Positions 1-64,000 of a DNA stretch of 64,000 bases are shown in pieces (positions within the stretch are counted from its first letter, which is position 1; each line of letters opens with the position of its first letter). The position numbers and the translations under genes are program-made. The stretch spans positions 248,001 to 312,000 of the forward strand of contig NZ_JARWAC010000009.1 in NCBI RefSeq assembly GCF_029846175.1, given 5' to 3'. Origin of the DNA: Sphaerisporangium sp. TRM90804. GTDB taxonomy: Bacteria > Actinomycetota > Actinomycetes > Streptosporangiales > Streptosporangiaceae. The notes under the pieces were generated by a model, which worked only from the letters and a program-made list of their open reading frames with translations, was not told the DNA's origin and made no database searches.

Positions 1-2
1 CC

Positions 3-563
3 GCCGGGCAGCGCAACACCACCGCGCTCCAGTACCACTTCACCGACCGTGCCGGGCTGCTGAGCGCGGTGCTCGCCAAGCATCAGGCCGGCATCGAGCA
101 GCACCGCCACCGGCTGCTGGACGCCTACGAGGGCGCCGGCCGCCCGCCGGCGGGCGAGGCCCGGCGGGCGCTGGCCGCGGCGCTGGTGCGCCCGATGGCG
201 GCCAAGCTCGCCGACCCCGACGGCGGCCGGGCCTACCTGCGGGTGATGGAGCAGCTCGTCCACCGTGGCGAGCCGCCGGCGAAGGCCGACCGGCGGGGCG
301 ACCCGGGCCAGAGCATCCACCGGTGGCGCGAGCTGGTGGCGCCGCTGCTGTCGGAGGTCGCCGTCAGCCGGCTGCACCAGCGGTTCATGGCGATCAGGGT
401 GACCTACGTGGAGCTGGCGCGGCGCGCGAGCGGGCCCGAGGGCAAGGACGACCGGCTGTTCACCAGCCACCTCATCGACGTGGTCTCGGCCGTGCTGGCC
501 ACCGAGGTCTCGCCGGAGACCGCGGGGTTGCTGCGCGAGCGCGACCTGCGCAGGGAGCGTTAG
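3..563 (+). CDS. TetR/AcrR family transcriptional regulator, 5' truncated by the window edge
   Basis: The open frame runs in from the left edge and ends at TAG 561-563. The first visible residues (…NTTALQYHFTDRAGLLSAVL…) match the end of the TetR N-terminal DNA-binding domain, where the recognition helix is followed by the conserved 'YHF/YYHF' turn and the start of helix 4. The rest is an all-helical ligand-binding domain rich in Ala, Arg and Leu, about 160 residues long, which is the normal size. The true start and the first part of the helix-turn-helix lie outside the window, so target and ligand cannot be inferred. It converges on the cutinase gene, so it is not obviously its regulator. 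An internal ATG at 69 would remove the DNA-binding part and is not a credible start. Confidence 0.85.
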   Translation, partial: AGQRNTTALQYHFTDRAGLLSAVLAKHQAGIEQHRHRLLDAYEGAGRPPAGEARRALAAALVRPMAAKLADPDGGRAYLRVMEQLVHRGEPPAKADRRGDPGQSIHRWRELVAPLLSEVAVSRLHQRFMAIRVTYVELARRASGPEGKDDRLFTSHLIDVVSAVLATEVSPETAGLLRERDLRRER

Positions 564-640
564 CGCCCCGTCGTCCGCATGGGGCCGGGACGCGCCGACG
601 GCGGCCGCGTGCGCGGCCGCCGTCGCGGGGTCGTGGGCTG

Positions 641-1573
641 TCAGGCGTGCGGGCAGGTGTCGCGGTACTCCTCGATCGTGATGTCGTTCGGGGCCGGGCA
701 CAGGAACTGGTCGTAGCGGGTGTCGTCGTCGATGAACCGCTTCATCCACGAGACCATGTACTTGGCCATCGTCGTGTTGGACGTCTGCGGGAAGAAGTGC
801 GAGGCGTTGTTCAGCTCCATGTAGGCCTTCTCCGAGGAGGAGGGGATGGAGTTGTAGAACGGGATGGAGTGGGTGTTCACCGAGGCGACGCTGTCGGACT
901 CGCCGCCGATGATGAACGTGGGCACGCGCACGCCCGACCAGCTCTTGTCGGTGTTCCACGGGGCCAGCGGGATGGCCGCCTGCAGCGAGGGCCGGGAGTT
1001 CGCGGCCTCCAGCGAGCCGCCGCCGCCCATGGAGTGGCCCGCGACCGCCAGCCGCGACGGGTCGATCCTGGCGCGGACGGTGGCCGAGGCGTCCTCCACG
1101 AGGTAGTCCAGCGCGGCCAGGAGCTGACGTCCGCGGCTGCTGGGCTGGTCGTAGATGGTGTTGGTCTCGATGCCGATCACCACGAAGCCGTGCGAGGCCA
1201 GGCGGGGGCCGAGCCAGCTCAGGCTGGACCACCGGGCGGTGTATCCCGGGGAGATGGCGATGGCGCCGAACGTGCCCTGGCTGGTGTCGGTCGGGTAGTA
1301 GATGGTGCCGCCGCCGAAGCCGTCGGCGCCCAGCGAGGACACCGAGGTCGACGCGGTGGAGAACGGGCCGCGGGAGGCCTCGATGAGCGACTCGGTGGGG
1401 TCGGGGCCGCGCTCGTACGGGCTCTGCGCCTGCGCGGCGGGGGCGAGGGCGACGCCGCCGCAGGCCAGTGCCAGCGCCATCCCGATCTTGGCGAGGATCC
1501 GCGCGCCGGAGGGGCGAAGGCGGCGGGGGGCGGAGGGCTGGGGGGTGCCGGAGAGGATTTTCCGTGGCTGCAC
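641..1573 (-). CDS. Secreted polyester hydrolase / cutinase (PET-hydrolase-like)
   Basis: A 310-aa alpha/beta hydrolase of the actinobacterial cutinase (TfCut2/LCC) family. GTG 1573 is chosen because an AGGGAG site sits about 11 bases upstream and it gives the family length with a standard signal peptide (Arg-rich N terminus, hydrophobic core, cleavage near AQA|Q at residue 49); longer frames upstream add unrelated Pro/Arg-rich sequence. Visible catalytic triad: Ser181 in GHSMGGGGS, Asp227 in GGESDSV, His259 in NNASHF. The aromatic substrate-clamp positions known from PET hydrolases are present: Tyr111 in SPGYT, Met182 after the serine and Trp206 in APWNTDK. Cys292 and Cys307 can form the C-terminal disulphide typical of thermobifida enzymes. 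Expected substrates are cutin and aliphatic or aromatic polyesters outside the cell; activity on PET is inference from homology. Confidence 0.93.
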
Positions 1574-1811
1574 GTTGCTTGTGCTCCCTGGTGGTAGGGG
1601 GGAACCGGCCGCCGGCCGGTCGCGAGGCGGGCCGTCCGGCGGGTGCCACGCCGCGGGCCACGGCGTGTCGGGTTCCTCATGACTGCCTGTCGCCGCCATT
1701 GTTCGGGCGGCCCGCCACCCGCGCATCGGCGAAATCACTTGCCTTCTCATCGCGTGGTGAGGCCGCCGGGCACCCGGGTGGAGCGAGCCGGGGCGGCGGT
1801 GGCGGGGCCGG

Positions 1812-2738
1812 TCAGGGGGTGAAGGCTCGCCGGTAGGCGGTGGGGGTGGTGGCGAAGGCCCGGTGGAAGTGGGTGCGCAGGTTGGTCGCGGTGCCCAGCC
1901 CGGTGCGCCTGGCGACCTCCTCGACGGTGATCTGGCCGTTCTCCAGCAGGGCGCAGGCGGCGCGCAGCCGCTGCTGGGTCAGCCAGGCCTGCGGGCTCAT
2001 CCCGAACCGGTCGCGGAAGGTGCGGTGCAGGGTGCGGGTGGACACCACACCCTGCCGGGCCAGGTCCAGGACGGTGATCGGCAGGTGCAGGTTGGCGTTC
2101 GCCCAGGCGGTGACCGCGGCCAGCTCGTCGTCCTGCCCCTGCGCGCCCGCCGGGATGAACTGCGCCTGGCCGCCCGCCCGGTGCAGCGGGGTGACCATGT
2201 GGCGGGCCCGCTGGATGGCCGCCGACTGGCCGTGGTCGCGGCCGACGAGGTAGAGGCACAGGTCGAGCCCGGCGGCCAGTCCGGCGCTGGTGAACACCGG
2301 GTCCTGGTCGATGTAGAGGGCGTTCGCGTCCACGGTGACCCGGGGGTGCTCGCGGGCCAGCGCCTGGGCGTGCACCCAGTGGGTCGTCGCGCGCCTGCCG
2401 TCCAGGAGACCGGCCTGGGCCAGCGCGAACGCGCCGGTGCAGATGGAGGCGACGCGGGCCCCGCGGCGGTACGCCTCGGCCAGCGCGTCGAGTGCGCGTG
2501 CGGGGGCGGGGCCGCGGGCGAAGCCGGGCACGATGACCGTGTCGGCGCCGTCCAGCGCGTCGAGGGCGGCCTGCACGGTCAGGTCCAGGCCGGGGGTGGT
2601 GGTGGGGACCGATCCGCCGTCCGGCGAGCAGACCGTGGTCGCGTACCTGCCCTGGCCGTCGTGGCCGAAGACGTGCGTCGCGATGGTCAGGTCGAAGGCG
2701 ACGACCGGGGGCAGGGCGAGGACGGCGACCCGGTGCAT
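1812..2738 (-). CDS. GlxA/AdpA-type transcriptional regulator (DJ-1/PfpI domain + AraC HTH)
   Basis: A 308-aa protein with an N-terminal DJ-1/PfpI (GATase1-like) domain, residues about 1-170, containing the nucleophile-elbow motif ASICTGAF, and a C-terminal AraC-type double helix-turn-helix (…[12 protein letters not shown]…, …[21 protein letters not shown]…). This is the architecture of GlxA and Streptomyces AdpA regulators. ATG 2738 is chosen because AAGGAA lies 6 bases upstream; the frame stays open further upstream but without support. It is divergent from a stand-alone DJ-1/PfpI gene (start 2809), and a palindrome lies in the 70-bp gap, so it probably controls both. The effector is unknown; in this family the DJ-1 domain is usually a sensor rather than an enzyme. 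Confidence 0.9.
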
Positions 2739-2757
2739 GGCGGATTCCTTACGCATG

Positions 2758-2773
2758 GTGGCAAGGATGCCAC
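2758..2773. promoter_or_regulatory. Palindrome between the divergent GlxA-type regulator and DJ-1 genes
   Basis: GTGGCA-AGGA-TGCCAC is a perfect 6-bp inverted repeat centred in the 70-bp divergent promoter region. The half site TGGCAAGGAT is close (8 of 10) to the published AdpA consensus TGGCSNGWWY, and the adjacent regulator has the AdpA architecture. Operator function is inference. Confidence 0.5.
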
Positions 2774-2808
2774 TCGTCACCGCGGTGGCCGGACGTGATG
2801 CTGGCCGC

Positions 2809-3384
2809 ATGCGAATCGAGATCGTGGTGTTCGACGGCGTCGACGAACTGGACGTGTTCGGGCCGTTCGAGGTGGTGTCGATGGCGGGCCTCGACGTCGA
2901 GCTGGTCGCCGTCGAACGCCCGGGGCCGGTGACCACCATGCGCGGCGTCCGGCTCGACGTCCCGGGGGTGCTGGGCCGGGCCGACGGCGTGATCGTGCCG
3001 GGCGGCGGATGGCTGAACCGGGCCGCCGAGGGCGCCTGGGCGCAGGCGCGGCGCGGCGTGCTCCCGGCCCGGCTGGCCGCGATGGCGCCCTCGGCCCGCT
3101 GGATGGCGTCGGTGTGCACCGGCGGGCTGCTGCTGGCCGCGGCGGGGCTGCTGACGCGCCGGCGGGCCACCACCAACCGCAACGCCTACGAGGAGCTGCG
3201 CGCCTACGATGTCACCGTCGTGGAGGAACGTGTCGTCGACGACGGTGACCGCGTCACCGCGGGCGCGCTCACCTCCGGGCTCGACCTGGGGCTGCGGATC
3301 GTCGAACGCGAACTCGGCGCCGCCGCGGCCGGCCGGGTCGCCGCGACCATCGAGTACCCGGCGGCCCCGGCCCGCCCCCGGTAG
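2809..3384 (+). CDS. DJ-1/PfpI family protein
   Basis: A 191-aa single-domain protein with the DJ-1/PfpI fold: N-terminal strand IEIVVFDGVDELDVFGPFEV, VIVPGGG at 62-67 and the nucleophile elbow SVCTGG with Cys103, followed by the family signature RRRATTNRN. It lacks the AraC domain carried by its divergent neighbour, so it looks like a stand-alone homologue of that regulator's sensor half. The family contains amidases, isocyanide hydratases, glyoxalase III-like enzymes and proteases; no feature here selects one. ATG 2809 gives the complete first strand. The split-barrel gene starts 22 bp after its stop and is probably cotranscribed. Confidence 0.85.
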   Translation: MRIEIVVFDGVDELDVFGPFEVVSMAGLDVELVAVERPGPVTTMRGVRLDVPGVLGRADGVIVPGGGWLNRAAEGAWAQARRGVLPARLAAMAPSARWMASVCTGGLLLAAAGLLTRRRATTNRNAYEELRAYDVTVVEERVVDDGDRVTAGALTSGLDLGLRIVERELGAAAAGRVAATIEYPAAPARPR

Positions 3385-3405
3385 AGCAGTGGAGGACAGC
3401 CGCAC

Positions 3406-4008
3406 ATGGGAACCACACACGAGCGCATCACCGGGCGCCTACGGGAGTTCATCGAGGCGCAGCCGGTGTTCTTCACGGCGACCGCGCCGCTCTCCGCGAC
3501 CGGCACGGTCAACCTCTCGCCCAAGGGCGTGACCGGATCGCTGGCGGTCCTGGACGACGTCACCGTGGCCTACCTCGACTTCGCCGGCAGCAACGCCGAG
3601 ACCGTCGCGCACCTGCGGGAGAACGGCCGGATCACCCTGATGTGGTGCGCCTTCCAGGGGCCGCCGAACATCGTGCGGGTGCACGGGCGCGGCGAGCCGG
3701 TCTTCCGGGACGACCCGCGGTGGGCGGGCCTGGTCGCCCGCTTCCCGGCCGTCGACCCCGGGCCGCACGGGCTGCGGGCGATCGTCGTGGTCCGCGCCGA
3801 GCTGATCAGGGACACCTGCGGCTTCGCCGTGCCTCTCATGACCTACGACGAGGATCGCGATCTGCACGCCAGGCGCTTCGCGCGGGAGGACGACGCGTCG
3901 CTGAGCGACTACTTCGCCCGCAAGGAGCACATCGCCGCCAGCATCGACGGCCTGCCCGGCCTGCCCCTGCCGTTGCCGCCGACCCCCGGGCGCCCGGCGA
4001 GCCGGTGA
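3406..4008 (+). CDS. Pyridoxamine 5'-phosphate oxidase-like (FMN split-barrel) protein
   Basis: A 200-aa protein whose N-terminal about 150 residues match the split-barrel flavin-binding fold: FIEAQPVFFTATA, then VNLSPKG, then VAYLDFAGSNAETVAHLRENGRITLM. The conserved 'NLSPKG' and 'SxNETxxHLxxN' segments are typical of the family of pyridoxamine-oxidase-related proteins that bind FMN or F420. GGAGG lies about 10 bases before the ATG. It follows the DJ-1 gene closely and is likely in the same transcript. A specific oxidase reaction cannot be assigned; many family members are not true PNPOx enzymes. The Pro-rich tail (PLPLPPTPGRP) is probably disordered. Confidence 0.85.
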   Translation: MGTTHERITGRLREFIEAQPVFFTATAPLSATGTVNLSPKGVTGSLAVLDDVTVAYLDFAGSNAETVAHLRENGRITLMWCAFQGPPNIVRVHGRGEPVFRDDPRWAGLVARFPAVDPGPHGLRAIVVVRAELIRDTCGFAVPLMTYDEDRDLHARRFAREDDASLSDYFARKEHIAASIDGLPGLPLPLPPTPGRPASR

Positions 4009-4158
4009 CGGGGCACCGCGCGGCCGCGGGCGGCCCCGGGTCCATGGCCGGGCGCCGTCTTCGGACCGGGCCCCTTCTCCCGAACCGGGCCGCGTCTTCG
4101 GAACGGGCCGCGCGGCCGTCGCCAGAGACCGTCCGGCGGCGCCAGGCGGTGAGCGGGT
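4009..4158. repeat. Convergent gap with short direct repeat
   Basis: The 150-bp gap between the 3' ends of the split-barrel and LuxR genes contains CGTCTTCGGACCGGGCC near 4056 and a one-mismatch copy (CGTCTTCGGAACGGGCC) near 4093, 37 bp apart. No gene is visible. It belongs to the group of decayed intergenic duplications seen through the window. Confidence 0.55.
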
Positions 4159-6906
4159 TCACGACAGCAGGCGGGCGAGTTCCACCCGCGAGCGGATGCC
4201 GAGCCTGGCGAAGATGTTGCGCAGGTGGTGCTCGACCGTGCGCGGGCTGAGGAAGAGCTGGGAGGCGACCTCCCGATTGGTGGCGCCCTCGGCGACCATG
4301 CGGGCGATCTGGTACTGCTGCGCGGTGAGCTGCCCGGCCTCGGCGGTGCAGTGCGTGCGCACGGCCTGGCCGGCGGCCCGCAGCTCGCCCCGGGCCTGCT
4401 CGACCCACAGGCGCGCCCCCAGCCGCTCGAAGGTCTCCAGCGCGCCGTGCAGGTGCTCCCGGGCCGCGCCCGGGCGCCGCTCGCGGCGCAGCGCACCGCC
4501 GAACAACAGCTGCGTGCGGGCCCTCTCGAAGGCGCACACCCCCTGCCCGTGCAGGTCCAGGGCGCGGCCGAACAGCTCCGCGGCCTCCCCCGGCCCGGCG
4601 AGCAGGGCGTGGCAGCGCATGGCGAGCGCCTGACGGTCGGGGCTGCGGGTGCTGTCGACCCAGCCGTCGAGCACCTTCAGCGCGGCCAGGGCGTGCTCGC
4701 GCTCCCCGGTGCGGGCCGCGGCCTCGATGAAGGTGGGGGCGGCCATGACGCGCACCACGAGGTGGTCGTGGCGGTGCTCGCCGCCCAGCCTCCCGGCCGC
4801 CTCGGTGACCCGGCCCGCCGCCAGGTCCAGGTGCGCCAGCGCCCAGTTGCCCAGCGCCGCGGCCACGCCCAGGCCGTGCGCGTCGGCCAGCTCGAACGCC
4901 GCGCGGGCCCGCATCCTGCAGGTCTCCTCGTCCCCGTGGACGGCCGCGGTCAGCGCCAGCCACGCCAGGTGGTGGCCGGCGGTGTTCAGCCGCCCGGTCT
5001 CCTGGGCCAGCCGCAGCCCCTCGACCGCGTTGGCGGCGACCGAGGCGTAGCGCCCCATCCAGATCTCGGCGTAGATGACCGACTCCAGCAGCTGCGGCAG
5101 CACCGAGGCCGCCCCCCGGCGCCGCGCACTCTCCACGGCCCGGGTGGCGAGCAGGTGGGCCTGGTCGTCCTCGCCGAGCAGCAGGCTGGCCACCCCGGCC
5201 CACACCATCATCGCCGGGTCGCGCACCGCGGGGGCCAGCAGCAGCACGCGGCGCAGCGGGACGGCGGCCTCGGCGTGCCGCCCGCTGAACGTCGCCGCCA
5301 GGCCCGCCAGGTAGTCGAACATGAGCTGGACCGCCGCCCGGTCGTCCGGGCGGCGCAGCGCGGCGGCGCGACGGGCGATGGCCAGGAACCGCTGGTTGTC
5401 CCCGGCGAAGAAGCCGGCCTCGGCGGCGCGCACCAGCGCGCGCACGCCAAGCTCGCGGTCGCGGTCCAGCAGCCATCCGGCTGCCGACAGGAACTTGTCG
5501 TGGGCGCTGCCGGTCTCGCCGCCCAGCAGCTCCAGGCTGCCGTGCAGCAGCTCGGCCTGCCCGCGCATCTCGGCGGTGATGGTGAGCGAGCGCAGCCGCG
5601 ACAGCAGCGACCTGGCGCGCTGGGGGTGCCCGCAGGTGGAGGCGTGCCGCGCGGCCGCGGCCAGCCGCGCGGCCTTCAGGTCGCCCTGCGCGGTCAGCTC
5701 GGCGGCGCGCTCGAAGGCCAGGGACGCCCCCGGGTAGCCGCCGTTCATCGGCGCGTGCCCGGCCGCCTCGGCCAGCTCGTCGCCGAGCTCCTCGGCCGGG
5801 CCGTCCAGGGCCCAGGCCCGGTGCCAGGCGCGGCGCAGGCGCTGGTGCCGCTGGTCCAGCACCCCGGCCAGCAGGCGGTGGGCCGCGCGCCGCCGGGCCA
5901 GCGAGGCGGAGGCGTAGGCGACCGGGCGCATCGCCGGCTCGCCGAAGACGTACCCGTCCTGGACGACGCGGACGACACCCGCGCGCTCGGCGGGCTCCAG
6001 GGCCGTCAGGGCGCAGCGCGGCTCGGCGGCGCGCAGCAGCGTGGCGGTGTCCAGGTCGTGGTCGGCGGCCAGCAGCAGGAGCAGGTGGCGGGTGGCGCCG
6101 GGCAGGCGGGCCAGCTGCTCGGCGTAGGCCTGCCACAGCCTTCCGCCGGGCGGCACGCAGGTCGGCGGCGGCGCGGTTCCCTCCAGCTGCTCGGGGGTGA
6201 GCGAGCCGATGAGCTCGGTGAGCGCGAGCGGGTTGCCGGCGGCCACCCGCTCCAGCGCGGCTCGCACGTCCTCGGGCGGCCGCCCCGGTACCAGGTCGTC
6301 GGCCAGCTCGCGGCTCGCCGTCTCCCCGAGCGGGCCGAGCACCCGCGCCGGGACGCCGCCGGGGGCCGCGATCGCCGTGCCGTGGTCGCCGCGGGCGGCG
6401 AACAGCAGGGCGACCCGCTCGCCCGCCAGGCGGCGGGCGGCGAAGAACAGGCTCTCGCGGCTGGCGGCGTCCAGCAGGTGGGCGTCGTCGACGCAGACCA
6501 GGACGGGCCCGCGTTCGGCGATGGCCGACAGCAGGTCGAGCACGGCCGCGGGCAGCGCGAGCCCGGTGCCTGCCGTGCCGGTCAGCAGGGCCCGTCCCAG
6601 CACCGCGGCCCGCGCGCGGGGCAGGCGCGCCAGCGTGCCCGCCACCGGGCGCAGCAGGGCGTGCAGCCCCGACAGCGGGACCCGCGACTCGGCCCGCACG
6701 CCGGCCGCCCGCAGCACGACGAAGTCGCGGGCCCGGTGGGCGGCGGCGTCCAGCAGGGCGGTCTTGCCCGTTCCCGGGCCGCCGAGCAGGAGCATGGCCG
6801 CGCCCTGCGCCTGGCGCGCGCCGTCCAGGAGGCGGTCGAGGGCGGCCAGCTCCGGGTCTCGGCCGCGCAGGATCGGTGTCCAGGGGGTGCCGGCGGCGGG
6901 AGACAC
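4159..6906 (-). CDS. LAL-family transcriptional regulator (ATPase + LuxR HTH)
   Basis: A 915-aa regulator, the usual length for the LAL (large ATP-binding LuxR) family. The N terminus holds a AAA/STAND-type ATPase with Walker A GGPGTGKT at residues 42-49 and Walker B PVLVCVDDAH near 134-143. The middle 550 residues are Ala/Leu-rich helical repeats resembling TPRs. The C terminus is a GerE/LuxR helix-turn-helix (LTAQQYQIARMVAEGATNRE…LSPRTVEHHLRNI). Such proteins activate catabolic or secondary-metabolite genes after binding an inducer and ATP. No partner is evident: it converges on the split-barrel gene and is divergent from an SRPBCC gene across 371 bp. The start is GTG 6906; the nearby GAAGG is very close, so the exact start is less certain than the product. 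Confidence 0.92.
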   Translation of the reverse strand: MSPAAGTPWTPILRGRDPELAALDRLLDGARQAQGAAMLLLGGPGTGKTALLDAAAHRARDFVVLRAAGVRAESRVPLSGLHALLRPVAGTLARLPRARAAVLGRALLTGTAGTGLALPAAVLDLLSAIAERGPVLVCVDDAHLLDAASRESLFFAARRLAGERVALLFAARGDHGTAIAAPGGVPARVLGPLGETASRELADDLVPGRPPEDVRAALERVAAGNPLALTELIGSLTPEQLEGTAPPPTCVPPGGRLWQAYAEQLARLPGATRHLLLLLAADHDLDTATLLRAAEPRCALTALEPAERAGVVRVVQDGYVFGEPAMRPVAYASASLARRRAAHRLLAGVLDQRHQRLRRAWHRAWALDGPAEELGDELAEAAGHAPMNGGYPGASLAFERAAELTAQGDLKAARLAAAARHASTCGHPQRARSLLSRLRSLTITAEMRGQAELLHGSLELLGGETGSAHDKFLSAAGWLLDRDRELGVRALVRAAEAGFFAGDNQRFLAIARRAAALRRPDDRAAVQLMFDYLAGLAATFSGRHAEAAVPLRRVLLLAPAVRDPAMMVWAGVASLLLGEDDQAHLLATRAVESARRRGAASVLPQLLESVIYAEIWMGRYASVAANAVEGLRLAQETGRLNTAGHHLAWLALTAAVHGDEETCRMRARAAFELADAHGLGVAAALGNWALAHLDLAAGRVTEAAGRLGGEHRHDHLVVRVMAAPTFIEAAARTGEREHALAALKVLDGWVDSTRSPDRQALAMRCHALLAGPGEAAELFGRALDLHGQGVCAFERARTQLLFGGALRRERRPGAAREHLHGALETFERLGARLWVEQARGELRAAGQAVRTHCTAEAGQLTAQQYQIARMVAEGATNREVASQLFLSPRTVEHHLRNIFARLGIRSRVELARLLS

Positions 6907-7277
6907 GCCTTCAGTGTCACGCGCGGACGCCCCGACAAGAAGGGGTGCCGTCGCCGTGGTTCCGTGTTTACCGGATAACCGGTGAAATCACCGATACACC
7001 GGGGCCGCCCGGCCGGCGGCCGTCGCGCGGACCCTGCCGCCACCCCGCAGCGCCGGGAATGAGGGGCGGGCTAGGGGTCCCGCCGCGGTCAGGGTGCGCG
7101 TGATGCTGGTGAACGCGCTCGTGCCGCAAGACGGTGTTCGCGCGCGGGTCCGCGGGCCGCCGTCCGGCGCGGCGCCCAGGGGGGCGGGATCGGTCTCTAC
7201 GAGCGGGCGGCTCTGGACGTCTACGATCGGCGAGGTGACGACCCCAGCGGTACGGAGCGATATCTAGGAGGCCCGAC
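6907..7277. other. Divergent intergenic region (LAL regulator / SRPBCC)
   Basis: No gene is visible in these 371 bp. Near the LAL gene is a perfect palindrome CGGTGA-AA-TCACCG (6980-6993), flanked by further ACCGG motifs on both sides. AGGAGG at 7266-7271 is the ribosome binding site of the SRPBCC gene. No copy of the TTGTCGG operator found upstream of the other SRPBCC genes is present here. Confidence 0.6.
6980..6993. promoter_or_regulatory. Palindromic candidate operator upstream of the LAL gene
   Basis: CGGTGA-AA-TCACCG is a perfect 6-bp inverted repeat with a 2-bp centre, 74 bp upstream of the LAL start, within a cluster of ACCGG repeats. A binding site for the LAL regulator or another dimeric factor is plausible; only the symmetry is seen. 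Confidence 0.4.
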
Positions 7278-8243
7278 ATGCCGCAGCAGTTCGAGCTACG
7301 CAAGGAGATCGAGCTCAAGGCGACCCCTGAGCAGGTGTGGGACGCGATCGCCACCGGTCCCGGGGTCGACGCGTGGTTCATGGGCCGCAACGAGATCGAG
7401 GCCGGCGAGGGCGGAGCGGTGCGGCTGAGCCTGGCCGGCCACACCTCGCAGTCCACCGTGACCGCCTGGGAGCCGGGAAGGCGGCTCGCGCACTCCAACT
7501 CCCCAGGCCCCGACGGTTCGTTCCTGGCCTTCGAGTACCTCATCGAGGCGCGCGGCGGCGGCAGCACCGTGATGCGCCTGGTGCAGAGCGGCGTCCTGGG
7601 CGGCGACAACTGGGAGACCGAGTACGAGGCGATGAAGGAGGGCTGGGACATGTACCTGCACTCCCTCGGCCAGTACCTCACGCACTTCCCCGGCAGGAGC
7701 GCGCAGGTGGTCTCGGTCATCAAGCCGCAGGCCCCCGAGCGCGACCAGGCGTGGGACCAGGTCAAGACCCGGCTCGGCCTGACCGGCACCGTCAGCGAGG
7801 GCGACCCGGTGCGGCTGGCGCTTACCGAGCCGACCGGGGTGGTCCGCGGCTCGCGCCTGATCCGGGGCCGCAGGATCTCCCTGCGCGGCGCCGGCGCCCC
7901 CGCCCCCGCGACCGGCGGCACCATGACCGCCACCATGGACGCCCCCGGGCGGGTCTTCGACATCACCGGGGCCGGCCTGATCAAGGGCATCAGCACGTCC
8001 CTGCCGGCCGAGAGGGTCACCGGCTCGGGGCTGGTGGAGGGGGTCGTCGACTACGCCGGGTTCCCCACCTTCCTCGGGGTGCGCACCGACCAGGGGCTGT
8101 TCCGCTTCATCCACTCCGGCGCCGACCGGGGCAACGTGATGATCCTGGGTCACCACATCTTCGACGACGTCAACGTCGAGCAGACCCAGTACTCCTGGCA
8201 GTCCTGGCTCGACCGCACCCTCGTCACGCCCGAAGACGCCTGA
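7278..8243 (+). CDS. SRPBCC (AHSA1-like) domain protein, long form with internal insertion
   Basis: A 321-aa protein with an N-terminal SRPBCC/START-like domain (about 1-145: FELRKEIELKATPEQVWDAI, WFMGRNEIE, FLAFEYLIEARGGGSTVMRLV, GWDMYLHSLGQYL) and a C-terminal domain ending in the family pattern VEGVVDYAG…FLGVRT…W.SWL. Paralogues at 25397-26143 and 27519-28262 are 248 and 247 aa; this copy has about 74 extra residues at roughly 181-250, between 'PVRL' and 'VEGVVDY'. A perfect AGGAGG precedes the ATG. SRPBCC proteins bind hydrophobic ligands or act as cyclases or co-chaperones; no substrate is indicated. The conserved promoter-operator of the other copies is absent, so this copy seems separately regulated. 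Confidence 0.85.
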   Translation: MPQQFELRKEIELKATPEQVWDAIATGPGVDAWFMGRNEIEAGEGGAVRLSLAGHTSQSTVTAWEPGRRLAHSNSPGPDGSFLAFEYLIEARGGGSTVMRLVQSGVLGGDNWETEYEAMKEGWDMYLHSLGQYLTHFPGRSAQVVSVIKPQAPERDQAWDQVKTRLGLTGTVSEGDPVRLALTEPTGVVRGSRLIRGRRISLRGAGAPAPATGGTMTATMDAPGRVFDITGAGLIKGISTSLPAERVTGSGLVEGVVDYAGFPTFLGVRTDQGLFRFIHSGADRGNVMILGHHIFDDVNVEQTQYSWQSWLDRTLVTPEDA

Positions 8244-8258
8244 GCGCCCGGCCCACCC

Positions 8259-8280
8259 GCCCGCGCCGAACGGCGCGGGC
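8259..8280 (+). terminator. Hairpin terminator after the SRPBCC gene
   Basis: GCCCGCGCCG-AA-CGGCGCGGGC forms a perfect 10-bp stem starting 15 bp after the SRPBCC stop codon. There is no T tract, as is usual for GC-rich actinomycete terminators. Confidence 0.65.
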
Positions 8281-8741
8281 CGGTCGGCGCAGATGTCCCG
8301 ACGTGATGGATGGTGGGGCGGCCACGCCATCAGGCGTGGCCGCCCAGTCAAATGGGCGGAGCGCTCAGACGCACCTCCACAGGCGCCGCCCGGCGCCGCC
8401 CCGTCCGGCCGACCGTGAGAATGCCGGGGCCGCGACGAAAGAGACCACCCGGTTCGCAGGCCCCCTTCGCCTTGCCCGGCCACAGCGCTTCGCCGAGCCG
8501 GGCCGCGATCCCCTCGCCGCGACCGAAGAGATCGCCCGGTTCGCAGCCCTCTTCACCTCGCCGCGCCGCGGCGCCCCGCCGAGCCGGGCGGCGGTCCGTC
8601 GTGGCGAACCACGTGCCAGGAGCCGGCCCGTGGGCGGACCGGCCGGGGCGTCACCCGGTGCGCGGCCCGGCGTGGGTACGCCGGGCCGGGACGGTGCCGG
8701 GTCGGTGCCGGGTCGGGCGCCGATGCCCCCGTGGGGGCGGG
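8281..8741. repeat. Intergenic region with decayed direct repeat
   Basis: No gene is visible between two convergent SRPBCC genes. A direct repeat is clear: GCGACGAAAGAGACCACCC… at 8432 and GCGACCGAAGAGATCGCCC… at 8519 (87 bp apart), each followed by GGTTCGCAG. The units have diverged at several positions, suggesting an old tandem duplication. Confidence 0.6.
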
Positions 8742-9137
8742 TCAGGCGAACAGGTCGGTGAGCCACTCCTGCCAGGCCTGCTCGGTCTCGGCGGGGTCCA
8801 CGTCGTCGGTGAACAGGTGGTGCGCCAGCATTACGGTGCCGGGCACGCCCTCGCTGAAGCGGTAGAGGCCGTCGCCGGTGCGCACCCCGAGGAAGTCGGG
8901 CGAGGCGTGGTCGACGATGCCCTCGATGGGCTCGAACCCGGCGGGGGTCAGCCGGACGTTGTCGCCGCGCGAGACGGGCCCGGCGAGCCCCAGCCCTCGT
9001 TCGAGCACCGTCCACACCGTCGCCAGCCCCAGGCCCTCCGGCGCGTGGACGGGGTACACGACCACGGCGAGCTGGCCGGGGAAGTGGGTGAGGTACTGGT
9101 CGAGTGTGTGCAGGTACATGTCCCAGCCCTTGTTCAT
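8742..9137 (-). CDS. SRPBCC paralogue reduced to its C-terminal half
   Basis: A 131-aa product aligning with the second half of the SRPBCC paralogues: it begins at KGWDMYLHTLDQYLTHFPG, matching residues about 122-139 of the full-length proteins, and ends with the shared AWQEWLTDLFA. The N-terminal START-like half is not found in any frame of the 322 bp upstream. ATG 9137 is chosen because GGGAG lies 8 bases before it. It follows the ArsR-like regulator on the same strand, the position an intact partner gene would take. Either a deletion remnant or a functional C-terminal-domain protein; the unbroken frame and ribosome binding site argue that it may still be made. Confidence 0.7.
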   Translation of the reverse strand: MNKGWDMYLHTLDQYLTHFPGQLAVVVYPVHAPEGLGLATVWTVLERGLGLAGPVSRGDNVRLTPAGFEPIEGIVDHASPDFLGVRTGDGLYRFSEGVPGTVMLAHHLFTDDVDPAETEQAWQEWLTDLFA

Positions 9138-9459
9138 TGCGTCTGCTCCCTTCGCGGCGCTTGCGAGCACGCTGCCGCTCCCCGGGTCGCGGGGTCGATG
9201 AATGGATCGGTGTCTCGTGGACGTGCGTCGTACGGCGGTCGTCCGCCGTCTGCCGGTTCGGGGGCCCCGGTGGTGCGCACCGGATGTCCCGGACCGTCTG
9301 CCGCCCGTCGCCGGGGGGCTGGAACCGTGCGCCCCGGGCGGGAAGGGCGTCGCGCCTCGGCGGCGCTGGCCGGTCGCCCTGGTGGGCGCCGGCCCGCCGG
9401 TCAGGCGCGTTCTGGCTGCTCAGACCGGGCTCGTGGCCTTGCTCTGGTCGGTGTGCCGG
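9138..9459. other. Gap between ArsR-like gene and truncated SRPBCC gene
   Basis: These 322 bp hold no convincing gene on either strand. The expected N-terminal SRPBCC coding sequence (which would encode WFMGRNE) is absent, so the missing half has been deleted or replaced rather than frameshifted. Confidence 0.6.
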
Positions 9460-10146
9460 TCATGACGGGTCGCCTCGGCCGGGCTCCTCGCCGGCGTCCG
9501 CCGGCCAGATCGTCACGCCCGTCGTGGCGGAGGCCGCCAGGTCGGCCGGGGTGTCGGTCACGGTGGAGGCCGACAGCGTGGGGTGCAGGGCGACGACCAG
9601 CCGGTGCTCGCGCCCGCCGGGGGCGTCGTGGTCGTGGTAGCGCGCCACCAGGGACGTCACCGTCTCTGCCAGCTCGGCGGCGAACGCCGCCCGGTCGGCC
9701 GCCGAGGCGAACCGCACCTGGCCGTCGACGGCGAACGTGGCCACCCGCTTGCCGGCGCCGGAGGCCCCGGCGAGCAGCTCGCCCACCTCGCGCACCAGCC
9801 GCGAGGCCACCGCGAGCAGCCACCGGGCCGACAGGCGGTCGGGGGCGTGCGCCGGGTCGGGCTGCAGGGCCGCCAGCACCCGGGGGGAGATGACGTAGGA
9901 GGCCGCGGTCGCCCGCATGACCCGCTCGACCATCGCGCCCTTGCGCCGCCGGCCCACCAGCTCGACCAGGCCGTGTCGCTCCAGGGCGCCGATGTGGTAG
10001 TTCACCTTCTGCCGCGCGAGGCCCACCCGCTCGGCCACCGCCGCCGCCGAAGCCGGCCGCGCCAGCTCGGCGAGCAGGCGCGCGCGCACCGGATCCATGC
10101 AGACTTCCGCCGCCGCCGGGTCCTCGATCACCGCAACTTCGAACAT
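9460..10146 (-). CDS. ArsR-like winged-helix regulator of SRPBCC genes
   Basis: A 228-aa protein with an N-terminal winged-helix domain of the ArsR/HTH_20 type (DPVRARLLAELARPASAAAVAERVGLARQKVNYHIGALERHGLVELVGRRRKGAMVER) and a longer C-terminal domain of unknown role. The start ATG 10146 follows a promoter with TTGACA and a -10-like GACCGT only 6 bases before the ATG, implying a leaderless transcript. A CCGACAACT/AGTTGTCGG inverted repeat straddles this promoter and is shared with two SRPBCC genes 16-17 kb away, so this protein is the likely autoregulated repressor of the group. ArsR-type regulators paired with SRPBCC genes are common in actinobacteria; the ligand is unknown. Confidence 0.85.
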   Translation of the reverse strand: MFEVAVIEDPAAAEVCMDPVRARLLAELARPASAAAVAERVGLARQKVNYHIGALERHGLVELVGRRRKGAMVERVMRATAASYVISPRVLAALQPDPAHAPDRLSARWLLAVASRLVREVGELLAGASGAGKRVATFAVDGQVRFASAADRAAFAAELAETVTSLVARYHDHDAPGGREHRLVVALHPTLSASTVTDTPADLAASATTGVTIWPADAGEEPGRGDPS

Positions 10147-10161
10147 GAGTCAACGGTCTCA

Positions 10162-10199
10162 CCGACAACTTTTTTTGTCAAGCCTATTCGAGTTGTCGG
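10162..10199 (-). promoter_or_regulatory. Autoregulatory promoter/operator of the ArsR-like gene
   Basis: Read on the minus strand, TTGACA (-35) is followed after 17 bp by GACCGT (-10), with TTGTCGG inside the spacer. The arms CCGACAACT and AGTTGTCGG form a perfect 9-bp inverted repeat whose 7-bp cores start 31 bp apart (10162 and 10193). The same spacing recurs at 26212/26243 and, in weaker form, 27390/27421. Binding would cover the -35 element and spacer and block transcription. Confidence 0.75.
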
Positions 10200-10291
10200 C
10201 TGAGCGGTTCTTTCGCGAGGTCCCCGGTCGGCGGGCGTCCGGCGGCTCCGCCCACCGGCCTGCGAACGGTGCGGTGCGGTAGACATACGCC

Positions 10292-10834
10292 ATGCGCCCT
10301 GAACCCGGACAGGTGTTGCACTTCTCCGAGGACCCGACGATCACCCGGTTCGTCCCGCACGTGGCGGCCACCGCGCGGCAGCCGGCGGCGTACGTATGGG
10401 CCGTCGACCACGCGCGAGCGCCCGACTACTGGTTTCCCCGCGCCTGCCCGCGGGCGATGGCCTGGTGCTTGCCCACGACGTCGGCGGCCGACCGGCGCCA
10501 CATATTGGGCCCCGGAGGCGGCGAGCGCGTCCACGCGATCGAGTACGCCTGGGTCGGCAGGCTGCTCGACGTCCGGTTGTTCGCCTACCGGCTCCCCGCG
10601 GCCCCGTTCACGCCCTTCGGCGGACCGGACTCGCACGCGGTCGTCGCCACCGAGCCGGTCGAGCCCCTCGGCCCGCCCGAACCGGTCGGCGACCTGCTCC
10701 GGTTGCACGACGACGCCGGCATCCAGCTGCGGGTGCTCGACAACCTGTGGGGGTTCTGGGACGCCGTGACGGCCGGCACGCTGGGCTTCAGCGGCATCCG
10801 CCTGCGGAACGCCCGGCCTCGGCCGGGCGGCTGA
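10292..10834 (+). CDS. Conserved hypothetical protein (DUF6886-like)
   Basis: A 180-aa protein beginning PEPGQVLHFSEDPTITRFVPHVAATARQP, with YVWAVD, PRAMAW and VHAIEYAWV segments. These match my recollection of a widely conserved bacterial family annotated as DUF6886; the identification cannot be checked here. No signal peptide, membrane segment or catalytic motif is apparent. It is divergent from the ArsR-like gene, with its start about 93 bp from the operator, but the TTGACA promoter there points away from it. Function unknown. Confidence 0.7.
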   Translation: MRPEPGQVLHFSEDPTITRFVPHVAATARQPAAYVWAVDHARAPDYWFPRACPRAMAWCLPTTSAADRRHILGPGGGERVHAIEYAWVGRLLDVRLFAYRLPAAPFTPFGGPDSHAVVATEPVEPLGPPEPVGDLLRLHDDAGIQLRVLDNLWGFWDAVTAGTLGFSGIRLRNARPRPGG

Positions 10835-10909
10835 ACGCCGCCCTACGCCCAGCGGTGAATTCGTCAGGCCACCTTGACGTCAGATCGTCTTGACGCGAGC
10901 GTGGACGGC

Positions 10910-11341
10910 ATGGTCACCCCTGACGATCTCGAGAAGCGATTCACGCTGCTGACCGCCGTCGGCCGCTACGACACCCTGCGAACCCGCGACGCGCTGGCCT
11001 CCGCCGCCGCGCAGGAGGACCTCGGGCCCGGCATGCCCGAGCCCGACGCGCCCCCGCTCACCGAGCAGGAGGCCCTGGAGCTCCTGGCGCTGGGCGAGGT
11101 GCTGGTCCGCAAGGCCGCCTACGGACGCCAGCTCGCCGTGCGGTCGGCGCGTGCCGCCGGCGCCTCGTGGGCGCAGATCGGCGCGGCCCTGGGCACCACC
11201 AAGCAGGCCGCCTGGGAGGCGCACGGCCGCTGGATCGACGACCAGGCCGAACAGTACCGCCGCAGCGGCTACGAGGGCTTCGACGCGCACGACACCGCCG
11301 CCGCCCGCGCACTCGCCGGAGACCCCGAGACCCCCGCCTGA
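10910..11341 (+). CDS. Hypothetical protein with HTH-like segment
   Basis: A 143-aa acidic protein. The segment RSARAAGASWAQIGAALGTTKQAAWEAHGRW near residues 84-114 looks like a helix-turn-helix of the type found in small actinobacterial DNA-binding proteins ('SWxxIGxALGxTKQAA'). ATG 10910 is preferred; upstream in-frame GTG 10901 and TTG 10874 are alternatives, and none has a strong ribosome binding site. No partner gene is evident. It may be a small regulator or nucleoid-associated protein, but this is inference. Confidence 0.7.
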   Translation: MVTPDDLEKRFTLLTAVGRYDTLRTRDALASAAAQEDLGPGMPEPDAPPLTEQEALELLALGEVLVRKAAYGRQLAVRSARAAGASWAQIGAALGTTKQAAWEAHGRWIDDQAEQYRRSGYEGFDAHDTAAARALAGDPETPA

Positions 11342-11342
11342 C

Positions 11343-11552
11343 CCCCGCCGCGCGGATCTCCTCGGCGGGGCCGGCCGTCCTCGCTCAGCCGAGGCCGCGC
11401 CGCCGTCCGTCAGACACCGGCCCGGCTGGACGGCCGAGCCGGCACCTTGGACACCCCGCCCGACCCCGCCGCGCGGACTGCTTGGGCGGGGCCGGCCGTT
11501 CCTGGCTCAGCCGAGGCCGCGCCGCCGTCCGTCAGACACCGGCCCGGCCGGA
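11343..11552. repeat. Tandem 89-bp repeat at the 3' end of the MFS gene
   Basis: Copies at 11343-11431 and 11464-11552 (offset 121 bp) share long stretches, e.g. GGCGGGGCCGGCCGT and CTCAGCCGAGGCCGCGCCG…GTCAGACACCGGCCCGGC, with only a few mismatches. The second copy includes the stop codon and last codons of the MFS gene, so the first copy is a duplicated gene end now lying downstream. Confidence 0.8.
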
Positions 11553-13013
11553 GGGCCGGGCCGGCGCCCCGGACGGCCGGGCCGGCGCACCGGGCGGGGC
11601 CTGGGCGGTCGGGGTGCGCAGGACGGCCAGGGTTGCGATCAGGGCGGCGACGATGAGGCCGGTGCCGGCGGCGAAGGCCAGCCGGAAGCCGCCGGTCAGG
11701 GCGTCGGCCGGGGGCCGGCCGGCCGCCAGCAGCTCGCCGGTGCGCGAGGCCGCCAGCGCCGACAGCACCGCCAGGCCCAGCGCTCCGCCCACCGCCTGGG
11801 TGGTGTTGAACAGCCCCGAGGCCAGCCCCGCGTCGCCGGGCGTGGCGCCCGACATGGCCAGCGAGGTCAGCGCCGGGATCGCCAGCCCGAAGCCGCCGAT
11901 GAGCAGCATCACCGGCAGCAGGTGCGCCAGGTAGCGGCCGTCGACGGGCAGGCGGGTGAGCAGGCCCAGCGCCACCAGCAGGAGCCCCAGGCCCGCCAGC
12001 AGCACCGCCCGCTCCCCGAAGCGCGCGGTCAGCCGGGCCGACAGGCCCAGCGAGGCCACCCCGATGACCAGCGCGGCCGGCAGCATGGCCAGGCCGGTGC
12101 CCGCGGCCCCGTACCCGAGCACCTGCTGCGCGTACAGCGCCACCAGCACCTGGAAGCCGAACAGGGCCGAGACCATGAAGACCTGGACGAGGTTGGCGCC
12201 CCACACCGCGCGTGGGCGCAGCACCCGCGGCGGAAGCAGCGGCGCGGCGATCCGGGCCTGGCGGACGGCGAAGGCCGCGAGCAGCGCGAGCGCCAGCGCG
12301 CCCAGCCCGAGGGTGCGCGCCGACGTCCAGCCGTGGCGGGCGGTCTCCACGATGGTGAACACCCCCAGCGTCAGCCCGGAGGTGACCAGGATCGCGCCGG
12401 GCGCGTCGGCCCCGGCGCGGAGCCCGGCGCCGCGGTCGGGGGCGAGCACCCGCACGGCCAGCAGGGCGGCGGCCAGCCCGATCGGCAGGTTGATCAGGAA
12501 GATCCAGTTCCAGGCGAGGGCCTGGGTGATCACGCCGCCGAGCACCAGGCCGAGGGAGGCTCCCGCGGCGCCGACGAAGCTGAACGCGCCGACCGCCCTG
12601 GCCCGCTCGCCCGGCTCGGGGAACAGCGTCACGATCATGCCGAGGCTGACGGCGGAGGCCATCGCGCCGCCCGCGCCCTGCAGGAACCGGGCCGCCACCA
12701 GCGTGGCCGGGTTCGGGGCGATCCCGCACAGCGCCGAGGCGGCGGTGAACAGGGCCAGGCCGGCGACGAACAGCCGCCTGCGGCCGAGCAGGTCGCCCAG
12801 GCGTCCGGCCAGCAGCAGCAGCCCGCCGAAGGGGACCATGTAGGCGTTCACCGTCCAGGGCAGGTCGGCGGCGGAGAAGCCGAGGTCGCGCTGGATGGCG
12901 GGCAGCGCGACCGTCACGATGCTGCCGTCCAGGATGATCATCAGCATGCCGGCGCAGAGCACGACGAGCGCGAGCGTGCGCGACCGGCCGGGCGGCGGGA
13001 CGGGGTGTGACAT
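11532..13013 (-). CDS. MFS drug-efflux transporter (DHA2, EmrB/QacA family)
   Basis: A 493-aa membrane protein with about 14 predicted transmembrane helices, the DHA2 layout. Motifs seen: LDGSIVTVALPAIQRDLG in TM1, GRLGDLLGRRR in the first cytoplasmic loop (motif A), FLQGAGGA and SLGLVLGG (antiporter motif C region). ATG 13013 has GGAGG 9 bases upstream. It probably exports small hydrophobic toxic compounds by proton antiport. It is divergent from an HxlR-family gene (start 13096) with a CACA-TCG-TGTG palindrome between them, so HxlR control is likely. The Pro/Ala-rich C-terminal tail overlaps the 89-bp tandem repeat and may be a repeat-derived extension. Confidence 0.92.
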   Translation of the reverse strand: MSHPVPPPGRSRTLALVVLCAGMLMIILDGSIVTVALPAIQRDLGFSAADLPWTVNAYMVPFGGLLLLAGRLGDLLGRRRLFVAGLALFTAASALCGIAPNPATLVAARFLQGAGGAMASAVSLGMIVTLFPEPGERARAVGAFSFVGAAGASLGLVLGGVITQALAWNWIFLINLPIGLAAALLAVRVLAPDRGAGLRAGADAPGAILVTSGLTLGVFTIVETARHGWTSARTLGLGALALALLAAFAVRQARIAAPLLPPRVLRPRAVWGANLVQVFMVSALFGFQVLVALYAQQVLGYGAAGTGLAMLPAALVIGVASLGLSARLTARFGERAVLLAGLGLLLVALGLLTRLPVDGRYLAHLLPVMLLIGGFGLAIPALTSLAMSGATPGDAGLASGLFNTTQAVGGALGLAVLSALAASRTGELLAAGRPPADALTGGFRLAFAAGTGLIVAALIATLAVLRTPTAQAPPGAPARPSGAPARPSGRAGV

Positions 13014-13051
13014 GGCTGCGGACCTCCAATGGTGCACGACTTGTTACAGGG

Positions 13052-13062
13052 CACATCGTGTG
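13052..13062. promoter_or_regulatory. Candidate HxlR operator (CACA-TCG-TGTG)
   Basis: A short perfect inverted repeat, CACA-TCG-TGTG, lies centrally in the 82-bp divergent region between the MFS pump and the HxlR gene. Winged-helix HxlR dimers bind sites of this size; the assignment is inference. Confidence 0.4.
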
Positions 13063-13095
13063 TGACCATGTGGGTCGGCGGAAGGAGGCACTTTC

Positions 13096-13506
13096 TTGTC
13101 CCAGGGGAACAGCGATGTGACACCGCAGCTCGCGGCGCTGGACGAGATCTGTCCTGTGGTGGAGGTCATCAACCGGGTCAGCGGCAAGTGGAGCATCGGC
13201 ATCCTGGTCGCGACCGCCAAGGGGCCGATCCGGTTCACCGAGCTGGAGCGCACGGTCAAGGGCATCAGCCGCCGCATGCTCACCCTCACCCTGCGCAACC
13301 TCGAACGCGACGGCCTGCTGGTGCGCACCGTCCACCCCACCGTGCCGCCCAAGGTCGAGTACACCGCCACCGAGATGGCCCGCGAGCTGTACGAGTCGCT
13401 GGTCACGCTGACGGCCTGGGCCGAGCGCAACCAGCCCGCCATAGCCGCCGCCCGGCAGGCCTACGACCACGGCGCCGCCCCCGCGGCGAAGTCCTCCTCC
13501 CGCTGA
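13096..13506 (+). CDS. HxlR-family winged-helix regulator
   Basis: A 136-aa protein with the HxlR signature: CPVVEVINRVSGKWSIGILVATAKGPIRFTELERTVKGISRRMLTLTLRNLERDGLLVR followed by the wing and VEYTATEMARELYESLVTLTAWAER. The start is TTG 13096, supported by an exact AAGGAGG 7 bases upstream; no ATG or GTG fits better. HxlR proteins respond to electrophiles, redox stress or drugs. It is transcribed away from the MFS gene and is the probable repressor or activator of that pump. A second MFS gene follows 270 bp downstream on the same strand. Confidence 0.9.
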   Translation: MSQGNSDVTPQLAALDEICPVVEVINRVSGKWSIGILVATAKGPIRFTELERTVKGISRRMLTLTLRNLERDGLLVRTVHPTVPPKVEYTATEMARELYESLVTLTAWAERNQPAIAAARQAYDHGAAPAAKSSSR

Positions 13507-13765
13507 CACCCCGCGCCGCCGTCCGGCCGGGTCCCCGGCCTGGTAGCCGTCTACCGGGACTCCGACCCTCTGCGGCCGCCGCCCGGCCGGCCGCCCGCGC
13601 GGCGGCGTGGTGGCCTCGTGCCGTGACGGGCGGCGGGCGCGGCTGCGCCTGAGCGGGGACGTCGCGGTCCGGTCAGCGGACGGTGCGCCGGTGGTGCGGG
13701 GACGGTCAGCGCCCTGGCCCAGGCTGCGGGCAGACGACATCTCGCAGCGGGCGAAGGAGCTTGAA

Positions 13766-13783
13766 ATGGCGGACCCGGCATGA
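13766..13783 (+). CDS. Five-codon leader minicistron overlapping the MFS start
   Basis: ATG GCG GAC CCG GCA TGA encodes MADPA. It has AAGGAG 6 bases before its ATG, while the MFS start codon has no close ribosome binding site of its own; the minicistron stop overlaps the MFS ATG as ATGA (13780-13783). This arrangement suggests translational coupling or a leader-peptide control of the pump. Whether the peptide has any role is unknown. Confidence 0.5.
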   Translation: MADPA

Positions 13784-15363
13784 GCGACACCACCATCACC
13801 GCGGGGCGCAAAGAGTGGATCGGGCTGGCCGTGCTCGTGCTGCCCTGCCTGCTGGTCTCGATGGACATCAGCGTGCTGTTCTTCGCGGTGCCCTTCATCA
13901 GCGCCGACCTGCGGCCGACCGGCACCGAGCAACTGTGGATCATGGACGTCTACGCGTTCGTGCTGGCCGGAATGCTGATCACCATGGGGGCCCTCGGCGA
14001 TCGGGTCGGGCGGCGGCGGCTCCTGCTGATCGGCGGCGCGGCGTTCGGAGCCGCCTCCCTGCTGGCGGCCTACTCCACCAGCGCGGAGATGCTGATCCTC
14101 ACCCGGGCCCTGCTCGGCCTGGCCGGGGCGACGCTGATGCCCTCCACGCTGGCCCTGATCCGCAACATGTTCCCCGACCCGGCCCAGCGCAAGACGGCCA
14201 TCGCCCTGTGGACGGCGGGCATGACCAGCGGCGCGATCGTGGGGCCCATCGTCGGCGGGTTCCTGCTGGAGCACTTCTGGTGGGGGTCGGCGTTCCTGGT
14301 CAACGTGCCCGCCATGGTGCTGCTGCTGGTGTGCGGCCCGCTGCTGCTGCCGGAGTTCCGCGCCCCGAGCGCCGGGGCCTTCGACCTGATGGGCGCCGTG
14401 CTGTCGCTGGCGGCCGTCATCGCGGTGATCTACGGGATCAAGCAGACGGCCGTGGACGGGGCCGGCGTCACCCCGCTGGCCGTCCTGCTCGCCGGCCTGG
14501 CCGCCGGAGCGCTGTTCGTCGCCAGGCAGCGCCGGCACCCGGCTCCGCTGGTCGACCTGACCCTGTTCCGCCACCGCGCCTTCGGCGGCGCGCTGGCCGT
14601 CAACGTGATGACGCTGTTCGGCTTCGTGGGGATCACGTTGTTCACCAGCCAGTACATGCAGCTCGTGCTCGGCCTCACCCCCTTCGCCGCCGCGCTGTGG
14701 TCGATCTCCGTGTTCCCGGGGATCGCGGGCGCGATCGCCCTGTCGGGCGTGATGGCCGCGCGTGTCCGCCCGGCCTACGTCCTGGGGACGGGTCTGCTGG
14801 TCACCGTGGCGGGGCTGCTGGTGCTGACCCAGCTGCGGACGGGCTCGCCGCTGGGGATGCTGCTGGTGGGAGCGGCCCTGGTGGCGGCGGGCATCGTGAT
14901 GGCCTCAACCCTGACAGCCGACCTCATCCTGACGGCCGCGCCGCCCGAGCGGGCAGGGGCCGCCTCGGCGATGTCGGAGACCGGCAGCGAGCTGGGCGGT
15001 GCGCTGGGGCTGGCCATCCTGGGCAGCGTCGGCGCCGCCGTCTACCACCACCGGATGGCCGACGTGCTGGCGGCCGCCCCGCTGACCGGCGTGTCACCCG
15101 AGGCGCTGCGGGCGGCCGAGGACACCCTGGGCGGCGCCGCCGCCGTGGCCGCCGGACTTCCCGGCCAGGCCGGGGCCGCCATGCTGCGGGCCGGGCAGGA
15201 GGCCTTCACCCAGGGCCTGAACCTCGCCGCCGCGGCCGGAGCCGTCCTGCTGGCGGCCACCGCCGTGGCGACGATGATCGCCCTGCGCGCCGTGCCCCGC
15301 AGCGCGCGCCCCGCCGGCCAGGACGCCCCCGCCCCGCCCCCCGTCCCACTGCACGGCCGATGA
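13780..15363 (+). CDS. MFS transporter, DHA2 family
   Basis: A 527-aa protein with about 14 transmembrane helices. TM1 reads LLVSMDISVLFFAVPFIS, followed by motif A GALGDRVGRRRLLLIGG and the antiporter motif GAIVGPIVGGFLL. It is of the QacA/SmvA type that exports cationic or hydrophobic drugs. Translation seems to depend on the overlapping MADPA minicistron. It is a second DHA2 pump in 4 kb, on the same strand as the HxlR gene and possibly also under its control. The C-terminal PAPPPVPLHGR tail overlaps a duplicated 3'-end sequence. Confidence 0.92.
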   Translation: MSDTTITAGRKEWIGLAVLVLPCLLVSMDISVLFFAVPFISADLRPTGTEQLWIMDVYAFVLAGMLITMGALGDRVGRRRLLLIGGAAFGAASLLAAYSTSAEMLILTRALLGLAGATLMPSTLALIRNMFPDPAQRKTAIALWTAGMTSGAIVGPIVGGFLLEHFWWGSAFLVNVPAMVLLLVCGPLLLPEFRAPSAGAFDLMGAVLSLAAVIAVIYGIKQTAVDGAGVTPLAVLLAGLAAGALFVARQRRHPAPLVDLTLFRHRAFGGALAVNVMTLFGFVGITLFTSQYMQLVLGLTPFAAALWSISVFPGIAGAIALSGVMAARVRPAYVLGTGLLVTVAGLLVLTQLRTGSPLGMLLVGAALVAAGIVMASTLTADLILTAAPPERAGAASAMSETGSELGGALGLAILGSVGAAVYHHRMADVLAAAPLTGVSPEALRAAEDTLGGAAAVAAGLPGQAGAAMLRAGQEAFTQGLNLAAAAGAVLLAATAVATMIALRAVPRSARPAGQDAPAPPPVPLHGR

Positions 15364-15490
15364 CCGCCCCCGGCGCGGGCCGGCACCCCGTCCACGCGCC
15401 GCCCCGCCGTCCGGGGGCGACCGCCGGCGGCGGGCCGGCATCCCGTCCACGCGCCGTCCCACTGCCCGGCCGGTGAGCGCGCCCCCGGCC
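15344..15490. repeat. Duplicated 3' end of the MFS gene
   Basis: GTCCCACTGCACGGCCGATG at 15344 (the last codons and stop of the MFS gene) recurs as GTCCCACTGCCCGGCCGGTG at 15459, 115 bp downstream; between them GGCCGGCACCCCGTCCACG and GGCCGGCATCCCGTCCACG repeat as well. This is a decayed tandem duplication of the gene end. Confidence 0.75.
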
Positions 15491-15647
15491 GCCGGCCCTG
15501 CGCCGCCCGCCCTCCGGGGTGACGGCGCCCCGGTGCCGGCCCGGCCTCCCGGGTCGCCGGTATCCGGGTGGTAACCGGGCACCCGGCTAGCATCCGGCGA
15601 TGAACCGACAGCCGAGCGGGACCGCCGCGCGCATCCAGGAGGAGCCG

Positions 15648-16097
15648 ATGGACGAGGAGATCGTCGACAGCCCGGACGCGTGGGTGGCCGGTCACATCCA
15701 GCGGTTCCTGGCCACCGGCGGCCTGCCCCGGCCGGGCACGCGCGATCTGCTGCTCACGACACGCGGCCGCAGGACGGGCAGGCTGCGCCGCACCGCCCTG
15801 GCCTACCTGCCCGACGGCCATCGCTACGTCCTGACCGCCTCCAACGCCGGGGCCGACGCCCATCCCTCCTGGTACCTGAACCTGGTCGACGACCCCCGGG
15901 TCACCGTCCAGGTCGGCACGCGCACCCTGGCCGCGCACGCGCGCACCGCGACCGGTGAGGACCGGACGCGCCTGTGGCGCCTGACGGTCGCGGCGATGCC
16001 GTCCTACCTGCGCTACCAGGAGATGACCGCCCGGGTCATCCCGGTGGTGATCGTGGAACCGACGTCGTCGCCAGGCGAGCGGACGCCGCCCGCCTGA
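15648..16097 (+). CDS. Deazaflavin (F420)-dependent nitroreductase-family protein
   Basis: A 149-aa protein of the Ddn-like family: LLLTTRGRRTGRLRRTALAYLPDGHRYVLTASNAGADAHPSWYLNLVDDPRVTVQVG is the characteristic core, with the Gly/Arg-rich phosphate-binding strand and the 'HPxWYxNL' motif. These split-barrel proteins use F420 to reduce quinones or nitro compounds. ATG 15648 is chosen because AGGAGG lies 5 bases upstream; an earlier ATG at 15600 would add 16 residues with no ribosome binding site. It stands alone between the MFS and alpha/beta-hydrolase genes. Confidence 0.88.
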   Translation: MDEEIVDSPDAWVAGHIQRFLATGGLPRPGTRDLLLTTRGRRTGRLRRTALAYLPDGHRYVLTASNAGADAHPSWYLNLVDDPRVTVQVGTRTLAAHARTATGEDRTRLWRLTVAAMPSYLRYQEMTARVIPVVIVEPTSSPGERTPPA

Positions 16098-16125
16098 GCG
16101 ACCGCGCCGCCGTCGTGCCCGGGAC

Positions 16126-16950
16126 TCACCCGGCGGCCTGGGCGGCGGGGGTGCCGGCGAGGGGGGCCAGGAAGCGGCGCAGGGCCGTGTTGAACTCCTC
16201 GGGCCGCTCCAGGTTGGGCAGGTGGGCGGCGGCCTCGATGACGTGCAGGGTGGAGCCGGGGATGCGCTCGTGGATGAAGCGGGCCTCGCGCACCGGGGTG
16301 AAGGCGTCGTGCCCGCCGACGACCACCAGCGCGGGGACGGCGACCCGGGTGAGCATGTCGCCGTAGTCGGGGCGTTCGGCCCGGCCGCGCAGCGCCGCCG
16401 CGGCGCCCCGCGGGGGCGCGGCGAGCATCATGGCCAGCACGTGCTCGGCGACGTCGGGCCGCGCCCGCAGGGTGTGCGGGGCCACCATGCCGGTCAGCGC
16501 CTCGCGGGCGTAACCCTCCATGCCCTCGGCGAGCAGGCGGTCGGCCTGCGCGGCGCGCGCCCTCCTGCCCTCGGGGGTCTCGGCCGGGGCCGAGGTGGCG
16601 GCGAGCAGCAGGCCGCGCACGCGGTGCGCGAACAGCCGGTGGAACTCCATCACGATCTGCCCGCCCATGGACAGCCCGCCGATCACCACCCGCCCGACGC
16701 CCAGGTGGTCCAGCAGGCCCGCGATGTCGCGGGCGAACGTCTCCAGCGGCGTGACCCCGCCCACGACGGTGCCGCCCCCGTACCCGCGCAGGTCGGGCAC
16801 GATCACCCGCCACCCCTCCCGGGCGAGCGCCTCACGCTGCGGCGCCCACATCGACCGGTCGAACGGGTGCCCGTGCACCAGCACCACCGGCTCCCCGGCC
16901 CCCTGGTCGTCGTACTCGACGGTGATCCCGCCGACCTCCGCCCTGCTCAT
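16126..16950 (-). CDS. Alpha/beta hydrolase
   Basis: A 274-aa alpha/beta-hydrolase fold enzyme. Seen: oxyanion HG motif VVLVHGHPFDRSMW, nucleophile Ser94 in GLSMGGQ, acid in VVVGGHDAFTP and His in EAAAHLPNLE. The sequence resembles non-haem haloperoxidase and enol-lactonase-like hydrolases; the true substrate is unknown. ATG 16950 has GGAGAAGGAG just upstream. Its 5' end is unusual: the coding sequence for the first residues (SRAEVGGITVE) and the leader recurs in decayed form about three times upstream (to about 17190). It is divergent from the MocR gene. Confidence 0.9.
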   Translation of the reverse strand: MSRAEVGGITVEYDDQGAGEPVVLVHGHPFDRSMWAPQREALAREGWRVIVPDLRGYGGGTVVGGVTPLETFARDIAGLLDHLGVGRVVIGGLSMGGQIVMEFHRLFAHRVRGLLLAATSAPAETPEGRRARAAQADRLLAEGMEGYAREALTGMVAPHTLRARPDVAEHVLAMMLAAPPRGAAAALRGRAERPDYGDMLTRVAVPALVVVGGHDAFTPVREARFIHERIPGSTLHVIEAAAHLPNLERPEEFNTALRRFLAPLAGTPAAQAAG

Positions 16951-17190
16951 CGCGCTCCTTCTCCTATGTCCTGGCCGGTCCGTGTCCCGCCGGCCGTGCG
17001 CTTGGGTGATCGCGTCGACCTCAGCGCTGCTCATCGTGTCGCTCCCCGTGCCCAGCGGCGGGCCCGTGTCTGGTCTCCACCCCGAAGGTGAGCGCGCCGA
17101 CCTCCGTGCGCCGCTTCGCGCCCCTCCCCCGGGTGTCACCCGGCCGGTCGGTGTTCCGGTAGGCGTGCTCGACCGTGATTCCGCCGAGGT
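16915..17190. repeat. Decayed tandem copies of the hydrolase start region
   Basis: Read on the minus strand, the hydrolase start (TDRPG…MSRAEVGGITVEY) is followed upstream by related units encoding SSAEVDAIT, RRTEVGALTFGVE and LGGITVEHAYRNTDRPG, roughly 80-90 bp apart. The clearest DNA match is GACCTCCGCCCTGCTCATCG (gene start) versus GACCTCAGCGCTGCTCATCG near 17020. They look like old tandem duplications of leader plus start codon, now without an open gene behind them. Confidence 0.65.
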
Positions 17191-17261
17191 GGGCCGCCGC
17201 CTTCCTCGGCGGGCGGTGCGGGCTCGCTTCGATGACGGCGATGCTAGGTCGCAGGTCCGGG

Positions 17262-17294
17262 TCGGTGCAATACAATTATCGCACTCGGTGCAAT
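17262..17294 (+). promoter_or_regulatory. MocR-type promoter with direct repeats
   Basis: TCGGTGCAAT occurs at 17262-17271 and again at 17285-17294, a perfect 10-bp direct repeat with a 23-bp period, immediately upstream of the MocR gene. A near-consensus -10 hexamer TACAAT (17271-17276) overlaps the first copy. MocR regulators such as GabR and PdxR typically bind direct repeats, so this is the likely autoregulatory site; it may also serve the divergent hydrolase, since GATAAT lies there on the other strand. Confidence 0.65.
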
Positions 17295-17326
17295 GATGAC
17301 GACCTGATTCTCAAAGCGGGGGCGTG

Positions 17327-18664
17327 ATGGACGACTACCGGCGGATCGCCGACGCCGTGGCCGCGGACATCGCCGCGGGGCGGCTGCGGCCCGGAGATCG
17401 CCTTCCGCCGCAGCGCGCCTTCGCCCGGCGGCGGCGGATCGCCGCCTCCACGGCCGGGCGGGTGTACGGGGAGCTGGCGCGGCGCGGGCTGGTGGTGGGT
17501 GAGGTGGGCCGGGGCACGTTCGTCCGGGCGGCCGAGCCGCGGCAGGGGCCCGCCCTGGTCGAGCCGGGCGGCTCGCGGGTGGACCTGGAGCTGAACTATC
17601 CGGTCGTCGCCGAGCAGCACGCCCTGCTGGCCGAAGGGCTGGCCGGCATGCTGCGCCCCGACGTCCTGGCCGCCGCGATGCGGCCGGCGCCGGTCGCGGG
17701 CACGGCCGCGGCCCGCGAGGCGACCGCCCGCCTGCTGGCCCGCGACGGCTGGGAGCCCGACCCCGGACGCGTCCTGTTCACCGGCAACGGGCGGCAGTCG
17801 ATCGCGGGGACGGTCGCCGCGCTGGTCCCGCCCGGCGGGCGCCTGGGCGTCGAGGCGCTCACCTACCCCGTGGTCAAGGCCGTCGCCGCCCGGCTCGGCG
17901 TCACGCTGGTGCCGATCGCCGGGGACGAGTCGGGCCTGCGTCCCGACGCCCTGGCCGCCGCCCACCGCGGCACCCCGCTGCGCGCGGTGTACCTGCAGCC
18001 GACGCTGCACAACCCGACCTCCGTCACCATGCCGCCCCGGCGGCGCGAGGAGCTGGCCCGCACGCTCGGGGAGCTGGGGCTGTACGCCGTCGAGGACGCC
18101 GTCTGGGCGTTCCTGCACACCGGCCCCGCCCTCCCGCTGGCCGCGCTCGCGCCCGAGCGCACCGTGGTCGTCGACAGCCTGTCCAAGCGCCTCGCCCCCG
18201 GCCTGACCGCCGGTTTCGTGCTGGCCCCGCCCGCCCTGGCCGGCCCGGTGTCGGCCGCACTTCGCTCGGGCGCCTGGACGGCCACCGGGTTCGCCCTGGC
18301 GGCCGCGACCCGGTGGATGAGCGACGGCACCGCGGACGCCCTGCAGCGCGCCAAGCGCGAGGACGCCGCCGCGCGCCAGCGCGTCGCGGCCACCCGGCTG
18401 GCCGGGCACGCCGTCCGCGCCGACCCCCGCGCCTACTACTGCTGGTGGGAGCTGCCCGAGCCGTGGCGGGCCGACACCTTCGTCGCCGCGGCGGCCCGGC
18501 ACGGCATCGCGCTCACCCCCGCCGCCTCCTTCGCCACCGGCGCCGCCGGCCCGCCCGCCGTACGCGTGGCCCTGGCCTCCCCGCCGCTCCCGGTCCTGTC
18601 AAGCGCACTGGCGACCCTGGCCGAGCTGGCGAGCGGCAGCCCCGAAGACGCCCTCGCCGAGTGA
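17327..18664 (+). CDS. MocR-family regulator (GntR HTH + aminotransferase-like domain)
   Basis: A 445-aa protein with an N-terminal GntR winged helix (about 1-68: AAGRLRPGDRLPPQRAFARRRRIAASTAGRVYGELARRGLVVGEVGRGTFV) joined to a fold-type I PLP aminotransferase-like domain. The PLP-binding lysine is Lys287 in DSLSKRLAPG, and the cofactor-contacting Asn in QPTLHNPT is residue 229. ATG 17327 follows a purine-rich GGGGGC; GTG 17324 is one codon earlier. MocR proteins sense PLP or PLP-amino adducts and regulate vitamin B6, GABA or D-amino-acid genes. The divergent alpha/beta hydrolase is the only close partner, and no B6 gene is present. Confidence 0.92.
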   Translation: MDDYRRIADAVAADIAAGRLRPGDRLPPQRAFARRRRIAASTAGRVYGELARRGLVVGEVGRGTFVRAAEPRQGPALVEPGGSRVDLELNYPVVAEQHALLAEGLAGMLRPDVLAAAMRPAPVAGTAAAREATARLLARDGWEPDPGRVLFTGNGRQSIAGTVAALVPPGGRLGVEALTYPVVKAVAARLGVTLVPIAGDESGLRPDALAAAHRGTPLRAVYLQPTLHNPTSVTMPPRRREELARTLGELGLYAVEDAVWAFLHTGPALPLAALAPERTVVVDSLSKRLAPGLTAGFVLAPPALAGPVSAALRSGAWTATGFALAAATRWMSDGTADALQRAKREDAAARQRVAATRLAGHAVRADPRAYYCWWELPEPWRADTFVAAAARHGIALTPAASFATGAAGPPAVRVALASPPLPVLSSALATLAELASGSPEDALAE

Positions 18665-18965
18665 CCCCCGGCGCGGCCCCCACCGCGGCGACGGTGACCG
18701 CGACCGCCGGGTGCTCGCGGCCGCCTCCCGGGCAGGGCGTCGTCGCGAGGCGGCGGCCGGTGGTCGCCTGAGCCGCCCCGAGGACGCCCCCGCCGGCTGA
18801 TGTCCGGCGCGGCCCCCACCGGCGGCGACGATGGTCCGAAACCTCCGGGGCGCTCTGGGCGGCCACCTCCCGCGGGGTGTTCCCGCGGGTAGGAGCTGCC
18901 GCGAGTCGTCCGGGGAGCGCCGGGGACACCTCGCCGGCTCGTGCTCGGCGCGGGGCGTGCCGGCC
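18640..18965. repeat. Decayed tandem copies of the MocR 3' end
   Basis: The MocR gene end CCCCGAAGACGCCCTCGCCG (18640) followed by GGCGCGGCCCCCACCG recurs at 18776 (CCCCGAGGACGCCCCCGCCG…GGCGCGGCCCCCACCG) and, weaker, near 18920 (GGGGACACCTCGCCGG…GGCGCGGGGC). The period is about 136-145 bp. The 370-bp gap 18665-19034 contains no gene; these copies account for most of it. Confidence 0.7.
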
Positions 18966-19034
18966 CGCCGGGTGCTCCATCCTGGGAGTGATAGGGCCAG
19001 GACGGCGGCGCATTCGCGCCCGTAATGTCGCCTT

Positions 19035-19907
19035 ATGGACAACGAGCACCTACTCGGGGAGTTCCTGCGTGCCCGGCGCGAGCTCGTCCGGCCCGAGGAC
19101 TTCGGCCTGCCGGGCGCCGGGCGCCGCCGGGTGGCGGGGCTGCGCCGCGAGGAGGTGGCGATGCTGGCCGGCGTCAGCTCCGACTACTACATACGCCTGG
19201 AGCAGGGCCGCGACCGGCACCCGTCCGAGGAGGTGCTGGACGCCCTCGGCCGGGCGCTGAAGCTGAAGGCCGAGGAGCTGACGCACCTGCGGGAACTGGC
19301 CCGCGCCAAGCCGCGCCGCCGCCGGCCGTCCTCCCGTCCCGAACGCGCCGGCCGGGGGCTGCTGAGCATGCTGGAGAGCATGCCGCACCTGCCCGCCCTG
19401 GTGCTGGGCCGCTACTTCGACGTCCTGGCCGCCAACTCGCTCGGCTCGGCCCTGCTCGGCCGCGACACCGGCAACCTGGTGCGCATGGTGTTCCTCGACC
19501 CCGCCGCCCGCGCGCTGTTCCCCCGATGGGAGACCGTGGCCGAGGACGCCGTCGCCGCGCTGCGCAAGGCCGCCGGCGCCGACGTGGACGACCCCCGGCT
19601 GGCCGCGCTGGTCGGCGAGCTGTCGATCAAGAGCCAGCCGTTCGCCCGGATGTGGGGGCGCCACGAGGTGCGCGGCAAGGCGCACGCCGCCAAGCTCTTC
19701 GACCACCCGCTGGTGGGCCGGCTGAGCCTCACGTACGAGACGTTCACCGTCAACAGCGCGGCCGGGCAGCAGCTCCTCGTCTACCAGGCCGACCCCGAGG
19801 GCCCGTCAGCCGCCGCCCTGGCCCTGCTGGGCAGCCTGGTCGCCGACGCACCCGCCGCCCACCTCGCCCAGCCGGAGACCGACCAGCAGACCTCCACCAC
19901 CCCCTGA
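19035..19907 (+). CDS. XRE-family regulator with MmyB-like ligand-binding domain
   Basis: A 290-aa protein. Residues about 1-80 form an XRE helix-turn-helix (LGEFLRARRELVRPEDFGLPGAGRRRVAGLRREEVAMLAGVSSDYYIRLEQGRD), the stereotyped N terminus of MmyB-like regulators. Residues about 110-275 match the MmyB PAS-like domain (LVLGRYFDVLAANSLGSALLG, FPRWETVAEDAVAALR, RLSLTYETFTVNSAAGQQLLVYQADPEG), which binds fatty-acid-like ligands in characterised members. The start is ATG 19035, with no strong ribosome binding site. MmyB regulators usually act on a nearby divergent oxidoreductase, but none is adjacent here. Confidence 0.92.
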   Translation: MDNEHLLGEFLRARRELVRPEDFGLPGAGRRRVAGLRREEVAMLAGVSSDYYIRLEQGRDRHPSEEVLDALGRALKLKAEELTHLRELARAKPRRRRPSSRPERAGRGLLSMLESMPHLPALVLGRYFDVLAANSLGSALLGRDTGNLVRMVFLDPAARALFPRWETVAEDAVAALRKAAGADVDDPRLAALVGELSIKSQPFARMWGRHEVRGKAHAAKLFDHPLVGRLSLTYETFTVNSAAGQQLLVYQADPEGPSAAALALLGSLVADAPAAHLAQPETDQQTSTTP

Positions 19908-20045
19908 TCCGGCCCACCGCCAACCGTCCGCCTCCGCCCGCCGGAGACCGAGACCGACCGGCGGGCCACCACCCCTGGCCCGTCCCCGGGGTAGCGCCCA
20001 CCTCCAACCGTCCACCTCCCCAGCCGGAGCCCGGGGCCGGTCATG
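19850..20045. repeat. Tandem repeats at the 3' end of the MmyB-like gene
   Basis: The gene end CACCTCGCCCAGCCGGAGAC is followed by related units containing CCGCCAACCGTCCGCCTCCG…GCCGGAGACC and CCTCCAACCGTCCACCTCCC…GCCGGAGCCC, with a period of about 70-80 bp. They lie partly in the last codons and mostly in the gap before the VIT gene. Confidence 0.65.
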
Positions 20046-20088
20046 ACAACCGCCCGATGGGTAGCGTTCTGCGGCGAAGCAGGCCTTT

Positions 20089-20118
20089 TTGACACTGCGC
20101 TTGCGCCGCGATTAGCGT
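20089..20118 (+). promoter_or_regulatory. Promoter of the VIT/CCC1 transporter gene
   Basis: TTGACA at 20089-20094 is followed after 18 bp by TAGCGT at 20113-20118, a good vegetative actinomycete promoter about 105 bp upstream of the VIT start. The 5' untranslated leader contains no recognised riboswitch. Confidence 0.6.
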
Positions 20119-20224
20119 GATCGGGACAGTAGCCGCCCGGTCGGCGCCGCCGTGCGCCCGTCGTCCGCGGCGACCCCCACGGCCGGCCCCCCGCCGAAGC
20201 GCCGGCGAGGCTCGAAAGGACCCG

Positions 20225-20935
20225 ATGTCAGCCGCCCCCGCCTCGGTCGAGCCGCACCACCACAGGGACGTGACCGGCGGATGGCTGCGGCCGGCGGTCT
20301 TCGGCGTCATGGACGGCCTGGTCTCCAACGGCTCGCTCATCGCGGGTGTGGTCGGCAGCGGCGCGAGCGCACAGGCCGTCACCATCGCCGGCCTGGCCGG
20401 GCTCGTCGCCGGAGCGTTCTCGATGGCCACCGGCGAGTACACCTCCGTGCGCTCCCAGAGCGAGCTGGTGCTCGCCGAGATCGCCGTCGAACGCCGGGAG
20501 ATCGCCCGCCACCCGGAGGCCGAGCAGCGGGAGCTGGCCGCGGTGTACGAGGCGCGCGGGCTCACTCCGGAGCTGGCGACGGAGGTCGCCCGCCAGCTCC
20601 ACCGCAAGGACGAGGTCGCCTGGCGCGTGCACGCCCGAGAGGAGCTGGGCGTCGACCCCGACGACCTGCCCTCGCCATGGGTGGCGGCCGGATCCTCCTT
20701 CCTGGCCTTCGGCGTCGGCGCGCTGGTCCCGCTGCTGCCCTTCCTGCTCGGCTTCGGCTCGGTGCTGGCCGCGATCGTGCTGACGGCGGCCGGCCTGTTC
20801 GCCACCGGCGCCCTCGTCGCCCGTCTCACCAGCCGGCCCCCGCTGTTCGGCGGCCTGCGGCAGCTCCTGCTCGGCGTGGCGGCCGCCGCCGTCACCTACG
20901 GCGTCGGCCACCTGTTCGGCATCGCCGTCACCTGA
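20225..20935 (+). CDS. VIT1/CCC1-family iron or manganese transporter
   Basis: A 236-aa integral membrane protein. The start GWLRPAVFGVMDGLVSNGSLIAGVVG and GLAGLVAGAFSMATGEYTSVRSQSEL are signature segments of the VIT1/CCC1 (Fe2+/Mn2+ transporter) family, with the conserved 'DGxxSN' and 'GxxSMAxGEYxS' motifs. A soluble metal-binding segment with many Glu and His residues (EIAVERREIARHPEAEQREL…) follows TM2, and three C-terminal helices complete the five-TM topology. ATG 20225 has GAAAGGA upstream. It probably moves ferrous or manganous ions by proton antiport and limits their toxicity. No neighbouring regulator is obvious. Confidence 0.92.
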   Translation: MSAAPASVEPHHHRDVTGGWLRPAVFGVMDGLVSNGSLIAGVVGSGASAQAVTIAGLAGLVAGAFSMATGEYTSVRSQSELVLAEIAVERREIARHPEAEQRELAAVYEARGLTPELATEVARQLHRKDEVAWRVHAREELGVDPDDLPSPWVAAGSSFLAFGVGALVPLLPFLLGFGSVLAAIVLTAAGLFATGALVARLTSRPPLFGGLRQLLLGVAAAAVTYGVGHLFGIAVT

Positions 20936-21266
20936 TCCACCCGCGCGACCGGATGACGGCGCCCCGGCTGCCCGGCACCCCTACCGGCCGGTGTATGGGG
21001 GACGATTTCTTGATCGTCTTCGGGTGGTTGCCCATACCATGGTCGGTGGCCGGGCTCGTCCCGCCTGGTCGTGCCGCCGGTGGCGGTGCTCGACCGGCGG
21101 CTCCCCCGGGCGGCCGGTCCGGGCGTCGGCCCGCCGCGACCCCTTCGGAGCTCTCACCGCGTTCGTGTCACCGTCCCGATCCCACCGCCGGCCCGTGCCG
21201 AGCCCTCGGCCCTCGCGGGCTCCCCACTCGTGTGCCGGCCCCGTCCCCCACGTGAAAGGACCCGCA
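20936..21266. other. Intergenic region upstream of the GDSL esterase
   Basis: No gene is visible in 331 bp. A possible promoter is TTGATC at 21010-21015 with TACCAT at 21035-21040 (19-bp spacing, longer than ideal). The GTG start downstream uses GAAAGGA at 21254-21260, identical to the ribosome binding site of the VIT gene. Confidence 0.5.
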
Positions 21267-22592
21267 GTGCGCTCACCTCGACTTCACGCGCTGTTATCGA
21301 GCGTCGCGGCGGCGCTGGCCCTGGCCACCGCGCTGGCCGTCCCCTCCTCCGCCTCGGTGCGGGCCGACGCCCGGCAGGCGGCCCCCTCCGGCGCCGCGCA
21401 GGCCGCCGGGCACGGCTCCAAGGGCTGGACGGGCACCTGGGCCACCTCCCCGCAGGGCCCGCTGGTCTTCTTCCCGGGCGCCCCCAGCAACTGGTCGCTG
21501 ACCGGGTTCTCCGGCGAGACCGTCCGGCAGGTGGTGCGGATCAGCGTCGGCGGCGCCCTGGCCCGCGTCCGGCTGTCCAACCGGTACGGCTCCCAGCCGC
21601 TGCGCGTCGCCGGGGCGACGGTCGCCAAGGCCGGCGACGGCGCGGCGATCCTGCCCGGCACCGTGCGCCCGCTGCGGTTCGGCCGCTCGGCCTCCACGAC
21701 GATCCCGGCCGGCGCCGACGCCACCTCCGAGCCGGTGGCGCTGGCCACCGCGCCGCTGGACAGGCTCACCGTCACCCTGTACTTCGCCGAGCCCACCGGC
21801 CCGACCACCTTCCACTACACCGGGCTGACCACCACCTACCGCGCCGCCGGAGACCACCGGTTCGACCGCGGCGCCGCGGCGTTCGCCGGTGAGACCAGCC
21901 AGTCGTGGTACTACCTGACCGGCGTGGACGTCCTGGGCGGCCCGCGCCCGGCCAAGGGCGCGGTGGTCGCCTTCGGCGACTCCATCACCGACGGCGCGGA
22001 CTCCACGGTCGGCGCCGACAACCGCTACCCCGACGAGCTGGCCGAACGCCTGGTGGCCGCCCGCAAGCGCATCGGGGTGCTCAACGCCGGCATCGGCGGC
22101 AACATGGTGCTCACCGACTCGCCGTGCTACGCCGGCTACGCGGGCGTCAACCGCTTCGCCGCCGACGCGCTCGACCTGCCGGGAGTGCGCACCGCGATCG
22201 TGCTGGAGGGCATCAACGACATCGGCAGCGCCGGGTACGACCTGGGCTGCGGCCCGCACCCGGCGGTCACCTACGAGCAGCTCGTCGAGGGCTACCGCAC
22301 CCTGATCCGCGCAGCGCACGCCCGCGGCGTCAAGATCATCGGAGCAACGATGACGCCGCTCAAGGGCGCGGACTTCTACGACACCCCCGAGAACGACGCG
22401 CTGCGCAAGCGGCTCAACGACTGGATCCGCACCAGCGGGGAGTTCGACCTGGTGGTCGACCTCGACCGCGCCCTGGGCGACCCCGGGGACCGCGACAGGT
22501 TGTACCCGCCGTACGCGTCGCCCGACAAGATCCACCCCAACGACGCCGGCATGAGGGCCATCGCCGAGGCCGTCGACCTGTCGACCCTGTGA
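21267..22592 (+). CDS. Secreted SGNH/GDSL-type esterase
   Basis: A 441-aa exported hydrolase. GTG 21267, supported by GAAAGGA 6 bases upstream, gives a clean signal peptide (LLSSVAAALALATALAVPSSASV) with cleavage near Ala-Ser-Val. After an N-terminal beta-rich domain (GWTGTWATSPQGP…), the SGNH hydrolase domain shows block I GDSITDG, block III NAGIGGNMVL, block with GINDIG, and block V DKIHPND carrying the catalytic Asp and His. This architecture is common in actinomycete secreted esterases acting on acylated polysaccharides or lipids; the substrate is unknown. A perfect hairpin terminator follows the stop. Confidence 0.93.
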   Translation: MRSPRLHALLSSVAAALALATALAVPSSASVRADARQAAPSGAAQAAGHGSKGWTGTWATSPQGPLVFFPGAPSNWSLTGFSGETVRQVVRISVGGALARVRLSNRYGSQPLRVAGATVAKAGDGAAILPGTVRPLRFGRSASTTIPAGADATSEPVALATAPLDRLTVTLYFAEPTGPTTFHYTGLTTTYRAAGDHRFDRGAAAFAGETSQSWYYLTGVDVLGGPRPAKGAVVAFGDSITDGADSTVGADNRYPDELAERLVAARKRIGVLNAGIGGNMVLTDSPCYAGYAGVNRFAADALDLPGVRTAIVLEGINDIGSAGYDLGCGPHPAVTYEQLVEGYRTLIRAAHARGVKIIGATMTPLKGADFYDTPENDALRKRLNDWIRTSGEFDLVVDLDRALGDPGDRDRLYPPYASPDKIHPNDAGMRAIAEAVDLSTL

Positions 22593-22602
22593 GCCGTCCC
22601 CC

Positions 22603-22624
22603 GGCCGTCCGAGCCCGGACGGCC
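22603..22624 (+). terminator. Hairpin terminator after the GDSL gene
   Basis: GGCCGTCCG-AGCC-CGGACGGCC is a perfect 9-bp stem with a 4-base loop, 10 bp after the esterase stop. No T tract follows. Confidence 0.75.
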
Positions 22625-22959
22625 GGGGCCCGGCGTCGGTGACCGCGAGCCCCGGCCACGCCGGGGATCCGCGGCGGCGGCCCGCCCAGGGGCCCGGCCG
22701 AGGACGGGCGGGCCGCGGGGAAGGGGGGCGCCCGGCGCTCCCGGGGTACCCCGCGCCCACCTGCGCGGGCACGGCGCGCCGGCCTGGCCGGTCGCCGCCG
22801 GCCGGGCCGCGGCCCGGCCGTGCGCAGCGCGCTGACCGCGCCCTTCCCCCTTTCGCGGCGCCCGTCCGCCGTGCCCGCATGGGAGGGCGACCTAGAGCTC
22901 CGGGAAGATGAGGGGGCCCGAAAACGGCAGGTCAAGCCCGAACACCACCGAACATTGTC
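22625..22959. other. Intergenic region before the beta-propeller gene
   Basis: No gene is visible. Most of the stretch is extremely GC-rich; composition becomes more balanced after 22900 (…CAAGCCCGAACACCACCGAACATTG), where the promoter of the next gene lies. Confidence 0.5.
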
Positions 22960-22971
22960 TAGAGTTTCGAC
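22960..22971 (+). promoter_or_regulatory. -10 element of a leaderless promoter
   Basis: TAGAGT (22960-22965) is followed by six bases and then GTG 22972. This -10 to start-codon spacing is the signature of leaderless actinobacterial mRNAs, and no Shine-Dalgarno sequence precedes the GTG. A -35 hexamer is not obvious. Confidence 0.5.
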
Positions 22972-23877
22972 GTGCCGATGAACGCGAACGACCCGCGGGT
23001 CGCCCTGCCGCCGCTCAATCCGGACCGATCGGTCCTCGTAGTCGGGCCGTCAGTCGACGAGCCCGGCCACTGGGCCGGCGCGCCCAGCTGCGTCTACAGC
23101 GAGGGCGTGTTCTACCTCGCCTACCGCCTTCGCCGTCCCATCGGCCAGGGCCGGGGCCACTCGATCGTCGTCGCCCGTTCCACCGACGGCGAGCGCTTCG
23201 AGACGATCTACACGCTGGGGCGCGAGGAGGTCGACGCCGAGTCCCTGGAGCGTCCCGCGCTGGTGCGCACCCCCCAAGGCGTCTGGCGGCTCTACGTCAG
23301 CTGCGCCACCCACGGCACCAAGCACTGGCGCGTCGAGGTCATGGAGGCCGCCGACCCCGCGGCGTTCGACGCCACCCGGCGCCAGGTCGTGCTGCCCGGC
23401 GATCCCAAGACCGGCGTGAAGGATCCCGTGATCGTGTGGCAGGGCGGGCTGTGGCACCTGTGGGCGTCCTGCCACCCGCTGGAGCGCCTCGGCGAGGAGG
23501 ACCAGATGGTCAGCGACTACGCCACCAGCGCCGACGGCATCGACTGGACGTGGCACGGCACCGCCCTGAGCGGCCGCCCCGACTGCTGGGACTCCCGAGG
23601 CGCCCGGGTGTCCGCCGTGGTGTTCAGCGGAGAGACGATCCTGGCCGCTTACGACGGGCGGGCCAGCGCCGCCGAGAACTACGAGGAGCGCACCGGGCTC
23701 GCCGCCGGCACCGATCCGTCCACCCTCACCCCGCTGGACACCGAGCCGTTCGCCGCCTCCCCGCACGGGGGCCTGCGCTACCTGGACGTCGTGGCCCTGC
23801 CCGACGGCGGCACCCGCGTGTACTACGAGCTCACCAAGCGCAACGGCGCCCACGAGCTGCGCACCGAACTGCGCTGA
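22972..23877 (+). CDS. Five-bladed beta-propeller protein of glycosidase type (GH43-like fold)
   Basis: A 301-aa protein without signal peptide. Repeated blade-like segments, e.g. PSCVYSEGVFYLAYRLRR, HSIVVARSTDGERFETIYTL, GVWRLYVSCAT, KDPVIVWQGGLWHLWASCH, DYATSADGIDWTWHGTAL and TRVYYELTKRNGAHELRTEL, resemble the 'D(G)xxW…Y…S.DG.' blades of GH43/GH32-type propellers. Acidic residues that could be catalytic are present but cannot be assigned with certainty, so hydrolase activity is inference. The GTG start is chosen because of the leaderless -10; an ATG two codons later is an alternative. No sugar transporter or regulator is adjacent. Confidence 0.72.
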   Translation: MPMNANDPRVALPPLNPDRSVLVVGPSVDEPGHWAGAPSCVYSEGVFYLAYRLRRPIGQGRGHSIVVARSTDGERFETIYTLGREEVDAESLERPALVRTPQGVWRLYVSCATHGTKHWRVEVMEAADPAAFDATRRQVVLPGDPKTGVKDPVIVWQGGLWHLWASCHPLERLGEEDQMVSDYATSADGIDWTWHGTALSGRPDCWDSRGARVSAVVFSGETILAAYDGRASAAENYEERTGLAAGTDPSTLTPLDTEPFAASPHGGLRYLDVVALPDGGTRVYYELTKRNGAHELRTELR

Positions 23878-23900
23878 CCACCAAGCCGGGCGCCCGGCCC

Positions 23901-23975
23901 GGGCCGGACGGCCACGCGTCACGCCGGGCCGGACGGCCACGCGTCACGCCGGTGCGGACGGCCGCGCACCGCCCC
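23901..23975. repeat. 25-bp tandem repeat, 2 perfect copies plus 1 degenerate
   Basis: The 25-bp unit beginning GGGCCGGACGGCCACGCGTC is repeated exactly at 23901-23925 and 23926-23950; 23951-23975 is a degenerate third copy. It lies just after the propeller gene stop. There are no spacers, so it is not a CRISPR array. Confidence 0.85.
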
Positions 23976-24112
23976 CGGCCGGGCCGGCGCGCGGTCGTCT
24001 GTCGCGCGCCCGCTCCCCCCGTCCCCCGAGCGAAGGCGTCGGTTCCGTACGCGGGTGGGGGCTTTGCCGTTCGCGTTCGGGCTTGCCCTGTCGCTATAAG
24101 CCTTTTCCACCC

Positions 24113-24141
24113 TTATTACCTACAAGGTCAGTGGGTATGAT
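24113..24141 (+). promoter_or_regulatory. Promoter of the sulfotransferase gene
   Basis: TTATTA (24113-24118), a 17-bp spacer and TATGAT (24136-24141) form a plausible vegetative promoter in a locally AT-richer stretch, 34 bp upstream of the ATG. Confidence 0.55.
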
Positions 24142-24174
24142 GACCGGCGATGTCGTCTCGGCCGAGGAGAGCTG

Positions 24175-25176
24175 ATGGGCCTGCCGGAATTCCTGGTGAT
24201 CGGAGCCCCGAAGGCGGGCACCACGGCCCTGCACGCGGCGCTCGCCCGCCATCCGGACCTGTTCATGTCGCCGGTCAAGGAGCCGAAGTTCTTCCTCACC
24301 GACGGGCCTCCCCCCACGCGCGGCGGCCCCGGTGACGCGCAGACCTACCGGGAGCACGTCTGGCGCCGCGCCGACTACGAGGCGCTGTTCGACGCCGCAC
24401 CGGCCGGGGCCGTCAAGGGCGAGTCCACCCCGTTCTACCTGTACGACCGCGAGGCCCAGCGTCGCATCCACGCGCTGGTGCCCCAGGCCAGGCTGATCGT
24501 GATGCTGCGCGACCCGGTCGAGCGCGCGCACTCCAACTGGACGCATCTGTGGTCGGCCGGGCTGGAGCCGATCAGCGACGTGGTGCGGGCGTGCGCGGAG
24601 GAGGAGCGGCGCATCGCGGCGGGCTGGTCGGCCTTCTGGCACTACGTCTCGCTCGGCCGGTACGGCGAGCAGCTGGAGCACCTGTTCCGGCTGTTCCCGC
24701 GCGAGCAGGTGCTGACCATGCGCTATCGCGAGCTGGTGGACGCGCCGACGGCCACGCTCGACCGCATCTGCGCGTTCCTCGGCGTGCGGCAGGGGATGGT
24801 CGAGGAGGTGCCGCGCGAGAACGTCACCGCCCACCCCGAGCGGACGCTGCGCCACCAGGCGCTGTCGCGGGTGCTGCGGGTGGGCGCCGGGATGGGACGC
24901 CATCTGCCGGGCTCGCTGGCCGCGCGCCTGGTCGAGCCGCTGGAGAGCGCGCTGCAGGAGCGGGGCCGCCCGCGCAGGTCGCTGAGCTGGGAGCAGCGCC
25001 AGGCGCTGCTGCCGCACTTCGAGAAGGACGTCGTGCTGCTCGGCCAGGTCACCGGCCAGGACTACAGCGACTGGCTGCGCCCCCGCGACCGGTCGGGCGG
25101 GCTGATGGGAGACCGCCCCTCGGGCCAGCGTCAGGCCCGCAACGGCCGCCCGCGCAAAGCCGGCGGCACGGCGTAG
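24175..25176 (+). CDS. Sulfotransferase-domain protein
   Basis: A 333-aa cytosolic protein. The N terminus FLVIGAPKAGTTALHAALARHP carries the 5'-phosphosulfate-binding loop (PKAGTT at residues 12-17), and LIVMLRDPVERAHSNWTH carries the 3'-phosphate-binding motif of PAPS-dependent sulfotransferases (heparan-sulfate/NodH-like group). YRELVDAPTATLDRICAFLG is the conserved C-terminal segment. It would transfer sulfate from PAPS to a carbohydrate, lipid or small-molecule hydroxyl. GGAGAG precedes the ATG. No glycosyltransferase or PAPS synthase is nearby, so the acceptor cannot be guessed. The C-terminal 40 residues are basic and probably disordered. Confidence 0.9.
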   Translation: MGLPEFLVIGAPKAGTTALHAALARHPDLFMSPVKEPKFFLTDGPPPTRGGPGDAQTYREHVWRRADYEALFDAAPAGAVKGESTPFYLYDREAQRRIHALVPQARLIVMLRDPVERAHSNWTHLWSAGLEPISDVVRACAEEERRIAAGWSAFWHYVSLGRYGEQLEHLFRLFPREQVLTMRYRELVDAPTATLDRICAFLGVRQGMVEEVPRENVTAHPERTLRHQALSRVLRVGAGMGRHLPGSLAARLVEPLESALQERGRPRRSLSWEQRQALLPHFEKDVVLLGQVTGQDYSDWLRPRDRSGGLMGDRPSGQRQARNGRPRKAGGTA

Positions 25177-25215
25177 GCGACGCCGAAGCCGGGCGGGGCG
25201 GCGCCTCGGGCCGGA

Positions 25216-25362
25216 GCCGTTCGGCAGAGGTGAACCCCGGCGGGAGACGGCTCCGACGATCACCGGGGTTACCCGCCGGTGCCGCCCCGGGGGTCTGCGG
25301 TTCCGCTGCCGGGCCGTTCGGCGGACGGGCCCCGGCGGCAGAGGGCTTCGCCGATCACCGGG
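25216..25362. repeat. Decayed direct repeat with hairpin potential between convergent genes
   Basis: GCCGTTCGGC… at 25216 and 25313 begin two related units of about 50 bp, each ending in GATCACCGGGG (25258 and 25352). In the first unit AACCCCGG and CCGGGGTT can pair to form a hairpin, a possible bidirectional terminator for the sulfotransferase and SRPBCC genes. Confidence 0.6.
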
Positions 25363-25396
25363 GCGGTCCGGCGATCGGCGGGCCGGCGGGCGGGGA

Positions 25397-26143
25397 TCAG
25401 GCGAACGCCTGGGCCATCCAGGACTGCCAGGCGGGCTCGATCTTGTCGTCGGTCTCCGGGGAGAAGCCGTGGTACTCCACGAGCACGGTGTCCTGGTGTC
25501 CGTGGATGAACACGTACAGCCCGTCGCCGGTGCGCACCCCGAGGAAGTCGGGGCGGTAGGCGAACTGGACGACCCCGTCGACGGGGGTGATGCCGTTCAC
25601 CTGAAGGCGCACCCTGTCGCCCTCGGCGACCGCGCCGGTGGCCCCGACGGCGTGGGTGAACGCCTGCCACACCCGCTCCTGGCCGGGCACCTGCGGGCCG
25701 ACCGCGAAGACGTTGAAGGTGGAGGTTCTGCCGGGGAAGTGCTCCACGTAGGCGGCGAGCTTGCGCAGGTACATGCCGTCGCCCTTGCGCAGCGCGTCGT
25801 ACTCGGCCTCCCAGTCGCCGCCGAGCATGCCGCTGTGGACGAACCGCAGCACGGTGGAGCCGCCGTCGCGCCCCTCCAGGAGGTATTCGAAGGCCATGAA
25901 CGCGCCCTCGGCGTCCTCGGCGGTGCGGTAGGCGAATCGGCGCGCGGGGTCGTAGGCGGTGATGGTGGCCTCGCTGGTGTGGCCCATGAGGGTCTGGCGC
26001 GTGGTGCCGCCCTCGCGTGGCTCGACCTCGTTGCGGCCCATGAACCAGGAGTCGATGCCCGGGCCGGTCGCGATGGCCTGCCACACCTGCTCCGGCGTGG
26101 CCTCCAGCACGATCTCCTCGCGTACCTCGAACTCGTGCGGCAT
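25397..26143 (-). CDS. SRPBCC (AHSA1-like) two-domain protein
   Basis: A 248-aa paralogue of the SRPBCC proteins at 7.3, 8.7 and 27.5 kb. N-terminal START-like domain: FEVREEIVLEATPEQVWQAIATGPGIDSWFMGRNEVE, FMAFEYLLEGRDGGSTVLRFVHSGML. C-terminal domain: VRLQVNGITPVDGVVQFAYRPDFLGVRTGDGLYVF…AWQSWMAQAFA. ATG 26143 follows AAGGGG. Its promoter carries TTGACA-N17-CAGGGT and the CCACCGACAA/TTGTCGGTGG inverted repeat shared with the ArsR-like gene, so repression by that regulator is likely. The biochemical role is unknown; the family includes stress-related and ligand-binding proteins. Confidence 0.85.
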   Translation of the reverse strand: MPHEFEVREEIVLEATPEQVWQAIATGPGIDSWFMGRNEVEPREGGTTRQTLMGHTSEATITAYDPARRFAYRTAEDAEGAFMAFEYLLEGRDGGSTVLRFVHSGMLGGDWEAEYDALRKGDGMYLRKLAAYVEHFPGRTSTFNVFAVGPQVPGQERVWQAFTHAVGATGAVAEGDRVRLQVNGITPVDGVVQFAYRPDFLGVRTGDGLYVFIHGHQDTVLVEYHGFSPETDDKIEPAWQSWMAQAFA

Positions 26144-26208
26144 GTCGGATCCCCTTCGTCTCGGTGCCGAGCGGGCGACACCGCCGTGTGCGAACAGGCG
26201 CAACCCTG

Positions 26209-26252
26209 CCACCGACAAAGATTGCTGTCAAGGAGCAAGTAGTTGTCGGTGG
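26209..26252 (-). promoter_or_regulatory. ArsR-type operator and promoter of the SRPBCC gene
   Basis: CCACCGACAA (26209-26218) and TTGTCGGTGG (26243-26252) form a perfect 10-bp inverted repeat; the 7-bp cores start 31 bp apart, exactly as upstream of the ArsR-like gene. On the minus strand TTGACA lies between the arms and a -10-like CAGGGT follows after 17 bp, with TTGTCGG inside the spacer. Confidence 0.75.
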
Positions 26253-26818
26253 GGCGGGCGGGATCGCGCCCCCCTTCCCGGGCCGCCATTCCGGCCGGCG
26301 ATAGCGGGCGCCAGACGGGCGCGGGCTTCCAATATAGGCCGCCGACCTGCGGATTCACCGGGGACGGCGCGCGTTCGGAGTGGTTCGCCCCTCCTTCCCG
26401 GGGCGATGGCCGGGCGCGCTCGATAGGACCATCCGGGCGGCGACCCCCTCCCCCGCGCCGGACTATCGCCCGGCGCCCGGCGTCTAGGGGTGCCCCATCA
26501 TCTTGTCGATCACTATTCATCCCTCCAAGCGGTGCCGGCCCGCCCGCCATCGACACCTCGTCATGCCCCTGACCAGGGACAACGCCGCTCGCGCGTGCGG
26601 CGCGCCGCCGCCGGCCGGGCCGTTCGGACACCGGGACGGCCCGGCCCGATAACGCGATCACAATGCCGCGGAAAGCGATTCGATAAGCGCTATCGCCAAA
26701 ACCCCTTAAGGGCTTAGCGGCTCGGAAGCACGCCGATAGAGACCCCTCATACCTTCGTAATTGCGAGCAGGGAAACGCCGCAAACAAAAGAAATCGAAGG
26801 AAAAAGGGGTCAATCAAA
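26253..26818. other. Long non-coding stretch, less GC-rich toward its right end
   Basis: No gene is visible in 566 bp. From about 26650 base composition drops and short symmetric motifs appear: CGATAAGCGCTATCG near 26690 and the perfect palindrome CCCTTAAGGG at 26703-26712, about 110 bp before the small ORF. These may be regulatory for that ORF. The right end holds its ribosome binding site (AAGGAAAAAGGGG). Confidence 0.5.
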
Positions 26819-27010
26819 ATGATGCGTATCGCCAAGAACATCGCCGCCCGGACCGCCATCGTCACCCTCGTCGCCGCCGGTGGGGCTGCTGGTTGCGGAA
26901 CCATGCTGGCGCAGCAGGACTCGGCGAAGCCCGTAGTCAGCTCGGTGAACGCATGGGCCCCCGCCGCCCCCGTCGCGGCCGACCTCAACGGCGACCAGCC
27001 CTGGGGCTGA
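26819..27010 (+). CDS. Small secreted peptide or lipoprotein
   Basis: A 63-aa product: short basic N terminus (MMRIAKNIAARTA), hydrophobic core (IVTLVAAGGAAG), then Cys in AAGC, a weak lipobox, and a 37-residue hydrophilic tail ending DLNGDQPWG. The start has a purine-rich AAGGAAAAAGGGG upstream and an exceptionally strong terminator about 90 bp after the stop, so this is a discrete transcription unit. If Cys is lipidated the product is a membrane-anchored peptide; if not, signal cleavage would release a peptide of about 35 residues. No processing, transport or immunity gene is adjacent. Family not recognised. Confidence 0.65.
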   Translation: MMRIAKNIAARTAIVTLVAAGGAAGCGTMLAQQDSAKPVVSSVNAWAPAAPVAADLNGDQPWG

Positions 27011-27389
27011 CCTTCATGGACCGGCCTCACACCCCGCACACGGCCTGAGCTGACGCTCCGGCCGCTTGCGGCGTTTCCCTGGTTTTCTGAATAGGAACAA
27101 ACGAAAAGGCGTATCGCGGAGACCCCCCGCGATACGCCTTTTCATCGTTTATCGAGAATCACGGAAACACCGGGGCGGCGTCATGCCGTCGGCGCGGGCG
27201 TCGCCCCTGTCCCGCCGGCGATGGCCCGCCATCGCCGGGCCGCGCGGCGGGCGCCGGATCCCGTCGATCCCGTCGATCCCCTCGCGCCTCCCCGAACGAG
27301 CCGGCCCCGGTGATCACCGCGCCGCCGTGAGCACCGGGGGCACCCGATCACCACCCGGCGCGCGACCGCCTCCCGTGAAGTCCGCCCAA
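27011..27389. other. Region between small peptide gene and SRPBCC promoter
   Basis: No gene is visible apart from the terminator at 27103-27143. The short tandem GATCCCGTCGATCCCGTCGATCCC (unit of 9 bp, near 27257) is the only other regularity. Confidence 0.5.
27103..27143. terminator. Strong bidirectional intrinsic terminator
   Basis: GAAAAGGCGTATCGCGG (27103-27119) and its exact complement CCGCGATACGCCTTTTC (27127-27143) form a perfect 17-bp stem with a 7-base loop. A-rich and T-rich flanks make it work in both directions. It ends the small-peptide transcript. Confidence 0.9.
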
Positions 27390-27435
27390 CCGAACACAGG
27401 TTCCTCCTTGACAAGAAAAGTTGTCGGTGCGACCG
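27390..27435 (+). promoter_or_regulatory. ArsR-type operator and promoter of the third full-length SRPBCC gene
   Basis: CTTGACAAGAAAAGTTGTCG begins at 27407 and is identical, but for one base, to the minus-strand sequence upstream of the ArsR-like gene. TTGACA-N17-GACCGT is the promoter, with TTGTCGG (27421-27427) in the spacer. The upstream mate is degenerate (CCGAACA at 27390-27396) but sits at the same 31-bp offset. Confidence 0.72.
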
Positions 27436-27518
27436 TAGAGGCACGTTCGCAGACGGTGATCGGCGAACCGGCGAGTCCGGCGGCACACCGGCCGGATGGT
27501 TCATGGAAGGAGAGTGAA

Positions 27519-28262
27519 GTGACTCATCGTTTCGAGCTGCGCAAGCAGATCGAGTTGAAGGCCGGCGCCGAACAGGTCTGGCAGGCTGTCGCGACCGGGC
27601 GTGGCGTGGACTCGTGGTTCATGGGCCGCAACGAGATCGAGCCGCGCCTGGGCGGGGTGACCCGCCAGTGGTTCGGCGGGTTCCCGGTGGAGGCGAGCGT
27701 CACGGCGTGGGAGCCGCCCCGCCGGTTCGCGCACCGCAGCCAGCAGGGCGACGACGGCACGTTCATGGCGTTCGAGTACCTCGTCGAGGCCCGCGACCAG
27801 GGCGGCACGGTGCTGCGCCTGGTGCAGAGCGGGGTCCTCGGCGACAACTGGGAGGCCGAGTACGACGCCCTGAGCCGGGGCTGGGACATGTACCTGCACA
27901 CCCTGGACCAGTACCTGACCCACTTCCCCGGCAGGACCGCGGTCCCGGTGTTCGCCGCCAGGCCGCACGGGGGCGGAGACGAGCCGGCCTGGACGGTGCT
28001 CGACCGCGGCCTCGGGCTCAGCGGCGAGCCGATCGCCGAGGGTGACCGGGTGCGCCTGACGCCCGACGGCCTGCCCCCCGTCGAGGGCATCGCCGACTAC
28101 GTGGCGCCCGACTTCCTGGGCATCCGCACCCCGGACGCCCTCTACCGGTTCGTCCAGGGCATGAACCAGACGATCGTGGTCCAGCACCACGTCTTCGCCG
28201 ACGTCGACGCCAAGGAAACGGAGCAGGCCTGGCAGAACTGGCTGACCAAACTGTTCGCCTGA
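27519..28262 (+). CDS. SRPBCC (AHSA1-like) two-domain protein
   Basis: A 247-aa paralogue: FELRKQIELKAGAEQVWQAVATGRGVDSWFMGRNEIE, TFMAFEYLVEARDQGGTVLRLVQSGVLG, GWDMYLHTLDQYLTHFPG, then VRLTPDGLPPVEGIADYVAPDFLGIRT and AWQNWLTKLFA. It is the closest match to the truncated copy at 8742-9137 (GWDMYLHTLDQYLTHFPG identical, similar C terminus). The start is GTG 27519 with GGAAGGAGAG upstream. Promoter and operator match those of the ArsR-like regulator gene. A hairpin terminator follows. Function unknown; the shared N-terminal motif WFMGRNE is a good family tag. Confidence 0.85.
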   Translation: MTHRFELRKQIELKAGAEQVWQAVATGRGVDSWFMGRNEIEPRLGGVTRQWFGGFPVEASVTAWEPPRRFAHRSQQGDDGTFMAFEYLVEARDQGGTVLRLVQSGVLGDNWEAEYDALSRGWDMYLHTLDQYLTHFPGRTAVPVFAARPHGGGDEPAWTVLDRGLGLSGEPIAEGDRVRLTPDGLPPVEGIADYVAPDFLGIRTPDALYRFVQGMNQTIVVQHHVFADVDAKETEQAWQNWLTKLFA

Positions 28263-28303
28263 AACCGCTATCAATCACGCAAAACGGTTATCTAGATCAG
28301 GAT

Positions 28304-28345
28304 GGCGGCGTGCCCACCATTCAGCACCAATCCCGGCACGCCGCC
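28304..28345 (+). terminator. Hairpin terminator after the SRPBCC gene
   Basis: GGCGGCGTGCC (28304-28314) and GGCACGCCGCC (28335-28345) form a perfect 11-bp stem with a 20-base loop, about 40 bp after the stop codon. Confidence 0.7.
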
Positions 28346-28433
28346 GGTGTCACCCGGACGCCCTATCGGCAAAGACAGGCATCCTGACCTGGGGTGACAC
28401 CACCCAGAACGTTCCCGAAAGAGGATTCAACAA

Positions 28434-28568
28434 ATGCACGCCGCGCTCGCCGCCCGCCCCGGTTTCATATCCGCCGACGCCATCAGCAGCGCGATCGTTA
28501 ACCCTGATTTCTCCGGTAGCATCGCCTTCGGCGACGCGCCCCGCGTCGCCGGAACCACATGGGACTGA
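28434..28568 (+). CDS. Small ORF of unknown function, possible peptide precursor
   Basis: A 44-aa ORF translating to MHAALAARPGFISADAISSA followed by IVNPDFSGSIAFGDAPRVAG and TTWD. AGAGGA lies about 9 bases before the ATG, and local GC is lower than in neighbouring genes. There is no signal peptide. A second small ORF begins 40 bp or less after its stop, suggesting a two-gene transcript. The Ser/Thr/Asp-rich C-terminal half without Cys could be a RiPP core, but no maturase is adjacent, and the family is not recognised. It may equally be a small regulatory protein. Confidence 0.5.
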   Translation: MHAALAARPGFISADAISSAIVNPDFSGSIAFGDAPRVAGTTWD

Positions 28569-28607
28569 CCGGAAAAGGACCGCTTGACGATGTTGGTGGA
28601 GGTCACT

Positions 28608-28886
28608 ATGCGCCCCCGGTCAGGCCCGTCCACCCCCACACCGGTCGACGGCATACGCATCCTGGCGCAGCTTCCCGGTAGCTGGCAGACCAGCTTCAGC
28701 CACGGCGACAGCACGCTCACGCTGCGCATCGACACCTCCGACGACACCACCGCCGCGCAGATCGCGGCGACCGTCACCCAGGTGCTCACCGATCCGGCGA
28801 TCAGCCACTGGCACGTGTACGCGTGCCGGCCGCTGAACTCCGGCCCCCCGCGCATCCCCGGCCAGGAGATCCCCGGCGACGTGTAG
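28608..28886 (+). CDS. Hypothetical protein downstream of the small ORF
   Basis: A 92-aa product (MRPRSGPSTPTPVDGIRILA…) with a central amphipathic beta/alpha pattern: WQTSFSHGDSTLTLRIDTSDDTTAAQIAATVTQVL, then HWHVYACRPLNSGPP. ATG 28608 is chosen because GGAGG lies 5 bases upstream; in-frame starts at 28584 (TTG) and 28590 (ATG) are possible, with GGAAAAGGA upstream. It follows the 44-aa ORF closely and precedes a TetR gene. It has no signal peptide or known motif. Confidence 0.55.
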   Translation: MRPRSGPSTPTPVDGIRILAQLPGSWQTSFSHGDSTLTLRIDTSDDTTAAQIAATVTQVLTDPAISHWHVYACRPLNSGPPRIPGQEIPGDV

Positions 28887-28934
28887 CCGCCGGCCCGCCC
28901 GGCGCCCGTCCCGGCCGGTGAGAGGATGGTCGGC

Positions 28935-29735
28935 GTGCCGCCCTCGATCGACCGCACCAGCGCCGGAGACCCCGCGCGCACCCTCGAACTGCTCTGGAGG
29001 AGCCGCCGGGAGCGCCCGCCGGGCCGCGGGCCGCGCAAGACGCTGACCGTCGAGGAGGTGGTCGCCGCCGCGGTCGCCCTGGCCGACGCCGAGGGGCTGG
29101 AGGCGGTGACGATGCGCGCGGTGGCCCAGGCGCTCGGCGTGGCGCCCATGTCGCTGTACACCTACGTGCCGGGCAAGGCCGAGCTGCTGGACGTCATGCT
29201 CGACACCGTGTTCGGGCAGATGCCGCGCCCCGACCTGTCGGGGCTGCCGTGGCGCGGGCGGCTGGAGGCGGTGGCCCGCGACAACCGGGCGCTGTTCGAG
29301 CGCCACCCGTGGGTGGCGGCGGTCTCCACCGCCCGGCCCCCGCTGGGGCCGGGCCTGCTGGCCAAGTACGAGCACGAGCTGCGGGCGTTCGAGGGCCTGG
29401 GCCTGACCGACGTCGAGTTGGACGACGCCCTGACCTTCCTGCTGGGGTTCGTGCAGTCCTCGGCGCGCTCGGCGGCCGACGTCCGCGCCTCGCGCGGCGA
29501 GGGGACGCTGACCGACGAGCAGTGGTGGGCGCTCAGCGAGCCCCTGCTCGCCGAGGTCCTCGACCCCGGCCGCTACCCCACCGCGAGCCGGGTCGGCACG
29601 GCAGCTGGCCAGGCGCACAACGCCGCCTACGACCCCGGCCACGCCTACCGGTTCGGCCTGCGGCGGGTGCTGGACGGCCTGGGCGTGCTCATCGACCGGC
29701 GCGCCCGCGAGCAGGCGGGCACCCCGCCCGGCTGA
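28935..29735 (+). CDS. TetR-family regulator (TetR_C type)
   Basis: A 266-aa protein with an N-terminal extension, then a TetR helix-turn-helix (LTVEEVVAAAVALADAEGLEAVTMRAVAQALGVAPMSLYTYVPGKAELLDVMLDTVFG) and a C-terminal domain of the tetracycline-repressor type (LPWRGRLEAVARDNRALFERHPWVAAV…). GTG 28935 is preferred because GAGAGG lies 9 bases upstream; at ATG 28926 the same site would be too close. It converges on the DrrAB-like exporter genes, and the long palindrome in the exporter's promoter is a suitable operator for this regulator. Confidence 0.88.
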   Translation: MPPSIDRTSAGDPARTLELLWRSRRERPPGRGPRKTLTVEEVVAAAVALADAEGLEAVTMRAVAQALGVAPMSLYTYVPGKAELLDVMLDTVFGQMPRPDLSGLPWRGRLEAVARDNRALFERHPWVAAVSTARPPLGPGLLAKYEHELRAFEGLGLTDVELDDALTFLLGFVQSSARSAADVRASRGEGTLTDEQWWALSEPLLAEVLDPGRYPTASRVGTAAGQAHNAAYDPGHAYRFGLRRVLDGLGVLIDRRAREQAGTPPG

Positions 29736-29868
29736 GTCCACCCGGCGGACCGGTGAGCGTCACCGCTCACCCGGCCGTCGGCTCGCCCCCGGTGACCGGG
29801 TGAGCGCGCGGGGAGAGAACACCGTCGCCGTCGCCGGTGAGCCGTGTGCGCCTTCCCCGCCCGGCCGG

Positions 29869-30705
29869 TCAGCGGCCCAGGTCCCGGTGGCGGCGGACCG
29901 CCAGCGGGAGGAACACCGCGACCAGCGCCAGCGGCCACACCACCGCCAGGGTCATGGCGTGCTGGGCGGCCCAGGAGGCGCCGTCCCAGCCGGGGTTGCC
30001 GAACAGCTCGCGGACGGCGGCCACCGTCGCCGACAGCGGGTTGGCCTCGGCGATCACGCCGAGCCAGCCGGGCATGGCGGCCGGCGAGGCGAAGGTGTTG
30101 GACACGAAGCCCAGCGGCCAGACCAGGATCTGCACCGCCGCGACCGCCTCGGGGCCCCGTGCCACCAGGCCCAGGTAGATGCCCACCCACAGCAGGGCGA
30201 AGCGCAGCAGCAACAGCAGCCCGACCGCGGCCAGCGCGGCGGCGGGGCCGTTGTGCCAGCGCCAGCCGATCGCCAGCCCGCAGGCGACCATGACGGCGAG
30301 GCCGAGGACGGAGGCGAGCATGTCGGCGGCGCTGCGCCCGGTGACCACGGCCGAGGCGGCCATGGGCAGGGAGCGGAACCGGTCGGTGACGCCTTTGGCG
30401 GCGTCGCCGGCGACCGCGGCGAAGGTGGTCTCGACGCCGAACACCATGGTCATGGCGAACATGCCCGGCACCAGGAACTCGCGGTAGTCCCCGCCGCCGG
30501 GCACGGTGATCCCGCCGCCCAGCAGGTAGGCGAACATCAGCACGGTCATCACCGGGAACAGCAGCCCGACCACGACGGGCGCGGGCCGGCGGGCCCAGTG
30601 CGACAGGTCGCGCCGGGTGATCGTCCAGCCGTCCGCGACGGCCCACCCCAGGCGGCCCAGCGCGGTACGGGGCGGGGCCGGCGCGACCGGCGCCGTGCCG
30701 CTCAC
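29869..30705 (-). CDS. ABC-2 type exporter permease (DrrB-like)
   Basis: A 278-aa permease with about six transmembrane helices: [47 protein letters not shown], then [19 protein letters not shown], a typical ABC-2 conserved segment, and [41 protein letters not shown], the ABC-2 signature region near the C terminus. GTG 30705 overlaps the stop of the ATPase gene by four bases (GTGA), so the two are translationally coupled. Together they form a DrrAB-type exporter for a hydrophobic drug or lipid. A longer open frame reaching to 32220 exists but would run antisense-like through the ATPase gene and is rejected. Confidence 0.9.
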
Positions 30706-31709
30706 GCCACCGCTCCGCGCGCCGCGTCGCGCCCGCCGGGTTCCCGGCCGGGCGCCTGCTCGCGGCCGGTCAGGCGCAGGAAGACCTCGTCCAGCGTGGG
30801 CCGGCGCAGCGCGATGTCCTCGGCCTGGACGCCGGCGTCGCGCAGGGCGCGTGCCACCTCGGTGAGCGCGGCCACCGGGTCGGTCACCGGGGCGCTGATC
30901 CGCCGGGTGTCGCGGTCGACGGCCACCGGCGACGCGCCCCGCGCGGCGACCCGGGCCACGATGGCCGCGGCGGCGGGCAGGTCGGCCTCCCGGCGTACGA
31001 CGACGGTGACGCGGTCGGCGCCGATCGAGGCCTTCAGCTCCGACGGGCTGCCCTCGGCGATCACCCGGCCGGCGTCGACCACGCAGATCCGGCCGGCGAG
31101 CCGGTCGGCCTCCTCCAGGTACTGGGTGGTGAGCAGCACCGTGGTGCCGCCGGACACCAGCGAGCCGACCGCCTCCCAGACGTCGGTGCGGCCGCGCGGG
31201 TCCAGGCCGGTGGTCGGCTCGTCCAGGAACAGCACCGGCGGGGACAGGATCAGGCCGGCCGCCAGGTCCAGTCGCCTGCGCATGCCGCCGGAGTACAACC
31301 GGACCGGTCTGCCCGCGGCACCGGTCAGGCCGAACCGTTCCAGCAGCTCCCCGGCCCGGCTGCGGGCCCCGGCCGCGCCCAGGTGGTACAGCCGGCCGAA
31401 CATCTCCAGGTTCTGCCGGCCGCTCAGCACCTCGTCCAGCGCGGCGTGCTGGCCGACCAGCCCGATCCGGTGACGCGCCCGCGCCGCCTGGCGCACGACG
31501 TCGAACCCGGCGACCTCGGCGCGCCCGCCGTCGGGCCGCAGCAGCGTGGTCAAGACGCGCACCGCGGTGGTCTTGCCCGCGCCGTTGGGCCCCAGCAGCC
31601 CGCAGACGGTGCCCTCGGGCACGGCCAGGTCGAACCCGGCCAGCGCCTCGGTCGCGCCGAACCGCTTGCGCAGCCCCTCGGCCAGCACCGCGTGTCCCGT
31701 GCCTCCCAT
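30702..31709 (-). CDS. ABC exporter ATP-binding protein (DrrA-like)
   Basis: A 335-aa ATPase: Walker [11 protein letters not shown]-loop [19 protein letters not shown], signature [16 protein letters not shown], Walker [17 protein letters not shown]. The switch position reads [11 protein letters not shown], with Gln instead of His, which is normal for the DrrA subfamily. The C-terminal extension ([13 protein letters not shown]) is also DrrA-like. AAAGGAG precedes the ATG. The promoter contains a 14-bp perfect inverted repeat, probably bound by the TetR protein encoded at 28935-29735. Works with the downstream permease in drug resistance or export. Confidence 0.93.
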
Positions 31710-31727
31710 TCGGCTCCTTTCCTATCT

Positions 31728-31760
31728 CCGTACTATGTACGAACTCCGTACATAGTACGG
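31728..31760 (-). promoter_or_regulatory. TetR-type operator upstream of the DrrAB genes
   Basis: CCGTACTATGTACG (31728-31741) and CGTACATAGTACGG (31747-31760) form a perfect 14-bp inverted repeat with a 5-bp centre, in an AT-richer patch 19-51 bp upstream of the ATPase start. Size and symmetry fit a TetR dimer operator covering the promoter. Confidence 0.8.
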
Positions 31761-31764
31761 TATA

Positions 31765-31997
31765 CGACGCGCGGCCGGGCAGGACGGAACCGCCACGGCG
31801 GGCAAGGCGGCGGGGCGGCCCGGGCCTGGCAGGCGGCCGATGACGCGGTCGCGGGCGACGGCGCCGCCTTATCCGACGCGGGGCCGGGCAGGACGAATCG
31901 CCACGGCGGGAAGGCGGCACGCGGCGGGGTAGGCGGCGGGGCGGCCCGGGCGCGGCGGGCGGCCGGTGACGTCGTCGTGGGCGGCGGCGCCGCCTTT
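31765..31997. repeat. Tandem duplication upstream of the DrrAB operator
   Basis: Two imperfect copies, about 31765-31872 and 31874-31997, share GGGCCGGGCAGGACG-like starts, CGCCACGGCGGG, GGCGGCGGGGCGGCCCGGGC and GGCGCCGCCTT ends. No gene is visible in the 455-bp gap 31710-32164; GGAGGAGC near its right end is the ribosome binding site of the lipid kinase gene. Confidence 0.75.
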
Positions 31998-32164
31998 CTC
32001 CCCCGGTGTCCGCCATCGCGCGCGAGGCCCTCACCGGCGCGTCCCGCGGGAGGGGGGAGACGCGCCGTCTCCCTCCCCTCCCTCCTTGACCGCCGGTGGG
32101 ACGTTTCGGGCGGCCCTGGCGGGTAAAGCCCTCACCACCAGGGCGGACGCGGGATCGGAGGAGC

Positions 32165-33121
32165 ATGCGCAGGCTGCTGGCCATCGGCAACCCCTCGGCG
32201 GGCAGCGCCGACGACACCACCTACGAACGGGTCATGGCCGTGCTGTCCGAGCACGCCGACACCGTCCCCGGCACCGTCCAGGACCCCGCCGACCTGCCCC
32301 GCCTGCTCGGCGAGCACCCCGGCCGCGACCCGGTGGTCCTCGGCGGGGACGGATCCCTGCACAACGTCGTCGCCGCCCTCGCCCGGCGCGGCGAACTGCA
32401 CACCCGCACCGTGGGCCTGATCCCCCTGGGCACCGGCAACGACCTGGCCCGCACGCTGGGCATCCCGCTGGACCCCGAACGGGCGGCCGCGGTGGCCGCC
32501 GCCGACGGGCACCCCCGCTGGATGGACCTGCTGCTCGACGAGCAGGGCGGCGTCGTCGTCAACGCCCTGCACCTGGGCGTCGGCGTGGCCGCCGGCGAGG
32601 CGGCCACCCCGCTCAAACCGTTCCTGCGCCGCTTCGCCTACGCCGTGGGCAGCCTGGTGGCCGGCGTGCGGGCCGAGGGCTGGCGCGTGAGGGTCACCCT
32701 GGACGACCAGACCCTGGCCGACGGCCGCCGCCGCGTGCTCATGGTCGGCGCCGGCAACGGCGCCACCATCGGCGGCGGCACCCCGCTGGCCCCGGACGCG
32801 CTGCCGGACGACGGGCTGGCCGACGTCGTGGTCTCCTTCGCCACCGGCCCGCTGCAGCGCCTGCGGTACGGCCTGATGCTCAGGCGCGGACGTCAGGCCC
32901 GCCACCGGGAGGTGACCACCGCCCGCGGCCGCCGCCTGCGCGTGGCCGGCCCGCCGATGCGCCTGAACATCGACGGCGAGTTCGTCGGCCCCCTCACCGA
33001 CCGCACCTGGACGGTGCGGCCCCGCGCCTGGCGCATCACCGTCCCGCCCTCCTCCCCCTCCGCCGACCGGCCTGCCGCGGCCGGCTCGGGCGCGGCGGGT
33101 CCCCGCGCGGACGGCCCCTGA
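32165..33121 (+). CDS. Diacylglycerol/lipid kinase family protein
   Basis: A 318-aa protein with the DAGK catalytic fold: [12 protein letters not shown] at the N terminus, [16 protein letters not shown] with GGDGS at 60-64, and [18 protein letters not shown], the nucleotide-binding and substrate motifs of diacylglycerol and sphingosine kinases. The C-terminal domain contains [30 protein letters not shown], typical of this family. It phosphorylates a lipid, or in some members makes a lipid-linked secondary metabolite precursor; the exact substrate is unknown. GGAGG lies just before ATG 32165. The Pro/Ala-rich tail after residue 297 is low complexity. Confidence 0.9.
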
Positions 33122-33537
33122 TCACGGCCGTCCGCGCCCTCCGCGCCGCATCCGGCTCCCGCTCCTCCAACCGCCGGCCTGGTGGCGCGCTCACCCGGCG
33201 CTGAAGGCCCCCTGGAGCGCGGATGGGGCCGCGCTGAACCCGGCCCCGGCCGGAAAACACGCCTCCAAGGCCGGGTTCGCCCGAATACCAGGTCGATGGC
33301 ACAGATCGCCCCCGGCAGCTGGGCTATCCTCGAATACGCCGATGGCACCGGCGCCGTCTCCCTCCGCGGGGAGGCGCCCGGGCGGTCCACCGGCTGCTCG
33401 CGCCGCGAACGGCCCGACCCCGCCCGCCGGGGCGCGGCCGGGCGGGGTCGGGCCTCGTCACCCTCGCTCGCGCGTTAAGGTCGTCGCGGTGACAGGCGCG
33501 CGTGCGAGCGACGAACGACCTACGTGGGAGGGTGCCG
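33122..33537. other. Intergenic region with inverted and direct repeats
   Basis: No gene is visible in 416 bp. AACCCGGCC (33237-33245) and GGCCGGGTT (33269-33277) can form a 9-bp hairpin, perhaps the lipid-kinase terminator. A decayed direct repeat follows: CGAATACCAGGTCGATGGCAC near 33281 and CGAATACGCCGATGGCAC near 33331. GGGAGGG at 33526 serves the next gene. Confidence 0.5.
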
Positions 33538-33948
33538 GTGGATGCCAGGGGGGGCACGTCCTCGCGGTGGCCGATCACCGATGATCTCGGCGCGCTCAGA
33601 GGGCAGGTCCGCGACTTCGCCGTGGAGGCCGGGCTCGACGGCTTCCGCCTGCAAGACCTGGTGCTGGCCGTGAACGAGGCCGCCGCCAACGTCCTCGACC
33701 ACGCGCACGGCGAGGGCCACGTCCTGGCCTGGAGCGACGACGGCCACGTCACGGTCGAGGTGTGCGACATGGTGGGCCGGCTGGTCCCCGCCCACGCCGA
33801 GGCCGGCGACCCCGGCGCGGGCAAGCTCCGCGGCCGGGGCCTGTGGCTCATGGGCCAGCTGTGCGACGAGGTGCGCATCACCCAGAACCCCCGCGGCTCC
33901 TCGGTACGCCTTCGCCAGTCCCTCGCCGAGGACCCCGCCCCCCGATGA
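33538..33948 (+). CDS. RsbW-like ATP-binding serine kinase (anti-sigma type)
   Basis: A 136-aa HATPase_c_2-type protein. The Bergerat N-box is LAVNEAAANVLDHAHGEG, followed by VEVCDMVGRLVP (G1-like) and the G2-like GRGLWLMGQLCDEV. Such small kinases bind ATP and either phosphorylate STAS antagonists or sequester sigma factors. GTG 33538 follows GGGAGGG by 5 bases; other in-frame GTGs upstream have poorer spacing. A STAS protein gene follows about 280 bp downstream on the same strand, an obvious partner. No sigma factor gene is nearby. Confidence 0.87.
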   Translation: MDARGGTSSRWPITDDLGALRGQVRDFAVEAGLDGFRLQDLVLAVNEAAANVLDHAHGEGHVLAWSDDGHVTVEVCDMVGRLVPAHAEAGDPGAGKLRGRGLWLMGQLCDEVRITQNPRGSSVRLRQSLAEDPAPR

Positions 33949-34225
33949 GACCACCACACCCGGCCCCCCGCCTTCGGCCGGTGGGCCGCCCGGCCGGTGC
34001 CCCGCCACGCGCCCCCGCCCGACGACCGGCACGCCCTCGGACGCGAGTCCTTATCGATCTGGTTGATCGGTGGGCAGGCACGATCCGCTCGCATATCGTC
34101 ACCGACGTGAAGCACTCGCCACGGGAACGCCCCCCGGCCCCAGCGGCGACACCCCGCCGCCCGCACCGCCCCTCCCCAGCCACCGGCCGCCGCTGGACCG
34201 GTCCCCGTCTCGTGGAAGGTCAACG
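33949..34225. other. Gap between RsbW-like and STAS genes
   Basis: No gene is visible. Composition falls around 34050-34105 (TCCTTATCGATCTGGTTGATCG…CGCATATCGTCACC), a likely promoter zone for the STAS gene, but no clear hexamers can be paired. GGAAGG precedes the STAS start. Confidence 0.4.
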
Positions 34226-34591
34226 ATGAACTTCACCGTGCACGCCGACGCCCGGCCCGCCGACACCATCCCGGCCGGGGTGCGCGTCCTGGTCCTCACC
34301 GGCGAGCTCGACCACGGGAGCGCTCCACGCCTGCAGCAGGCCCTGGACGAGATGTACACCGACAACTGCCGGCACCTGATCGTCGACGTGACCGGCCTGG
34401 CGTTCTGCGACTCCACGGGCATCAGCGTGTTCCTCGGCGCCCGCCGCACCCTGTCGGTGCGCGACGGCTCGATCGCGCTGGCCGGGCTCAACCCGCGCAT
34501 CGAGCGCATCTTCCGGCTCACCGGCCTGGCCCGCGCCTTCCCCACCTACCCCACCGCCGAGGACGCCCGCGCCGCCATCCCCACCCCCTGA
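34226..34591 (+). CDS. STAS-domain anti-sigma factor antagonist
   Basis: A 121-aa single STAS-domain protein: RVLVLTGELDHGSAPRLQQALDEM, then HLIVDVTGLAFCDSTGISVFLGARR. Ser63 in CDSTG is the position phosphorylated by partner kinases in SpoIIAA/RsbV proteins, so it is likely a switchable antagonist. It lies downstream of the RsbW-like kinase. ATG 34226 has GGAAGG at 34214-34219. The pathway endpoint (which sigma factor) is not encoded here. Confidence 0.9.
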   Translation: MNFTVHADARPADTIPAGVRVLVLTGELDHGSAPRLQQALDEMYTDNCRHLIVDVTGLAFCDSTGISVFLGARRTLSVRDGSIALAGLNPRIERIFRLTGLARAFPTYPTAEDARAAIPTP

Positions 34592-34724
34592 CGTCCCGCC
34601 CACCGCGCGCACCCGCCCGGCCACACCGACGCCCGGCCCGCCCGTCACCACCGAAACCCGCACCCGGCCTGGACCGATCCACCAGTCCCGGCCGGTGTCA
34701 CCGCCCGGAACTTTCACCGCCCCC

Positions 34725-36455
34725 TCACAGGCGGGCCGGCTCTCCCCCGGGGGCGTCGCCGGCGGGCGCGGGCGCCAGCCAGGCGGCGGTGTCGCTCGGC
34801 AGCACGCCTGCCGCCACCGGCCCGCTGGACAGCAGCACCCGCCGGCCCGCCGGCAGCGGGCAAGGGGCGGGCGACAGGTTCACCACACACCGCAGCCCCG
34901 CCCCACGGTCGAACGCCAGCACCCCCTCCGGTGAGTCCACCCAGCACAGCTCCCCGCGCCGGAACTCCGGGCGCGAACGCCGCAGCCGCAGCGCCGACCG
35001 GTACAGGCGCAGCGTCGAATCCGGATCACCGTCCTGCACCGCCACGCTCAACCCCGCCCACTCCGGCGGCTGCGGCAGCCACGGCGCCCCCGCCCCGAAC
35101 CCCAGCGCCGGCCCGCCGGCCGACCACGGCAACGGCACGCGGCACCCGTCACGCCCCCGCAGCACCCCTCCCGAGCGCCGCCACATCGGGTCACGCAGCG
35201 CCTCCTCCGGCAGGTCCTCCACCTCCGCCAGCCCCAGCTCTTCCCCCTGGTAGACGTACACGCTGCCGGGCAAAGCCAGCACCAGCAGCGCCGCCGCCCG
35301 GGCCCGCCGCCGCCCCAGCTCCACGTCCACGCCCCCCTCGGTGCGGCCGTACCGGGTGACGTGCCGGGTCAGGTCGTGGCTGGACAGCACCCACGTGGGC
35401 GTCGCCCGCACCCCCCGCAGCGCCGCCAGGTGCTCCTGGACGCCCCGGCGCAGCTCACCAGCCCGCCACGGGCGCCTGGCCAGGTCGAAGTTGAACGCCG
35501 TGTCCAGCTCGTCGGCCCGCAGGTACCGCGCCAGGCCGCCCGGACGCACCCGCCAGGCCTCGGCGACGAACATCCGCGCCCCGCCCGGGGTCGGCGCGTA
35601 GGAGTCGGCCACCCGCCGCCAGGCCCGGTACACCTCGTGGACCTCCTCGCGGTCCCAGTGCGGATGGTTCGCCAGATCCCGCCCCGCCAGGTCGCGCCCC
35701 CCGCCCTGCTCGCCTTCGATCGGCTTGACCAGCGGCGCGGGCGCCCCGCCGGGCCCGGCCCCCAGGTCGGGCAGCTCGGGATCCTTGGCCAGCCCGTGCG
35801 CCACGTCCACACGGAACCCGTCGACACCCCGGTCGAACCAGAACCGCAGGATCGACTCGAACTCCGCCCGCACCTGCGGATGCGACCAGTTCAGGTCGGG
35901 CTGCTCGGGCGCGAACAGGTGCAGATACCACTCCTCCGGCGCCCCGTCCACGCCCACCAGCCGCGTCCAGGCCGGGCCGCCGAACACCGAGCGCCAGTCG
36001 TTGGGCGGGTCCTCGCCCCCCGGGCCGCGCCCGGGACGGAACCAGTAGCGGGCCCGCTCAGGCGAGCCGGGGCCCGCGTCCCGGGCGGCGGCGAACCACC
36101 GGTGCCGGTCGGAGGTGTGGTTGGGCACGATGTCCAAGATCACCCGCAGGCCGAGGTCGTGCGCCTCGCCGATCAGCGCCTCGGCCTCGGCCAGCGTGCC
36201 GAACAGCGGCGCGATGGCGCGGAAGTCGGCCACGTCGTAACCGCCGTCGGCCATCGGCGAGTCGAACCACGGCGTGATCCACACCGCGTCCACCCCCAGA
36301 CCGGCCAGGTACGGCAGGCGCGACCGGATGCCGGCCAGGTCCCCCACCCCGTCCCCGTCGCCGTCGGCGAAGCTGCGGACGTAGATCTGGTAGATCACCG
36401 CGTCGCGCCACCAGGCCGCCGGGCCGCCCTGGGCGGTGGATCGCTGTCCCGTCAT
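34725..36455 (-). CDS. GH13 alpha-glucosidase / oligo-1,6-glucosidase-type enzyme
   Basis: A 576-aa cytoplasmic glycoside hydrolase family 13 protein. Conserved regions seen: DAVIYQIYVRSFADGDGDGVGDLAGI, ILDIVPNHTSDRH (region I), GFRVDVAHG with nucleophile Asp217 (II), FVAEAW with acid/base Glu299 (III), and SSHDLTRHVTRYG with Asp361 (IV). The last motif is usually NHD; here it is SHD. ATG 36455 has AGGAGGGG upstream. It probably hydrolyses maltose or isomalto-oligosaccharides. The SDR gene lies upstream on the same strand (143-bp gap), and a LacI regulator is next, so the three may be one sugar-responsive unit. Confidence 0.93.
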   Translation of the reverse strand: MTGQRSTAQGGPAAWWRDAVIYQIYVRSFADGDGDGVGDLAGIRSRLPYLAGLGVDAVWITPWFDSPMADGGYDVADFRAIAPLFGTLAEAEALIGEAHDLGLRVILDIVPNHTSDRHRWFAAARDAGPGSPERARYWFRPGRGPGGEDPPNDWRSVFGGPAWTRLVGVDGAPEEWYLHLFAPEQPDLNWSHPQVRAEFESILRFWFDRGVDGFRVDVAHGLAKDPELPDLGAGPGGAPAPLVKPIEGEQGGGRDLAGRDLANHPHWDREEVHEVYRAWRRVADSYAPTPGGARMFVAEAWRVRPGGLARYLRADELDTAFNFDLARRPWRAGELRRGVQEHLAALRGVRATPTWVLSSHDLTRHVTRYGRTEGGVDVELGRRRARAAALLVLALPGSVYVYQGEELGLAEVEDLPEEALRDPMWRRSGGVLRGRDGCRVPLPWSAGGPALGFGAGAPWLPQPPEWAGLSVAVQDGDPDSTLRLYRSALRLRRSRPEFRRGELCWVDSPEGVLAFDRGAGLRCVVNLSPAPCPLPAGRRVLLSSGPVAAGVLPSDTAAWLAPAPAGDAPGGEPARL

Positions 36456-36597
36456 GCCCCTCCTGTCACCGTGCCGCCGCGGAAGTAACCTCCGAGCCGC
36501 CCTGCGTCCGGTTCCGGGCGGCATCGGCCCCCCGCGCCGGGCTCGGGAGCCGGGTTCAGCGCAGGCGCCGGACCGCCGGCGCGCCCCGGGCGCCGGA

Positions 36598-37383
36598 TCA
36601 GCGCTCCTCCCCGGGCGCGGCTGCCGACTCCGGGTCCAGCGCCAGCACCGAGCGGCCCCCGTCCACCGGCACGGTGGCGCCGGTGACGAAGCTCGCCTCC
36701 GCCGACAGCAGGTGGACGATCACCGCCGCCACCTCCGCGGCCCGCGCCACCCGGCCCAGCGGGTGGGCTTGCCGCATCCGCCGTTCCACCCGCGCGGCCG
36801 CGCCGGCCTCCAGCCCGGCCACGAACCCCCGGTAGCGCTCGGTGTCCACCGAGCCGGGCGCCACCGCGTTGGCGCGGATGCCCCGCGGCCCGTACTCCAC
36901 CGCCAGCGCCCGGGTCAGCCCCTCGACCGCGGCCTTCGCCGTCACGTACGGCAGGCACCCGGCCACCGCCCGCCGCGCCTGGTGGGACGACACGTTGACG
37001 ATCGCCCCGCCCGTCCCGGCCGAAAGGAAACGGCGCACCGCGGCCGCCGAGCCGACGATCGCGGCGTCCAGGTTGGCCGCGACCAGGTCGAGCACCGCGC
37101 GGGCCGGCGCGGTGTGCACCGAGGCGTCCCCGAACACCGCCGCGTTGTTCACCCAACCGGTGAACACGCCCAGCTCCCCGGCCCGCGCGGCGGCCCGCTC
37201 CGCCACCGCCTCGTCGGCGGCGTCCCCGGCGACCACCGCCACGCGCCCGCCGGCGGTACCCAGCTCCGCCCACGGCACGGGGCCGGCCTCCAGGACCACC
37301 ACCGCGCCGCCGTCGCCCAGCAGCCGCTCGGCCACCGCCCGGCCGATGCCCCGGCCCCCGCCGGTCACCACGTACGAACGCAT
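36598..37383 (-). CDS. Short-chain dehydrogenase/reductase (SDR)
   Basis: A 261-aa classical SDR. The Rossmann motif is VVTGGGRGIGRAVAERLL (GGGRGIG at 8-14), NNAA lies at 79-82, and the catalytic triad is Ser133, Tyr146 and Lys150 (PYVTAK). FVTGATVPVDGGRSVL closes the fold. ATG 37383 has GGGAGG about 9 bases upstream; a GTG seven codons earlier is less likely. It is divergent from a LacI-family gene and shares an operator-like palindrome with it. Substrate unknown; proximity to the GH13 gene hints at a sugar or polyol but this is inference. Confidence 0.9.
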   Translation of the reverse strand: MRSYVVTGGGRGIGRAVAERLLGDGGAVVVLEAGPVPWAELGTAGGRVAVVAGDAADEAVAERAAARAGELGVFTGWVNNAAVFGDASVHTAPARAVLDLVAANLDAAIVGSAAAVRRFLSAGTGGAIVNVSSHQARRAVAGCLPYVTAKAAVEGLTRALAVEYGPRGIRANAVAPGSVDTERYRGFVAGLEAGAAARVERRMRQAHPLGRVARAAEVAAVIVHLLSAEASFVTGATVPVDGGRSVLALDPESAAAPGEER

Positions 37384-37471
37384 CCCCAGCACCTCCCGTC
37401 CCACCGGTGCGGCCGCCCGCCGCCCACGCCGCCATCAGACGCGATCGCCCGCAGCCGCGTCAAACACTTCT

Positions 37472-37487
37472 ATCGAAGCACTTCGAT
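37472..37487. promoter_or_regulatory. LacI-family operator
   Basis: ATCGAAG-CA-CTTCGAT is a perfect 7-bp inverted repeat in the 169-bp divergent region between the SDR and LacI genes. LacI-family dimers bind palindromes of this size. It probably controls the SDR (and perhaps GH13) genes and the regulator itself. Confidence 0.65.
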
Positions 37488-37552
37488 GATCGGCGGGCCC
37501 TGTATCATCCGATGAAAGCGCACACCGGCCCCCGACCCGGAGGGAAACACCC

Positions 37553-38560
37553 GTGCCGACGCCGACGAGCCCGGCCACCATCTACGACGTCGCCACCCGA
37601 GCCGGCGTCAGCATCTCCACGGTCTCGCTCGCCCTCAACACCCCCGCCCGGGTCAGCCCCCAGACCCGCGACAAGGTCATGAACGCCGTCGACGCCCTCG
37701 GCTTCGTCCCCAAACCCGACGCCGTCGCCCGCGCCCGGCGCGGCGTCGGCAGGATCGGCGTCCTGGCCCCCCACACCTCCCACCCCACCGTGGCCCGCCG
37801 CCTCAACGGCGTCCTGCGCGCCGCCGACCGGCGCCCCCTGGAGATCGTCCTGTACGACCAGCCGTCGGCCGCGGCCGCCGCCTCACCACTGCTGGCCAGC
37901 CTGCCGGTCACCGGGCGGCTCGACGGGCTCATCGTCGTCAGCCTGCCCCTGGACCACACCGTCGCCGCCCGCCTCACCACCCTGCGACTGCCCACCGTGC
38001 TGTGCGACGTCCGCCACCCCGGCTTCGACACCGTCCACACCGACGACACCGCCGGAGGCCGACTCGCCGCCGAGCACCTCCTGGAGCGCGGCCACCGCCG
38101 CTTCGGCTTCCTCGGCCACGCCAATAGATCCGACCTCTACCGGTCGCCGTCCCAGCGCCGCCTGGACGGCTACCAAGCAGCCCTCACCCAAGCCGGCCAC
38201 ACCCTGCGCCCCGACCACATCCGCACCGCCGGCCACGGCGCCCCCTCCCCCGCCGTCGCCGCCACCCGGCTGCTCGCCGCCCCCGACCGGCCCGCCGCCG
38301 TCTTCGCCGCCGACGACACCCTGGCCGCCGCCCTGCTGCGCGCCGCCCAGCACCTGCGCCTGGACGTCCCCGGCGACCTGGCCGTCATCGGCTACGACGA
38401 CGGCGACCTGGCCCAGGCCCTGGACCTCAGCACCATCCGCCAGCCCCTGGAGGAGACCGGCCGCACCGCCATGGAACAGCTCGTCCAACGCCTGGAGGCC
38501 CCCGGCCCGCCCCGCGACGTCACCCTCACCGTCGAGCTGATCATCCGCGGCACCACCTGA
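37553..38560 (+). CDS. LacI-family transcriptional regulator
   Basis: A 335-aa repressor: N-terminal LacI helix-turn-helix and hinge (TIYDVATRAGVSISTVSLALNTPARVSPQTRDKVMNAVDALGFVP) and a periplasmic-binding-protein-like sensor (GRIGVLAPHTSHP…, DGLIVVSLPL, RFGFLGHA, AVFAADDTLAAALLRAA, VIGYDDGDLAQALDLSTIRQP). GTG 37553 follows GGAGGG. Divergent from the SDR gene, with a perfect palindrome between them. The GH13 enzyme downstream of the SDR suggests an alpha-glucoside effector. Confidence 0.92.
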   Translation: MPTPTSPATIYDVATRAGVSISTVSLALNTPARVSPQTRDKVMNAVDALGFVPKPDAVARARRGVGRIGVLAPHTSHPTVARRLNGVLRAADRRPLEIVLYDQPSAAAAASPLLASLPVTGRLDGLIVVSLPLDHTVAARLTTLRLPTVLCDVRHPGFDTVHTDDTAGGRLAAEHLLERGHRRFGFLGHANRSDLYRSPSQRRLDGYQAALTQAGHTLRPDHIRTAGHGAPSPAVAATRLLAAPDRPAAVFAADDTLAAALLRAAQHLRLDVPGDLAVIGYDDGDLAQALDLSTIRQPLEETGRTAMEQLVQRLEAPGPPRDVTLTVELIIRGTT

Positions 38561-38576
38561 CCCCCGCCGCGACCGC

Positions 38577-39473
38577 TCACCCGGCCAGCGCACGGCGCAG
38601 AACCGCGCCCAGCTCGGCGGCCTGCCGCTGGGACACCTCGGCCGACAAGATCGCCTGCGACCCGTGGAACGTACCCGGCCACTGGTGCAACTCGACCGAG
38701 ACCCCCGCCCGCAACAGGCGCAGCGCGTACTCGACGCCCTCATCACGCAGCGGGTCGAACTCCGCCGTGGCGACGTAGGCGGGCGGCAGGCCGGACAGGT
38801 CCGCCGCCCGGGCCGGCGCCGCGTACGGCGTGGCGGGCGCCGAGCCGAGATAAGCCCGCCAGAGCACCGCCAGATTGCCCGCGTCCAGCCGGGGAGTCGC
38901 GGTGAAGTTCCGCGCCGACCACGTCTGCCGCCGATCATCGAGCATGGGCTGGTTGAGCAGCTGACACCGGATCGCCGGCCCCCGCTCATCACGAGCCCGC
39001 AACGCCATGGCGGCCGCCAGACCCCCGCCCGCGCTCATGCCGCCGACCGCGATGAGCCCCGGGTCGGCGCCGACCTCCGCGGCGTTCCCCGCCAGCCACA
39101 CCAGCACGGCGTAAGCGTCCTCCAAAGCGGCCGGGAACGGGTGCTCGGGAGCCAGCCGGAAACCCACCGAGACCACCACCGCTCCCGACGCCTCGGCCAG
39201 CCGGACCGCCGAGGAATGCTCGGTCTCCAGATCACCCACCACGTAACCGCCACCGTGCAGCCAGACGACGGCACCCCGCGCCCCCCGCGGCCGGTAGATC
39301 CGCACCGGCACCTCCGGCGACGCCGGCACCCTGCGGTCGATCACCCCCATCCCCGAGGTGTCCGGCGCCGGGAACGACGCGACCAGCTTGGCGATGTTCT
39401 CCCGCTCGGTGACCAGGTCCTCATAGTCGGGCCGCGGGATCAGCGGAACGAAAGCGTCGAGTTCAGGATCCAT
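38577..39473 (-). CDS. HSL-family (group IV) esterase/lipase
   Basis: A 298-aa alpha/beta hydrolase of the hormone-sensitive lipase family: HGGGY at 73-77 forms the oxyanion hole, nucleophile Ser147 in GGMSAGGGL, Asp240 in AEFDPLRDEG and His270 in GTFHGSQ. ATG 39473 is chosen because GGGAGG lies 9 bases upstream; the ATG three codons earlier directly abuts that site. No signal peptide, so it is cytoplasmic and acts on short-chain acyl esters. It is divergent from a PucR-like regulator gene. Confidence 0.92.
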   Translation of the reverse strand: MDPELDAFVPLIPRPDYEDLVTERENIAKLVASFPAPDTSGMGVIDRRVPASPEVPVRIYRPRGARGAVVWLHGGGYVVGDLETEHSSAVRLAEASGAVVVSVGFRLAPEHPFPAALEDAYAVLVWLAGNAAEVGADPGLIAVGGMSAGGGLAAAMALRARDERGPAIRCQLLNQPMLDDRRQTWSARNFTATPRLDAGNLAVLWRAYLGSAPATPYAAPARAADLSGLPPAYVATAEFDPLRDEGVEYALRLLRAGVSVELHQWPGTFHGSQAILSAEVSQRQAAELGAVLRRALAG

Positions 39474-39567
39474 GCCGGCCATCCTCCCGGCCGCACCCCC
39501 GCGGACCCACCGCCAACCGTCGGACATCCCACCCCGAACCCGCACCGACCGGCGCGCCGATCACGCC

Positions 39568-39579
39568 TATCCTCCTGCC
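39568..39579 (+). promoter_or_regulatory. -10 of a leaderless promoter for the PucR-like gene
   Basis: TATCCT (39568-39573) is followed by six bases and ATG 39580; no Shine-Dalgarno sequence is present. The spacing fits a leaderless transcript. Confidence 0.45.
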
Positions 39580-40614
39580 ATGGAGGCACTCGCCGTACGA
39601 CTGTCCCACCTGGACTCCCAAGTCGAAGGCGCGATCCGCGTCGTGATGTTCTACGACACGCTGATGCGCCGGAGAGTGGACCTCCCCGCACTCGCCCGCG
39701 CCTCCGCGGGCCTGGCCGAATGCGTGGCCGGCATCCGGCTCCACGCCACGGAACGGCCGACCCGGGTCGCGCCCGACGGCAGGCCGGCCACCACCCAGCC
39801 GGCACCCGCCTCCAGCACGGCGCCCATCACACTGGACGAGGAGGAGATCGGCACGGTGTGGCTGGAACGCCCCGGCCCGCCCAACCCCCTCGACGAAGTA
39901 CTGCTGGACCGGCTCGCCATCGCCGCCGCCGCGGTCGTCGAACGATACGGCCCCGCCCGCACCACCATGGCCGACCCCGCCCTCGTCGAACTGGCGGTCG
40001 GCCCCGACACCGACGAGGCGGCCAGAGCCCGGGCGCTGCGCCTCCTGGGCTTCGCCGCCGGCTCACGGATCCACGTCGTCGCCCTACACTCCCCCCTCCC
40101 ACTCGACCAGATCGGCGCCCTGGTCTGCCCGGCCCGCCCGGTGAAGGCCGCACCACTGGCCGACGTCGGCGTCATCCTCGCCACCACCCTCGACCCCGCA
40201 CGATTCCCGGCCGGTACCCGCGCGGGCATCGGCGCCGCCGACAGCCCCGGCCGATCCTGGCGCCAAGCCCGCACCGCACTGCGCTTCACCACCCCGGCCC
40301 GGCCGATCGTCCGCCACGACGACCTGGGCGCGCTGGCGCTCCTGGCCGAGATACCCCGGGCCGCCACCCGCGACAACGCCGACGTGACCGCGATCGCCCA
40401 CCTGGCCGCCACCCCCGAAGACCTGCGGACCCTGGACGCCTACTGCGCCACCGGCTCCCTGCGCCGTGCCGCCGACCTCCTCCACCTGCACCACAGCAGC
40501 GTCGCCCGCCGCGTCGAACAACTCGGCAAGACCCTGGGCATCGACCTCACCGACCCCACCGGACTGACCCGGGCCCGCATCGCCCTGACCGCATGGCGGC
40601 TACTGGACGACTGA
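39580..40614 (+). CDS. PucR/CdaR-type regulator with C-terminal HTH
   Basis: A 344-aa protein whose C terminus (TLDAYCATGSLRRAADLLHLHHSSVARRVEQLGKTLGIDL) is the PucR-type helix-turn-helix (HTH_30), recognised from the 'A…LxxHxxTVxxRLxR' pattern. The N-terminal 270 residues contain a GAF-like or sensory region (VRLSHLDSQVEGAIRVVMFYDTLM, IAAAAVVERYG) and a middle domain that replaces the usual degenerate GGDEF fold. Probably regulates the divergent esterase in response to a small molecule. Identification of the N-terminal domain is uncertain. Confidence 0.75.
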   Translation: MEALAVRLSHLDSQVEGAIRVVMFYDTLMRRRVDLPALARASAGLAECVAGIRLHATERPTRVAPDGRPATTQPAPASSTAPITLDEEEIGTVWLERPGPPNPLDEVLLDRLAIAAAAVVERYGPARTTMADPALVELAVGPDTDEAARARALRLLGFAAGSRIHVVALHSPLPLDQIGALVCPARPVKAAPLADVGVILATTLDPARFPAGTRAGIGAADSPGRSWRQARTALRFTTPARPIVRHDDLGALALLAEIPRAATRDNADVTAIAHLAATPEDLRTLDAYCATGSLRRAADLLHLHHSSVARRVEQLGKTLGIDLTDPTGLTRARIALTAWRLLDD

Positions 40615-40683
40615 GGCGAAACCACAGCCGCGGCCCGAACCGGCAACGGCACCCACGACGCGGCACCGCCCGCCGACCACCGC

Positions 40684-40705
40684 GTACCCACAAATTTGTG
40701 GGTAC
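40684..40705. terminator. Perfect 22-bp palindrome between convergent genes
   Basis: GTACCCACAAA followed directly by its complement TTTGTGGGTAC. It lies between the ends of the convergent PucR-like and HxlR genes, so a bidirectional terminator hairpin (GTACCCAC stem with an A/T-rich loop) is the simplest reading. The absence of a spacer also fits a high-affinity protein site. Confidence 0.55.
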
Positions 40706-40793
40706 TTGCCGCCCGGCCCCGGACGCCCCGAAGCTTGATCCCGGACGGCCACCCGGACCGCCCCGCAGAACAGACCAGAAGGCCGCGAACACG

Positions 40794-41144
40794 TCAGGAC
40801 ACCTGCCGGCCCTCCGCCAGCCGCTCCAGGCGGCGATGCCCCCACTCCGAAACAGGCCCCAGCGCCTCCGACAGCTCACGCCCGAACGGCGTCAAGGAGT
40901 ACTCCGTCCTCAACGGGCGCCCCTCGTACACCTCCCGGTGCACCAGACCGTCACCCTCCATCTCCCGGAGCGTCTGAGTCAGCACCTTCTCGGCCAGACC
41001 CGGCGACAGCCGCCGCAACTCCCCCGGGCGCCGCGGCCCCGACTCCAGCAGCCACAGCAGAACCGTCTTCCACTTGCCGTCGATCACCGCGATCGCCGCC
41101 GTCACCCCGCACACGTCCTCGTCCCGAGCACGACTGCGCGTCAT
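40794..41144 (-). CDS. HxlR-family winged-helix regulator
   Basis: A 116-aa protein: DVCGVTAAIAVIDGKWKTVLLWLLESGPRRPGELRRLSPGLAEKVLTQTLREMEGDGLVHREVYEGRPLRTEYSLTPFGREL is a full HxlR/MarR-like winged-helix domain, with the conserved Cys near the N terminus used for redox or electrophile sensing in family members. ATG 41144 is chosen by alignment; the ribosome binding site (GGGATGGGA) is mediocre. It is divergent from an imine reductase gene (43-bp gap), which it probably controls. Confidence 0.9.
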   Translation of the reverse strand: MTRSRARDEDVCGVTAAIAVIDGKWKTVLLWLLESGPRRPGELRRLSPGLAEKVLTQTLREMEGDGLVHREVYEGRPLRTEYSLTPFGRELSEALGPVSEWGHRRLERLAEGRQVS

Positions 41145-41187
41145 CGTCGTCCCATCCCCTTCACCGATCCGAACAAGGAGCCCCCAC

Positions 41188-42075
41188 ATGACCTCCCCCG
41201 CAGAACAGTCTGCCGTCACCGTGCTCGGCCTGGGCCCCATGGGCCGCGCCCTCACCGGCGCCTTCCTCAACGCCGGCCTGCGCACCACCGTCTGGAACCG
41301 CACCCCCGGCAAGGACCACGACCTGCTCCGGCGAGGCGCGACCACCGCCCCCTCACCCCAGACCGCGGTCGCCGCCGCCCCGCTGACCGTGATCTGCGTG
41401 GTCGACTACGACGCCGCCGACGCCATCCTGCGACCCCGCCCCGTCACCGACGCCCTCAAAGGCCGCACCCTGGTCAACCTCACCGCCGACACCCCCGACC
41501 GCGCCCGCGACACCGCCGCCTGGGCCGCCGACCACGGCATCGGCTACCTCGACGGCGCGATCATGACCCCCACCACCACCATCGGAACACCCGCAGCGAC
41601 CTTCCTGCACAGCGGCCCCCACGACCTCTACCAGCGGCACCGCCCCGTACTCGACACCCTCGGCGGCACCCACACCCACCTGGGAACCGACATCCACCGG
41701 GCCGCCGCCTACGACATCGCCCTGCTCGACATCTTCTGGACCGCCATGACCGGCTACGCGCACGCCCTGGCCGTCGCCAGAGCCGAAGGCATCACCGCAC
41801 GCGAACTCGCCCCGTTCGCCGCAGGCATCGGCACCATCCTGCCGCCGATCTTCCAGCAGGCGGCGGACGAAGTGGACAGCGGCCACGTCTCCGGCGAGGA
41901 CAACCCCATCACCTCGGCCGCGTCCTCCATGGCCCACATCGTCCACACCTCAGAGGCCCACGGCATCGACGCCGGCGTGATGCGCGCCGCCGAAGGCCTG
42001 GCCCGCCGCGCCATCGGGCGCGGCCGCGGCACCGACGGCTTCCTCACCGTCACCGACGTCCTCAACCCCCGATGA
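41188..42075 (+). CDS. NADPH-dependent imine reductase-type oxidoreductase
   Basis: A 295-aa protein of the hydroxyisobutyrate-dehydrogenase-related imine reductase family. The N-terminal Rossmann domain has GLGPMG at 14-19 and the NADPH-discriminating WNRTPGK; then LVNLTADTPDRARDTAAWAADHGIGYLDGAIMTPTTTIGTPAATFLHSG, a stretch characteristic of IREDs, and the inter-domain helix YDIALLDIFW where the catalytic acid or Tyr sits. AAGGAG lies 7 bases before the ATG. It would reduce cyclic imines or catalyse reductive amination; natural substrate unknown. Probably regulated by the divergent HxlR protein. Confidence 0.88.
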   Translation: MTSPAEQSAVTVLGLGPMGRALTGAFLNAGLRTTVWNRTPGKDHDLLRRGATTAPSPQTAVAAAPLTVICVVDYDAADAILRPRPVTDALKGRTLVNLTADTPDRARDTAAWAADHGIGYLDGAIMTPTTTIGTPAATFLHSGPHDLYQRHRPVLDTLGGTHTHLGTDIHRAAAYDIALLDIFWTAMTGYAHALAVARAEGITARELAPFAAGIGTILPPIFQQAADEVDSGHVSGEDNPITSAASSMAHIVHTSEAHGIDAGVMRAAEGLARRAIGRGRGTDGFLTVTDVLNPR

Positions 42076-42090
42076 CCACCCGCGACAGCC

Positions 42091-43395
<1,305 letters not shown>

Positions 43396-43492
43396 CCGGA
43401 CCGCGCCCCCTCAAGTCAGATGATCACACCATACAGATGGCCACGGTATCTTCGATCCCGACGAACGGCAACGTCACCCGGGGAGGACCATC

Positions 43493-44578
43493 ATGGCCCG
43501 GCTCACCAGAGCCCAGCTCCAAGAACGCACCCGCGCCAGGGTGCTGGCCGCCGCCAAGGACGAGTTCACCGCACGCGGCTTCCGCGCCACCAGGATCGAC
43601 GACATAGCCGACCGCGCCGAGCTCACCCGGGGCGCCGTCTACTCCAACTTCCCCGGCAAACGAGCCCTCTACCTCGCCGTCATGGCTCAGGCCGCCGAAC
43701 ACGCGCCCCACCCCCCGCGCCCTGAGCCGGGCCGCACCCCGCGCGACGCGCTCGGCGCCTTCGCCCGCGCCTGGGTCACCCGGCTGCCCCTGGCCACCGA
43801 AGAACTCCACGGCAGCGCCCGCCTCGCCGCCGACCTGATCCCCGAGATCCTCACAGACGAGCGCCTACGGCACCCGTTCGCCCAGCTCATGAACCTCAGC
43901 GGCATCCTGCTCGGGCTCGCCCTGGAGAACCTGCGCCCCCCCGGCGCGCCGCCGGCCCGCATGGTCCGCATCGCCGAGGCGGCGCTCACCACCCTGCACG
44001 GCACCGCGCAGATGTCCGCCGCGGCCCCCGGCTTCGTCGAGCCCTTCGACATCGTCAGCGTGTGCGAACGGCTCGCCGAGCTCGATCTCGGCGACCACTG
44101 GCCGCCGCCCACCATGGTCCCCGAGGCCCGCCCCGCCGACGAGCCCTGGTCGCCGCCGCCCGCGACGGACGCCGTGCGCGGCGAGCCCGCCCGGCTCACC
44201 GGCGACGGCGTGGTCGCCGTCCTGGGCCTGCACCGGCTGGCAGCCATCGAGCAGGCCGTACGCGCCACACCACCGAGGGCCCAGGTCACCGCCGTCCTGG
44301 TCACCGCCGACCCCCACGAACTGGCCCCCCTCGCCCGTCTGGTCGTCGCCGAGGTCGGCGGCCGGCTGCGCCACGCGTTCCCCATGTCGGCGTGGCCGCG
44401 CCTGCAGGTCGTCTGCGACACCACCGGCGCCCTCGCCGGCGCGGCCGGCGTGCCCGCCGACGACGAGACCGAAAGCGCGCTGCGCGTGGAAGCCGGCCGC
44501 GTCGTCACCCGCGCCGACGACCGCGGCGCCCTCCACGCCGCCGCCACCGCGAACACCCCGGCCCGGCGGCGAAGATAG
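43493..44578 (+). CDS. TetR-family regulator with long C-terminal extension
   Basis: A 361-aa protein. Residues about 1-60 are a TetR helix-turn-helix (TRARVLAAAKDEFTARGFRATRIDDIADRAELTRGAVYSNFPGKRALYLAVM), followed by a normal ligand-binding domain to about residue 200. The last 150 residues (ARLTGDGVVAVLGLHRLAAIEQAVRATPPRAQVTAVLVTADPHELAPLARLVVAEVGGRLRHAFP…) form an additional alpha/beta domain resembling a thioredoxin- or Rossmann-like fold, giving nearly twice the usual TetR length. Related long TetR proteins with a thioredoxin-like tail are known in actinomycetes. It is divergent from the clpX paralogue (97-bp gap). Confidence 0.85.
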   Translation: MARLTRAQLQERTRARVLAAAKDEFTARGFRATRIDDIADRAELTRGAVYSNFPGKRALYLAVMAQAAEHAPHPPRPEPGRTPRDALGAFARAWVTRLPLATEELHGSARLAADLIPEILTDERLRHPFAQLMNLSGILLGLALENLRPPGAPPARMVRIAEAALTTLHGTAQMSAAAPGFVEPFDIVSVCERLAELDLGDHWPPPTMVPEARPADEPWSPPPATDAVRGEPARLTGDGVVAVLGLHRLAAIEQAVRATPPRAQVTAVLVTADPHELAPLARLVVAEVGGRLRHAFPMSAWPRLQVVCDTTGALAGAAGVPADDETESALRVEAGRVVTRADDRGALHAAATANTPARRRR

Positions 44579-44666
44579 TCCCGGACGAGGATCACGGCGT
44601 CGCTGCCGCCTTCCCCCGTGGGTGAGGGGTTTTGGGTGGTCGTAAAGAAAGCTGTCTAAACCCAGC

Positions 44667-44688
44667 TCCTTTACATTGTAGATCACTA
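44667..44688 (+). repeat. Left copy of a 22-bp perfect direct repeat
   Basis: CCTTTACATTGTAGATCACT plus one flanking T and A is identical to 57190-57211, same orientation, 12.5 kb away. It lies in a locally AT-rich patch between convergent gene ends, where no promoter is needed. The two copies bracket the carboxylase/PKS block and the second is adjacent to an integrase, suggesting attachment-like sites; a shared regulatory motif is the alternative (TACAAT on the minus strand resembles a -10). Confidence 0.6.
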
Positions 44689-44808
44689 AGGGGGGCCCAC
44701 GGAGCGCGCGACCGCTTCCCGCCCGTCTCCCCAGCCGGGCACCGGACGTCCGCCGCGTCCCCGCTCCCCCCGTGCAGGACTCCGAGGCCACGCCGGAGGG
44801 CTCCCCCG

Positions 44809-46164
44809 CTACGTCATCGGCGTGGACATCATCTGCTCGACCAGCGACGTGGTGTGCTTGGCGTACCGGAACAGCGGGTGGGCCAGCACCTCGCGCAGGA
44901 ACGCCAGGTCGGTGTGGACGCCCGGCCCGCTGATGGTGAACTCCTCCAGCGCCCGGTGCGCCCGCGCGAGCGCCTGCGCCCGAGACGGCGCCCACACGGC
45001 CACCTTGGCGATCAGTGGGTCGTAGTCGGCCGTCACGCGCAGGCCGGGCGCCCCGTGCGTGTCCACCCGGGTGAACGGCCCTCCCGGCGGCACGAACGTC
45101 TCGATCACCCCGGGCGTCGGCAGGAAGCCCCGCGCGGGATCCTCGGCGTTGACCCGGCACTCCACGGACACGCCGGAGAACGTGACGTCCTCCTGACGGA
45201 AGCCCAGCCGCTGGCCGGCGGCGACCAGGAGCTGCTCGCGCACCAGGTCGATCCCGGTGACCATCTCGGTCACCGGATGCTCCACCTGCAGCCTGCAGTT
45301 GACCTCGATGAAGTGACACGCGCCGTGCTCGTCCAGCACGTACTCGAACGTGCCGGCGCCGACGTACCCGGCGGCCCGCGCCGCCCGCACGGTCAGCTCG
45401 CCCAGGTGCTCCAGCGTGGCGGCCGGCACGTTGGGCGGGGGCGTCTCCTCGATCAGCTTCTGTCTCCTTCGCTGCACCGAGCAATCGCGCGCCCCCAGGT
45501 GGACGACGTTGCCGTGGCCGTCCGCCAGCACCTGCACCTCGACGTGCCGGGCCGCGTCCAGGTACTTCTCGACGTAGACCCGGGGGTCGCCGAACAGCGT
45601 CAAGGCCTCGCGCCGGGTCGTGGCGAACGCGCGCGCGAAGTCGCCCGGATCGTGCACCACCCTCATGCCCCGGCCACCCCCGCCCGCCGCCGCCTTGATC
45701 ACGACGGGGTAGCCGACGGCGTGCGCCGTTCTGGCGCCCTCGACCGGGCCCATCGGCTCCGAGCCGCCGGGCAGCACGGGCAGCTTGGCCGACAGCGCGA
45801 ACTCGCGCGCCGAGACCTTGTCGCCCAGCCGGGCGATCACCGCGGACGGCGGGCCGATCAGCGTCAGGCCGTGCGCCTCGCAGATCTCGGCGAACTCGGC
45901 GCTCTCCGACAGGAAGCCGTAGCCCGGGTGGATCGCGTCGGCGCCCGACTGCACGGCGGCGGCGACGATTGCGGCCGGGTTCAGGTAGCTGTGCTTCGGC
46001 GCCGCCGGACCGATCTGGATCGACTCGTCGGCGAGGCGCACCGCCGCCGAGTCGCGGTCCGCCGTCGAATGGGCGACCACGGTCCGGACTCCCATCTCAC
46101 GGCACGTCCGGAGCACGCGCAGGGCGATCTCGCCCCGGTTGGCGATCAGAACTGTGGTGAACAT
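44809..46164 (-). CDS. accC: Acetyl-CoA carboxylase biotin carboxylase subunit
   Basis: A 451-aa biotin carboxylase, the standard AccC length without a fused BCCP. N-terminal FTTVLIANRGEIALRVLRTCREMG, ATP-grasp Gly-rich loop KAAAGGGGRGMRVV, and conserved segments DCSVQRRRQKLIEETPPP and FIEVNCRLQVEHPVTEMVTGID. It carboxylates biotin on the BCCP encoded just upstream (46216-46707). With BCCP and the fused carboxyltransferase it forms malonyl-CoA, here most likely for the neighbouring type II PKS. Last gene of a three-gene minus-strand operon. Confidence 0.95.
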   Translation of the reverse strand: MFTTVLIANRGEIALRVLRTCREMGVRTVVAHSTADRDSAAVRLADESIQIGPAAPKHSYLNPAAIVAAAVQSGADAIHPGYGFLSESAEFAEICEAHGLTLIGPPSAVIARLGDKVSAREFALSAKLPVLPGGSEPMGPVEGARTAHAVGYPVVIKAAAGGGGRGMRVVHDPGDFARAFATTRREALTLFGDPRVYVEKYLDAARHVEVQVLADGHGNVVHLGARDCSVQRRRQKLIEETPPPNVPAATLEHLGELTVRAARAAGYVGAGTFEYVLDEHGACHFIEVNCRLQVEHPVTEMVTGIDLVREQLLVAAGQRLGFRQEDVTFSGVSVECRVNAEDPARGFLPTPGVIETFVPPGGPFTRVDTHGAPGLRVTADYDPLIAKVAVWAPSRAQALARAHRALEEFTISGPGVHTDLAFLREVLAHPLFRYAKHTTSLVEQMMSTPMT

Positions 46165-46215
46165 CGCGTACCAGGCTCCAAGGGAGTAAGGGATGAAGGC
46201 TCTGAGGGGGGCGGG

Positions 46216-46707
46216 TCAGAGCCGTGGGAAGACACCGCCGGAGGCGTCGTCCAGCCCGAGGAACAGCAGCGTGTCCTCGTACTGGACCGGCGCGCCGTCG
46301 GCGGCGACGATCTCGCTGACCAGTCCGTGGCACTCGGCCAGCACCGGGTTCATCAGCTTCATCGCCTCGATGATGCCGACCTGCTGTCCCGGCTCGACGA
46401 CGTCGCCGACCTGCACGAACGGCGGCGCCCCCGGCTCACGCGACCGGTAGAAGGTGCCGACCATCGGAGCGGTCACGGCCACCACGCCCTCCGCCCCCGC
46501 CTCCCCGGCACCTTCCTGCCCGGCCTCGGCGGGGTCCCGGCCGGCCGGCCGGGCCTGCGACCACTCCACGTCGACGGCCAACGTGGCCGTGGACACCCTG
46601 ATCCGGCGCAGGGGGGCGGGCCCGGCCTGCCCGAGCTGGGCGGCGTGCCTCACCACCCAGGCGAGCACCTGCTCGCCCTCGTCCGCGTGCCTGGTATCGG
46701 CTGTCAT
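46216..46707 (-). CDS. accB: Biotin carboxyl carrier protein
   Basis: A 163-aa AccB-type BCCP. The biotinylation site is Lys117 in IIEAMKLMN, within a C-terminal lipoyl-like domain (VTAPMVGTFYRSREPGAPPFVQVGDVVEPGQQVGIIEAMKLMN…EDTLLFLG). The Ala/Pro/Glu linker before it is typical. ATG 46707 has a perfect AAGGAGG upstream. Immediately 5' of that site lies a tandem array of the 8-mer AACTGCCC (plus-strand reading), which could affect translation through slippage or structure. Confidence 0.93.
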   Translation of the reverse strand: MTADTRHADEGEQVLAWVVRHAAQLGQAGPAPLRRIRVSTATLAVDVEWSQARPAGRDPAEAGQEGAGEAGAEGVVAVTAPMVGTFYRSREPGAPPFVQVGDVVEPGQQVGIIEAMKLMNPVLAECHGLVSEIVAADGAPVQYEDTLLFLGLDDASGGVFPRL

Positions 46708-46722
46708 GCACGTCCTCCTTCC

Positions 46723-46754
46723 AACTGCCCAACTGCCCAACTGCCCAACTGCTC
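46723..46754 (-). repeat. 8-bp microsatellite upstream of accB
   Basis: AACTGCCC is repeated three times exactly plus one variant (AACTGCTC), ending directly beside the AAGGAGG ribosome binding site of accB on the minus strand. A slipping tract here would alter the 5' leader, not the protein. Confidence 0.85.
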
Positions 46755-46846
46755 GGCACTGCTCGGCACCGCCGCCCCGCTCACCCGCACCGGCCCGGAC
46801 GGCGGCGTACCGCCACGGGCCGGGCGGCCCGCGTACGACCGAGGCG

Positions 46847-48523
46847 TCAGCGGCGGGTTCCGAAGAGGCGGAACCTGCGCCTGCGCGCGCGGATCAGGTC
46901 GTCGGGCGCCAGCGGCACCAGGTCGTGCAGCGCCCGCGTGACCGCGCCCCTCACCAGGCGGGCGGTGAGCGACGGGTCCTGGTGCGCGCCGCCGTCGGGC
47001 TCGGGGACGACGGCGTCGACGACGCCGTGGCGCAGCAGCTCGCGCGCCCCCAGCCGCAGCGCCCCGGCCGCCTGCGGCGCGGCCGAGGCGTCACGCCACA
47101 GGATGGCGGCGCAGCCCTCCGGGCTGATCACCGAGTACACGGCGTTGCCCAGGGCCAGCACCCGGTCGGCCACGCCGAGGGCGAGCGCGCCCCCGCTGCC
47201 GCCCTCGCCGGTGACCACGGCCACCACCGGCACGCGCAGCCGCGACATCAGGCGCAGGTTCTCGGCGATGGCGTGGGCCTGGCCGCCGGCCTCCGCCTCG
47301 ACCCCGGCGTGGGCGCCGGGGGTGTCGATGAGCGTGACCACGGGCAGGCCGAGCTTGCCGGCCAGCCGCATCAGCCGCGCGGCCTTGCGGAACCCCTGCG
47401 GGGATCCCATGCCGAAGTTGCGGGCGACCAGCTCGCGGGTGTCGTGGCCCTTCTGGTGGCCGATCAGCACGACCGGCACGCCGTCCACCGTCCCGACGCC
47501 GCCGACGATCGCCGGGCAGTCGCCGGCGACCCGGTCGCCGCGCAGCTCCAGGAAGTCGTCCAGCAGGCAGCTCGCGTAGTCCAGCGTGGTGGGCCGCCCG
47601 GGGTCGCGCGCCAGCGTGACGGTGGCCCAGGCGTCCCGCTCGGGAAGCTCCTCCGGACGCGTCACCAGCGGGGGCGCGCTCGTCCGCCACTCCCCCGGCA
47701 CCGGCCGCCCGCGTGCCGCCCAGGCGGCGGCGCCGACCAGGCGGGCCAGCAGCGGGCGCAGCTCCGCGCGGCGCCGCACGCCGTCCACCAGGCCGCCGGC
47801 GAGCAGCGTCTCGGCGGTCTGGAAGCCGGCGGGCAGCGCCTGGCCGATGGTGCCGGCGATCACCCGGGGGCCGGCGAAGCCCATGTGCGCGCCCGCCTCG
47901 GCGACGATGACGTCGGCAAGGGTGGCGTAGGAGGCGGCGACGCCGCCGTAGGTGGGGTCGGTGACCACCGAGACGGTGAGCAGCCCGGCGTCGTCGAGGT
48001 CGGCCAGCGCCTGGCTGGTCTTGGCCATCTGCATCAGCGCCAGCGAGCCCTCCTGCATGCGCGCGCCGCCCGAGGCGGTGACCAGCACCAGCGGGGTGCC
48101 GGTCGCGAGCGCGTGCTCGGCCGCCGCGGTGATGCGCTCGCCGACGGCGCAGCCGAGGCTGCCGCCCATGAAGGCGAAGTCCATCACGGCCGCCACCACC
48201 GGAAGGCCCCGGACGGCCGCGGTGACGCACAGCACCGCCTCCTCCAGGCCGGTGCCTTCCCGTGCCTGCCGCAGCCGCAGGGCGTAGGGGCGGGTGTCGG
48301 CGAAGCCCAGCGGGTCCTCCACGGTGGGAGCCGCGCCGAGCGGGCTCACCGAGCCGGCGTCGAAGAGCTGGGCGATCCGCTCCCGCGCGCCGAACCGGTC
48401 GTGGTGCCCGCACTCGGGGCAGACCCGCAGGCTCCTGCGGAAGTGCTCCCCGTACATGGGGCTCCGGCAGCCGGGACAGGCGGTCCACAGCGAGGAGCCC
48501 GTCGCGGCGGAGGTCGCGGTCAC
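46847..48523 (-). CDS. Fused acetyl-CoA carboxyltransferase (AccD-AccA type)
   Basis: A 558-aa fusion of carboxyltransferase beta and alpha subunits. The N terminus has an AccD zinc ribbon (CPGC…CPEC), then the beta domain ([31 protein letters not shown]). The second half is the alpha domain ([78 protein letters not shown]). GTG 48523 is chosen because GGGGAGG lies 7 bases upstream; GTG 48580 has none. Such fusions accompany several aromatic polyketide clusters. Divergent from the SARP gene, first in the carboxylase operon. Confidence 0.93.
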
Positions 48524-49066
48524 GCCGCCGCCTCCCCGGTCCCCGGCCGGCAGGCCTCTGCTCGCATGTGCGCTCCTCACGTCCGATCCGCGAAGGTGGC
48601 CCGGCGCCGGTGACGCGCGGCGAACCCCCGTACCGGCCCACCATCCGCCGCGCCGCTGGACCGGCGCTTGGAGGGCGCTTGGACGGCGATGGAGCGGCGC
48701 TGGTCCGGCGGCGCCTGGGGCGAGTGCGGAGCGCGACCGTTCACCGCCGGGCGCGGAACCGGGAAGCCCGGACCGTGCCTCGCTGATTTATGCCGACTTA
48801 AGGCTATTTTTCCGGCCAAAAAGGAAGTCGGTGGCCGGCATTCCAGCACCCGGAGAGGTGGTGGCCGCTATTCGCCGGGCCCGCCCTCGGGGCGCGGTAC
48901 AGCGGCAGACCAGCACTTTTTCGTAGATTTGGTGTTGATAAGCCTTTTTTCCGGAAGTTCCGATAAGCGGGTTCATCTAAATTCGAGAGGTCCACCAGCT
49001 CCGGACGTTACGCGGGCGCGGTGCGGCGGTGCATGGACGACGTCCCCGATCATCTGCGGAGATCAC
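48524..49066. other. AT-rich divergent control region of the PKS locus
   Basis: No gene is visible in these 543 bp between the carboxylase and SARP genes. From about 48783 to 48995 GC content drops clearly compared with neighbours (stretches such as TTAAGGCTATTTTTCC, ACTTTTTCGTAGATTTGGTG, AGCCTTTTTTCCGG). It contains a long hairpin (48793-48831), a GATAAGC direct repeat 25 bp apart, and CGGAA-G-TTCCG. These AT-rich islands often mark regulated or horizontally acquired gene clusters. Confidence 0.6.
48793..48831. promoter_or_regulatory. Extended inverted repeat in the AT-rich region
   Basis: CCGACTT (48793-48799) pairs with AAGTCGG (48825-48831), and inside it TTTTT (48807-48811) faces AAAAA (48818-48822) around CCGGCC. 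It could be a terminator-like hairpin, attenuator or protein site. Confidence 0.45.
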
Positions 49067-51034
49067 ATGGAATTCCGGGTGCTGGGTTCGCTCCAGGTCG
49101 TCGACGGCTCCTGCGACCTGACCCCGAGCGCCGCCAAGGTGCGCGCGGTCCTGGCCATGCTGGTCCTGCGCCACAACCAGATCGTCTCCACCCGCGAGCT
49201 CATCGACGAACTGTGGGGCGAGCGCCCGCCCGCCACCGCCCTGGCCACCCTGCACACCTACGTCTACAAGCTGCGCAAGATGATCGGCACCGGCGGGCCC
49301 GCGTCCGTGGTGACCAAGCCCTACGGCTACCTGCTGGCCACCTCCCCCGAGACCATCGACGTCTACCGCTTCGAGCGGCTGGTCGCCGACGGGTGGAGCG
49401 CCCTGGAGCGCGACGAGCCCGAGCACGCCACCGACGCGCTGTTCCACGCCCTGGCCCTCTGGCGCGGCCCGGCCCTGTCCAACCTGGCGGCCGGAGAGCT
49501 GCTGTCGGCGCAGATCACCCGCCTGGAGGAGAGCAGGCTTCGCGCCCTGCAACTGCGCCTGGACGCCGACCTGCGGCTGGGCAGGCACCGGGAGCTGATC
49601 AGCGAGCTGAAGGAGCTGATCGCCACCCACCCGCTCAACGAGGACTTCTACGCCAAGCTGATGACCGCGCTCTACCAGTCCGGCCGGCGCGGCGAGGCGC
49701 TGGAGGTCTACCAGAACCTGCGCCAGGTGCTGGTCGGCCAGCTCGGCCTGGAGCCGTCCCCCGCGCTGTGCCGCCTGCAGCAGCGCCTGCTTTCGGCCAA
49801 CCCCGGCCTGGAGCACCCGGGCCCGGAGGACCCCGGCCTGGCCCTGCGCGAGATCCCCCCGCGCGCCCCCGTCCAGGCCCCCGCGCCCAAGGCCGTGCGA
49901 CCGGCCCAGCTCCCGCCCGACATCGCCGACTTCGTCGGCCGCGGCGAGGTCGGCGACCGCATCGCCGCGACGCTCGCCCACACCGCCCACTCGGGCACCG
50001 CCGTCCGCGTGATCTGCATCAGCGGGATGCCCGGCGTCGGCGAGACCACCCTCGCCGTGCACGCCGCCCACCGGGCCCGCCCCGACTTCCCCTCCGGCCA
50101 GTTCTACGCCCAGCTGGACGGCCCCGGCGGCGGCTCCGACCCCGGGCAGGTGCTGGCCGGCTTCCTGCTGGCCGCCGGGATGCCGCCCGAGCGCATCCCC
50201 GCCGACCGCGACGAACGCAGCAAGCTGTTCCGCACCTGGTGCAGCGACCGCCAGGTCCTCATCGTGCTCGACGACGCCACCGGCGGCGCGCAGATCCAGC
50301 CCCTGCTGCCCGGCTCCCCCGGCTGCGCCGTGATCGTCACCAGCCGGTCCGGCCTGCACGGCTTCGCCGGCGCCCACGTCGTCGAGCTGGAACCGCTCAG
50401 CCCCGGCGAGGGCCTGGAACTGCTCGGGCGCATCATCGGGCCCGAGCGGCTGGAGGCCGAGCGCGCCGCCGCCGAGCGCATCGTCCACCTGTGCGGCGGC
50501 CTTCCCCTCGCGCTGCGCTGCGCCGGATCCCGGCTGGCCGCCAGCCAGGGACTCACCCTCGCCAGCCTCGCCGAACGGCTGCGCGACCCGCGCGCCCGCC
50601 TGGACAACCTGTGCGCGGCCGGCCTGGACGTGCGCGCGGCCTTCCGCGCCGCCTACGAACGGCTGCCCGACCCCGAGCGCGGCCTGTTCCGCCTCCTGGG
50701 CCTGCTGCGCACCCCGCACGTCACCGTACGCCAGGCCGGCGCGCTGCTCGGCTGCGACCCGGGCCACGCCGAGCGCCTGCTGGCGGGACTCGCCGCGACC
50801 TCCCTGCTCACCGCGGAACCGGGCCCCTCGGACGAGATCCGCCACACCATCCACGACCTGCTCGCCCTGTACGCCCGCGAGTCCCTGGACCACGAGCTCG
50901 ACGCCCACCTCGACCCCGCCCCCGACCGGCCGGCCACCGGGGCGGCCGCCGCCCACCCCCCGATCCGCCCCGTCACGCTCCCGGCGCCCGCCGAACGCGT
51001 CAACGGCACCGCCACCCGCGTCCTGGGCCCCTGA
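49067..51034 (+). CDS. SARP/AfsR-type cluster activator with NB-ARC domain
   Basis: A 655-aa regulator. N-terminal OmpR-like winged helix (FRVLGSLQVVDGSCDLTPSAAKVRAVLAMLVLRHNQIVSTRELIDELWGERPPATALATLHTYVYKLRK) and bacterial transcriptional activator (BTAD) domain (…FERLVADGWSALERDEPEHATDALFHALALWRGPALSNL…) define a SARP. An NB-ARC/STAND ATPase follows, but the Walker A reads GMPGVGETT with Glu326 in place of the invariant Lys; LIVLDDA looks like an intact Walker B. The AfsR-type TPR tail is missing. ATG 49067 follows GCGGAG. It is the likely pathway-specific activator of the adjacent type II PKS operon and possibly of the carboxylase genes. Confidence 0.92.
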   Translation: MEFRVLGSLQVVDGSCDLTPSAAKVRAVLAMLVLRHNQIVSTRELIDELWGERPPATALATLHTYVYKLRKMIGTGGPASVVTKPYGYLLATSPETIDVYRFERLVADGWSALERDEPEHATDALFHALALWRGPALSNLAAGELLSAQITRLEESRLRALQLRLDADLRLGRHRELISELKELIATHPLNEDFYAKLMTALYQSGRRGEALEVYQNLRQVLVGQLGLEPSPALCRLQQRLLSANPGLEHPGPEDPGLALREIPPRAPVQAPAPKAVRPAQLPPDIADFVGRGEVGDRIAATLAHTAHSGTAVRVICISGMPGVGETTLAVHAAHRARPDFPSGQFYAQLDGPGGGSDPGQVLAGFLLAAGMPPERIPADRDERSKLFRTWCSDRQVLIVLDDATGGAQIQPLLPGSPGCAVIVTSRSGLHGFAGAHVVELEPLSPGEGLELLGRIIGPERLEAERAAAERIVHLCGGLPLALRCAGSRLAASQGLTLASLAERLRDPRARLDNLCAAGLDVRAAFRAAYERLPDPERGLFRLLGLLRTPHVTVRQAGALLGCDPGHAERLLAGLAATSLLTAEPGPSDEIRHTIHDLLALYARESLDHELDAHLDPAPDRPATGAAAAHPPIRPVTLPAPAERVNGTATRVLGP

Positions 51035-51217
51035 GACCGGCCGCCACCGCCCGCCACGAGCACCACCGGCCTCGCCGCGCACCGGGCCGGTGGGCCCCGC
51101 GACCGCGCCCGTGCGACCGCGGCGTCCGGCACCCGCCGTCGCGGCACCAGTGCTGCATCAGCGCCAGTCAAGGACGTCCGGCCAGCATTGCTCCCGAAGC
51201 ACGAAAGGAGACCTGCG
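51035..51217. promoter_or_regulatory. Promoter region of the PKS operon
   Basis: 183 bp between the SARP gene and the cyclase gene. GCCAGTCAAGGACGTCCGGCCAGCATTG near 51165 contains two GCCAG motifs 19 bp apart and could be part of a SARP site, but the expected heptamer direct repeats are not clear. AAAGGAG at 51204-51210 serves the first gene. Confidence 0.35.
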
Positions 51218-51547
51218 GTGCATCGGACGCTGATAGTGGCGAGGATGGAGCCCTCCGAGACGGAGGCGGTCGCCAAGATATTCGCGGAGTCGGACGCGAG
51301 CGATCTGCCCCACCTCATCGGAGTGTCGCGGCGGACCCTGTTCCGCTTCCACGACCTGTACTTCCACCTGGTCGAGGCCGACCAGGACATCACGCCCAAC
51401 CTGTACAAGGCGCGCAGCCACCCGCTCTACGGCGAGATCAACCAGCGGCTGAGCGAGCACATCCGGCCCTACGACCCGAACTGGCGCGAACCCAAGGACG
51501 CCATGGCCGAGCCGTTCTACACCTGGGAGGCCGAGGACCGTGTCTGA
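51218..51547 (+). CDS. TcmI-family polyketide cyclase
   Basis: A 109-aa single-domain protein, exactly the TcmI length. HRTLIVARMEPSETEAVAKIFAESDASDLPHLIGVSRRTLFRFHDLYFHLVEADQDITP matches the ferredoxin-like TcmI cyclase fold, including the conserved 'FRFHDLYFHLVE' strand. GTG 51218 has AAAGGAG 7 bases upstream. It catalyses a late regiospecific ring closure of the poly-beta-ketone chain. First gene of the PKS operon; its end overlaps the cupin start by 8 bp. Confidence 0.93.
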   Translation: MHRTLIVARMEPSETEAVAKIFAESDASDLPHLIGVSRRTLFRFHDLYFHLVEADQDITPNLYKARSHPLYGEINQRLSEHIRPYDPNWREPKDAMAEPFYTWEAEDRV

Positions 51548-51989
51548 GATCCGCCTGACCAAGGTCGCCGTCGACGAGGTCGCGCCCAACCGCCGCCGCG
51601 GCGGCGACATCCGCGTCCTGCTCAGCCCCAAGACCGTGGGCTCCACCTCCGGCTTCATGGGCGTCGCCTACCTGCAGCCCGGCGAGCACTTCGTCGAGCA
51701 CTACCACCCCTACTCCGAGGAGTTCATGTACGTCGTCCGGGGCACCGTCGTGGCCCGCGTCGACGGCGGGCAGGAGATCGTCCTGCGCCCCGGCGAGGGC
51801 ATGATGGTCCCCAAGACCGTCAAGCACCGCGTCGAGAACCGGGGCGACGAGGAGGCCTGCATGGTCTTCCACGCCAGCCCGCTCGCGCCCAGGCCCGACC
51901 TCGGCCACGTGGACACCGAGCAATCCGCCACCGAGCACGCCGGCCATGCCCGGCCGGCCGGCGACGCCGCGGCAGGGAGCCCGCGGTGA
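51540..51989 (+). CDS. Cupin-domain protein of type II PKS clusters
   Basis: A 149-aa cupin: GEHFVEHYHPYSEEFMYVVRGTVVARVDGGQEIVLRPGEGMMVPKTVKHRVENRG contains the two cupin motifs with metal-binding His/Glu. Homologues (TcmJ, WhiE ORFII) are associated with minimal PKSs and improve chain formation or cyclisation; the exact reaction is uncertain. The start is GTG 51540, within the end of the cyclase gene; its stop overlaps the KS-alpha GTG by four bases, showing tight coupling. Confidence 0.92.
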   Translation: MSEIRLTKVAVDEVAPNRRRGGDIRVLLSPKTVGSTSGFMGVAYLQPGEHFVEHYHPYSEEFMYVVRGTVVARVDGGQEIVLRPGEGMMVPKTVKHRVENRGDEEACMVFHASPLAPRPDLGHVDTEQSATEHAGHARPAGDAAAGSPR

Positions 51990-53371
51990 ACGATGTGGAC
52001 ACCCGTCCCGCGGCACGGCGCCGGCCCATCAGACGGCCCGGCGCCGCCCGCCCGGCGTCCACGCGCCACGAGCGGCGCGTGGTCATCACCGGCATCGGCG
52101 TCGCCGCCCCCGGCGGCATCGGCGTCAGGGCCTTCTGGGACCTGCTCACCGCCGGGCGCACCGCGACGCGCGCCATCACGCTCTTCGACGCGACGGGCTT
52201 CCGGTCCCGCATCGCCGCCGAGTGCGACTTCGACCCCGGCGCGCACGGGCTGTCCCCGCAGGAGATCCGCCGCATGGACCGCGCCGCCCAGCTCGGCGTG
52301 GTCAGCACCCGCGAAGCCCTGGCCGACAGCGGCCTGACCAGCCACGACGTACCACCCGAACGCCTCGGCGTCACCATCGGCAGCGCCGTCGGCTGCACCA
52401 TGGGCCTGGAAGAGGAGTACGTCGTCCTCAGCGACGGCGGCAGGCGGTGGCTGGTCGACCCCGCCTACGGCGTCCCCCAGCTCTACGGGTACATGATCCC
52501 CAGCACCCTGGCCGCCGAGATCGCCTGGGCCGGCGGCGCCGAGGGCCCCGTCGCCCTGATCTCCACCGGCTGCACCGCCGGCCTCGACTCGGTCGGCCAC
52601 GGCTACCAGCTCGTCAAGGAGGGATCGGCGGACGCCGTCGTGGCCGGGGCCACCGACGCCCCCATCTCGCCCATCACCGTGGCCTGCTTCGACGCCATCA
52701 AGGCCACCTCGCCCAGCAACGACGACCCCGAGCACGCCTCACGCCCCTTCGACCTGGACCGCAACGGCTTCGTCCTCGGCGAGGGCTCGGCCGTCATGAT
52801 CCTGGAGGAGCGGGCCGCCGCCACCCGCCGGGGCGCCCGCATCTACGCCGAGATCGTCGGCTTCGCCAGCCGCAGCAACGCCTACCACATGACCGGCCTC
52901 AAACCCGACGGCCGCGAGATGGCCGAGGCCATCACCACCGCCATGGGACAGGCCCGGCTGAATCCCGCCGACGTCGACTACATCAACGCCCACGGCTCGG
53001 GGACCCGGCAGAACGACCGCCACGAGACCGCCGCCTTCAAGGCTGCCCTCGGCGCCCGCGCCCGCCGCGTCCCCGTCAGCTCCATCAAGTCGATGATCGG
53101 CCACTCGCTGGGCGCCATCGGCTCCATCGAGGTCGCCGCCTGCGCGCTGGCCATCGCCAACGGCGTCGTGCCCCCCACCGCCAACCTGCACACCGCCGAC
53201 CCCGAGTGCGACCTCGACTACGTGCCCCTCACCGCCAGGGAGCAGCCCGTCCAGACCGTGCTGAGCGTCGGAAGCGGCTTCGGCGGGTTCCAGACCGCCA
53301 TGCTCCTCGCGGGGGGACACGGCCGCCGCCGCACCCGCGGCACCGCACCGAAAGGCGACGACCATGGCTGA
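51986..53371 (+). CDS. Type II PKS ketosynthase alpha subunit (KS-alpha)
   Basis: A 461-aa beta-ketoacyl synthase with active-site Cys196 in STGCTAGLDS, His336 in INAHGSGT and His373 in SMIGHSLGA. The 30-residue basic N-terminal extension (ARRRPIRRPGAARPASTRHERR) before VVITGIGVAAPGG is longer than usual. GTG 51986 overlaps the cupin stop. It condenses malonyl units on the ACP together with the KS-beta encoded by the next gene, which begins 8 bp before this one ends. Sequence features place it with aromatic type II KSs. Confidence 0.95.
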   Translation: MNDVDTRPAARRRPIRRPGAARPASTRHERRVVITGIGVAAPGGIGVRAFWDLLTAGRTATRAITLFDATGFRSRIAAECDFDPGAHGLSPQEIRRMDRAAQLGVVSTREALADSGLTSHDVPPERLGVTIGSAVGCTMGLEEEYVVLSDGGRRWLVDPAYGVPQLYGYMIPSTLAAEIAWAGGAEGPVALISTGCTAGLDSVGHGYQLVKEGSADAVVAGATDAPISPITVACFDAIKATSPSNDDPEHASRPFDLDRNGFVLGEGSAVMILEERAAATRRGARIYAEIVGFASRSNAYHMTGLKPDGREMAEAITTAMGQARLNPADVDYINAHGSGTRQNDRHETAAFKAALGARARRVPVSSIKSMIGHSLGAIGSIEVAACALAIANGVVPPTANLHTADPECDLDYVPLTAREQPVQTVLSVGSGFGGFQTAMLLAGGHGRRRTRGTAPKGDDHG

Positions 53372-54602
53372 GCGCACCGCTCCCGCGACCCGGCCGGTGG
53401 TGACCGGCATCGGCGTCGCCGCGCCCAACGGACTCGGCACCCAGGCGTACTGGTCGGCCACGCTCGACGGCAAGAGCGGCATCGGCAGGATCACCCGCTT
53501 CGACTCCGACCGCTACCCCGTCCGCGTGGGCGGCGAGGTGAGCGAGTTCGACGACACCGAACACGTCCCCAGCCGCCTGGCCGTGCAGACCGACCACTGG
53601 AGCCACCTCGGCCTCACCGCCGCCGACATGGCGCTGCGCGACGCCGCCCTGGACCCCGCCGGCCTGGCCGAGTACGAGATGGCCGTCGTCACCGCCAGCT
53701 CCTCCGGCGGCACCGAGTTCGGCCAGCGCGAGATCGAGAAGCTGTGGTCCCAGGGCCCGCGGTTCGTCGGCGTCTACCAGTCCATCGCCTGGTTCTACGC
53801 CGCCACCACCGGCCAGATCTCCATCAGGTACGGCATGCGCGGCCCCTGCGGCGTCATCTGCACCGAGCAGGCCGGCGGGCTGGACGTCGTCGCCCAGGCC
53901 CGGCGGCTGCTGCGCCAGGACGCCCGCATGGTCGTGAGCGGCGGCACCGACGCCTCACTGTGCCCGTACGGGCTGGTCGCGCAGATGTCCAACGGCCTGC
54001 TCAGCACCCGCGACGACCCCGAACGCGCCTACCTGCCCTTCGACGCCGACGCCTGCGGGTACGTCCCCGGCGAGGGCGGCGCCATGCTGGTCCTTGAGAC
54101 CGAGGCCGCCGCCCGGGCCCGCGACGCCCGCCCCTACGGCGCCATCGCCGGATACGCCGCGACCTTCGACCCAAGGCCGGAACCGGGAGGCGAACCCGTC
54201 TCCAACCTGCGGCGCGCCGTCACCGGCGCCCTGGACGAGGCCCGCCTCACCCCCGACCAGGTCGACGTCGTGTTCGCCGACGCCATGGCGGTGCCCGAAC
54301 GCGACCGGCTGGAGGCCCAGGCCATCTCGGCCGTCTTCGGCCCCTACGGCGTGCCGGTCACCGCGCCCAAGACCATGACCGGGCGGCTGTACGCCGGAGG
54401 CGCCGCGCTCGACCTGGCCACGGCGCTGCTCGCCATCCGCGACGGCGTCATCCCGCCGACCGTGGGGGTGCGGGCCACCGCGCCCGCCTGCGACCTCGAC
54501 CTGGTGCGCACGATCCCGCGCGACGGCCCGGTGCGCACGGCGCTGGTGCTGGCCCGGGGGCACGGGGGCTTCAACGCCGCCATGGTGGTCACCGCCACCT
54601 GA
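53364..54602 (+). CDS. Type II PKS chain length factor (KS-beta/CLF)
   Basis: A 412-aa ketosynthase homologue in which the active-site Cys is replaced by Gln169 (VICTEQAGGLDV), the diagnostic feature of chain length factors. VTGIGVAAPNGLGTQAYW, FDADACGYVPGEGGAMLVLE and KTMTGRLYAGGAALDLATALLA are conserved segments. It pairs with KS-alpha, primes the chain by decarboxylation and sets its length. ATG 53364 overlaps the end of the KS-alpha gene by 8 bp. A 137-bp gap follows before the ACP gene. Confidence 0.95.
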   Translation: MAERTAPATRPVVTGIGVAAPNGLGTQAYWSATLDGKSGIGRITRFDSDRYPVRVGGEVSEFDDTEHVPSRLAVQTDHWSHLGLTAADMALRDAALDPAGLAEYEMAVVTASSSGGTEFGQREIEKLWSQGPRFVGVYQSIAWFYAATTGQISIRYGMRGPCGVICTEQAGGLDVVAQARRLLRQDARMVVSGGTDASLCPYGLVAQMSNGLLSTRDDPERAYLPFDADACGYVPGEGGAMLVLETEAAARARDARPYGAIAGYAATFDPRPEPGGEPVSNLRRAVTGALDEARLTPDQVDVVFADAMAVPERDRLEAQAISAVFGPYGVPVTAPKTMTGRLYAGGAALDLATALLAIRDGVIPPTVGVRATAPACDLDLVRTIPRDGPVRTALVLARGHGGFNAAMVVTAT

Positions 54603-54739
54603 CCCCCGCAGGCGCTCGCCCGCCCGCAACCCCAGAACCCGCCGGCCCGCGCGGCCGGCGCCCGCCTCGTCACGGCACGCAAAGCGCCTGGCGTGCCCGG
54701 CACGCCCAGGCGACCCGACTCGCGACAACGGAGAGCGAC

Positions 54740-54991
54740 ATGACCACATTCAGCCTCGACGACATGAGACGCATCATGGGCGGCTGCGCGGGAGTACCGG
54801 AGAGCGTCGACCTCGCCGACGACATCGGCGACGTCACGTTCGTCGAGCTCGGCTACGACTCGCTGGCCGTGCTGGAGATGGCCGCGCGCATCCAGCAGGA
54901 GCTCGGGGTGCGCATCCCCGACGACGCCGTGGACGAGATGAAGACCCCGCAGGCGGCCGTGGACTACGTCAACCGCCGGCTCGCGGCCTGA
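54740..54991 (+). CDS. Type II PKS acyl carrier protein
   Basis: An 83-aa ACP. The phosphopantetheine attachment site is Ser41 in ELGYDSLAVLEM. The length and the C-terminal helix (TPQAAVDYVNRRLA) are normal for aromatic PKS ACPs. GGAGAG precedes the ATG. It carries the growing poly-ketide to the KS, cyclases and oxygenases encoded alongside. Confidence 0.96.
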   Translation: MTTFSLDDMRRIMGGCAGVPESVDLADDIGDVTFVELGYDSLAVLEMAARIQQELGVRIPDDAVDEMKTPQAAVDYVNRRLAA

Positions 54992-55480
<489 letters not shown>

Positions 55481-55545
55481 CCGACCGGCGGGCAGGGCCG
55501 CCCGGCCCCCGCGACAACCAGTCCGACGCGCAGAAGAGAGCAGGC

Positions 55546-56175
55546 ATGAACGACAGTGACAACGTGTACCGCGTCATGGTGAAGATGCGGATCCACCCCG
55601 GCATGGAGCGGGAGTTCGAGAAGACCTGGCAGGACGTCGCCGCCACCATCGCGCGCCACCCGGCCAACGTCGGCCAGTCGCTGGCCAGGAGCCCCGACGA
55701 GGACGGCATCTACTACATCGTCAGCGACTGGCAGAACGAGGACCGCTTCCACGAGTTCGAGCACAGCCCCGAGCACGCCGCCAACCGCATGCGGCTGGAC
55801 CCGTACCGCGACCCGGCGGGGACCTCCATGATCCCCATGACCGTGTCCGCCCGCCTCGCCGCGCCGCCGGCGTCCGGCCGCGTCCGGGTCGCCCTGTACC
55901 TCAACGAGCCCGACTCCGACCGCGGGTCGGTCGAGCACGCCTACCACCAGATCAGCACGATCCTGCGCGGCAGGCCCGGGCTGCGCGGCAACGAGCTGCT
56001 GCGCTCGCTGCGCGACCCGCGCCGCTTCGCCGTGCTCAGCGAATGGGACGACGTCCCGACCTACCGCGAGTGGGAGCGCAGCCCCGAGCACCTTCCGACC
56101 ACCTCGCCGCTGGCGCGCTACCACGACAAGGGCCTCGGGATCTTCGGCTCCTACGAGGTCCTGGCCGCGTACTGA
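55546..56175 (+). CDS. Fused double antibiotic-biosynthesis-monooxygenase (ABM) protein
   Basis: A 209-aa protein made of two ABM (ferredoxin-like) domains. Domain 1: VYRVMVKMRIHPGMEREFEKTWQDVAATIARHPANVGQSLARSP…YYIVSDWQNEDRFHEFEHSPEH. Domain 2: RVRVALYLNEPDSDRGSVEHAYHQISTILRGRPGLRGNELLRSLRDPRRFAVLSEWDDVPTYREWERSPEH. Each has the 'W…F..F..SPEH' signature of cofactor-free quinone-forming oxygenases such as those in pradimicin-type pathways. ABM proteins usually dimerise; here both halves are in one chain. ATG 55546 follows AGAAGAGAG. Confidence 0.9.
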   Translation: MNDSDNVYRVMVKMRIHPGMEREFEKTWQDVAATIARHPANVGQSLARSPDEDGIYYIVSDWQNEDRFHEFEHSPEHAANRMRLDPYRDPAGTSMIPMTVSARLAAPPASGRVRVALYLNEPDSDRGSVEHAYHQISTILRGRPGLRGNELLRSLRDPRRFAVLSEWDDVPTYREWERSPEHLPTTSPLARYHDKGLGIFGSYEVLAAY

Positions 56176-56239
56176 CCCGCGCCCGGACCCGACACCGGCG
56201 CCCGAACGCGGCGCCGGACGACCACGACGGAGGTATTCC

Positions 56240-56620
56240 ATGCCGTACGCAATGCTCACCTTCCGCATCAAGCCCGGCCACGAAGAGGAGCTCACGCGGC
56301 TCTTCGCCGAAGCACCCACCCTGGAGACGCCGGTCGTCACCAACGACCGGGGCGAGGAGACGGCCCGGCTGATCGGGACGGGGGTGTTCGTCAAGGACGA
56401 CGTGCTGGTGCGGCTCGTCCACTACGAGGGCGACTTCTCCGGCATCGCCCGTCACCTGGCGAGCCAGCGGCACGTCCACGTCATCGAGGACAAGATCGCT
56501 CCTTTCCTGGCCGGCACCCGCGACACCGGCACGTCCGACGGCTTCGCGGCGTTCTTCCGCAACGCGGGCATGCGGTGCCTCACCCAGTCGTCCAGCGAGG
56601 CGCAGTCCACCCGGTTGTGA
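56240..56620 (+). CDS. SchA/CurD-like domain protein
   Basis: A 126-aa protein: PYAMLTFRIKPGHEEELTRLFAEAPTLETPVVTNDRGEETARLIGTGVFVKDDVLVRLVHYEGDFSGIARHLASQRHVHVIEDKIAPFL matches the SchA/CurD domain first described in spore-pigment clusters of Streptomyces halstedii and S. curacoi. The reaction is unknown; proteins with this domain are found with KR-less type II PKSs. GGAGG lies about 8 bases upstream of the ATG. It is the last gene of the operon before a strong hairpin. Confidence 0.92.
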   Translation: MPYAMLTFRIKPGHEEELTRLFAEAPTLETPVVTNDRGEETARLIGTGVFVKDDVLVRLVHYEGDFSGIARHLASQRHVHVIEDKIAPFLAGTRDTGTSDGFAAFFRNAGMRCLTQSSSEAQSTRL

Positions 56621-56656
56621 CGACGGCGCGCTCGGCGGCCCGCGCGGCCGCCGAGA

Positions 56657-56687
56657 GGGAGCCCGGGCACGATGCGCCCGGGCTCCC
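56657..56687 (+). terminator. Hairpin ending the PKS operon
   Basis: GGGAGCCCGGGC (56657-56668) and GCCCGGGCTCCC (56676-56687) form a perfect 12-bp stem with a 7-base loop, 36 bp after the SchA/CurD stop and before the MarR gene. Confidence 0.85.
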
Positions 56688-56728
56688 CGTCCGCCTGGCA
56701 CCATGGCCGTGACGAAGGGACACCACAA

Positions 56729-57184
56729 ATGCCCCACGATGAGGACATAGAGGTCCTGGAGGCCGTCGAACGCGAGACCCGCGCCCTGTTCGCCCAGGCC
56801 GACCGCCTGGTGCGGGCCCTCGCCGCGCGCGTGGGCATGAACGCCGACGCCTTCCGCTGCCTGTCGGAGCTCTCGCGCCGGGGGCCGTTGAGCGTGCGCC
56901 ATCTGGCGACGGTCACCGGGCTCACCGAGGAGGCGGCCGGCCGGGTGGTGGCCGCGCTGGAGGCCGACGGCCTCGCCGAGCGCCGCCCCTCGCCCGACGG
57001 GCGCGCCGTCGCCGTGCACGCCGACCCGCTCGCCCACCGCGCCCGCACCGACCCGGCCCTGCGCGAGCTGCGCGAGGCCTGGCACCCCCTGGTCCGCCGC
57101 CGCTGCGACGACCTGGAACTGGTCGCCGGGCTGCTCTCGCGCAGCCGCCGGTTGACCGATCTCGTCGATGGTTGGCGCACCTAG
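56729..57184 (+). CDS. MarR-family regulator
   Basis: A 151-aa protein with MarR winged helix: AFRCLSELSRRGPLSVRHLATVTGLTEEAAGRVVAALEADGLAERRPSPDGRAVAVHADP. The N-terminal helix EVLEAVERETRALFAQADRLVRALA is the dimerisation element. ATG 56729 follows GAAGGGA. It sits between the PKS terminator and the integrase, only 6 bp before the right copy of the 22-bp repeat. Its target is not apparent; it could regulate the PKS region or an export function elsewhere. Confidence 0.87.
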   Translation: MPHDEDIEVLEAVERETRALFAQADRLVRALAARVGMNADAFRCLSELSRRGPLSVRHLATVTGLTEEAAGRVVAALEADGLAERRPSPDGRAVAVHADPLAHRARTDPALRELREAWHPLVRRRCDDLELVAGLLSRSRRLTDLVDGWRT

Positions 57185-57189
57185 CCGCG

Positions 57190-57211
57190 TCCTTTACATT
57201 GTAGATCACTA
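57190..57211 (+). repeat. Right copy of the 22-bp perfect direct repeat
   Basis: Identical to 44667-44688 in sequence and orientation; flanking sequences do not match. It ends 46 bp before the integrase GTG, a position typical of recombinase attachment sites, and directly follows the MarR stop. No third copy was found in the window. Confidence 0.6.
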
Positions 57212-57245
57212 TCGGCGGCGAGCCTCGGACGGCCCGGCGGGAGCT

Positions 57246-57257
57246 TAGGATCGGCGG
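57246..57257 (+). promoter_or_regulatory. -10 of a leaderless promoter for the integrase
   Basis: TAGGAT (57246-57251), an excellent actinobacterial -10, is followed by six bases and GTG 57258, the layout of a leaderless mRNA. The 22-bp repeat lies in the expected -35 to upstream zone, so a protein bound there could affect integrase expression. Confidence 0.55.
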
Positions 57258-58274
57258 GTGGACGTGCCCGCCCTGCCGCAGGACCCCGCCGTCGGCGCCG
57301 TCGCGCCCGCGACCGATCCCTACAGCGTCTACCTCGACGCGCTGACCGGCGCGGAGTCGCGGCGCACCATGCGGGGCTGCCTTGACCGGATCGCCCGCGT
57401 GATCACCGGCGACGAGGCCGCCACCGGCGCCGGGCAGCCATGGCACCTGCTGCGCTACGAGCACACCGTGCGCATCCGCGCGATCCTCACCGAGCAGGGC
57501 TGGTCGCCGTCCTACGTCAACAAGCACCTGGTGGCGCTGCGCCGGGTGATGCGCGAGGCCTGGCGGCTGGGCCGCATGAACGCCGAGGACTACCAGCGCG
57601 CCGCCGACCTGCCCACTCTGCAGCACACCCGGCTGCCGGCCGGGCAGCACGTCCCCGCCGAGGTGGTGGGCGCCGCCCTGGACGCCTGCGACCGCGACCC
57701 CTCCCCCGCGGGCGTGCGCGACGGCGCCCTGCTCGCCGTGCTGTACTCCACCGGCTGCCGGCGCGCCGAGATCGCCGGGCTGGGCCTGGCCGACTACGAC
57801 GTGGCCGCGCGCTCGCTGCGCGTGCGCGGCAAGCGCGACAAGGAACGCCTGGTCTACCTCACGGCGGAGGCCGTCGCCCGCACCGAGGCCTGGCTGGCGG
57901 TGCGCGGCCCGGCCGGCGGCGCGCTGTTCTGCCCGGTCAACAAGGCGGGCCGGCTGCGCGCCCCCGGCGGCAGCCCCGCGCCCATGACCGGGCAGGCGAT
58001 CGCCGACATCGTCTCCCGCCGCCTGGCCGCCTCGGGCGCCGCCAGGCGCACCCCGCACGACTTCCGCCGCACGTTCATCGGCGAGCTCCTGGACGCCGGC
58101 GTCGACCTCGCGACCACCCAGGCCCTGGTCGGCCACGCCTCCCCCGTCACCACCGCCCGCTACGACCGCCGCCCCGAGACCCGCCGCAGGGAAGCCGTCG
58201 ACCGCCTCCGCCTTCCCCCCGCCCGCCCTCTGCGCCCCGGCGCGGCCCCGCATCCCCGCCGCGACCAGCCATAG
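57258..58274 (+). CDS. Tyrosine recombinase / phage-type integrase
   Basis: A 338-aa recombinase. N-terminal SAM-like core-binding domain (TDPYSVYLDALTGAESRRTMRGCLDRIARVI…SPSYVNKHLVALRRVMREAWRLGRM) and C-terminal catalytic domain with Arg168 in TGCRRAEI, His267 and Arg270 in PHDFRRTF, His293 in LVGHAS and nucleophile Tyr302 in ARYDRR. All catalytic residues are present. It is XerC/D-like in size but isolated from division genes. GTG 57258 is chosen from the leaderless -10; GTG 57264 is possible. Its position beside a 22-bp direct repeat suggests a role in integration, resolution or excision of the neighbouring block. Confidence 0.92.
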   Translation: MDVPALPQDPAVGAVAPATDPYSVYLDALTGAESRRTMRGCLDRIARVITGDEAATGAGQPWHLLRYEHTVRIRAILTEQGWSPSYVNKHLVALRRVMREAWRLGRMNAEDYQRAADLPTLQHTRLPAGQHVPAEVVGAALDACDRDPSPAGVRDGALLAVLYSTGCRRAEIAGLGLADYDVAARSLRVRGKRDKERLVYLTAEAVARTEAWLAVRGPAGGALFCPVNKAGRLRAPGGSPAPMTGQAIADIVSRRLAASGAARRTPHDFRRTFIGELLDAGVDLATTQALVGHASPVTTARYDRRPETRRREAVDRLRLPPARPLRPGAAPHPRRDQP

Positions 58275-58283
58275 CCCGCTCCG

Positions 58284-58811
58284 CTAGCGGAAGCGGCGGC
58301 GGCCCAGTACCAGCAGGATCTCGCGCAGGGCGTCGGCCGCGTGGCGGACGGCCTCGTCGGGGATGCCCGTCATGATCTCCTCGTGGACGCGGCCCGACGC
58401 GGCCATCGCGCGCTCGGTGACACGCACGCCTCGTTCGGTGAGGCGCACCCAGCGGCTGCGGGCGTCGCCGGCGTCCGCCTCGCGCTCGACGTACCCCGCC
58501 GCGGTGAGGCGCTGCAGGACGTTGCTGGTGCCGCCCGAGGTCAGCAGGAGCGACCGGGACAGTTCGCTGGGCCGCAGGCGGTACGGCTCCCCCGCGCGGC
58601 GCAGCGCGGCCAGCACGTCGAACTCGGCGTAGGTCAGGCCGATCTCGGCCAGCTCGGCCTTGAGCGCCTGCTCCAGCAGGACGCCGATCCGCGAGACCCG
58701 CTTGCCGAGCTCCAGCCTGGCGACCGCCTCGGGCGGCAGGTGCTTCTCCCACTCGGCCGCCAGCGCGTCGACCTGGTCACGTTCGCCATGGTGCACGGCA
58801 CGAGCGTACAT
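58284..58811 (-). CDS. MarR-family regulator of the amidohydrolase
   Basis: A 175-aa protein: ELAEIGLTYAEFDVLAALRRAGEPYRLRPSELSRSLLLTSGGTSNVLQRLTAAGYVEREADAGDARSRWVRLTERG is a full MarR winged helix with the conserved DxRxxxVxLTxxG wing. ATG 58811 is preceded at once by GGGAG, and a possible -10 (CAATAT) lies six bases before it, so translation may be leaderless. It is divergent from an amidohydrolase gene (44-bp gap) containing a perfect palindrome, and is the likely repressor of that gene. Confidence 0.9.
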   Translation of the reverse strand: MYARAVHHGERDQVDALAAEWEKHLPPEAVARLELGKRVSRIGVLLEQALKAELAEIGLTYAEFDVLAALRRAGEPYRLRPSELSRSLLLTSGGTSNVLQRLTAAGYVEREADAGDARSRWVRLTERGVRVTERAMAASGRVHEEIMTGIPDEAVRHAADALREILLVLGRRRFR

Positions 58812-58820
58812 CTCCCGATA

Positions 58821-58849
58821 TTGCTTTTAGAAAAGCTTTCTCGTATGGT
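58821..58849 (+). promoter_or_regulatory. Amidohydrolase promoter with overlapping MarR operator
   Basis: TTGCTT (58821-58826), a 17-bp spacer and TATGGT (58844-58849) form the promoter; six bases later is ATG 58856, so the mRNA is leaderless. GCTTTT-AG-AAAAGC (58823-58836) is a perfect 6-bp inverted repeat overlapping the -35 element, placed for repression by the divergent MarR protein. Confidence 0.7.
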
Positions 58850-58855
58850 TTCGGC

Positions 58856-60148
58856 ATGCCTTCGACTCTCCTGATCAAGGGCGGCGTCGCCGTCGACACC
58901 GATCCGGTCATCTCCGCCGTCGCCGACGTGCTCACCGAGGACGGCCGCATCGCCGCCGTCGGGCCCGGGCTGCCCGTGCCCGAGGGCGCGGAGGTGATCG
59001 ACGCGCGGGGCATGATCGTGCTGCCGGGCTTCGTCGACGCCCACCGGCACACCTGGCAGGCCGGCATCCGGGCGATCGGCCCCGACCTCACCCTCCCCCG
59101 CTACGTCGAGCGCGTCATCGGGGAGCTGGCCGGGGCCCACCGGCCCGAGGACGTCTACGCGGGCAACCTGGCGGGCGCCCTGGAATGCCTGGACGCGGGC
59201 GTCACCACGCTCGTCGACTGGTCCCACGTGCAGCTCACGCCCGAGCACACCGCCGCGGCCGTCGAAGCGCTGCGCCACTCCGGCATCAGGGCCGTGTTCG
59301 GGTACTGCTACGGAGGGCCCGGCAGGCCCGGCGCGCTCGCGGCCGCGGGCCGCCGGGTGCACGAGGAGCACTTCGGCTCCTCCGGCGGCCTGGTGACCAT
59401 GGCGATCGCCGCGCTCGGGCCGGAGTTCGCCGGCGAGGAGCACGCGCTGCGCGAGTGGCGGCTGGCCCGCGAGCTCGGCCTGCCGCTGACCGTGCACATG
59501 GGCGGGCTCGATCCCGAGCGCGCGCGGTGGGGGCTGGAGTTCCTGGAGCGCGAAGGCCTGCTCATCCCGGGCACGAATTACGCCCACGGCAACCACTACT
59601 CCGACGAGGCGCTCAAGCGGATCGCCGGCAGCGGCGGCGGCATCTCGGTCTCACCGGTCGTGGAGGCCGAACTGGGGTTCGGCATCCCGGTCACCGGCCG
59701 CGCGCTGGCCGCGGGCGCCCCGGCCGGGCTGGGGGGCGACACCGTCGTGAGCGGCCCGGGGGACATGTTCAGCCTGATGCGCGCCGCGTACGCCCTGGAG
59801 CGGGCCCGCCCCAACCTCGGCTTCACCACCCGCGACGTGCTGCGGGCTGCCACCCTGGAAGGCGCGCGGCTCGCCGGGCTCGGCGACGCCGCCGGCTCCC
59901 TCGGCTTGGGCCGGCACGCCGACCTGGTGCTGCTGCGCACCGACCTGCTCGGCATGGCGCCCGCCCACGACCCGGTGGGCGCGGTGGTGCTCTCGGCCGA
60001 CACCCGGGCGGTCGACACCGTCATCGTCGCCGGCCGCGTCGTCAAGCGGCACGGCCGGCTGTTGCACCACGTCGTCCAGGACGTGCTGGCGCCGCTCGCC
60101 GCCTCGGCGGCCCGCCTCGCGGCCACGCCCCGCGCGCGGGCGGTGTAG
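58856..60148 (+). CDS. Amidohydrolase (TRZ/ATZ, cytosine deaminase-like family)
   Basis: A 430-aa metal-dependent hydrolase. Metal ligands visible: His63 and His65 in VDAHRHTW, His214 in TVHMGG, His244/247 in NYAHGNH, and Asp295 in GGDTVVS. The N- and C-terminal beta-sandwich segments (LLIKGGVAVD…; ADLVLLRTDLLG…VDTVIVAGRVVKRHG) are typical of the TRZ/ATZ family. It would deaminate or hydrolyse an N-heterocycle or amide. It is expressed from a leaderless promoter overlapped by a MarR operator, consistent with induction by its substrate. Exact substrate unknown. Confidence 0.9.
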   Translation: MPSTLLIKGGVAVDTDPVISAVADVLTEDGRIAAVGPGLPVPEGAEVIDARGMIVLPGFVDAHRHTWQAGIRAIGPDLTLPRYVERVIGELAGAHRPEDVYAGNLAGALECLDAGVTTLVDWSHVQLTPEHTAAAVEALRHSGIRAVFGYCYGGPGRPGALAAAGRRVHEEHFGSSGGLVTMAIAALGPEFAGEEHALREWRLARELGLPLTVHMGGLDPERARWGLEFLEREGLLIPGTNYAHGNHYSDEALKRIAGSGGGISVSPVVEAELGFGIPVTGRALAAGAPAGLGGDTVVSGPGDMFSLMRAAYALERARPNLGFTTRDVLRAATLEGARLAGLGDAAGSLGLGRHADLVLLRTDLLGMAPAHDPVGAVVLSADTRAVDTVIVAGRVVKRHGRLLHHVVQDVLAPLAASAARLAATPRARAV

Positions 60149-60191
60149 CCGGCGCGCCCCGGCACGGACCGTCCGGGCCCGCCGGCGGGGG

Positions 60192-60587
60192 TCACCGGCG
60201 GTGCCGCGGTCCTGAGATCAGAGAGGGCTGCGTGTCGCGCAGCAGAAGCCGGGGTTGCGCGTGCCAGCCGGTGAGTTCCAGCAGCAGCCGCAGATGGCGC
60301 GGCGCCGGCCACAACGTCAGCACGTTGCCCTCCGGCAGCCGGTCGGCGGCGGCGACCAGGGCACGCAGGCAGCCGACGTCGACGAAGGTCAGGCCGCTCA
60401 GATCGACCTCGATGTCGTCGTCGCCGAAGCGGTCGAGCGCCCGGCGCAGGGAGGGCAGCACGGCGACGTCGAGGTCGCCCTCGATCCGCAGGCCCGCCCG
60501 GGCGGGCAGCAGGGTGAGACGCGCCGGCCGTCGGGCGAGCGCCGCGGCGGTGCCACTCGGGGCGGAGGCGTCGCCCTTGTCGTTCAT
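60192..60587 (-). CDS. STAS-domain protein (MlaB-like, no phosphorylatable Ser)
   Basis: A 131-aa protein: ARLTLLPARAGLRIEGDLDVAVLPSLRRALDRFGDDDIEVDLSGLTFVDVGCLRALVAAADRL is a STAS fold in which the usual DSxG is FVDVG, so it is probably not controlled by Ser phosphorylation. The following VLTLWPAPRHLRLLLELTGWH is conserved in actinobacterial STAS proteins near MEDS or anti-sigma genes. GGAAGG precedes the ATG. It follows another STAS gene by 43 bp and is probably in one operon with it. Confidence 0.85.
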   Translation of the reverse strand: MNDKGDASAPSGTAAALARRPARLTLLPARAGLRIEGDLDVAVLPSLRRALDRFGDDDIEVDLSGLTFVDVGCLRALVAAADRLPEGNVLTLWPAPRHLRLLLELTGWHAQPRLLLRDTQPSLISGPRHRR

Positions 60588-60630
60588 GACGAGCCTTCCC
60601 CTCGGGTGGCCATGGGCGAGCGTCGCCGGC

Positions 60631-60954
60631 TCAAACGACGACCGGCAGGCTGCGATCCAGGCCGCTGGCGTGCAGCAGCCGGGTCAGATGCGGGCGGGGG
60701 CCGGTCAGCGCGAGGGTGATGCCGCGCTCCCGGGCCCGGTGCTGGACGCCGACCAGGACGCCGAGCCCGGAGGAGTCGCAGAACGACACCTGCGACACGT
60801 CCACGATGAGCGTGCTCGTGCTGTCGCGCATGGCGTTCAGCAGACGCTGGCGAAGCGCCTTGCTGGTGAAGATGTCGATCCGGCCGGACAGGTGGACGGT
60901 GGTGGCGGCGCGGGGTCCGGTCGCATCGAGGGGGGCGGTATCGGGAACGATCAT
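60631..60954 (-). CDS. STAS-domain anti-sigma factor antagonist
   Basis: A 107-aa STAS protein with the phosphorylation-type motif FCDSSGLGVLVGVQHRARERG, Ser at the DSSG position, preceded by TTVHLSGRIDIFTSKALRQRLLNAM. The C-terminal LTLALTGPRPHLTRLLHASGLDRSLPV is typical of RsbV-like antagonists. It lies between the DUF5994-like gene and the other STAS gene on the same strand. No cognate kinase is adjacent; the RsbW-like protein at 33.5 kb is a possible but distant partner. Confidence 0.87.
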   Translation of the reverse strand: MIVPDTAPLDATGPRAATTVHLSGRIDIFTSKALRQRLLNAMRDSTSTLIVDVSQVSFCDSSGLGVLVGVQHRARERGITLALTGPRPHLTRLLHASGLDRSLPVVV

Positions 60955-61057
60955 GCGGTCATCCCATCGAAGAAGGAGAGGCCGAAGCCTGCCGGTGCTC
61001 CCCCGGGCGGCCGTGGCCGGCCGGGCACCGGCCTGTCTGTCGTCTGTCCGCGGTCCG

Positions 61058-61528
61058 TCAGTCGGCCGCGATGGAGAGGATGTCGTCCAGCCCGAGGCCG
61101 GCGGTGTCCCGGCCGGCCAGGCCGAGCGCGGTCGTGGCCGGACCCTCCGGAGTGCCCGGCGGGACGACCAGCAGGACCACCGGCTCGGCGCGCGCGAAGA
61201 TCAGGGTGATCAGCCGGGGGTCGGTGTGCAGGAACCAGCCGACCCTGACCAGGCGCCCGCGTGCCGGGACCCGGCTCGGGATGTCGTCCCACGCGTCCTT
61301 GTACAGCCCGACGCGCAGCGTGACCCGGTCGAGCCGCAGGTCGACGGCGGCGATGAGCGCGGGCAGCTCTGCGGCGGCGTCGCGCGAGCGGGGCCACCAC
61401 ACCCCGTCCACCACGGCGCGCCGGTTCAGCGCGGGATCGAGGCTGAGCCGCGGCGCGGATGCGGTCGCGCAGACCGTGGCAGGCTCGGCGTTCAGCGGCT
61501 TGAGATGGGAGAGGACGGTCGACGTCAT
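61058..61528 (-). CDS. DUF5994-like protein
   Basis: A 156-aa protein: PRLSLDPALNRRAVVDGVWWPRSRDAAAELPALIAAVDLRLDRVTLRVGLYKDAWDDIPSRVPARGRLVRVGWF, with the sequence 'DGAWWPRSRD' and 'W…P..' that I associate with the actinobacterial DUF5994 family (cannot be checked here). The family commonly sits beside STAS genes, as it does here. No signal peptide or catalytic motif is seen. ATG 61528 is chosen by the conserved N terminus; the ribosome binding site is weak. Confidence 0.72.
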   Translation of the reverse strand: MTSTVLSHLKPLNAEPATVCATASAPRLSLDPALNRRAVVDGVWWPRSRDAAAELPALIAAVDLRLDRVTLRVGLYKDAWDDIPSRVPARGRLVRVGWFLHTDPRLITLIFARAEPVVLLVVPPGTPEGPATTALGLAGRDTAGLGLDDILSIAAD

Positions 61529-61853
61529 GGTCGCCCTGACGGGGCCTCGCAAGGGGCCCAAAGCGCTGGTTCGCCGCGGGCGACGCCGACCTGAGTGCCA
61601 ACGCACGAAATGTCCTCGGTAACCCCAGTCTACCCCGCCCGCGTAAAGAACGACCCTCGGTCACCGAAGCGGAACGCAGGAGTGACCTCCGGAAACGCCG
61701 GCCGCCCGGCATGGCGGCCCATGCCGCCCGCCGCCGTTCACCCGCCGGCGGCCCCGTCCCGGCCCCAGAGACGTCCCCCGACGACCGCCGCCCCCAGCCC
61801 CCGGCCCCTCAAGCCCGGCGCGAATCCCGCCCGGGGCGGCAGGTCTGGAATAA
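61529..61853. other. Intergenic region, left part
   Basis: No convincing gene between the DUF5994-like gene start and the ncRNA candidate; open frames here are GC-skew artefacts. Confidence 0.45.
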
Positions 61854-62030
61854 GAACCCCCGGGAGTGGGTTATCGTCGTGTAGTCGATGTGGTCTGTGT
61901 CCCCCGGGCCGCAATTACCGCCTTCACGGAATACCGTTCGGCTGGAGCCGTGTTGTGCATCTCGCCGAGGAGGCGACCGCCACATCGACTCGACGAAGCG
62001 CCCCGCGGGTTCGCCCGCGGGGCGCTTCGT
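61854..62030 (+). ncRNA. Candidate small RNA with ECF-like promoter and strong terminator
   Basis: GAACC (61854-61858), a 16-bp spacer and CGTC (61875-61878) resemble an ECF-sigma promoter. About 110 bp downstream, ACGAAGCGCCCCGCGGG (61993-62009) and its exact complement form a 17-bp stem with a TTCG tetraloop, one of the best terminators in the window, yet no gene lies between. The interval includes CGGAATACCG and GAGGAGG motifs that can fold. An independent small RNA ending at the hairpin fits; a leader of the downstream plsC gene is the alternative. No known RNA family was recognised. Confidence 0.45.
61993..62030. terminator. UUCG-loop intrinsic terminator
   Basis: Perfect 17-bp stem (ACGAAGCGCCCCGCGGG and complement) closed by TTCG, followed by TCGTACAAAC. 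Bidirectional in principle; the nearest upstream gene on the plus strand is far away, which suggests an unannotated transcript. Confidence 0.88.
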
Positions 62031-62165
62031 TCGTACAAACACCGGAACACTCCTTGTACGAGGATGTAGCACCCTGTAGTCCGGCGTAACACGAGTTTTC
62101 CACTCCGGGCCTTAGGGTGGGCACAGGTCGCCCGCGCACGGGACAACCCGCCTGCCGCGACCGCG

Positions 62166-62196
62166 CCGGGAGAGTCCGTCCACCGGGAGAGTCCGT
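62166..62196 (+). repeat. Duplicated ribosome-binding region of plsC
   Basis: CCGGGAGAGTCCGT occurs at 62166-62179 and again at 62183-62196, a 17-bp period. Only the second copy is followed by a start codon (GTG 62195). The first may be a ribosome standby or a simple duplication. Confidence 0.65.
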
Positions 62197-62857
62197 GCTG
62201 TACCGCATCACGAAGACGATCAGCAGCCCTTTCCTGCGCCTGCTGTGGCGGCCCGAGGTCACCGGGGCCGCGAACGTCCCCCGGTCCGGGGCGGCCGTCC
62301 TCGCCTCCAACCACCTGTCGATCCTCGACTCGGTGTTCCTGCCGCTGATCCTGCCCAGGCAGGTCACGTTCGTGGCCAAGTCGGAGTACTTCACCGGCAA
62401 CCGGCTGACCGCCATGTTCATGCGCGGCACCGGCCAGGTCGCGATCGACCGCGAGAGCGCCACGGCGGCGCGGACGATGCTCGACACGGCCGTGCGGGTG
62501 CTGGAGGCCGGCGAGCTGTTCGGCATCTATCCCGAGGGCACGCGCTCGCCCGACGGGCGGCTCTACCGGGGCAAGGTCGGCGTCGCCTGGCTGTCGCTCA
62601 CCGCGGGCGTGCCGGTGATCCCGGTGGCGATGGTCAACACCGACCGCGTCCTGCCGCCCGGGGCCGCCGTGCCGCGGCTCGCCAAGATCGGCGTCCGTAT
62701 CGGCGAGCCGCTCACCTTCACCGGCGACGCCGGCAAGGCCAGGGACCGCCGGGCGGTCACCGACGAGGTGATGCGCGCGATCCAGGAGCTGTCGGGCCAG
62801 GAGTACGTGCCGTCGTACGCCGCCAGCAGGAAGGACGGAGCGAAGCGGGCCGCCTGA
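62195..62857 (+). CDS. plsC: 1-acyl-sn-glycerol-3-phosphate acyltransferase
   Basis: A 220-aa acyltransferase: block I NHLSILDS (HX4D), block II GQVAIDRESATAARTML, block III YPEGTRSPDG, block IV VPVIPVAMVNTD. These are the four conserved PlsC/LPLAT motifs. It acylates lysophosphatidate in membrane phospholipid synthesis. GTG 62195 follows CGGGAG. It lies between the candidate small RNA and a penicillin-binding protein gene, 75 bp from the latter. Confidence 0.93.
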   Translation: MLYRITKTISSPFLRLLWRPEVTGAANVPRSGAAVLASNHLSILDSVFLPLILPRQVTFVAKSEYFTGNRLTAMFMRGTGQVAIDRESATAARTMLDTAVRVLEAGELFGIYPEGTRSPDGRLYRGKVGVAWLSLTAGVPVIPVAMVNTDRVLPPGAAVPRLAKIGVRIGEPLTFTGDAGKARDRRAVTDEVMRAIQELSGQEYVPSYAASRKDGAKRAA

Positions 62858-62931
62858 GGGGCCCGAGCAGCAAACCCCGCGAAACGGCCACGCTAGGCTC
62901 GTGGCGACATCGAGACACCGGGGGTATAAGC

Positions 62932-64000
62932 GTGCCGCGCGGCCGTATCATCGCGATCACGTCCGTCGCCGCCGTTCTGGTGGCGGGGGCCGCCGGCGGG
63001 GGCGCCTACTACGTCCTGCACACCAGGGGCAGCGCACAGGAGACGGCGAGCGCCTTCGCCGACGCCTGGGCCAGGGGCGACACCGCCGCCATGCGGGCGG
63101 CGCTCGCCGCGCCCGCGGCGGGGTTCGACACCGCCTACGACCGGCTCGCCAAGAGCCTGGGTGCCGAGAAGACCGCCGTCCGGCTGGGCTCGGTCACCCC
63201 CGACGGCGACGGCCGGGCCAAGGCCGCCTACACCACGACGCTGACGCTGAAGAACCTGGGCGACTGGACCTACACCGGGTCCCTGGACCTGGTGGTCAAG
63301 GAACGGCACTGGAAGGTCGCCTGGACGCCCCGCGCGGTCCACCCGGCGCTGGACGGCACCACCAGCCTGGCGGTGCGGTTCCGCTGGCCCGAACGCGCGG
63401 CCATACAGGACAGCGGCGGCAGGCGCATCGACGAGGGCGGTGCGGGGCCCTCGGTCGAGCAGATCGTCGGATCCCTGGGCAAGGCCACCGCCAAGCAGGC
63501 CGCGAAGCTGGGGTGGCCGTACAAGCGCGGCGACACGATCGGCGTGGCCGGGCTGCAGCAGTCGTTCCAGAAGAAGCTCGCGGGCGTCCCCGCGGCCGAG
63601 ATCCAGGTGGTGGACGCCGACGGCGAGCCCGTGCGCACTCTGAAGACGATCGAGGGCTCCCCCGGCGCCGACGTGCGCACGAGCCTCGACCCGCGTGTGC
63701 AGGAGGCGGCCGTGTCGACCGTCGGCGGCGTGTCCAAGCCGGCCTCCATGGTGGCGATCCGCCACTCGACCGGCGAGATCGTCGCCGTCGCCGACAACCG
63801 CGGCGGCTTCAGCCGGGCCCTGAACGGCCGCTACCCGCCCGGGTCGACGTTCAAGACGGTCACCGCCGCCGCCCTGCTGGCCGAAGGCGTCACCGCCGGG
63901 CAGAAGGTCACCTGCCCCAAGGACGCCAACGTGGGCGGGCTGCGCGTGCGCAACTCCGAGCACGCCGCGTACGGGTCGGTGTCGTTCCTGGAGAGCTTCG
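62932..64000 (+). CDS. Penicillin-binding protein (MecA_N/NTF2-like + transpeptidase), 3' end outside the window
   Basis: At least 356 residues are visible. A single N-terminal membrane anchor (IIAITSVAAVLVAGAAGGGAYYVL) is followed by an NTF2-like/MecA_N domain (QETASAFADAWARGDTAAMRAALAAP…LKNLGDWTYTGSLDLVVKERHWKVAWTPRAVHPAL), a dimerisation region (AEIQVVDADGEPVRTLKTIEG…TSLDPRVQEAAVSTVGG) and the start of the transpeptidase domain with nucleophile Ser305 in PPGSTFK. It matches PBP2-type class B enzymes with a MecA-like N domain, common in actinomycetes. The KTG motif lies beyond the edge. GTG 62932 is chosen because it begins exactly at the basic N terminus before the anchor. Confidence 0.92.
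   Translation, partial: MPRGRIIAITSVAAVLVAGAAGGGAYYVLHTRGSAQETASAFADAWARGDTAAMRAALAAPAAGFDTAYDRLAKSLGAEKTAVRLGSVTPDGDGRAKAAYTTTLTLKNLGDWTYTGSLDLVVKERHWKVAWTPRAVHPALDGTTSLAVRFRWPERAAIQDSGGRRIDEGGAGPSVEQIVGSLGKATAKQAAKLGWPYKRGDTIGVAGLQQSFQKKLAGVPAAEIQVVDADGEPVRTLKTIEGSPGADVRTSLDPRVQEAAVSTVGGVSKPASMVAIRHSTGEIVAVADNRGGFSRALNGRYPPGSTFKTVTAAALLAEGVTAGQKVTCPKDANVGGLRVRNSEHAAYGSVSFLESF

Follow-up and report, generated by a model that had tools for sequence, protein, structure and literature searches.

Analysis of a 64,000-nucleotide stretch of Sphaerisporangium sp. TRM90804 DNA (the window) points, with an estimated probability of about 0.8, to a clade of ArsR-like autorepressors, probably not metal-sensing, which would run a small detoxification regulon that includes three promoters of the window. 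The motif, its phase, its association with the ArsR gene and the recurring classes of downstream genes can be read directly from the DNA.

Genes and Candidate Operators of the Window

The features concerned are the following:

7278–8243 (+): two-domain SRPBCC paralogue (321 aa), outside the regulon, no operator upstream
8742–9137 (−): C-terminal half of a two-domain SRPBCC protein (131 aa), in operon position downstream of the ArsR gene
9460–10146 (−): putative ArsR-like (HTH_20) winged-helix repressor gene (228 aa; Pfam HTH_20, E = 3.8e-13)
10153–10199 (−): candidate operator/promoter 1; CCGACAA box 10193–10199, core TTGACAAAAAAAGTTGTCGG 10162–10181, −10 GACCGT 10153–10158
25397–26143 (−): two-domain SRPBCC (AHSA1) protein, candidate target (248 aa; Pfam AHSA1, E = 1.5e-12), operator upstream
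26203–26249 (−): candidate operator/promoter 2; CCGACAA box 26243–26249, core TTGACAGCAATCTTTGTCGG 26212–26231, −10 CAGGGT 26203–26208
27390–27436 (+): candidate operator/promoter 3; degenerate box CCGAACA 27390–27396, core TTGACAAGAAAAGTTGTCGG 27408–27427, −10 GACCGT 27431–27436
27443–27483 (+): untranslated leader that aligns in register with the beginning of the window ArsR gene (about 40 bp) and is probably what remains of a lost ArsR gene
27519–28262 (+): two-domain SRPBCC (AHSA1) protein, candidate target (247 aa; Pfam AHSA1, E = 2.3e-11)

The four SRPBCC copies listed in the initial annotation, including the C-terminal half at 8742 beside the ArsR-like gene, agreed with the gene coordinates and with pairwise identities of 43–63% among the four proteins; the 8742 half shares 63% identity with the 27519 protein over 129 residues. 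The half gave no Pfam match at E 0.001 when a longer, 142-aa frame was scanned, and the predicted model of the 27519 protein reached a pLDDT of 95.9. Because the copies fall into three separate, well-supported clades of the SRPBCC tree (25397; 7278; 27519 together with the 8742 half), recent tandem amplification or local duplication of one operon is not claimed as the source of all of them. The idea of an N-terminal SRPBCC remnant in the interval separating the 8742 and ArsR genes was rejected: a single match in that orientation was clear (SRPBCC2 92–129, E 1e-6), and it lies where the known gene begins, the others being weak (E 0.01 or worse).

Reading of the three promoters confirmed the shared layout of TTGACA, a 17-bp spacer and the −10 hexamers GACCGT, CAGGGT and GACCGT, as well as a 23-bp stretch that differs at a single position between sites 1 and 3. 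CCGACAA-N24-TTGTCGG is exact at 10162–10199 and 26212–26249 and has two mismatches at 27390–27427. At operator 1, TTGACA is the −35 and the TG of an extended −10 is present. The core is a 20-bp TTGACAA-N6-TTGTCGG (equal to TTGACA-N7-TTGTCGG) that overlaps the −35 and the spacer, and the CCGACAA "mate" is an extra half-site at a fixed distance of 18 bp upstream of the core; each operator contains at least three half-sites instead of the two originally assigned. The whole element reads as two abutting, putative repressor-dimer sites centred on the −35.

The motif was not found before the window genes 7278, 8742, 10292, 11532, 13780, 24175 and 28926, where the best matches had 4–7 mismatches. With five mismatches at best, the 7278 gene falls outside the regulon, which had been drawn to comprise all four SRPBCC genes. 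For 10292, the best value comes from the opposite-strand reading of the ArsR site.

Occurrence of the Motif in This Genome and in Relatives

Five exact copies of the core are present in the genome. Three are those of the window; the remaining two lie elsewhere, upstream of a second ArsR gene (contig C19) and of a QepA/LfrA-like MFS gene (contig C8). A sixth copy, one mismatch away from the core, is found upstream of a RibD_C reductase gene on another contig, and a C5 site with three mismatches is doubtful. Of the "probable local regulon" that had been suggested, the shared operator stands and the word "local" does not, as the copies span other contigs.

In the window only, five matches at up to three mismatches against 2.35 expected were uninformative, and a loose core at up to two mismatches was not enriched in the whole genome (29 matches versus 26 in the control). 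A genome search with the −10 included gave eight matches at 0–3 mismatches versus none in the control, and in 200 genomes of the same family 140 exact sites were obtained versus five control matches, so that the search of this genome and its relatives, proposed at the outset, supported the motif. The distance from motif to start codon and the classes of downstream genes are far from what random occurrence before unrelated genes would give.

An ArsR gene of the clade was present in 79 of the 81 motif-bearing family genomes versus 11 of the 119 others (Fisher 1e-40; 200 genomes), the ArsR counts being lower bounds with at most 14 candidate stretches scored per genome. The count used 115 of 134 ArsR rows; dropping 19 weak paralogues or C-terminal fragments removed genomes G004, G058, G068 and G112, which have weak ArsR matches only and no motif. 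At 71 of the 140 exact sites the motif lies 15–20 bp before the aligned ArsR start, and the ArsR mRNA is therefore probably leaderless. In the window, TTGTCGG ends 15 bp before the ATG of the ArsR gene, which is probably leaderless and autoregulated.

Among named ArsR orthologues (the best-scoring 80 of at least 579, a set overlapping the family set), 76 carry the motif with at most two mismatches, 74 of these at 15–16 bp before the start; the four loci without such a site are L203, L228, L229 and L230. The consensus of 79 ArsR promoters, aligned on the start codon alone so that the motif was not forced, reads CCGACAA...gTCTTGACAA...TTTTCGGTGnGAcGgT...CATG. Allowing at most one mismatch, 76 of 133 sites have the box at offset −18; elsewhere between −50 and −7 no single offset is represented more than three times. 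A possible fourth half-site, GTC at −3 to −1, is weakly supported by its covariation with the box (P = 0.04). When 14 of the 44 ArsR genes without an exact motif were fetched, 12 showed a site with one or two mismatches 13–16 bp before the start, and the remaining two had an upstream site only (L187) or no site (L180). The pairs L178/L262, L179/L268 and L187/L203 each represent one locus and are counted once.

In a phylum-wide sample, the exact motif with TG was absent from 11 of 13 ArsR genomes, in two of which (G222 and G327) a TGGACA/TTTTCGG variant precedes the ArsR gene. The lineage variant TGGACA-N7-TTTTCGGTG was found in 8 of 81 genomes of G327 relatives, those of G222 and G327 among the eight, with one site each and none in the control, and no wider regulon with this pattern was seen among the 81 genomes.

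It is highly improbable that the motif is merely a common promoter type, a −35 plus a favoured spacer, and no regulator's operator. TTGACA, the 17-bp spacer, TGn and an A/T-conserved −10 are all present, and because the motif contains them its conservation is in part a promoter signal. To our knowledge, however, neither TTGTCGG in the spacer nor CCGACAA at −18 is a promoter element, and an exact match in just 81 of the 200 family genomes, 79 of them with one particular ArsR, and the result of the composite search in the genome itself also count against a promoter type.

The assignment of the shared operator to the ArsR-like gene is thus strongly supported by genome comparison. The link consists of co-occurrence and position, and another co-inherited regulator could read the site, with the ArsR gene being merely one of its targets. 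Association cannot tell these two readings apart, but the second appears distinctly unlikely, given that the ArsR gene is the commonest neighbour of the motif, as autoregulation predicts, and that loci with the operator show hardly any variation in the ArsR recognition helix.

The earlier reading was of a single 38-bp two-arm site, CCGACAA-N24-TTGTCGG, in which TTGACA would be just the −35. The two outer arms show high conservation and are separated by 31 bp, or about three turns, a distance too great for one winged-helix dimer. Conservation of the last A of TTGACAA (position 7) reaches 86%, box-less sites exist, two Streptosporangium ArsR promoters (L262 and L268) have the inner palindrome CCGACAA-N6-TTGTCGG alone and one Thermocatellispora ArsR promoter (L203) has the upstream palindrome alone. 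A single two-arm site is, by these data, unlikely, and two abutting dimer sites are preferred.

The ArsR-Like Protein

The description of the regulator as "ArsR-type" holds for its DNA-binding domain, a winged helix of the ArsR fold with HTH_20 above the cut-off, and not for an identity as a metalloregulator. The curated metalloregulator model NF033788 scores 24 bits against a cut-off of 55, none of the NCBIfam metalloregulator models reaches its cut-off, and none of the columns that are invariant or nearly so in a 59-row alignment is a cysteine. H171, H181 and H188 are nearly invariant in these rows, and a His-based metal site is conceivable. The recognition-helix residues R45, Q46, K47, N49 and H51 are invariant across the 59 rows. 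The predicted model is confident in the winged helix alone: blocks of residues 11–80 average a pLDDT of 80–96, with structure matches including 1uly, 6j05 and 1smt, and values are 54 for residues 81–110, 71–86 for residues 111–170 and 46–66 for the rest.

The window ArsR and the contig C19 ArsR are two close members of the clade in this genome. The window protein differs from the clade at the wing positions E66, N71 and T73 and, judged by these residues, may bind differently from the C19 copy. Coevolution of ArsR with the TTGTCGG/TTTTCGG variant was not used as evidence; the best column, V76, lies outside the recognition helix, and its P value of 3e-5 is uncorrected, with phylogeny not removed.

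Predicted Targets and Proposed Mechanism

The recurring targets at 63 classified sites are RibD_C proteins (27), SRPBCC proteins (8), alpha/beta hydrolases (7), MFS proteins (6) and FAD proteins (3), the classes having been assigned through BLAST comparison with reference proteins, a portion of them drawn from the same sites, with representatives checked by Pfam; 6 of 69 motif sites had no called ORF. The MFS target of the genome itself, on contig C8, was classed by NCBIfam, and its best matches, QepA at 431 bits and LfrA at 391, fall far short of their cut-offs (1075 and 825), so that it is neither of these proteins. In 68 of the 80 named loci the ArsR gene is followed, in the same orientation and within 2.6 kb, by a two-domain SRPBCC gene; in 61 of the 80 the SRPBCC start is no more than about 0.8 kb from that of ArsR. 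These neighbour counts were redone with tblastn because the crude gene caller had missed 17 of 80 ArsR genes.

We infer binding, repression, the arrangement of dimers and the leaderless start as follows. Repressor dimers would bind TTGACAA-N6-TTGTCGG, covering the −35 and the spacer, and a further dimer would bind the abutting CCGACAA-N6-NNGTC just upstream. The bound repressor would keep RNA polymerase off an extended −10 promoter, from which the ArsR transcript would start at the ATG. The repressor would be released by a ligand, probably not a metal but a hydrophobic small molecule, and its release would induce the repressor itself, the two-domain SRPBCC proteins, the RibD_C-type reductase and the MFS exporter; the SRPBCC (START/Bet v 1-like) proteins may bind or alter the ligand molecule. 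The class of ligand and the role in detoxification are guesses from the protein families.

That the ArsR-SRPBCC pair is instead a toxin-antitoxin-like module, an option raised in the part of PMC2701414 available, would fit a two-gene operon, a patchy distribution and multiple copies. This is very unlikely, as the solo SRPBCC genes 7278, 25397 and 27519 are tolerated without a linked intact repressor and the other targets are a reductase, an exporter and hydrolases; in the same part, antibiotic resistance was judged the more plausible role.

Possible Growth of the Regulon by Repressor Loss

The leader of the 27519 gene aligned to the window ArsR gene with a score matched in 1 of 2000 shuffles, to the contig C19 ArsR gene with one matched in 69 of 2000 and to the best of the 80 orthologues with one matched in 3 of 300. 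Before the 25397 gene an ArsR remnant was not significant (687 of 2000 shuffles), with a CTGTTCG echo only. An ArsR-like start is kept in seven of eight SRPBCC target promoters versus 4 of 58 others, by a rule that lets the echo lie a few bases away from where the start is expected and that included ACGTTC after the window sequence had been seen; without ACGTTC, the SRPBCC count is six of eight. By eye, the L118 promoter looks like an ArsR stub made up of N- and C-terminal parts.

The 7/8 versus 4/58 difference, the L118 stub and the 27519 leader remnant are the grounds on which in-place repressor loss is proposed. The broader picture, to which we give slightly less than even odds, is that of an actinomycete-wide, probably metal-blind ArsR clade controlling a ligand-induced detoxification regulon from a four-half-site operator around a leaderless promoter, the regulon growing in an unusual way, where additional copies of the ArsR-SRPBCC operon lose their repressor gene in place and the orphan promoter goes on answering in trans to the repressor that is left. 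Such loci would be a natural example of regulon growth via repressor-gene loss.

Relation to Known Systems

An ArsR-SRPBCC (COG3832, Aha1) gene pair was described in 2009 (PMC2701414). As far as the available part of that paper goes, the module resembles the present system in an ArsR-like gene without known metal motifs next to an AHSA1/START partner, in multiple copies per genome and in a suggested resistance role; here, too, AHSA1/SRPBCC follows ArsR (68/80 loci) and no known cysteine metal motif is present. The window locus differs in that the C-terminal SRPBCC half alone follows the ArsR gene. No operator or extra targets were found in the available part of PMC2701414, to which the present analysis would add a defined operator, genome-wide targets, two-domain SRPBCC proteins and promoters with a lost-repressor remnant.

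Rv2034 of Mycobacterium tuberculosis is likewise an ArsR-like autorepressor, in an operon with the Polyketide_cyc2 protein Rv2035, and has a palindromic operator determined by footprinting (PMC3338718, in the part available). That operator is the inverted repeat CCGTAAGT with a 4-bp spacer and not TTGACAA-N6-TTGTCGG plus a CCGACAA box, and the consensus of the 79 ArsR promoters does not match the repeat as given there.

No description of the operator or regulon was found among the matches listed in the literature searched, and the control circuit looks real and apparently undescribed. A gene pair from 2009 without a mechanism would thereby become a testable circuit in which the repressor clade is named, the operator is defined base by base and the targets are listed. 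The list (SRPBCC binder, RibD_C reductase, exporter, hydrolase) hints at the chemistry, and a simple reporter should allow inducer screening.

The best Foldseek match of the 27519 protein is DynU16 (PDB 6v04; E 2e-10, 20% identity). A second alignment to 6v04 covered the N-domain only (Z 13.7, 134 residues, 2.7 Å), the C-terminal part being barely tested by the aligner. DynU16 and the di-domain ARO/CYC BexL (4xrw) are both di-domain helix-grip proteins according to the part of PMC8488855 available. In place of the DynU16 N-terminal motif RxxFxDGDFF given there, which is absent from P0002–P0004 by reading, these proteins have DGxF or EGxF.

Promoter sites and genes in the window

Re-reading of the window bore out the site coordinates, spacing, -35 and -10 elements and near-identical 23-mer of the initial annotation. 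The feature described there, a four-member SRPBCC family with a shared ArsR-type operator, read as a probable local regulon, is real and was correctly spotted; its reach is wider than was claimed. The elements concerned are:

7278-8243 (+), two-domain SRPBCC gene (Pfam AHSA1/Polyketide_cyc2)
8742-9137 (-), C-terminal half of a two-domain SRPBCC
9460-10146 (-), ArsR-like gene (Pfam HTH_20)
10162-10199 (-), promoter site
25397-26143 (-), two-domain SRPBCC gene (Pfam AHSA1/Polyketide_cyc2)
26212-26249 (-), promoter site
27390-27427 (+), promoter site
27519-28262 (+), two-domain SRPBCC gene (Pfam AHSA1/Polyketide_cyc2)

No operator of this type was found upstream of the SRPBCC gene at 7278. The DUF6886 gene at 10292-10834 (+), divergent from the ArsR gene, begins about 90 bp past the operator. 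Between the two regulated SRPBCC genes lies a 63-codon ORF at 26819-27010 (+) with a lipobox-like AAGCG. A strong hairpin with a T-run comes after it, near 27108-27145, and appeared terminator-like by reading rather than by computation.

Frequency of the motif and its association with ArsR

A genome-wide motif search revealed five exact copies of the core, TTGACA-N7-TTGTCGG (TTGACA being the -35), in 8.3 Mb and, in a set of 200 genomes from this family, 140 exact sites versus 5 control matches. Within the window alone, 5 matches at up to 3 mismatches versus 2.35 expected were not significant, and the loose core at 2 mismatches was not enriched across the genome (29 matches versus 26 in the control). 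When the core was combined with the -10 at up to 3 mismatches, 8 places were found in the genome and 0 in the control.

Matches to core plus -10 in the Sphaerisporangium genome
Window: the three promoter sites
Contig C8: upstream of an MFS gene
Contig C19: upstream of another ArsR gene (72% identity with the window ArsR)
Contig C46, 1 mismatch: upstream of a RibD_C gene
Contig C5, 3 mismatches: upstream of a 47%-identical ArsR adjoining an AHSA1-like gene
C8:163936, 3 mismatches: taken as noise

The C5 locus (L048, 6557-8121), with its degenerate site TTGACAGTTTTTCTTGTCTA, could represent a sister circuit, perhaps with cross-talk. The window also contains, at 13780-15363 (+), a relative of the C8 target: another QepA/LfrA-like MFS exporter gene (435 and 405 bits, under the cut-offs). 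The operator is absent there, the best match having 5 mismatches.

The exact core was present in 81 of the 200 family genomes. The search for ArsR orthologues used E 1e-25 and left out 19 of 134 rows as weak or partial. The orthologue was found in 79 of the 81 genomes with the core versus 11 of the 119 without it, and for 71 of the 140 sites the distance from the end of the core to the aligned ArsR start downstream was 15-20 bp. A further set consisted of the 80 named orthologues with the best scores (Streptosporangium, Amycolatopsis, Saccharothrix, Micromonospora, Rhodococcus, Streptomyces, Lentzea, Jiangella, Solirubrobacterales MAGs and others) and appears to overlap the family set; 76 of them had a site at 2 mismatches or fewer (37 exact), placed 15-16 bp upstream of the ArsR start in 74 of the 76. 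In a phylum sample of 159 genomes, 13 carried ArsR and 2, both ArsR-bearing, the core plus TG. Judged from these genomic associations, the operator site belongs to the ArsR clade.

Anatomy of the operator

When 79 distinct ArsR promoters were aligned solely by their start codons, the consensus began with CCGACAA, 8 weakly conserved bases and gTC; TTGACAA, a stretch rich in A/T, TT(T or G)TCGG, TGnGAcGgT and CATG came next. The upstream CCGACAA box was conserved at 60-88% per base among exact sites; 76 of 133 sites had it, at up to 1 mismatch, at offset -18, every other offset from -50 to -7 occurring at most 3 times. The TG that follows TTGTCGG and the A/T at the second and sixth -10 positions are conserved and look like an extended -10, which with the 17-bp spacer would place the transcription start on the ArsR ATG, suggesting a leaderless mRNA.

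We read the operator as two predicted dimer sites abutting at the -35, CCGACAA-N6-NNGTC (A) and TTGACAA-N6-TTGTCGG (B). This division is supported by natural variants: the ArsR promoters L262 and L268 of two Streptosporangium genomes (loci L178 and L179) contain the perfect 20-bp palindrome CCGACAA-N6-TTGTCGG alone (CCGACAAGAAAGATTGTCGG), without a TTGACA -35, and that of L203 (Thermocatellispora) has CCGACAA-N6-TTGTC alone. The GTC covaries weakly with the box (P=0.04).

Regulator and SRPBCC proteins

The recognition helix of the ArsR clade carries an invariant R-Q-K-x-N-x-H. A conserved cysteine was absent from the clade alignment, three histidines (171, 181 and 188) were nearly invariant, and metalloregulator models scored far under cut-off on ArsR. 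In the predicted ArsR structure the winged helix was confident and residues 111-170 moderate; the nearest solved folds were 4g6q, 1uly/2cwe and 6j05. The 27519 protein gave a confident model (pLDDT 95.9), with DynU16 (6v04) and the di-domain cyclase BexL (4xrw) as best Foldseek matches; this likeness is one of fold, which is no proof of common function. Its N-domain matched single-domain START/Bet v 1-like chains with Z up to 15.9 (3q63, 130 residues, 2.3 A).

Target genes and proposed mechanism

In 68 of 80 named loci the ArsR gene has a two-domain SRPBCC gene downstream of it on its own strand. Sixty-nine exact family sites did not precede an ArsR gene, and a gene was callable at 63: RibD_C (27), two-domain SRPBCC (8), alpha/beta hydrolase (7), QepA/LfrA-like MFS (6), FAD_binding_4 (3), ArsR fragments (3), DUF6069 (2), short AHSA1 (1), unknown (1) and other (5). 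Of the last five, two come from the two motif genomes without ArsR and one is transposase-like by eye. Identical TTGACAGGTGCCGTTGTCGG sites occur at L130 and L139 in two genomes, that of L139 preceding a transposase-like gene; both are probably chance occurrences within a mobile element.

With the sites, their phase, the ArsR association and the gene classes as observed steps, the circuit is most likely an autorepressor at the -35, relieved by a non-metal ligand and inducing detoxification-type proteins. The autorepressor would block the -35; a ligand other than a metal, guessed from the protein families, would lift repression, and the induced proteins, by the same kind of guess, would bind a toxic hydrophobic compound, reduce or hydrolyse it, or export it. 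A resistance role for ArsR-COG3832 pairs had already been proposed in a 2009 survey (PMC2701414).

Origin of the SRPBCC targets

Within a few bases of the expected ArsR ATG, an ArsR-like start (TGTTC or ACGTTC) was kept in 7 of 8 SRPBCC target promoters versus 4 of 58 others (P 3e-6), or in 6 of 8 if the post-hoc ACGTTC is dropped. At L118 (genome G052), the operator is followed by a short ORF resembling, by eye, the beginning and the end of ArsR and then by an SRPBCC gene, which reads as a repressor gene caught after internal deletion. The 27519 leader aligned with roughly the initial 40 bp of the window ArsR gene, a score reached by 1 of 2000 shuffles (69 of 2000 against the C19 ArsR). The 25397 leader gave no alignment to the ArsR gene start above chance (687 of 2000). 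The ArsR-like starts, L118 and the 27519 leader suggest that ArsR-SRPBCC operons whose repressor was lost are the probable ancestors of some targets. No description of the operator, the regulon or such remnant promoters was found among the matches listed in the literature searched, and all three are apparently undescribed.

A tree resolved the window SRPBCC copies into three old lineages rather than one recent amplification. The C-terminal SRPBCC half occurs on its own, lacking the N-terminal half, in at least two genomes (L159 and window 8742-9137), so it may be a working gene and not debris.
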